From contig NC_037595.1 of assembly GCF_003073045.1 (NCBI RefSeq), positions 13,384,074 through 13,448,073 of the forward strand: a stretch of DNA of 64,000 nucleotides, written 5' to 3'. The notes below the pieces were generated by a model. That model did no database searches. It had not been told where the DNA came from and saw only the letters and a program-made list of their open reading frames with translations. Shown in pieces: positions 1 through 64,000 of this stretch. The translations under genes and the position numbers were made by a program. Position 1 is the first letter of the stretch. Every line of letters starts with the position of its first letter. Source of the DNA: Pomacea canaliculata. Lineage: Eukaryota; Mollusca; Gastropoda; Architaenioglossa; Ampullariidae.

Positions 1-736
1 GCAGGAAACAGCCACCAGGGAAACTCTCTAGCGGGACATACAGATGTATAATAAATCTTCCCATGGCCGTGACAGTGTTCTGACAAGAGAACGTGCGCTT
101 ATGTCAAATTTGACACAAACAATTCAGTAAATATGTTACAAAACAAGGATAACAAGGTGTAAACTATGGAACATTGAACATGTGTAGTATGTAGACCTCT
201 GGTCAGACAAATTAAAAACAAAAATCGACAGTTTGTTAAAATTATTTTGTTCAAGCAAAGCCCTATTAAAAATGCTTATATGTCTAACCCCACTTAGTCC
301 TGGTGAGTGATCTAGTGCTATATTAACGTTACAGAGGTAAACACTGATGATCTATTGCGTTGGTGAACTGGTTTGTGGATTTACCTCTGTGTGCCTGAAG
401 GAAACTTACCTTGTCTCTTCTGTGTGTATTTAATGCAGAATAAATAAAGCTGTTCACTAGCCGTCGTCGAGTTAAAAAGTGTGTTTGTCAGGAGGACTCA
501 CTCACACACTTGTCGTTTGTGTCAGATATCGAGTCACGGGTGGAACAAGGAAGTGTATTTGGATGGTCTTGCTGTCACATTCAGAGATAGTCCGGGTGGA
601 AAATATCTGTAGCTGACATTTCGCAGCTAAATTGTGGGAGGCCGTCATTGTACAACACGGGTGTTTGTCACTGAGGTCCTTACACTGACGGGTGGGCTGT
701 CACTGAAACGCACACACTCCGTAGTTGACCTCTGCC
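1..736 (+). promoter_or_regulatory. 5' flank and probable promoter/5' UTR of gene A
   Basis: Non-coding DNA ahead of the ATG at 737. It aligns by eye with the flank of gene B (about 25140-26242). Shared blocks include GTGTAGACCT followed by GGTCAG near 191-207 (25360-25376 in B) and TTTTGTTCAA near 245 (25408 in B). The start sits in the same context, GCCATGGAGTC, in both genes. No clear TATA box or initiator could be assigned, and the transcription start is unknown. The duplicated unit therefore included upstream DNA, so both genes probably began with the same control region. Confidence 0.4.
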
Positions 737-1757
737 ATGGAGTCAGTGCTTTACCCATCTCACCTGTCACGGATTGTAATTCTGCAGGTAAGCCACTTAA
801 CTAAGCCACGAAACTACCTGTTATAAATAGATATGAGGAGACGAATCTGGTATCTCTGTCGTAGACGTCCACCTATCGAAAACTACGAAAAGAGCAAAAT
901 TTTATACTATATATATCTTGCTGTGAAAGAAGAAGTAGCAAGGAGAACGATTTGTCAATGTCTGCGGGAGGGAGGACGACCTCCATGGTGACATCTCTTT
1001 GACCGTCTGAGGATCTATCCATCTTAATGCAAGAACCCGTATTCATCTTGTTCGTGGCATTCTGTCTGTTTGCCACCCTACGTCAACTCTTCTATTTGAC
1101 CCAGAACGTTTTATCAGTAATTTATAATAATTATCAAAAACGTGTTAACGCTGCTATCACTATTTATTAAAACCGATTACATATAAATTTAACAAATTTT
1201 GCAAGACAATAATTTAAACAATATTAGTTTTATTATGTTTCTATCTTTCAGACAATTTTTTCCATATTGCTGTCTACCTGGTATGGGACCCTTAGTGAGG
1301 GTAAGAGTCAATTATATGAAGCAATAAAATAGAATAAAATTAAAATAGTGCATTGATTCATTAATAACAATAGACTGCCAGTTCTGAAGTACTTGTATAA
1401 AGTAAATCTAACGTTCCTGGCTTGTAGTAAACAAAAGTATACTACTGCCTTGCGGTGCACAACTGCTATGACAGATTTATAGTCATGTACATTGAATAAA
1501 AACTGCGTGATATCATCAAGCTACTTTTTAGAATGCATTCCTATCAACGATCAGTCAAATATTTATAGATATTGTGTCGACTAAACCATCATCTCCTACA
1601 ACAGCAGCAACCACAACGACGCCTCCCCCTGCATTCCCAGGACAGACTTGCAACGGACTGAACAAAGATTCCTGTGTAGCCAATGCATTCTGTAACAACA
1701 GCACCATCTGTCAGTGCAACGAGACGTTCTACAGCCTTTACAACTCTTGTGTTTCTA
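737..1757 (+). CDS. Gene A exons 1-3: signal peptide, Thr/Pro linker, first EGF-like module
   Basis: Exon 1 (737-787, starts [17 protein letters not shown]) and exon 2 (1252-1300, [17 protein letters not shown]) together give a hydrophobic N-terminus that fits a secretory signal peptide. Exon 3 (1569-1757) begins with a Ser/Thr/Pro-rich linker, including TTTTPPP, which is likely O-glycosylated. It then carries a six-cysteine EGF-like module with spacing C-x7-C-x5-C-x5-C-x-C-x10-C. The ATG was chosen because it gives the signal peptide, has a good context (GCCATGG) and matches gene B. Exon 3 ends in phase 1, as do the following module exons, so modules can be added or lost without a frameshift. 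Confidence 0.85.
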
Positions 1758-2866
1758 GTGAGTATCGTAACTCTCATTCCAACCTAGAGATATATACAAA
1801 TAAGACTTAGAGCAAACGAAATATTGTAATTAGCAACTCACTAGGTATATTAGACAACCTTTACAAAAAAATGATGTACATTAAAAATCACGGTATGTGC
1901 ATTCAAACTAATGAGGCTTCTGGAGAAGTCTTACATATTATATTATTATTTTTCGTAAAACGCGTATTCAGCTCGCTATTTGACAATGTTACGATTTAAA
2001 AATGATGTAGCGGTCTGTGCGAGTTGTCGCAGTGTCACAGTCACATGTAGTCAGAGTGAGAGTGAGACAGCAAAGAGTTGCAGAAGTGTGTCGCCGATAG
2101 TTTAATTGCTGTGTCAGGCGTGTGTCGCCTTTAGTCAGCGTGTGTCGCTGTGGTCAGAGATGTGAGCGCGTGTCGCTGTTGAAGTAGGAGTCGCTGCTAA
2201 AATAGTCTTAGCGTCTGTTGCTGATTTGCCAGCGTGTACAACACATGGACATTGTTGTACAAACTGTAAAGTTCTAAAATATCTTCGACTGCAAAGACTC
2301 AGTTTCTTGAAGACGTTGGTATAGTAGATTAAAAACCCGAAACGATCCATTGACGACGACATAGGTGCATGGGACTTCGCTACTTCGCTAAATATAATAC
2401 GGAACAATCAATCAACCAAGCTACTTTTCCCATAACAGCAGCCTAGTTCTTTTTCATACCTTCCCCCCTTTTCCGTTTATTGCTTCTTCCCTGCTCGTCT
2501 TCCTTTGGCAAAATCACAATACTCCCAGGTCTTGTTACCTTCTGTATTTGTCTGTTAATACAATTATGTATCATTTCATCGTTCCCATGCTGTTTTTTGT
2601 TGTTTTTTTCAGGGGGTGGGGGGTTGTCCCTCGTATGTTGCCCTTATCGCGTTCTTGTTCATAAGAGACATTTCTTCCCTTCACTTCAGTACCGGTTTTC
2701 TCTTTATTACTCGTCGTCGTTCATGTTATCTCCGTGTCTTTGTCTTGTACTTTATCTTCATTGTTAAATTATCTTTGTTTATATTTCGACCTAATTTTTG
2801 TATTAATCACTGAGTACATATTTCTATATTAATATTCTTCTTCTTCTTCTTCTTCTGATGATGATG

Positions 2867-2902
<36 letters not shown>

Positions 2903-5900
2903 ATGATTCATTTTCATTTTTTACAGAGTTATCTTTCTATCAGAACTAATCTATCCTTCTCTACGCCGTTATGTCCTAACAGATATTCAAAACAATATCT
3001 TTGGGTGGGAAATAGCGCCGTGAAATGGCTGACATCACTCTCAAATGTTCTGACATGTAGGTCACTGTTTTTTCAGAGGCTGCTTTAAATCAGAGCTGCA
3101 ATGATCCTACGTCTTGTAAGGACCCGCAAGCCGTATGTAAGGATGGGCTTTGTCAATGTCAGACTGACTATTACAACAACAAAGGCGCATGTTCTCTTAG
3201 TAAGTACACGTGGTTTGTATCTGGAGTAGCGCGTCTGTTCTTCTTTTATTTAGAAAGAGCAAGCGATTGTTGTAACCATTGAAAATAATAAAATCCTGAG
3301 ATAATTTTCTGCACATGTGAGAAAGCAATGATACACTTTTAAAATACTGGTGGTTTCTATCTTTGCTTCTTTCTTCCTATTTTCACGTTTTACAATACAG
3401 TACAACTTTTATTGAACTAGAAGACAATAAGTAAGCTGCTCACAGACATAATTGTGCGAGATACGTTTTGGATTATGAAGTCACAATGATTTTGAGATGG
3501 TTCATATGTGGTAGAATGTTTATATATTTAAGGGTTTTTTTTATTATACGTCTTGGTTTGCCAAGCTTATGTGCCTTATTACAGCCTTCTTTAACCACCT
3601 CACAAAACTGAAATATCTTTCACTTTTTCGCCTTTAGTTTTTTGTTCCATCATGATTCTACCAGCTTTTTTCCAGCATAACCCGTCGCTCTAGTTTGTGA
3701 ACATAATTGTGGTGCAAGAGTGAAAAGTAAAGACTGACCCTAAGTTGTAGCCAAGCAGTCAGAGCGTGAAACAAATCAGGAAGCGAGAAGAAAGAGATAA
3801 CTGACAAAGGTAGTGCGCGCGAACTTTTCTTGACACCAGAACCACAGCATGTGATGAAACGATTTGTAGTTTCTGTGTATGATAGAACTCTCTCCCTGTC
3901 CATATCCGCCACATGCCCACAATTTAATCCAACAAGAGCTCAAGTGTTGGCCAAGTGAGTAAACATCGTCATGTTTGCTGAAGCGAATTTTAGTTTGCAT
4001 TTCGTCATCTTTACTTTTGGAAAGAAAATGTCATACGAAAGCGAAAGTGAAAATATATTTAGAAATTCGACTTAAATCAGAAACCGATAAATCAGAACTA
4101 GAAAAACTAGTTAATGAGGACAAGAGAAAGAAAGACGAAGAAAAAGAGAGAAAGGAAAAGATAAGAGCGAAGTAAAGACTGTAAACGATGTGCTACAATT
4201 AAGAGAGAAAAGTAATCTCTGTTTCTGTACGCCTTGAAATGGCTGACACCATTCTCAGATTTTCTGACATGTAGGTCTCTGTTTTTTTCAGAGGTTGCTT
4301 TAAATATGAGCTGCAATGATGCTAGTGCCTGTAAGGACCCGCATGCCTATTGTAATGGAGTGTTGTGTCAGTGTCAGAGTGACTATTACAACAACAATGG
4401 CACATGTTCTCTTAGTAAGTACACGTGGTTTGGTATCTGGAGGCTCGCGTGTATTTTTCTTTTATTATGAAAGTTACGTGAGACATCTAGAAAAAGCAAG
4501 CGATTGTTATAACCATTGAGAATAATAAAATCCTGAGATAATTTTCTAAACATGTGAAAAAGCAATGACACATCTTTGAACTACTGGTGGTACCCACCTT
4601 TCTATCTTTGCTTTTTTCTTTCTATTTTCTTTCACGTTTTACAATACAGTACAACTTTTATTGACTCAGACGACAATAATTAAGTACGCTGCTCACAGAC
4701 ATAACTGTACAAGATAAGTTTGTATAGACTCTAAAGACCACTTGGGATTATGAAGTAGCAATGATATCTTTTTTAGATGGTTCATATCTCTGTCAAGCTT
4801 GTGCTCAACACATAGTAGCAGTGCTTTTAAAACTAAATGTTTTCGAAAATGTCAACGTTCCTGCTTCTACTAAAGTCATACAGAACCATATAATGCTCTC
4901 CCTGATCTTTCTGGTTTTCCAGACACTTTTGACACTTGGATTATGACAACGGAGAATAAAGTTAATAATTATAAATGGTACGAAAAGATCCTTTCTATAC
5001 CTGACAGTAAATTTATAAAGAAGAGACACTGAGCATAGGAACTAAATTATAAGAATGTAAATATCAGAATTAGTACATAAGAAGTCGATAGATTTGGGGT
5101 ATTCTGCACGTAAACACACCATTCTCAAATATTCTGACATGTAGGTCTCTGTTTTTTCAGAGGTTGCTTTAAATGGTAGCTGCAATGATCCTAGTGCCTG
5201 TAAGGACCCACATGCCTATTGTATTGGAGGGTTGTGTCAGTGTCAGAGTGACTATTACAACAACAACGGCGCATGTTCTCTTAGTAAGTACACGTGGTTT
5301 TGTATCTGGATGCGCGCGTGTATTCTTAATTCTCTTTTGTTATGTAAGTGAAGTTAGAGCAAGCGATTGTTGTAAGCATTGAGAATAATAAAATCCTGAG
5401 ATAACTTCTGCTCATGTGAGAAAGCTATAATACATTTTTAATGTAATAGTGGTACCCATTTTTCTATCTTTGTTTCCTCTTTTCTATTTTCGTTTACGTT
5501 TTACAATACAGTACACATTTTGTTGACATATAGGACAATAAGTAAGCTGCTCACTCAGTTATAATTGTGAGACATAAATTTATGTAAGCTCTAAAGACCA
5601 CTTGGGATTATAATTCCCGGAAAGATAACATTATCAAGTGACAAGAAAATGACAGTGTCAGAGAGCTGACACAAGTGATGATAGGTAGTCATTTCCCCCA
5701 AGCTCATTCACGATGGAAAAAAGGTCTTTCTTTTTTCATCTTTACCTAAATATCACAGAATTATGCGAACACATCATTCTGAACTTTCCTGACTTGTAAG
5801 TCTCTTTGTTTTCAGAGGTTGCTTTAAATGGGAGCTGCAATGATCCTAGTGCCTGTAAGGACCCACATGCCTATTGTAATGGAGGGCTGTGTCTGTGTCA

Positions 5901-8900
5901 GACTGACTATTACAACAACAACGGCAATTGTTCTCTTAGTAAGTACACGTGGTTTTGTATCTGGAGGCTTCTTTTATTGTGAAAGTGAAGTGAGACATCT
6001 AGAAAGAGCAAGCGTTTGTTGTAACCATTGAGAATAATTAAATCTTTAGATAATTGTCGACACATGTCAGAAAGCAGTAATACATCTTTGAAATAGTGGT
6101 GGTACCCACTTTTCTTTTTTATTTTTTTAACACCGCAGTACAACTTTTATTGACCTATAATATAACAAGGAAGCTGCTCACACAGGTATAACTACTCAGT
6201 GACACCCGCACTTGTGCGAGATAAGCAGGGATGGGCAAGCTACTTTTAATTTGTAGCCGGCTAGGCTACAGCTACTTTTTTTCAAAACGTAGCCAGCTAC
6301 ACTACAGCTACAATTTTCCAAAACGTAGCCAGCTACTTTGGGCTACTTTTAAAATGTAGCCAGCTTCTTTTGGCTACTTTTAAAAGCGTGATGTTATAAC
6401 AAGTTAGCTGTAGCCAGCTGGCTGTAGCAACATACACAAACATCAAACATACACACTAAACACTATTACTTGCTTTACAAAGTTTTTATTATAATAATGA
6501 AACGGAGAACTGCGATATACCGACAATTTTATTTAGTGAATCCATAAATGCTTTCATTCATTCCTTGCACCCTTCCTCCCCCGGCCTTTTTCACACAATA
6601 AGTACACGTATTTTACGATTATATTAAACATTTCTGGATCTTTTTCCTCATCCTGTTTTAGTGACAAAAGAAATTATTTAAGTTTTCCGATAAACATTTG
6701 TTTTCTATAACTATTTGTTCCCTATTACTTAGAAATGAAAACTAAACAGATGCTTAAGTATCAGGTACCTGGTGGAATTTTCAATAAGTTAGGTTATGTG
6801 GTGATGAAAAATGTCAACCTCTTATCAATACTGTGAAAATGAACAACAGACCATTGAAATAAATGAGTTTGCATGGAATATAAGTAAAACACTGCTTAAT
6901 CTAATTTAGGCAAGCAGATCATAAGGCATTTTTTTCTAACACTGACACTGAAAACAAAGAAAGGAACACAAACTAATTGTTTCCAAAAGCTGATAGGGTG
7001 AAAAGTATAGTCCTGGCATACTAGAATAGACTTTAATTATATAGTAGGATGTCAAATGTAGCATATAAACGCTGAAATATGTTTTTCAAAAATGATCTGA
7101 TACAAGATATATTTATTTTAAATCTTTAAGCTTGAATTTCTCTGTTTGTCGTTTTTGACATCCAGTCCTAAACTATAAAAACATATTTCTCAAGATTGGC
7201 TTGTGCTACAGCAGTACAATTTTGCAATTTTGTTTAGAAATGCATAAGCTACAAAGTGATGCATTTGAGAATATGGTATAAACATTACTTGTGATAAAAT
7301 TAACATTTTTCTAAATATTTTCTAAATATTTAATTGCCACATTCACACTGAGTCGGGGGGTACCATGTCTGATTTTTTATATCTCCTAGAAATCTTGAGA
7401 TATCAAAACGTCTTATGCATCAGTTTTCTTATCAGTGCCTCTAGTTTACAAAAAATACAAAACCTTTGGTATATGACTTATGGTATTGTGTAAATTTGTT
7501 TCTTAAATGCTTGTACGTTTTGAAACAAAATCGTTGATTAAAGTCACAATTTTCACTTTAGGTACTCAAAAACAGTTTTAAAGTGCTATATTTATGTTAT
7601 TTTGTTACTCTATATTTAAAAACCCTTAAAGATATTTAAAATATGGATTTTAATTTTTGGAGTAACCTTAAAACAAATCTACATGCTTTCAGTCCTTCAT
7701 AGAATTGAATTTGACCAGAACTTTGGCCTCGAAGTTGCTGTCTGTCACCCTAGTGCGCAGCTTTGTCATGATAAGTCCTGCCAGACTGAACTATCTCTCA
7801 ACCGCAGCACTGCTTGGCAAGACGGTGTTGGTGCGCAAATAAATTTGTTTGACCGTGGGATATTTGTCCAGTTCACTGACATTCTGTGACAATCCAGACA
7901 TCAGGAAGGTAGTTGTCTCAGGGGTGCCGGTAACGTCTTGTTCGTTGAGTACTTTTTCGTGCTGCCGCACCCATTCTTGCATTTGAAACTATAGCCACAT
8001 TTTGTGGCTTCGCAAAATGTAAAAAATTTCAAATAAGGCTGGAAATTGATGGGTACGTCCATCTTCGTTTTTCAAATCGCTCCCGCCACATGGAGGACAC
8101 AGTACTTCCGGTTACTGAGCGTGCGAGACACGTGGGTGTCTGGCTGTCACAAGACACCGAGCAGTGAGAGCAGTATACGTCTGTCGTCGTCTTGCTGACA
8201 CGCTGTCGACGAATGGTCGTGTAACCAACACGTCAAATGGCTACGTAGAGTGGCTGTCGTACCTGAAATAACAGAGATTGAATTCCACACTGAAGTTTTC
8301 TTTAATTCAGTATCTTTTTCTCAGCAGCTGGCCTAACTTCTCTCTCTCTCTCCAATTCACAAAGAGGTCCCACACCACTGTCAGCTGCTATTTATTCTCC
8401 CTCCCCTCGAACATTCTAGCACAGACATTCTATTTCGTCGCAATAAAGACATTTTTGAACATCGCTACATTGTTGAACATCATTTCCTCCCTCACACAAA
8501 GACATTCTATCTTTTACATTGCTGCCGTGCTGAACATTCTGGAATATAGATGCAAATCTACAACCCAAAGACATTATACTTTGTACACTACTAGAGTGCT
8601 ACAGTCGTGAAAGTAGCCAACATGTAGCCAAGCTACAGCTACTCCCCATCCCTGGAGATAAGTTTATGGTCTCGAAAGACTACCTGGGATTATGAAGTCG
8701 CAATGTCTTTGAGATGGTCCATGTATGTTTCAAACTGGTGGTCAACACATAATAACAGCATTCATAAAACTAAAACCTTTTCGGCAATGCCAACATTTAT
8801 GCCTCTTCCAAAGTCACATAGAACCAAAATCAAAAGAAGAATGTACTGCCTGGTCTACTGTAAGGATTTGATACTTGGACCATGAAAACAAAGTTTTAAA

Positions 8901-11900
8901 ATAAATAAAGACCAGAGTAAAGATTGTCACTTTAGCAGTACCCTTTATTAGGGAGGTATCAAATTCCCTCATAATGCCTAGGGCTGTGGGGTCTGTATAG
9001 GCAACGAGACATGTTTTTGCCAGCGAATAAATAGTTTCTTACTTTGGATATGGGTTTGTTAAAACAGCCATTATTAAATGCATCATGTATTTGTTTAAAA
9101 TGTTAGGGCTTGGATACGGAGAAGTTTGTAATCCTGCAGTTGTCAACATGTGCAACCAGCTTCTGACCTGTCGCAGTCCTACAAACAGGTGTTTGTGTCC
9201 AAACGGCTCCTTCAGATACAACAACACGTGCTACTCAGGTGAGGAAAGAAAGAGAGTTTATTGTTTGTTTTTGTGCTTTGTGCTGTGTGTGCGTGCATGC
9301 GCAGTCATTTAAAAAATCCTCCTAGCAAATATGTATGGCGTACATAAGTAAAACATTTCCCTTTCAAGAAATCATTTTGATTTCAAACCCTTCCGTCTAT
9401 TCTTTACACACACACACACCCAGACATTCTCTTTTACTTGAAGTAAATAAACAGTATATCCCTTCTACTATCTACGTGTCTAAATTTATTCTGAGAACAC
9501 ACAATGTCACACGAAATGTACTGTACTAAATTCGTTTACACCTACGTTGGTTGCTATTACAATTAATTTAAAGTTGTTAGTGAGAAGAGGGAGGGTGTTA
9601 TACATTGTTTTAGTGTCCTCGTCCTCTCAAAACGGGTTGTAATATATGCAATTTATGCTACTTGAGCTTGTTTGTTTATTATAATTTCTTTTTCTTGCTA
9701 TTTTCTTCAGTGGAACAGTTAAAGGTAGCGGAGATAAAAAGCACTTTCGAGGAAACATCTCTCAATCTAACATGGAAGTCCCCCAATCTGGGTGCGAACT
9801 TCAGTTACAATGTGTCTCTCAACAATGGAAGGAGTAACGGGGTGACTGCACCATCAACAAGATTTGAGGGTTTAGCACCTGGAACACTCTACACAGCCAG
9901 TGTCGTTGCAAGCGTTGTGAGAGACCCGGGCTACGGTAACACTGAAGTGGAATCTTCACCTGATGTCTCCAACAGTTTTTATACGAGTGAGTGTCAAACA
10001 GTGCATGATTATTTTTGTTTAAAACGTAGAACCGATTGATATTTTGTATTGCTGGTGGGAGACATTGTCGTCGAGGGAGTAACTTCATAATCGCGAATAA
10101 TAAAATCACTGAGAAAAATTATTTTTCATGAGCCTTGATTATACTTTATCTCTCTCTCTATCAAACACACACACACATCTAACATGGTTGATGCTTTTTC
10201 TTTCATTCCAGAGCCCGCTATGCCCGGTCCTCTAAGTACAAATGTTTATTTGGGTCCAGACGTCAACCTTACATTCACAAAGTCTGCCGGAGTTGTGGAT
10301 TTCTACATTGTTACTGTAACACAGCGCGAGTCAAGTAGACTGTGGACAAAGAACATCAGCTCAGAACACGTCGAGCTCGCTAATCAGACGGCTGGAGCAT
10401 ATTACGATGTAACAATGGTAGCCTACAGTGGTGGCATTAGCAGTAATACCCGGACTGCAACCTACCGGGTGGAAGTTGACGGTAAGAAATATTTTATGGG
10501 TTTAACATAAGAAACGGTTTGGTTTTCGTTTATGTGTAATAGTTCTTTTCAAAACAAATACACGTGTTATTGTCGTAAAAGCCATCGATTTCTATGATTA
10601 TTTTGGTCAGATATAATTGGCCTTGCTAATTATACTTATTGACTATTGTAATAAACTTCGTTTAACTCAAAGAGTCAACACCAAAGTAAGGCAAAATGTG
10701 CATGATAAGTTTAGAAGACCCCCCCCCCCAAAAAAAAAAAAGAATCATCGCCTCACAAAAGCTAAAAAAAAAAAAATTATCTTAGAATCGAGAAACAAAG
10801 ATGATCACTTAAAATGGCAGATAGAAATGGTATATAGACAAAAAACGTATTGTTTTTGTTGCGTTTTATATTGCGTTTATGAATATAAAAATAGTCTGCT
10901 AATTTATGATGATACTGACTCACGACACAAACCATTGTTGTCCAACCAATTTTTTGAAGATTTTCGCGGTTCAAGTACATAGATTATCACGTCCGTCACT
11001 CACTTGTGATAATTTGACATTGAACAAATCACAAAGATTGCCTGGGAGGGTCAGTCGTACTAATTGAACGTGTTCTCTTTGCTACTGACCTCCGACATTC
11101 ACGTTTTAAAAACTAGTTGTTATCGCTACTGTTCAAAATTTACTGCCAATAAATCTTGTACATGAAGTTTGCTAAATTATTATCTGAGATGTATCGCTGT
11201 GTTCAGTTGCTGGGGAAGTCACACAGTTAACTGTGACTCAGCCAGAAAGCAGATGGGTCTATGTGAAATGGAGACGCCCGACAAATCCAAACGGAGAAAT
11301 ACTGGGCTACACTGTGACAGTCACTCGTTTGAACAACTCAACTTGTGTCTCAGGAGTCGCTGTTGTATGTTCAAACTGCAGCGAACTGGTATGTTACACG
11401 GCGTGGATGTTTCTGTGTCTCCAACAATATTTGTTATTCACCAAATTTAAAACAAAAATTTACATCTCGAGCACTGCTTTTTAGTTTGTCTTGACACTTT
11501 TTGTTATACATTGTTGTGAAATTATGCGACTGGTGCAACCGTATAATGTGTAGTTCCTGACCAGATGCTTCATGCTAAGCTGTCCATTTGCTCGATTGCA
11601 AAGTTTTATCTATCTGAGACAGTTCTCGCTCTCACGATATAGTGGAATGGTATGAAATTTACTTCATATTTTGAAGATTTTCATCCTACCTAGAATCGAT
11701 GTTGTACAAACCCAATGTGCATCGTTTTTCGTGATTGTTTCGCTGAAATCAATAAACCTACTGGTACTAGACAGGGTGAAATCAATGAAAATATTACAGT
11801 ACTAGACACGGTGCTTGCCTCACAACAGGCCAAGTCTGCCAAATTTTTCCCTACGACTCTCCAAAGTTGCGATATGATTGGTTATGACGTCACTACAACG

Positions 11901-14900
11901 GTCGGGGCGTCTAGCGGTTAATACTTGATTAATACTAATATTAATACTAGCCTCATCTCCTCCCGCTCTTTATTCATATGGAAATAAGTCAGAGAATAGC
12001 AAGTGTCTCATTAGAAAACAGATTTGAAACGATAAGCTTACTAATTGACTTTTCTATCTTAATTGGACAAAACTTTATCTCTAACCGCTTAAACAGAATT
12101 CAGCCTCACTGAAGAGGCCAGATGTTTCTAACTGTACTAAAAACGACTCCAAGAAGCAGACATATGAAGAGCTAAAGTCAGATACGTGGCAAGAAGTGAA
12201 CGTGACATCACTGTCCCCGTATGTTACGTACCAAGTGACGGTTGCCGCTGTCACCGAGAAAGGACGAGGCCAAGAAAGCAAAAAAGATTTCAAAACACAA
12301 AGTGAAGGTAATTACCTTGATTTCAATGTTAGAAGTTTTTTGTCGGGAAATGAATTTGTGCAAAAGACGTAGTCGCAACTTGTTTAACTGAAACGGACAT
12401 TGTAAGCTGACTGTTGAGTACATACTATGATGGAGATATTGCTTATATAGATAGTTTTAGGTATGTTATAAAAATATTTTTGTTACTTTTAAGCACCCCG
12501 AGTCTAAATTGTTCTTTAAGAGTCACTTTAAACATTTATTTGGTGTGAAATAGAATAAAATTCACTGAAAAACAAGCTTTAGGATTTTGTGTTTCTCATG
12601 TGAAGTTTTTTGTGCGTAATTTAGACAGATATCAGTTGGTGAAAAACAAAACTGATATTAAGCGTGAAACACAAAGCATTTGGGGGAAATTTAACCATGA
12701 TGATTTTGGTGGGGGATTTCAAACCACTTACAGCTGCAGAGAATTTGATAAGCTTGACTGTGGAGGAGCCTGGGACTGTTGGACAACTGAACATCACATG
12801 GGTACCAGGAGAGGAAATGGGTGACACCTCCTACAATGTAACATGGTTTGAAGAAACCAGTATTGGTTCTGAGCAGTTCATTTATAAAGGCGGCTCGATT
12901 CTCGTTGGTTAGTACAACATTCCTGTCAGTGTGAGAAAGAATATTTCTTTATAACAATTTTTGTGCAAAGTTATCTATGACAAGACCTTACAGCAAAGAT
13001 GCATTTAAACCATTTATTGACCATGGGGGAAAATATAGTGATAATCGTATACTGTGTTTGCGCAAATATTTATGAAAGGAGTTTTTTAACAGGTTACAAG
13101 CAGAATAAATACATAATCCATGGTCTTCTGAGCTACTGGAATTACCTAGTCAGTGTCAGACCTTCAACAGAAATCGGCCTTTCACCTGCCGAGAACTACA
13201 CCGTCGCTCGTACTTTGGATTCAGGTAATCTCTCAAGTGTCTCTTCTATCTCCCGGCTTCTGTCTTTTAGTCTTACTGTGTCTCTTATTTTTTAGGTACC
13301 TATATATCTCTTTCTTCCTAAGCTATTTAAAGTAATGGTGCAGGTGCTGTTCTGCAGTACTTTCAACAAGATTTTGCTATGATGACAGATAAAGATTCTG
13401 ATTCTACATGAGCATAATTCTGTGTCAATTAATTGCTCATTAATGTTATTATTAAAGAAGCTGTTTCACTCTTCCTGCTGAATATGGCTGTTAATGTCGT
13501 CGGATGACCATCTTAGCCTTATCATATAATTCTTTAAATAAGGATTGACAACTTGGAGTATTATGTAGATATATAGATTTATCCGTCATGGATGATGTGG
13601 TCCTGTCATTGAATGTGAATGTTTTGCTCATTTTGTGTAACCTGAACTACATACACTATTTTTTCAGCACCTGGCGAAGTCGAGATATTCACAATAAACC
13701 AGCCTTCAGACTCTGCAACATATCTTCAATTTACCGTCAGCTGCCCGAAAGAGAAAGAGAGAAACGGAGTTATCCTCTGTTTTGTTTTCAGAACTTTTGT
13801 TCTAGCAAATGAGGTAATTTTTTACTTACCTGATTGAAAGGATTTTTCGTTAAATAGTTTGGTTATCGTACTCCACCCGAACGAAGCGATAGTGAGATAT
13901 TAAATTTTTCCATCTTGGTGGGAGATACGTTTGCTATACATCATGTTTCAGACGCTGGGTTCTGTGAGTGCTACAAGAGGCTGCAACCAAAACTACACTT
14001 TTAAAGCTCCCGTGAAGGCAGAAACTAATTACACATTTGAGGTGAGACATGGACTTACACGTTATCGTGATATTCATACAAACTGCCTGTCCTTTTATTT
14101 CTTATCTACAATTGTCATTTGATAGTCATACAAACGAAATTCTACGTATTTGCTTAATCATACGCATATACAGCCAACAGTTGATTTCAGATTTTTGTCC
14201 ACAGGCCTTTGCAAAGACCAGCAAGCATGAAGGAATTTCTAAGACTAGCAAGTTTTATGTTGCACCTAGAGGTAAGGCACATCTGTTAATATTAGTTTAT
14301 ACAGTTTTTAAAGACATAACACATAAAACGAGTTTTGATAATGTGGCTTGTATATTTGTACATGTCTGTTTGTCGACGATGGGCATCATTCCTTACATCC
14401 AAGTGTATTTAAGCCACCCCTCTCTTAACTTCAGACTTCCCTGTCATTGTCTTAGTCATGTGTGTCCAGTCTGACCATGACTTGTCTCTCTGTCTTTATA
14501 ATTGTCATAAAACGTTCACAAAGAAAGGAAATATTTAGACCACTTGGATCCTAAATAACTTAATATCTTGCTGAAGCACAAACCCACAATTCTTTAGAAG
14601 ACTAGATTAAGAATAGTGTTGTATGCACTTGAAATGGAGATACCCGTGTTTATGCCAAATGTTGTGATGATCATTAACTGAAGTTTTGGAAATAATGTGT
14701 ATGCAGGGAACGAACAAACCGTACAGCGTTGAGTATTTGTCCAATATTCTTTAGTATGAAGGCAAAGAGCTTGGTATATGCAATACAGATACTGCCTTAA
14801 GGTTCGCTCATAGTGAATTGCAACAATGTCGTTAACTGATTGTTATTACATTTTTAGTGTCTCTACTCCTAGTACAATATCATCGTAACCTTTTTAAAGG

Positions 14901-17900
14901 TTATCGTATGGCAAAAAGACCTGCATTGTTGTTTCAGCTCCAACATTGACTGTCGATCCTGGCTTCGGTGGGTCACTTCTGAAAGATGCTAGTGATGTGA
15001 CCCAAACCTCAGCCGTGATAAATATCTGTCCTTGTCTGGTCACAGACCGCTCACAGGGACACATCACACTAGCAGGTCTTATAGTCTGCAATGGAAACTG
15101 CGAAACCTGTAAGGATAGTTAGACATTAGACATTAGACATTTCTAACTCTCGTTTTTACGTAGACTTCAAATCACAGAAAACAACCAAGAAACGTCTTGA
15201 GCATCAAAGTTGTAACAAAGCAATAGAGAAAAAAAAAACGTTTAATTTTGTGGTCATATTGAAATATTTGTTTCAAAAAAGTTTAGTTACTAATTCAAAA
15301 GGAGGTGGAAAAAGAGAGAAATGATTGTTAACTTGCCCTCTCTTATTATATATGACAGCTTCTGATCCTAATTATTTCCGATCTGGTGTCATGACGTGGA
15401 AAGAATTCAGGGACAAGGGCTATGAGGGAAGTTACAGGCCGACCCCTGATGACTGGCATGAGACTCAAGACGTTGGTGAGTGAGATGTTATCATACAATT
15501 CGCCTTCTAACAAGGAAATAACGGTAGAAACTGAAATAGATTAACAGACTTACAGAAAGAACTGAAGAAGTGCACAGTTAAACACCCTCGGAGGCACCTG
15601 AGTTCTGTCTCGGTCACAGTATTTGTAAAATTCTCCTGACAACAGCTCTTTGTACCCTCTCAGTATGTAACTTATTGAGCAATTGTCCAATAACTAATAC
15701 CAAAGCCACCATATGGTCAGTTGACAGTCCAGTACTGCTACATGGAGACTTATCCACCAATTAAATTTATCTCACTATGTGCTTTTCACAAACTGAAAGT
15801 AGGTTTTCCTGGAATCTTTTGACACTTTGGTGTCAATGTACTTTTTATGAAGGATAACAAATCAACCCCGCCTTGAAGATATTAATGAGTAATGTACATG
15901 TTTAGTTCTTCATGAGTTGGATTGGTGACCAACATTCTTCTGTTCAAACAGTGTCATCCCGAAAGAAAAGGTCAACCTTCCAGTCACGTTCCATCCGCGA
16001 AATTCTCAATAAGATACAGTTCACCTTAGGGGGTGACGTGGACTGTGAGCAGATGGACAAAAGTGTTTACTGTAACGGACCCTTGCCCCCTGGCTACACA
16101 TTTGTGTAAGTCTTCTGATGAAAAACGTTATCTCTTAGTCTGTTAATCTTAGTATTTTTAGTATTTTCTTTTGTTGTATTTTAATACTGTTCTAGAATGA
16201 TTTACTGATACAATCAATACCTAAGCAGTTATGTAAGTAATTGTGCTTGCTATCTGAGCATAACATTACTGCGAATGCAATTAATCTGCAAATGTATTGC
16301 ATCATGAGCGTGTCAATTGTTTTGACTGTTACAGAGTCAAGGTGTTTGCTTGTACCGCAGGAGGATGCAAACAGTCAGACACTGGTATTGTTATCATCAC
16401 CCTAGGTGAAGGGAAGTATCTCTCGCCAGCCCCACATTGTTTTCCTTGTCCTTCAAATTAAGGCTGATAATGACATAAATATTTATAGTAATCACAGGCA
16501 GAGGGAAACTTGGGAGGAAATCAATAGTTATTATACAAGCGCTTGTTATTGTCTATATCATATATCATTCATTCACTGTTTATGCAGTGGAAAAGGTCGA
16601 TGGTCAAAGATGAAACAAACTTTGTCTGCATTTTACTTATTTTTCAGGTATTGGTTGTAACTTGAATGACTGTAAAAATATGAATATTGAATTTTCTATT
16701 TTATTTTGAATGTAGAACCTGTAACAAACCTTGGGGCTGTAGTAGGAGGCGTCCTCGGTGCATTAGCTGCTCTCGTCATCGTTGTTCTGATTATCGTCTT
16801 CGTGAAGCGACGAAGCCGACGGTACGTAGAAAGTCTCCAAGGAAACAGGACGTCAGGACACGTGTCGTCAAAGGTGGACTTTGAAAACATAGAGAAATCA
16901 AGAAGTTACTCAAAGTCAAAGAAAAATATCAAATTTAAAATTTCTGTAGACTCTTTAACCCTCTCAAGGGTATTGAGAAACTCCTCGTTTTATAAAATGT
17001 TAGATGAGAAGATACTTTTAAACATTCTTTAGTTTCAGTGTATTTGTAAACAAATCACCCGATATGAATTCATGATTTTCTAGTTTATCCAAAGTCCATT
17101 TAGGCTGAACTCTTTCCGTGTTGTCTTCACAGTATTGATAGAACTAGATTTAAGTAGATAGCTATAAAACTGTTCTCTATGTTAATCAACTTAAGCCTAA
17201 AACTAAAAATTCTATTTTTGATAAGATCAACAAGGAAGCAGCCTCTCTCTCTAAAGACTGTACAAGATGGGGTGGACTTTTTATTTTGAGAATTATTTCT
17301 TAGAAACAGTAGTATAATACTAGTTTCACTTATTCAGATGACAATATTTAACAACAATAAGTATGTATTTGAAGAACAATTCTGTCAAAACATAGAAAGT
17401 TGTATACTAGTGGTAGTTGTGACTGCTTACATTTTAAATTAAAGCAAATGTGGATCTTGAAGCTCTGTCATATAAAGATTTATTTATTCATTCATAGTAG
17501 ACCTACGAAGAGGATCCAGAAGTATGTTCCAAGTATAAAAAGACTAAGGTAAGAACATAGTTTTCTTTTCTCTGATTTGAATGTTTTCTGTTGCACTGAC
17601 AACATAGTATAGAGATGTACATAATTTGGCTGTTATTCCCCTTAGTAGTGAAAACCTGAAGTGCTAGGAAATTTGTAAGACACCTGAGATCCCTCCTTAA
17701 AGGAAATAATTTTTGGCATAAAATTCTGTTTAGCACTAAGTATTGGAGACGGGTACTAGGGGAGGAGAACTTTGAAATCATAGTGTACCCATCACTCAGT
17801 CAAAGAATGGCTTGTCTGTCTGTAAAAGGCACTCAACTAAGCTGAGGGACTTCAAATCGCGATTGGATTTACTACATCGTGATTCCAACCTTCACTTCCA

Positions 17901-20900
17901 AGAGGAATTTCAGGTAGGTCGGTGTGTGAGTAAAAACTATTTCGGAATTAATGTTTAAAAAGCTTTTAGTTTAGCAAAAGATTTTTGATGCCAGCCGGCA
18001 TGGGTAAAAATGTCATAAATCCAAAAGATAAAAAAAAATTAAATCATTGCAATTATAAAGACTATCATGAACGACTATGCGTGATTTCTCGACTATACTT
18101 CTTCAAACAGACAAGCCCATTGACTCTGGCTTCCCTATGAATTTATAATTTATGATCCCTTGACTTAAAGCTGACCATACACGTTTGCATCATTTTAGGA
18201 CAAATATACCCAGCAAATACAACCTGATAATAACAGATATTTCAGTCTAGACTTAAAGTCTTTATCACATGTCATAGCCATGTTTGATACATACTACGTC
18301 CTGTAAATGTTTGGTACAGATAATACCAGCTACAGGGAAAGATTTGCTAGCATGAGATCACATTTCAAAATAAATTACTACATACGTGGAAATGTTTTCC
18401 TTCGTTAACCCTGTTAGTCTAAACCTTTGTGAAATGTGATAACAGGATCTGTGCAGCAGTCAGGAGAGACAAGCTTCACAATTCACGATGCGTGCAGGAA
18501 ACGAGCCAGTCAACCGTGTCAAGAACAGGAGTCAGGAGGCACTTCCATGTAAGAAAGGTTAAATAACGTCCTTTGAAAAAAACTATATCATCATAAAATT
18601 AATGTTTATACTTTTCCGTTTTCATCTCCGACTACGAATACGTTAAAAATTTTGATTTGCGCGTGAACTGTGAACTGTGGGGATTTTTCTAATCTTTCAG
18701 ATGACCATTCACGAGTGGTATTAATCAACAGTCAAAACAGCGACTACATCAACGCCAGCTACATCGCAGTGCGTGTTGAGCTTTTTTGTCAACCAGGTGT
18801 CAAAGTGTAATGTTACTGTGTCAGAGGTCTACAGAATTACAATTATTAATCTTGTTAATTGTTAATCTGGATTAACGTGATGTAAACATGTTTTCGAGAC
18901 TTCGTAGGCTGTTATGATACTTATATTTTCTTCATAACGGGATTCAGTTCTAAGCAAGATATTTTTCAGCTGCTCAACACTAGCATCCCAAACTATTTAC
19001 TTGTTTTTGTATCGTTGACAGGGAGCTGATTCTCCGTGTGAATACATAGCTACACAGGCACCACTGTATTCTACTCTGTCTGACTTCTGGCGAATGGTCT
19101 ACGAGCACAGGACAGGGGTCATCGTCATGTTATGTGACAGTGTAGAAAATGGAAAGGTCAGCGGAGTCTACAACTCTATTGTAAATATATATATAGCACT
19201 TCTTTCCAGCCTAGGGTATCTTCCTATATATTTCATACAATCTACATTTTTTTCCTTTACTTAGAAAATGGTTGACCCGTACTGGCCTGACGAAATCAAC
19301 GTACCAGTGCGACACGGCGAGCTGACTGTCACGATGACCGGTGTCTCTGTCCTTGATGCATATGCAATGCGCCAGATAAAAGTGACAATGGTAGGTGCTG
19401 TTCACATATCTTTAATAAATAGGTCTAAGCTATATATAAATATTTCCAGGGCTCTTGAAAGTAATTTTACGCAACTAACTTACGGATTTTTTATAATTAG
19501 GTGCGCGAAATCAAAGCAGAGGAAAGGAGTTAGAAATGTGGGAGTGGATCATGGGATTGGGGCAGACATTTCTTTTTCAAATAAGAAGTCCTATTTGATC
19601 TTCCATTTCATATGCCTTTTAAATATTTCTATTACTTTAGTAGTGTCTTAATCCAAACTATGATATTTGATTGGCCTTTTAAAATAAGTCTAACTATTGT
19701 ACAATTGTTGTTGTTGACTGTTTGTCTCTATGCAGAAAGATCGACAGGACCTGAGAGTTACCCAGCTGTGCATTCGTGGTTGGAGTGAGCGAGGATGCAG
19801 CATTCCTGCTGAAAAACTGATTGATGTCATCCGTGTTGCTGGTCGAGAGGCAACAAAATCGAGCGGACCTGTCACAGTCCACTGCAAGTAATGCGGACTT
19901 TGTATTATTAATCTAACATTCGTGCCATTATAGTTAATTGCTGTAATAAACGAAGGGCTTTCAATCGTAAACTATGACCAGCTGATTGGCTGAATATTTG
20001 ATTCACTTGTACAACACATTTAGCATCCGCTTGGTAGAACGAAGTTTTATTGCGACAAAAGAAACTTCTTGATTGTAAGCTGCATTGCTTCTTAGAAAAT
20101 GTCTTCTTTCTCTCCACATTTTTCAGTCTCGGCGTTGGCAGGACTGGCATGTTCATTGCCCTCGATCTTTTGACTCGTTTTGTGGACAACCACGCGCTAA
20201 ACCTTGTGGTGAACGTCTACGATGTTGTCCAGAGAATGATGGGATGTCGTCCGAACATAATTCAGACGCTGGTACTAAACATTTTTGTGCATTATATAAT
20301 GATACAAAACTTAGGTAAAGTCTTTTCTTCCTGAGGATCCTCACTCATTTTTCCTGAAACAAGCCGAATATCATCAATGTGCAATACTATTTCATTTTTA
20401 AAAAAATTGAGGTGGCTAAAACACACGCCTTAATGTAGATATCATGCATATCGTTCTCCTGAAACGATGACCAAGATTAAAAGCAGTAACCATATGCTTT
20501 ATGTTGTGAAGACCCAGTATATGTTCATACATGATGTCCTCGGGGTGATCATCGGAAAGAAGATGAAGAATGGCTCAAGGGGAGCCACATCAAGTGTTGT
20601 GTATCAGAACGAAGGGCACACAATCAACGAGTATAATGAGCTGCATGAACACAGTGAGTTATTGTTTTGTTTACACGCTGGGACTTTTTGCTTGTATGTG
20701 TTTGTATCTAAGGTCAGATGATTCATACATATAGCATTCTGTTAATTTGTAATCTTACAATATTTCTGATTTAGTAAAAAGAAAAACACTGTCTGTTTTA
20801 GATTCTTATTAGAAAATGTATTATTTTGGTGAAAATAATGTCTATTAATGTTTATAGCTATTGTTAGAGTAAAAATGTTTCCACTAGAGTTATTATATTT

Positions 20901-21164
20901 TATCACCAAATGCCCGACAGTATCGTTCGTTAGACGCACGTTTAATAGCTGAAGGTTTGTGTGTTACATAGTGTGGAGTTTTCAATATTCGATTCTGTAT
21001 TCTTTTAACTAGGTTTTAATCAGAATGGTTGCCCGATTGATATATTTAAAAGCTGTACTTAGTTCTTCATTAAAACACTTTGTTGATACTTACTGTTTCT
21101 TTTGTCCTTCACAGTTCGAGACGAGCACGTCTACAGTGCTCTTAATGAGCATCAGATGAAGTGA
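737..21164 (+). CDS. Gene A: EGF/FN3 receptor-type tyrosine phosphatase-like protein, probable pseudophosphatase (complete, 32 exons)
   Basis: Exons: 737-787, 1252-1300, 1569-1757, 3077-3199, 4292-4414, 5161-5283, 5816-5938, 9107-9238, 9711-9986, 10212-10481, 11207-11388, 12097-12307, 12734-12907, 13093-13224, 13668-13813, 13952-14041, 14205-14271, 14938-15108, 15359-15475, 15952-16105, 16335-16405, 16716-16821, 17498-17548, 17829-17913, 18446-18548, 18701-18768, 19022-19156, 19265-19390, 19736-19887, 20127-20271, 20512-20653, 21115-21164. They sum to 4137 nt, or 1378 residues plus stop. All introns are GT-AG and phases match throughout. Domains: signal peptide 1-33; EGF-like modules about 50-304; FN3 x5 305-820; membrane-proximal domain 821-991; TM 997-1021; PTP about 1044-1325; tail to 1378. 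The ectodomain closely matches gene B while the catalytic domain does not. Several catalytic residues are changed, so it is probably a weak or dead phosphatase acting as a signalling scaffold (inference). The acceptors at 17829 and 20512 have weak pyrimidine tracts and are the least certain junctions. Confidence 0.88.
1758..3076 (+). other. Intron 3 of gene A: imperfect short repeats and a compound microsatellite
   Basis: No coding exon was found. Around 2085-2180 the motif GTGTGTCGC recurs imperfectly. A 9-bp inverted repeat, TGTACAACA (2235-2243) and TGTTGTACA (2253-2261), could form a small hairpin. A compound simple repeat (TTC)n-(GATGAT)-(TTA)n covers about 2834-2902. Several short open frames here have unbiased composition, no homology I recognise, and lie inside the intron, so they are not called. 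Confidence 0.5.
3077..5938 (+). CDS. Gene A exons 4-7: four tandem EGF-like modules, one per 123-nt exon
   Basis: Exons 3077-3199, 4292-4414, 5161-5283 and 5816-5938 are each exactly 123 nt, phase 1-1, and read K(V/A)ALNxSCNDP... to ...CSLS. The six cysteines follow C-x5-C-x6-C-x4-C-x-C-x10-C, with the C-x-C signature of EGF-like folds. A DYYNN motif lies between cysteines 5 and 6 and makes a likely glycan or turn region. The flanking intron sequence is also repeated: a shared TTTTCAGAGG acceptor and a shared donor-side stretch GTAAGTACACGTGG followed by AATAATAAAATC. The whole exon-intron unit has therefore been copied. The ligand is unknown. Such arrays usually act as extracellular spacers or binding modules. 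Confidence 0.87.
3925..3954 (+). pseudogene. Decayed EGF-like exon relic in intron 4 of gene A
   Basis: The stretch ending GTGTTGGCCAA followed by GTGAGTAAAC matches the 3' end and donor of the functional gene B exon at 36638-36757 (ends TGTTGGCCAA, then GTGAGTGAAC). A similar relic with matching flanks lies at about 32665-32699 in gene B. The upstream half of the exon is no longer recognisable and the cysteine pattern is lost. I read it as a dead module exon that keeps its splice donor. Confidence 0.5.
6226..8654 (-). mobile_element. hAT-family DNA transposon, internally deleted, in intron 7 of gene A
   Basis: The element starts CAGGGATGGGCAAGCTACTT and ends AGCTACTCCCCATCCCTG, so the terminal inverted repeats are imperfect with outermost bases CAGGGATGGG. 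It is flanked by a perfect 8-bp target duplication, GAGATAAG (6218-6225 and 8655-8662), as expected for hAT. The first 200 bp carry several GTAGCCAGCTAC-like subterminal repeats, typical transposase-binding sites. On the minus strand about 7690-7982 encodes the transposase C-terminal dimerisation region: [20 protein letters not shown], then AVER, a TAG stop (7793-7791) where Leu is expected, then [21 protein letters not shown] possible N-terminal remnant lies near 8050-8110. The body of the transposase is missing, so this copy cannot move by itself. It is absent from the matching intron of gene B. Confidence 0.88.
9107..9238 (+). CDS. Gene A exon 8: last EGF-like module, distinct type
   Basis: The 132-nt phase 1-1 exon encodes [20 protein letters not shown] and continues with six cysteines ending [16 protein letters not shown]. 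Spacing differs from the tandem modules, and the C-x-C pair is followed by PNG. It is the module joining the EGF array to FN3-1. The gene B counterpart at 41329-41457 is one codon shorter (VVN in A, VD in B). The shared intron sequence upstream (TTGTTTAAAATG) confirms that the two exons are homologous. Confidence 0.86.
9711..14271 (+). CDS. Gene A exons 9-17: five fibronectin type III domains
   Basis: FN3-1 (9711-9986) and FN3-2 (10212-10481) are single-exon domains. FN3-3 uses 11207-11388 plus 12097-12307. FN3-4 uses 12734-12907 plus 13093-13224. FN3-5 uses 13668-13813, 13952-14041 and 14205-14271. FN3 hallmarks are visible: a core Trp on strand B ([27 protein letters not shown]), the E-F loop Leu and Tyr ([26 protein letters not shown]) and Ser/Thr/Pro ends. 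FN3-3 has an unusual cysteine-rich insert ([12 protein letters not shown]) probably bridged internally. NxS/T sites are frequent (NNSTC, YNVT, NYT). Each domain begins and ends in phase 1. These beta-sandwich repeats form the stalk or ligand-binding region, as in R3 receptor phosphatases. Confidence 0.87.
14938..16405 (+). CDS. Gene A exons 18-21: membrane-proximal extracellular domain with furin-type site
   Basis: Exons 14938-15108, 15359-15475, 15952-16105 and 16335-16405 encode residues about 820-991. The start ([20 protein letters not shown]) and end ([20 protein letters not shown]) look like the two halves of an FN3-like fold. They are split by an insert with [20 protein letters not shown] and a basic site, SSRKKRS (residues 918-924). 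RKKR fits the furin consensus R-x-K/R-R. Cleavage there would yield a two-chain receptor held together by the fold, as known for LAR- and PTPRM/K-type phosphatases (processing here is inference). The gene B counterpart has RRKRS at the same place. Confidence 0.82.
16716..17548 (+). CDS. Gene A exons 22-23: transmembrane helix and juxtamembrane segment
   Basis: Exon 22 (16716-16821) encodes a short linker, then a hydrophobic helix [20 protein letters not shown] followed by IIVFV and the stop-transfer cluster KRRSRR. The GxxxG-like spacing (GGVLGA) could favour helix pairing. Exon 23 (17498-17548) adds a small basic segment with [12 protein letters not shown] leading to the PTP domain. The donor after 16821 is GTACGT. 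Without splicing, the frame stays open to 17032 (see findings). Confidence 0.83.
17829..20271 (+). CDS. Gene A exons 24-30: PTP domain with altered catalytic motifs
   Basis: Exons 17829-17913, 18446-18548, 18701-18768, 19022-19156, 19265-19390, 19736-19887 and 20127-20271 give a full-length classical PTP fold. Landmarks: [20 protein letters not shown] (N-terminal helix), VKNRS (S1101, usually Tyr), [25 protein letters not shown] (usually QGP), [29 protein letters not shown] (1231-1236, usually WPDxG) and VHCNLGVGRTG (C1266 and R1272 kept, usually [10 protein letters not shown]). The P-loop is split by a phase-2 intron after CAC TGC AA. The nucleophile and the phosphate-binding Arg are present, but the pTyr-recognition Tyr, the general-acid Asp and two P-loop residues are changed. 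This pattern resembles inactive D2 domains, so it is probably a pseudophosphatase. Confidence 0.83.
20512..21164 (+). CDS. Gene A exons 31-32: end of PTP domain and ITAM-like tail
   Basis: Exon 31 (20512-20653) starts [19 protein letters not shown], the last helix of the PTP fold. It is followed by a tail with three tyrosines: VVYQNEG (Y1346, YxN type), NEYNELH (Y1356) and, in exon 32 (21115-21164), HVYSALN (Y1369). YNEL and YSAL are both YxxL, separated by nine residues, which fits the loose ITAM rule YxxL/I-x6-12-YxxL/I. The stop TGA is at 21162-21164. The tail is as long as that of gene B (63 residues from the TQY/KQY exon start) and has three tyrosines at similar places, but the motifs differ. 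Confidence 0.8.
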
Positions 21165-21403
21165 CGACCACTTTTCTAAGAGACCACTTTCTCTAATGAC
21201 AAGAACTAAAACAAGATGAGAGAAGCTCTAAGGACAATTAAAAAAGAGACAGTAAATCATTTCCACATACAGGCTACAGCAGGCAGTCTCTGACTTCCAC
21301 AGTCGTGAAACAAAGATTCAATCTTAAAAGTGGATTTGTATTTTTCAGTCATTCAATAGTGAATGTTATCGTGTAGATCAAACGAAATAACTATGTGATA
21401 CCT

Positions 21404-21409
21404 AATAAA
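21404..21409 (+). terminator. Candidate polyadenylation signal of gene A
   Basis: AATAAA lies 240 bases after the stop codon and is followed directly by an A run. A second candidate lies near 21588. Which is used cannot be told from sequence alone. Confidence 0.35.
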
Positions 21410-24240
21410 AAAAAACAGTAATGCGATTATCTATACAGGTTCATGAACATGTAGTGCTTTTATAAAACACACACATTCACTTCATTGTTTTCCAAGACAA
21501 TGACACAAATATTTTAGGATGTATATAAGCAACATATTTAAATGCATAAGCAGATGCTATATTATGCTTGTTCCAAAATCGTCTGAAAATAAACTTTGTG
21601 TTTTTACGGTATCTAGTATAATCTCTGAACGATTTAACTTTACAGGAAAGTAAGCAATGAAACGGAGCGCCTTCAACTGTTGATGTTACTTCCCCTTTCA
21701 ACTATCTCCATTGATAAATAGGATCAAGTAATTAAGTTAAAAGGGATCACAACAGACGCAAAAGAGTTGTTTGCCTCCACCTCTCCCATCACGCCCCACC
21801 CCTTCCCAGTGATTGCTGCAAAGGGAGAGGTCACGTTCCCTTCTCTCCTCATTTATTTAAATCATTCTTGCTATTCTTTCTTTAGAAGCACGCCAAACTG
21901 ATTTACTTTACACTACTAACATCTGTTGGCATTTGTGTGTCACCGTTCTCTACCTTTCAACATTTTATACATCAGGCTGCTCATTAAAGTGTCTCTGTTG
22001 CTAGGAAACACCCATGAACGGGCTGATTATTGATGTTATTATCACCTCATTACTCACAGACATAATAATTATAGTTAGAAGGACAATGTCGTCAATATGT
22101 ATAGAATATAAAACAGTAGCTCAAACGATATAAGTGGGAAATCAAAGGTCAGGCAGAGATGAGATCGACCGTTTGGAGAGATCACATGAGACGAACACCA
22201 CAAACGCTGATACAGTGGAAAGGAAACGAAACATAAACAGTGCGTCTGATGTCTCGTGCGCAGAGCAATGTTCGGGGTAATCCTTAGATAAACATTAATC
22301 TCAAGCAGACGTATCTCTATTTGCATTTCTGTCAGATCCCACAATATCACCAGTGGCCGACATTGCGTTCTGACCTCAATGCAAGAAGACTACTAGAAGG
22401 AGAACTAGAAAGGAGTGTTGAAGGTAGTACTGAGTAAGGATATCCTCGTCGTACTCTGTAATTTAAAAGCCAAGTCGACCCAGATGCACACAGAGAGTGG
22501 GCATGAATAATAAGCAGATTTAGTCTAACGGAAAGAATGAACGAGGTGTAAAGTTGTCACACGCCCATATTCTCGCAAAAGGTCAAGGAGGGTAGCCTGG
22601 TATTCCCCAGATGGCTTTATATGGGAGACCAAAGCAGACTTGGAAAAGAACAGTAGAGAGCGAGGCAAAGGATACATAGGCCCAACTGAGGGGGGTTGCC
22701 ATATACCGGATCCGCTGTGCATATTTAACTATTTTAATATAGCATTTTTCCCCCCAAGAACAATGGATGAAGTTTTCTTGATTGAAATGAAAATAATCCA
22801 GACCATACGGTAAACCGCAAAGTCAATGACAAACAGTCCAGAAAAAATATGTTATCTACAATTGATTTATTAGAGTAACACTAAAAACCGCTGGTTACTT
22901 CTTTTTTGACGGGTCATAAATTACTGAAAGCATTTTTTAGGGGGACTGCACAGAACACAATGCTTGAAATGGTATTTTTATGGTAGGCATAAGTGGTTAA
23001 TGTCTCCGTTAGTTAGCAGACTGGCAGGTTTTTATGCTGTTTTGTTCATCTTCTCTGCACCTGTATCGTGGTCGTTTCTCTCTTTACATCAACGTGTTGT
23101 CAGGGGCCAGGTATAGAATACAGTTAATTGATGTCTTTTTACCCTTGTTTGTTTCTTTCTTTTTTCACATTTTCTGTAGAAGCTGTAGAACCAGTTATCC
23201 TAGAAGTAAAATATGATCTCCTATACTTTCGACAAGGATGTCAACTATTCAAGGATCCTTGAACATGTTAGCCACACTGCGATTTTGATTGCAGTATTTG
23301 CTTTCTGCACGCCCTTCTGTGCCACATTTTGCTCATTTACAGAATACCTCCCAACAAGGAAGTTACATTTCACGATCCAATGGGACCGATAACGAAACCT
23401 GCAATATGAGTTAACTGAAATGAAATATTTGTTTATTGCAAACAGGAAGGATAAAACTGAGCGTTGACAATTACAATTGTTTTCCAATACTAGTGTGGTA
23501 GAACTAGAGGAACAAGGAAAACGATACGAAACGCATTAAAGCTGTCTCGTTTGATAAATATTCTCCTCTTAAAAGACGTCCTTATTGAACAACTTCAAGC
23601 ACTTGAAGCATACATAAGTGCGTGGGATTTTCCCAGCGTGAAAAAATCACTACAGTCTATCCTCGCTCGTAGACTTATTTAAGCTACTGTGCTATGCGGA
23701 AGAAAGAATAGGACGACGCCCGAAGCCTGAAACGGAAGAAAATGTGCTCTTTTCGAAAGGAGATGGGAATTTAAAAAAAATAGTATATTTACTGCACCAA
23801 CTTCGTTCTGCGCTGAGTATTATTCTAGAAAAAAATTAAGTTGTGTGAAATCGTAAACGGCATTCCGACTAGAACTGCTGTTGCAACAAGATTAAAAGAT
23901 TTTGCATTGTGTTTCTTTTGGTTAATCATTAAGACACATCAAACCTGGTTTTATCAGAGGTATTAGATAATGTTGAAGGTAGTGGCATTTGTTGTTAGCA
24001 GCTGCAGCGACAGCGGTGATGAGGTCTACATTCTCTGTCTTGTCTTTGTGCTGGGTGATGAGAGAAATCCGTGTATGATCGCGTGCGTGTGTATAATTAA
24101 GTATTTGCATGTGTGTTTTGTATATTAACACGCTCATACATGTTGAGATACAAGAACTTTAGTTACATTAGCATCTTTTAGAAAGATGGCTTTCGAGTTC
24201 TGCCACGATAACCCGTTTTGACAGGAGAGTGATGTCCCTT

Positions 24241-24665
24241 GTACTGTCACGTCTGCGCCATCTTGCCATTACTTAGATTTGAGATCTATACATGGCAGTG
24301 TCGACTTCAAACTCTGATTACTTTACTGCTGCTACTTTAGAAAGTTTTGATGTTGAGTTGTCACAGCAAGCTTTTCGTGCGATACAGACAAGTCTGACAT
24401 GACTGACATCACGTATCTGCATTTTCAGCTTACAATCACGGTTAGTGTGTTGCTCTCACAAGAGTTGTGTTGATTGAACGATATTTCTATCTGCGAAAGT
24501 TGGGTCACTGCACCGAAGATTGCGAGTGTACCTCCATACAAATGACACGATAACTTTCAGATATTTTCAGATGCAGAACTTTATTGACTTGTAGATTCCG
24601 TGTAATAGCAAGGCTGCACACTGCATGTGTTCAATGTCTTCCTTTTGTCGCTAGTGGTCAGTGCA
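24241..24665 (+). repeat. Dispersed repeat, copy 1 (intergenic)
   Basis: The stretch from CTGTCACGTCTGCGCCATCT to about CTAGTGGTCAGTG closely matches 54311-54738 in the same orientation. Shared runs include TTGCCATTACTTAG, GGCAGTGTCGACTTCAAACT and TCTATCTGCGAAAGTTGGG. It has no obvious terminal repeats or coding content. It may be a non-autonomous mobile element or a segment copied between the genes. Confidence 0.65.
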
Positions 24666-25139
24666 GAGAGTGCGACCTATCATGGCGGGTTACAAGTGCA
24701 CACATTATATTAAACGTCACTGAAGGCAATGGCTGGGACGGCAGTCTCTGACGACGAGTGGCACTGCCTGTCCTAGTCACTGTCTTGACATGCAGCCTGA
24801 CCTACCTGGTTCACTGGGTTTTTCTTCCGGGTACTGTTACCAGAAAGTAGCAAGTACATGTAGACTTTCTCTAGTCTACTTGTAACCTCGGCTATAGCTT
24901 CCGTTTAGCCAAACGCCTGCCATTTTAATTTTGTACAGGCTACCATGGCTGCAGCCGACAAAAATATATGTATATCTGTTACTTTCGTAAACAAAACTTG
25001 GATGGAACATGCCGTGTAGAAACATAAAACTTATTCTCTTCAATGTCCGAGAAATATCAGTGAGAACTACAGCTTATGACGTTGTCGCTCACTTTCCCGA
25101 TAAACATCAAGAACTACCGGGTGCATGGCTAACTCCAGA

Positions 25140-26242
25140 CATCAAGAATCAACAGCCACAGACAACAACCACCGGTGAGACTCTCAAGCGCGACAGTCAG
25201 GTGATAAAACTTTCCCATAGAAGTGACAGTGTTCGGAACGAAGAACGTATGCTTATGTCATATTCCACACAAACAACTCAGAAAACATGTTCCAAAACAA
25301 CAACAACAGTCCGTAACGAGCTTTAAACCATATAAATAACACACGTGGAGTGTGTAGACCTTTGGTCAGGAAAATCAAACAGAAAGCGATATTTTATTTA
25401 AAATCATTTTGTTCAAACAAAGCCCAGGTATAACTGCCTACATGCGTACATCCATTCAGTCCTGGCAAACTTTCGTGTCATCGTGACGCTATAGAGGTAA
25501 AAGTTGACGGCCTATTGTGTGTGTGGAGTGGGTCACAGATTTAGCTCTGTGCGCGTCACTGCCGAGCTTCGCTTGTCTCATCCTCGCAGCTATTTTTAGC
25601 CCTCGCCGCGCCGAAAGGTGCGTTGGACACAGAAGTCGCTCGCACGCTCGTCGTCGTCGGCGTTATCACTACAGGGGTGGAACAAGGAAGTACATTTGAA
25701 TGGACCCCAGTCTTGTTCAGTCACACCCAGTGGCACCTACCTACGTAGCTATGTGTACGCGGCGAGATAGTCTGGGTGGCCGATGTGTGTAGCTGACAGT
25801 GTGTTGTACAAGGAGGCCATTGTTGTACGACACGCGTGTTGCTTAGACTGAAGGTCAGGCGCGTCCGGTTGAGTGGTCGTGTTGTACTGAATTCCCTAGC
25901 TGACATCTGTTCGCTGTCACTGTCTGCATTATACAAACTAACGACAACAATGCTCGCCGTGTGTGTAGTGCTGCCAAGGGGCAAGTAACTGGAGAGTGTG
26001 TACATTGTGTGCTGAGAGAAGTGACACACCTGTGCTCTGGTTCCTGATATACACAACTTCTCAGTCGAAGGTACTGAAGTGTTTCGACGGCTGATTTTGT
26101 GAGTAAGAAAATATAATTTTAACGTATCTAGGTCTTGGAGTTCAGAAAAAGAAGACTGTGACTACCTGACTGTGAATTTACTACCGGGTTTCATGTTTCT
26201 CGGTTGACGGGTGTGGTCGAGTCATACAGGTGAAATCGTGCC
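25140..26242 (+). promoter_or_regulatory. 5' flank and probable promoter/5' UTR of gene B
   Basis: This region is homologous to 1-736. Conserved segments include GTGACAGTGTTC near 25222 (ATGGCCGTGACAGTGTTC near 62 in A), GTGTAGACCTTTGGTCAG near 25360 and ATTTTGTTCAAACAAAGCCC near 25407. It ends GTGCCATGGAGTCAGC at the start codon. TATAAATA at about 25331 is a possible but unproven TATA-like element, far from the ATG. A CpG-rich stretch lies around 25590-25660. Confidence 0.4.
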
Positions 26243-61365
<35,123 letters not shown>

Positions 61366-64000
61366 ACACGGCTGTCATCACTCTGACCCAGACAGCAGAA
61401 AATTCTGACAGAATCTGTTTTCATGTCCCCTAGTTTTCCTTTCCCTGTCGCTGAGACTTCTGACTGTTCTTACTGCTGTTAGAAGCCACCTGTTGAGGAG
61501 GTTTCATCTTACATAGTACTGCCACCTTGTGCCATTTACATCACCGCAAGTGCCATGTGTTGTTTCATGATCTTAATCACATCTTCTGTATTTAATCTTC
61601 CTGTTGAAAGTACACACAACGGACACGACCGTGATAATCGATGACTGTTTCAAAACCGCTGTTATTTCCTGATAAACCATGATTTTGTTCTTGTTACTGA
61701 TGAATGATGTCTATACTCTTTTATATTCTAATGACTGATGCTCATATTCTGATAGTCATTAATGAGTGATGCCAATGTTTCAGGCAAAAACGATAATTTT
61801 CAGTTCTTACATGTACATGTACATTTGTAATATACGACTCATGAGCTATTTTTAAAATGATGTATGATTTTTGACACTTTTTGTGGAAGTGGGAGAGTAT
61901 GCGGAAGGTAAACTATTCTCCATGAATACTTTCTTTTAACTCTATCACTTACTATACGGATTTTTTTGCGTTTATTACATATCAGGATCACGTTTGTCAT
62001 AACTTACATTTCTGATAATAGACGATCAGTTAGTTGTGAAGAGGTTAGAAGTTCATTTTTGTCTCAGCTTCTTTTTGTTTCAACAACGATTTAAAGATCA
62101 GATAATACACGATTTCTTATTACATAGCTGTTGCATAGATTACAGCATGTAACTAATTTATTCGCTGGGTTTTTTTTTTCTCAAGTTGAGATATCTTAGG
62201 AAAACGTTCGTCATGATGTGATACAAGGATAATGAAACTTACCAGATTGAAATCAAACTGTTTTTCCGGTTGACATGGTTGATAAATTGCTATCTGTATA
62301 TACCCTGCTCTGCTTTTATGCATACTTATTAATATTGAATTTTAGTTATAAAGTACTGTATTATTACTTACTACATTTTAAAATGTACTTTGTAAAGTTA
62401 TATTTTTTATTAAATATAAATTTTCCACTCGTTCTTGAATACCATTTTTACTAGATATTAGAAGGTGTTTTACTCTTGGAAAAAGAGAGTGGTCCTTTCC
62501 AACATTGTAGAAAAGAAACGACTTCATTTTTAAAAGAATATTTTGTGTTATTCTTTCCTTTCTTTTTTTTTTTTTTTTTGTTTGTTACTGTCTGTAGAAA
62601 CTGTAGACATAAAGTATCAACGATTACTGTTGCCCTTTGCGCTGATGTAAATCCACAGACACGTACCACGTGAGCGGCTGGAGCACTTTCACTGAGATTC
62701 ACTGAGGCGTGTCGAGCTTACTGTGCTCACGTTTGCTGTACTGTGACATGCATGTCGACATTTACAGGACACCTTCAGTCATCAGCCGCCTTTAATGCCT
62801 CTTTAATTTGTTTATATCTCAGAAGGACGAGGCAGTTCTTGTAATAATTAAGCGTGTTTTTCCGTTGTACACATTTCATGTTCCCTCCTCTTTGATGCTG
62901 CTGCTAAGTGCAGATGAGTATATTTTTTGTCTAGAATGGGATGTTATATTTTGAAAAGTGTTTGTTACTGGATTATTAAAATATTAAAAGGAGAAACAGT
63001 GTACCCTTCATTTTCCTCGGGAGCAAATACCCTGAAGGGGTTCTTATTTCTAAAAAGGCAGTTTAAGTTCACTGAGTAGAACTTCAACTGCTTAGTGGTG
63101 CACTGCGCCTGCGTTTGCCTGAGCGGCTGAACTACTTGTCTGAACTAATACACCTCCTGGTACAAGTGGCTTCCTTGATTTACAGACTTCCTTCAGATAA
63201 ACACAACAAAAATCGAGTGTAAAGATTTGGCATTTACTGACATGATATATCTTGTAAGATCACCTTGTTAGATAACAGCCGATGAAGACGAGAGTTGTTT
63301 TGTGGAGAAGGGCTGATGGAATGTTTTGTGAGTCACTAGTATTTTTCACATGAAACCTGTTTTTCAAGCGTCGTAGTATCCGTTAGAGTTAATAGAGGAC
63401 TTGGCAGTATGCAGCCTTCGCTTTTGCAGTGATAAGCTTTACTTAAAGCTTGTAGTCCAAGTAATCCATTCACACACACACACATATCTGTACTACAAGC
63501 ACGCACGCGTGACAGCACAGACGCACGCACAAATTTAATAACACAAGTTAATAAGAAGCTTAGAATAATAATCTGCTCATGATGACAGCTCAACGTCAAA
63601 GTTCATCGACATATATGTCATATTCAGAAACTGATTTAGTGAGCTCCTTATTTCACCGTTTTTAACGCGGTATCAACATTCATTTTCACCTAGAAGGCAG
63701 CCTCTTGCAATAAATTTTTAAAAGTTTGATGTACAAATAACAAAGAGAGGAGCCTTATTTTCTACCATAACCCACCCTTACACATCATAAAAATGAACTG
63801 CTTCCATGTAGGATTGCTGTGGCAGCTGTTTTTCCATGTCTGATTGTATTTTAGTAGAGGCTTGTGTATTTAAATACGTAGATCAGATGCTGTATGTGTA
63901 ATTACACGAAATTCTTCGTGTTATAAAACACGATAAAAATCTCACGAACTAGAGAAAGCATAATGTTATCTTTCAATTCGTATGTAATATAAAATGTGCC
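61366..64000. other. 3' UTR of gene B and downstream DNA
   Basis: No further coding exon is recognised. The first 1 kb or so is probably 3' UTR. ATTAAA at 62409-62414 and AATAAA at about 63710 are candidate poly(A) signals, and neither is decisive. Simple repeats include poly(T) near 62562-62580 and (CA)n near 63470-63484. No mobile element could be identified. Confidence 0.45.

Follow-up and report, generated by a model that had tools for sequence, protein, structure and literature searches.

Adjacent receptor tyrosine phosphatase genes with near-matching ectodomains and different cytoplasmic ends in a tandem array of Pomacea canaliculata

Vertebrate KIR, SIRP and CD300A/CD300C receptors are encoded by tandem paralogs with near-matching ectodomains and different signalling ends. 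The restraining member of such a pair carries an ITIM and the activating member uses an adaptor, whereas at the locus described here the corresponding elements would be a phosphatase and an ITAM of the receptors' own. For CD300A/CD300C it was described that the ectodomain similarity is kept or created by recombination (PMC12447643; this and the other papers are cited for those parts of their text that were available). Receptor pairing has been suggested for invertebrates before (PMC2413239, PMC12065747), and for Hydractinia Alr and Botryllus fuhc a balance of ITAM and ITIM signals with proposed activating and inhibitory receptors is discussed; the available text does not describe them as receptors with PTP domains (PMC12065747). 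Draper/CED-1/MEGF10 represents an invertebrate receptor type with a cytoplasmic ITAM acting via Src42A and Shark, so that the logic of Src-family kinase, ITAM and Syk is possible for an invertebrate receptor (PMC4503800), and Pez is a PTP family protein serving as adaptor in this path (PMC7902905). Clustered receptor tyrosine phosphatases (RPTPs) with Cys-rich repeats and variable ectodomains are known from the gastropod Biomphalaria sudanica, where those of the SudRes1 region were linked to schistosome resistance (PMC12297450). The original prediction for the locus regarded a paired RPTP system with a pseudophosphatase partner in an invertebrate as new. Pairing in invertebrates as such is not new; neither a paired system of active and inactive RPTPs nor an ITAM-bearing RPTP turned up in our literature search, which is thin evidence of absence.

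The window, i.e. the whole stretch of 64,000 nucleotides that was analysed, corresponds to C6:13384074-13448073 of a genome of 440,159,624 bases in 24 contigs. As predicted, it contains two adjacent duplicates on the plus strand, gene A at 737-21164 (start codon at 737) and gene B at 26243-61365 (stop codon ending at 61365). Both share a layout of a two-exon signal peptide, EB-type modules, FN3-type exons and a furin-like site, followed by one transmembrane exon, eight PTP exons (P1-P8), whose frames are open and whose borders read AG/GT, and a short terminal exon. In gene A the signal peptide starts in exon 1 (737-787; ATG, donor GTAAGC, with a homologous exon in B and in the array unit G3 introduced below) and ends in exon 2 (1252-1300; AG and GTAAGA borders). 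Six EB-type exons at 1605, 3077, 4292, 5161, 5816 and 9107 were found by an exon search against B and cover 1605-9238 with approximate borders. The FN3 and membrane-proximal ectodomain exons, also from the exon search, extend over 9711-16101 and include the furin-like sequence SSRKKRS; they are followed by the transmembrane exon (16716-16821, donor GTACGT), the PTP exons (17829-20653) and the terminal exon (21115-21164). In gene B, exon 1 (26243-26293) is located about 5 kb upstream of exon 2 (31009-31057). Eight EB-type exons at 31311, 32253, 33142, 36624, 37120, 38479, 39468 and 41329 span 31311-41457 (approximate borders), the FN3 and membrane-proximal exons with SSRRKRS 42031-55495, the transmembrane exon 56069-56174, the PTP exons 57085-60496 and the terminal exon 61307-61365.

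The ectodomains of A and B nearly match, as had been claimed: of 532 aligned codons, 85.9% encode the same amino acid. They had been described as EGF/FN3 ectodomains, of which the FN3 part holds (fn3, 95.7 bits for B), while the repeats score as EB and not as EGF (PF01683, 94.6 bits for B); both scores refer to composites that we assembled. With an FN3 ectodomain combined with one PTP domain (one PTP exon set per gene among the matches listed) the genes resemble the R3-type RPTPs PTPRJ, PTPRB, PTPRO and PTPRH, whose tails are of YxN type, as is that of B. They differ from the R3 type by their EB modules and by PTP domains whose best PDB matches are to the two-domain RPTP alpha; for the PTPRJ-type membrane-proximal domain (PTP_tm) the score is 19.5 bits at a cut-off of 26.3 bits. 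The vertebrate pairs differ from the snail genes in that the cytoplasmic parts of the latter are PTP domains, and Draper/CED-1/MEGF10 differ from A in having no PTP domain. The SudRes1 receptors carry MEGF and galactose-binding domains and tandem PTP domains, and an inactive partner or an ITAM tail is not mentioned in the available part of that report (PMC12297450). A stretch of 400 bases with 82.5% identity is shared between the A-B spacer (24239-24637) and a B intron (54310-54699); it falls outside the A-to-B gene alignment and is probably a dispersed repeat. Long ORFs on the minus strand at 27883-30560, between A and B exon 2, have no Pfam match over cut-off; of six TE-like ORFs tested, none has one.

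A profile search revealed PF00102 exons in tandem at C6 13.299, 13.345, 13.380, 13.403 (A), 13.442 (B) and 13.469 Mb among the matches listed, out of at least 157 in the genome, and tblastn added a disrupted PTP unit at 13.358 Mb. The array thus holds at least seven PTP units, named in order G1, G2, G2b, G3, A, B and G6, of which five are A-type and two (B and G6) B-type. This rules out a simple A/B pair; the claimed paired-receptor layout holds with regard to the similar ectodomains and the different signalling ends. Frames are open through P1-P8 in G1, G3 and A. In G2 exons P1-P5 are clean and P6-P8 indel-rich, and G2b is indel-rich in most exons; these dense small indels look like unpolished sequence. 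The only run of N in the 264-kb region, 100 bases long, sits between G2 and G2b next to the indel-rich copies (window coordinate about -34752, C6 near 13.349 Mb). Further large clusters of PTP exons occur, among the matches listed, on C9 at 7.4-7.6, 12.6-13.2 and 24.9 Mb and on C14 at 11.8-11.9 Mb, showing a big RPTP expansion in the genome. A relative 0.6 Mb from the array (L022, C6:12776200-12780200) has YAN motifs downstream and is likely an outgroup of the array.

The PTP domain of A departs from the active type at three positions, reading KNRS, WSE in the WPD loop and Leu at C+2 (HCNLGVGRTG). G1 and G3 share KNRS and HCNLGVGRTG, with WSE in G3 and SSE in G1. The A-type P-loop pattern has four exact matches in the genome, all within the array (G1, G2, G3 and A), and none in the reversed control; the canonical P-loop pattern has 37 matches versus seven in the reversed control. 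B and G6 agree in their P-loop sequence and read KNRY and WED, the latter a form of the WPD loop on which the original prediction was silent, and in B the catalytic Cys, Arg and Asp are intact, together with the predicted canonical P-loop. The degradation that had been ascribed to the A domain applies to KNRS, WSE and HCNLG; the rest of the domain is kept, including the catalytic Cys and Arg, a Q-loop Gln and the fold (PF00102, 227.7 bits over 51-281, versus 274.5 bits for B). HD-PTP (PTPN23), which is considered here together with the pseudophosphatase IA-2, is experimentally inactive and altered at the same three places, the Tyr of KNRY (KNRH), the Asp of WPD (WPE) and the Ala at C+2 (Ser), with Cys kept; back mutation of C+2 alone gave activity back, and the C+2 change accounts for the inactivity (PMC2661844). 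Unlike A, HD-PTP is not a receptor and has no ITAM tail. By these motifs the A-type PTP is predicted to be folded and probably inactive.

The tail of A contains YNEL-x9-YSAL, the second half of which is encoded by the terminal exon, and the tail of B three YxN motifs (YMN, YAN, YMN), of which YAN (as YANT) falls within the PTP exons and the third motif in the terminal exon. Both the ITAM-like and the YxN tail are thus present as originally read. The broad form of an ITAM is YxxL/I-x6-12-YxxL/I, into which the spacing of 9 in A and G3 fits; the strict spacing of 6-8 is not matched by the A tail. Shuffling the 49-residue A tail produced an ITAM pattern with a spacing of 6-9 in 0.21% of cases, and shuffling the B tail produced three YxN in 0.28%. 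Since the shuffles were run after the motifs had been seen, conservation in G3 and G2b weighs more. The terminal exon of A has an in-frame counterpart in G3 (IGDEHIYSALNEQEVK, spacing 9) and an identical one in G2b; YSAL is lost from G1 through a frameshift caused by an insertion of 4 bases, and small indels disrupt the exon in G2. In the two tail exons the three YxN of B occupy comparable positions, and frames downstream of the PTP locus at C6 12.778 Mb (G0) contain YAN twice. This suggests, with homology judged by eye, that the YxN tail may be older and was altered in the A-type. The YxN motifs presumably point to binding of Grb2-type SH2 domains and not to an ITIM, so that B could restrain only via its own phosphatase. 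By motif, then, the signalling ends are ITAM-like in A and an active-looking PTP plus YxN in B.

It is conceivable that the ITAM-like tail is incidental and that A-type proteins are decoys or dimer partners which share the ligand of B and damp its signal, either through competition or as partners in dead dimers. The pseudophosphatase features on an intact fold would agree with this, as would G1, which lacks the second tail motif and yet has an open, constrained PTP frame. Since the YSAL exon is nevertheless kept in frame in G3 and identical in G2b, we consider such a role unlikely.

Between A-type PTPs, dN/dS is 0.375 (0.25-0.56), 0.412 (0.28-0.61) and 0.475 (0.33-0.68). As these 95% intervals are below 1, purifying selection acts on the A-type PTP, and A is not a dead gene. 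The constraint is weaker than for the B-G6 PTP, with a dN/dS of 0.115 at a dS near saturation. A and G2 differ over P1-P5 by a dN of 0.012 and a dS of 0.118. A tree built from 13 PTP sequences and drawn with a midpoint root places the A-type in a clade (100/100) on a long stem (0.99), joined by B and G6 at 95/90 and next by G0 at 92/88; B and G6 appear as sisters with only 85/75. Twelve further PTP loci were compared, which we chose from about 60 listed. The P-loop is readable in 11 of them, SAGIGRTG being among the forms, and the WPD loop in eight (seven WPD, one WID). The twelfth locus (L026, C6:29783600-29785400, minus strand) has a frameshift in the P-loop exon, which would be either an assembly error or the mark of a pseudogene. 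As active-type motifs are found in B, in G6 and G0 and in most of the loci sampled, the inactivity predicted for the A-type would most simply be a derived state.

All this might also result from ordinary birth and death of duplicated adhesion-type RPTPs, with chance recombination, relaxed decay of A and no paired function. Such a history would fit the uneven array members, with G2b and part of G2 disrupted, the relaxed dN/dS and the large PTP family present in other parts of the genome. It is improbable to much the same degree as a decoy role, given that dN/dS of the A-type PTP is clearly below 1 and that G1, G3 and A have retained the motif set.

The comparison with RPTP alpha bears on a further role. 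The A domain scores 155 bits against D2 and 130 bits against D1, and B matches both about alike (205 and 199 bits). PTPRK uses its D2 domain to recruit Afadin, a task that requires no catalysis (PMC6440744), and the A domain could similarly be a docking module that recruits substrates independently of phosphotyrosine and delivers them to B or another phosphatase. However, it stands alone, with no active D1 in the same chain among the matches listed, and we judge this role quite unlikely. Retention of Cys, Arg and the Q-loop Gln might further indicate that A is active on another substrate, as Glu in the WPD loop of PTPRQ (WPE) is linked to its lipid phosphatase activity on phosphoinositides (PMC2661844). 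This is very unlikely, as A also has Leu for Ala at C+2 and KNRS for KNRY, and HD-PTP with comparable changes had neither activity (PMC2661844).

The ectodomain and the PTP domain of B have discordant histories. For one common set of 374 ectodomain codons, dS amounts to 0.093 (95% interval 0.06-0.14) for A-B, 0.288 (0.21-0.37) for A-G3 and 0.244 (0.18-0.32) for B-G3, and in all eight ectodomain blocks A is more similar to B than to G3. In the PTP domain dS is 0.262 for A-G3, 0.316 for A-G1 and 2.75 (1.58 to infinity), i.e. saturated, for A-B, and in all eight PTP exons identity is lower for A-B than for A-G3. Comparison of the two sets of dS values indicates that A-G3 divergence is equal along the gene and that of B is not. 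The transmembrane exon sides with the ectodomain (A-B 81%, A-G3 67%), and the order is reversed in P1 (76% versus 86%); therefore the similarity flips at about 56175-57084, the B intron between both exons, which would contain the recombination border. The cytoplasmic part of B is thus clearly not A-like at a recent age. Amino-acid identity of the B PTP is 67.4% to G6 and 44.6% to A. At the nucleotide level B-G6 exceeds A-B in P4-P7 (85, 60, 73 and 75% versus 67, 52, 60 and 55%), while P1, P2, P3 and P8 give 65, 67, 66 and 65% for B-G6 versus 76, 67, 69 and 68% for A-B. An origin of the B PTP from G6 would accordingly be firm only for the middle, P4-P7, and the designation as G6-type also draws on the amino-acid identity. 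Near G6, no B exon query matched an ectodomain at E 1e-4; when the search was relaxed, three weak matches appeared (E 0.47-2.5), none of them convincing.

B is best read as a recombinant that combines an ectodomain taken from the A lineage after G3 had diverged with a PTP that is older and looks active; most simply, the two would have been joined by unequal crossing-over or conversion. Recombination is also the best explanation for the match of the A and B ectodomains. With regard to the order of donors among A, G2 and B, dS over 142 codons is 0.058 for A-B, 0.065 for A-G2 and 0.093 for B-G2. Since dN/dS of the A-B ectodomains is 0.73, their binding faces may be diverging. That B is an assembly chimera is highly improbable: the array does contain a 100-base gap and indel-rich stretches, but a chimera of present loci would be nearly identical to its sources, and B differs from every present copy (ectodomain exons 5-12% from A, PTP 15-40% from G6) with exon phases that run through.

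These results can be combined into one explanation, consisting of a tandem array, a recombinant B, an inactive A with an ITAM-like tail, a shared ligand and antagonism, which as a whole we hold tentatively, at slightly less than an even chance. A and B are members of a tandem array of single-domain RPTPs, in which B would owe its ectodomain as well as its transmembrane exon to the A lineage, after G3 had split off, with an older PTP joined to them. The ITAM-like tail is common to A, G3 and G2b, next to a folded, probably inactive A-type PTP. A and B would see the same or a related ligand, and Src-family kinases would phosphorylate both tails. Unable to dephosphorylate itself, A might recruit a Syk/Shark-type kinase via YNEL-x9-YSAL and act as activating receptor. 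B, drawn to the same ligand, would dephosphorylate the A tail or its surroundings and thus restrain, and might bind Grb2-type SH2 domains through YxN. The array, the motifs, the selection and the discordant histories can be read directly in the sequence, from which we infer the inactivity of A, the ITAM function, the shared ligand, the antagonism and the cell type concerned, including an immune setting. As in known paired receptors, A and B are adjacent paralogs on one strand and combine near-matching ectodomains with discordant cytoplasmic histories (dS 0.093 versus saturated); the number of EB exons, which differs between the two, speaks against the full explanation, as do the tail spacing of 9, the disrupted second YxxL in G1 and G2, the weaker constraint on the A-type PTP, the limited support for a G6-type PTP in B and the ectodomain dN/dS of 0.73.

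It is rather unlikely, though well worth considering, that the snail has an invertebrate activating/inhibitory system built from RPTPs, in which an ITAM-bearing pseudophosphatase is set against an active phosphatase that shares its ligand-binding face, having gained it through recombination. If this is true, A would to our knowledge be the first ITAM-bearing RPTP, and the paired system would have arisen apart from the vertebrate Ig-type ones. Should the function hold, paired signalling would have evolved on a third kind of scaffold, where the restraining receptor has a phosphatase of its own in place of one recruited by an ITIM. As clustered RPTPs are tied to schistosome resistance in another snail (PMC12297450), the finding may also have practical reach. 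The matched ectodomains and discordant PTP histories offer a clear test for selection of recombination that keeps a shared ligand. Even without the proposed function, the array would provide a clean ectodomain swap and a constrained clade of pseudophosphatases.
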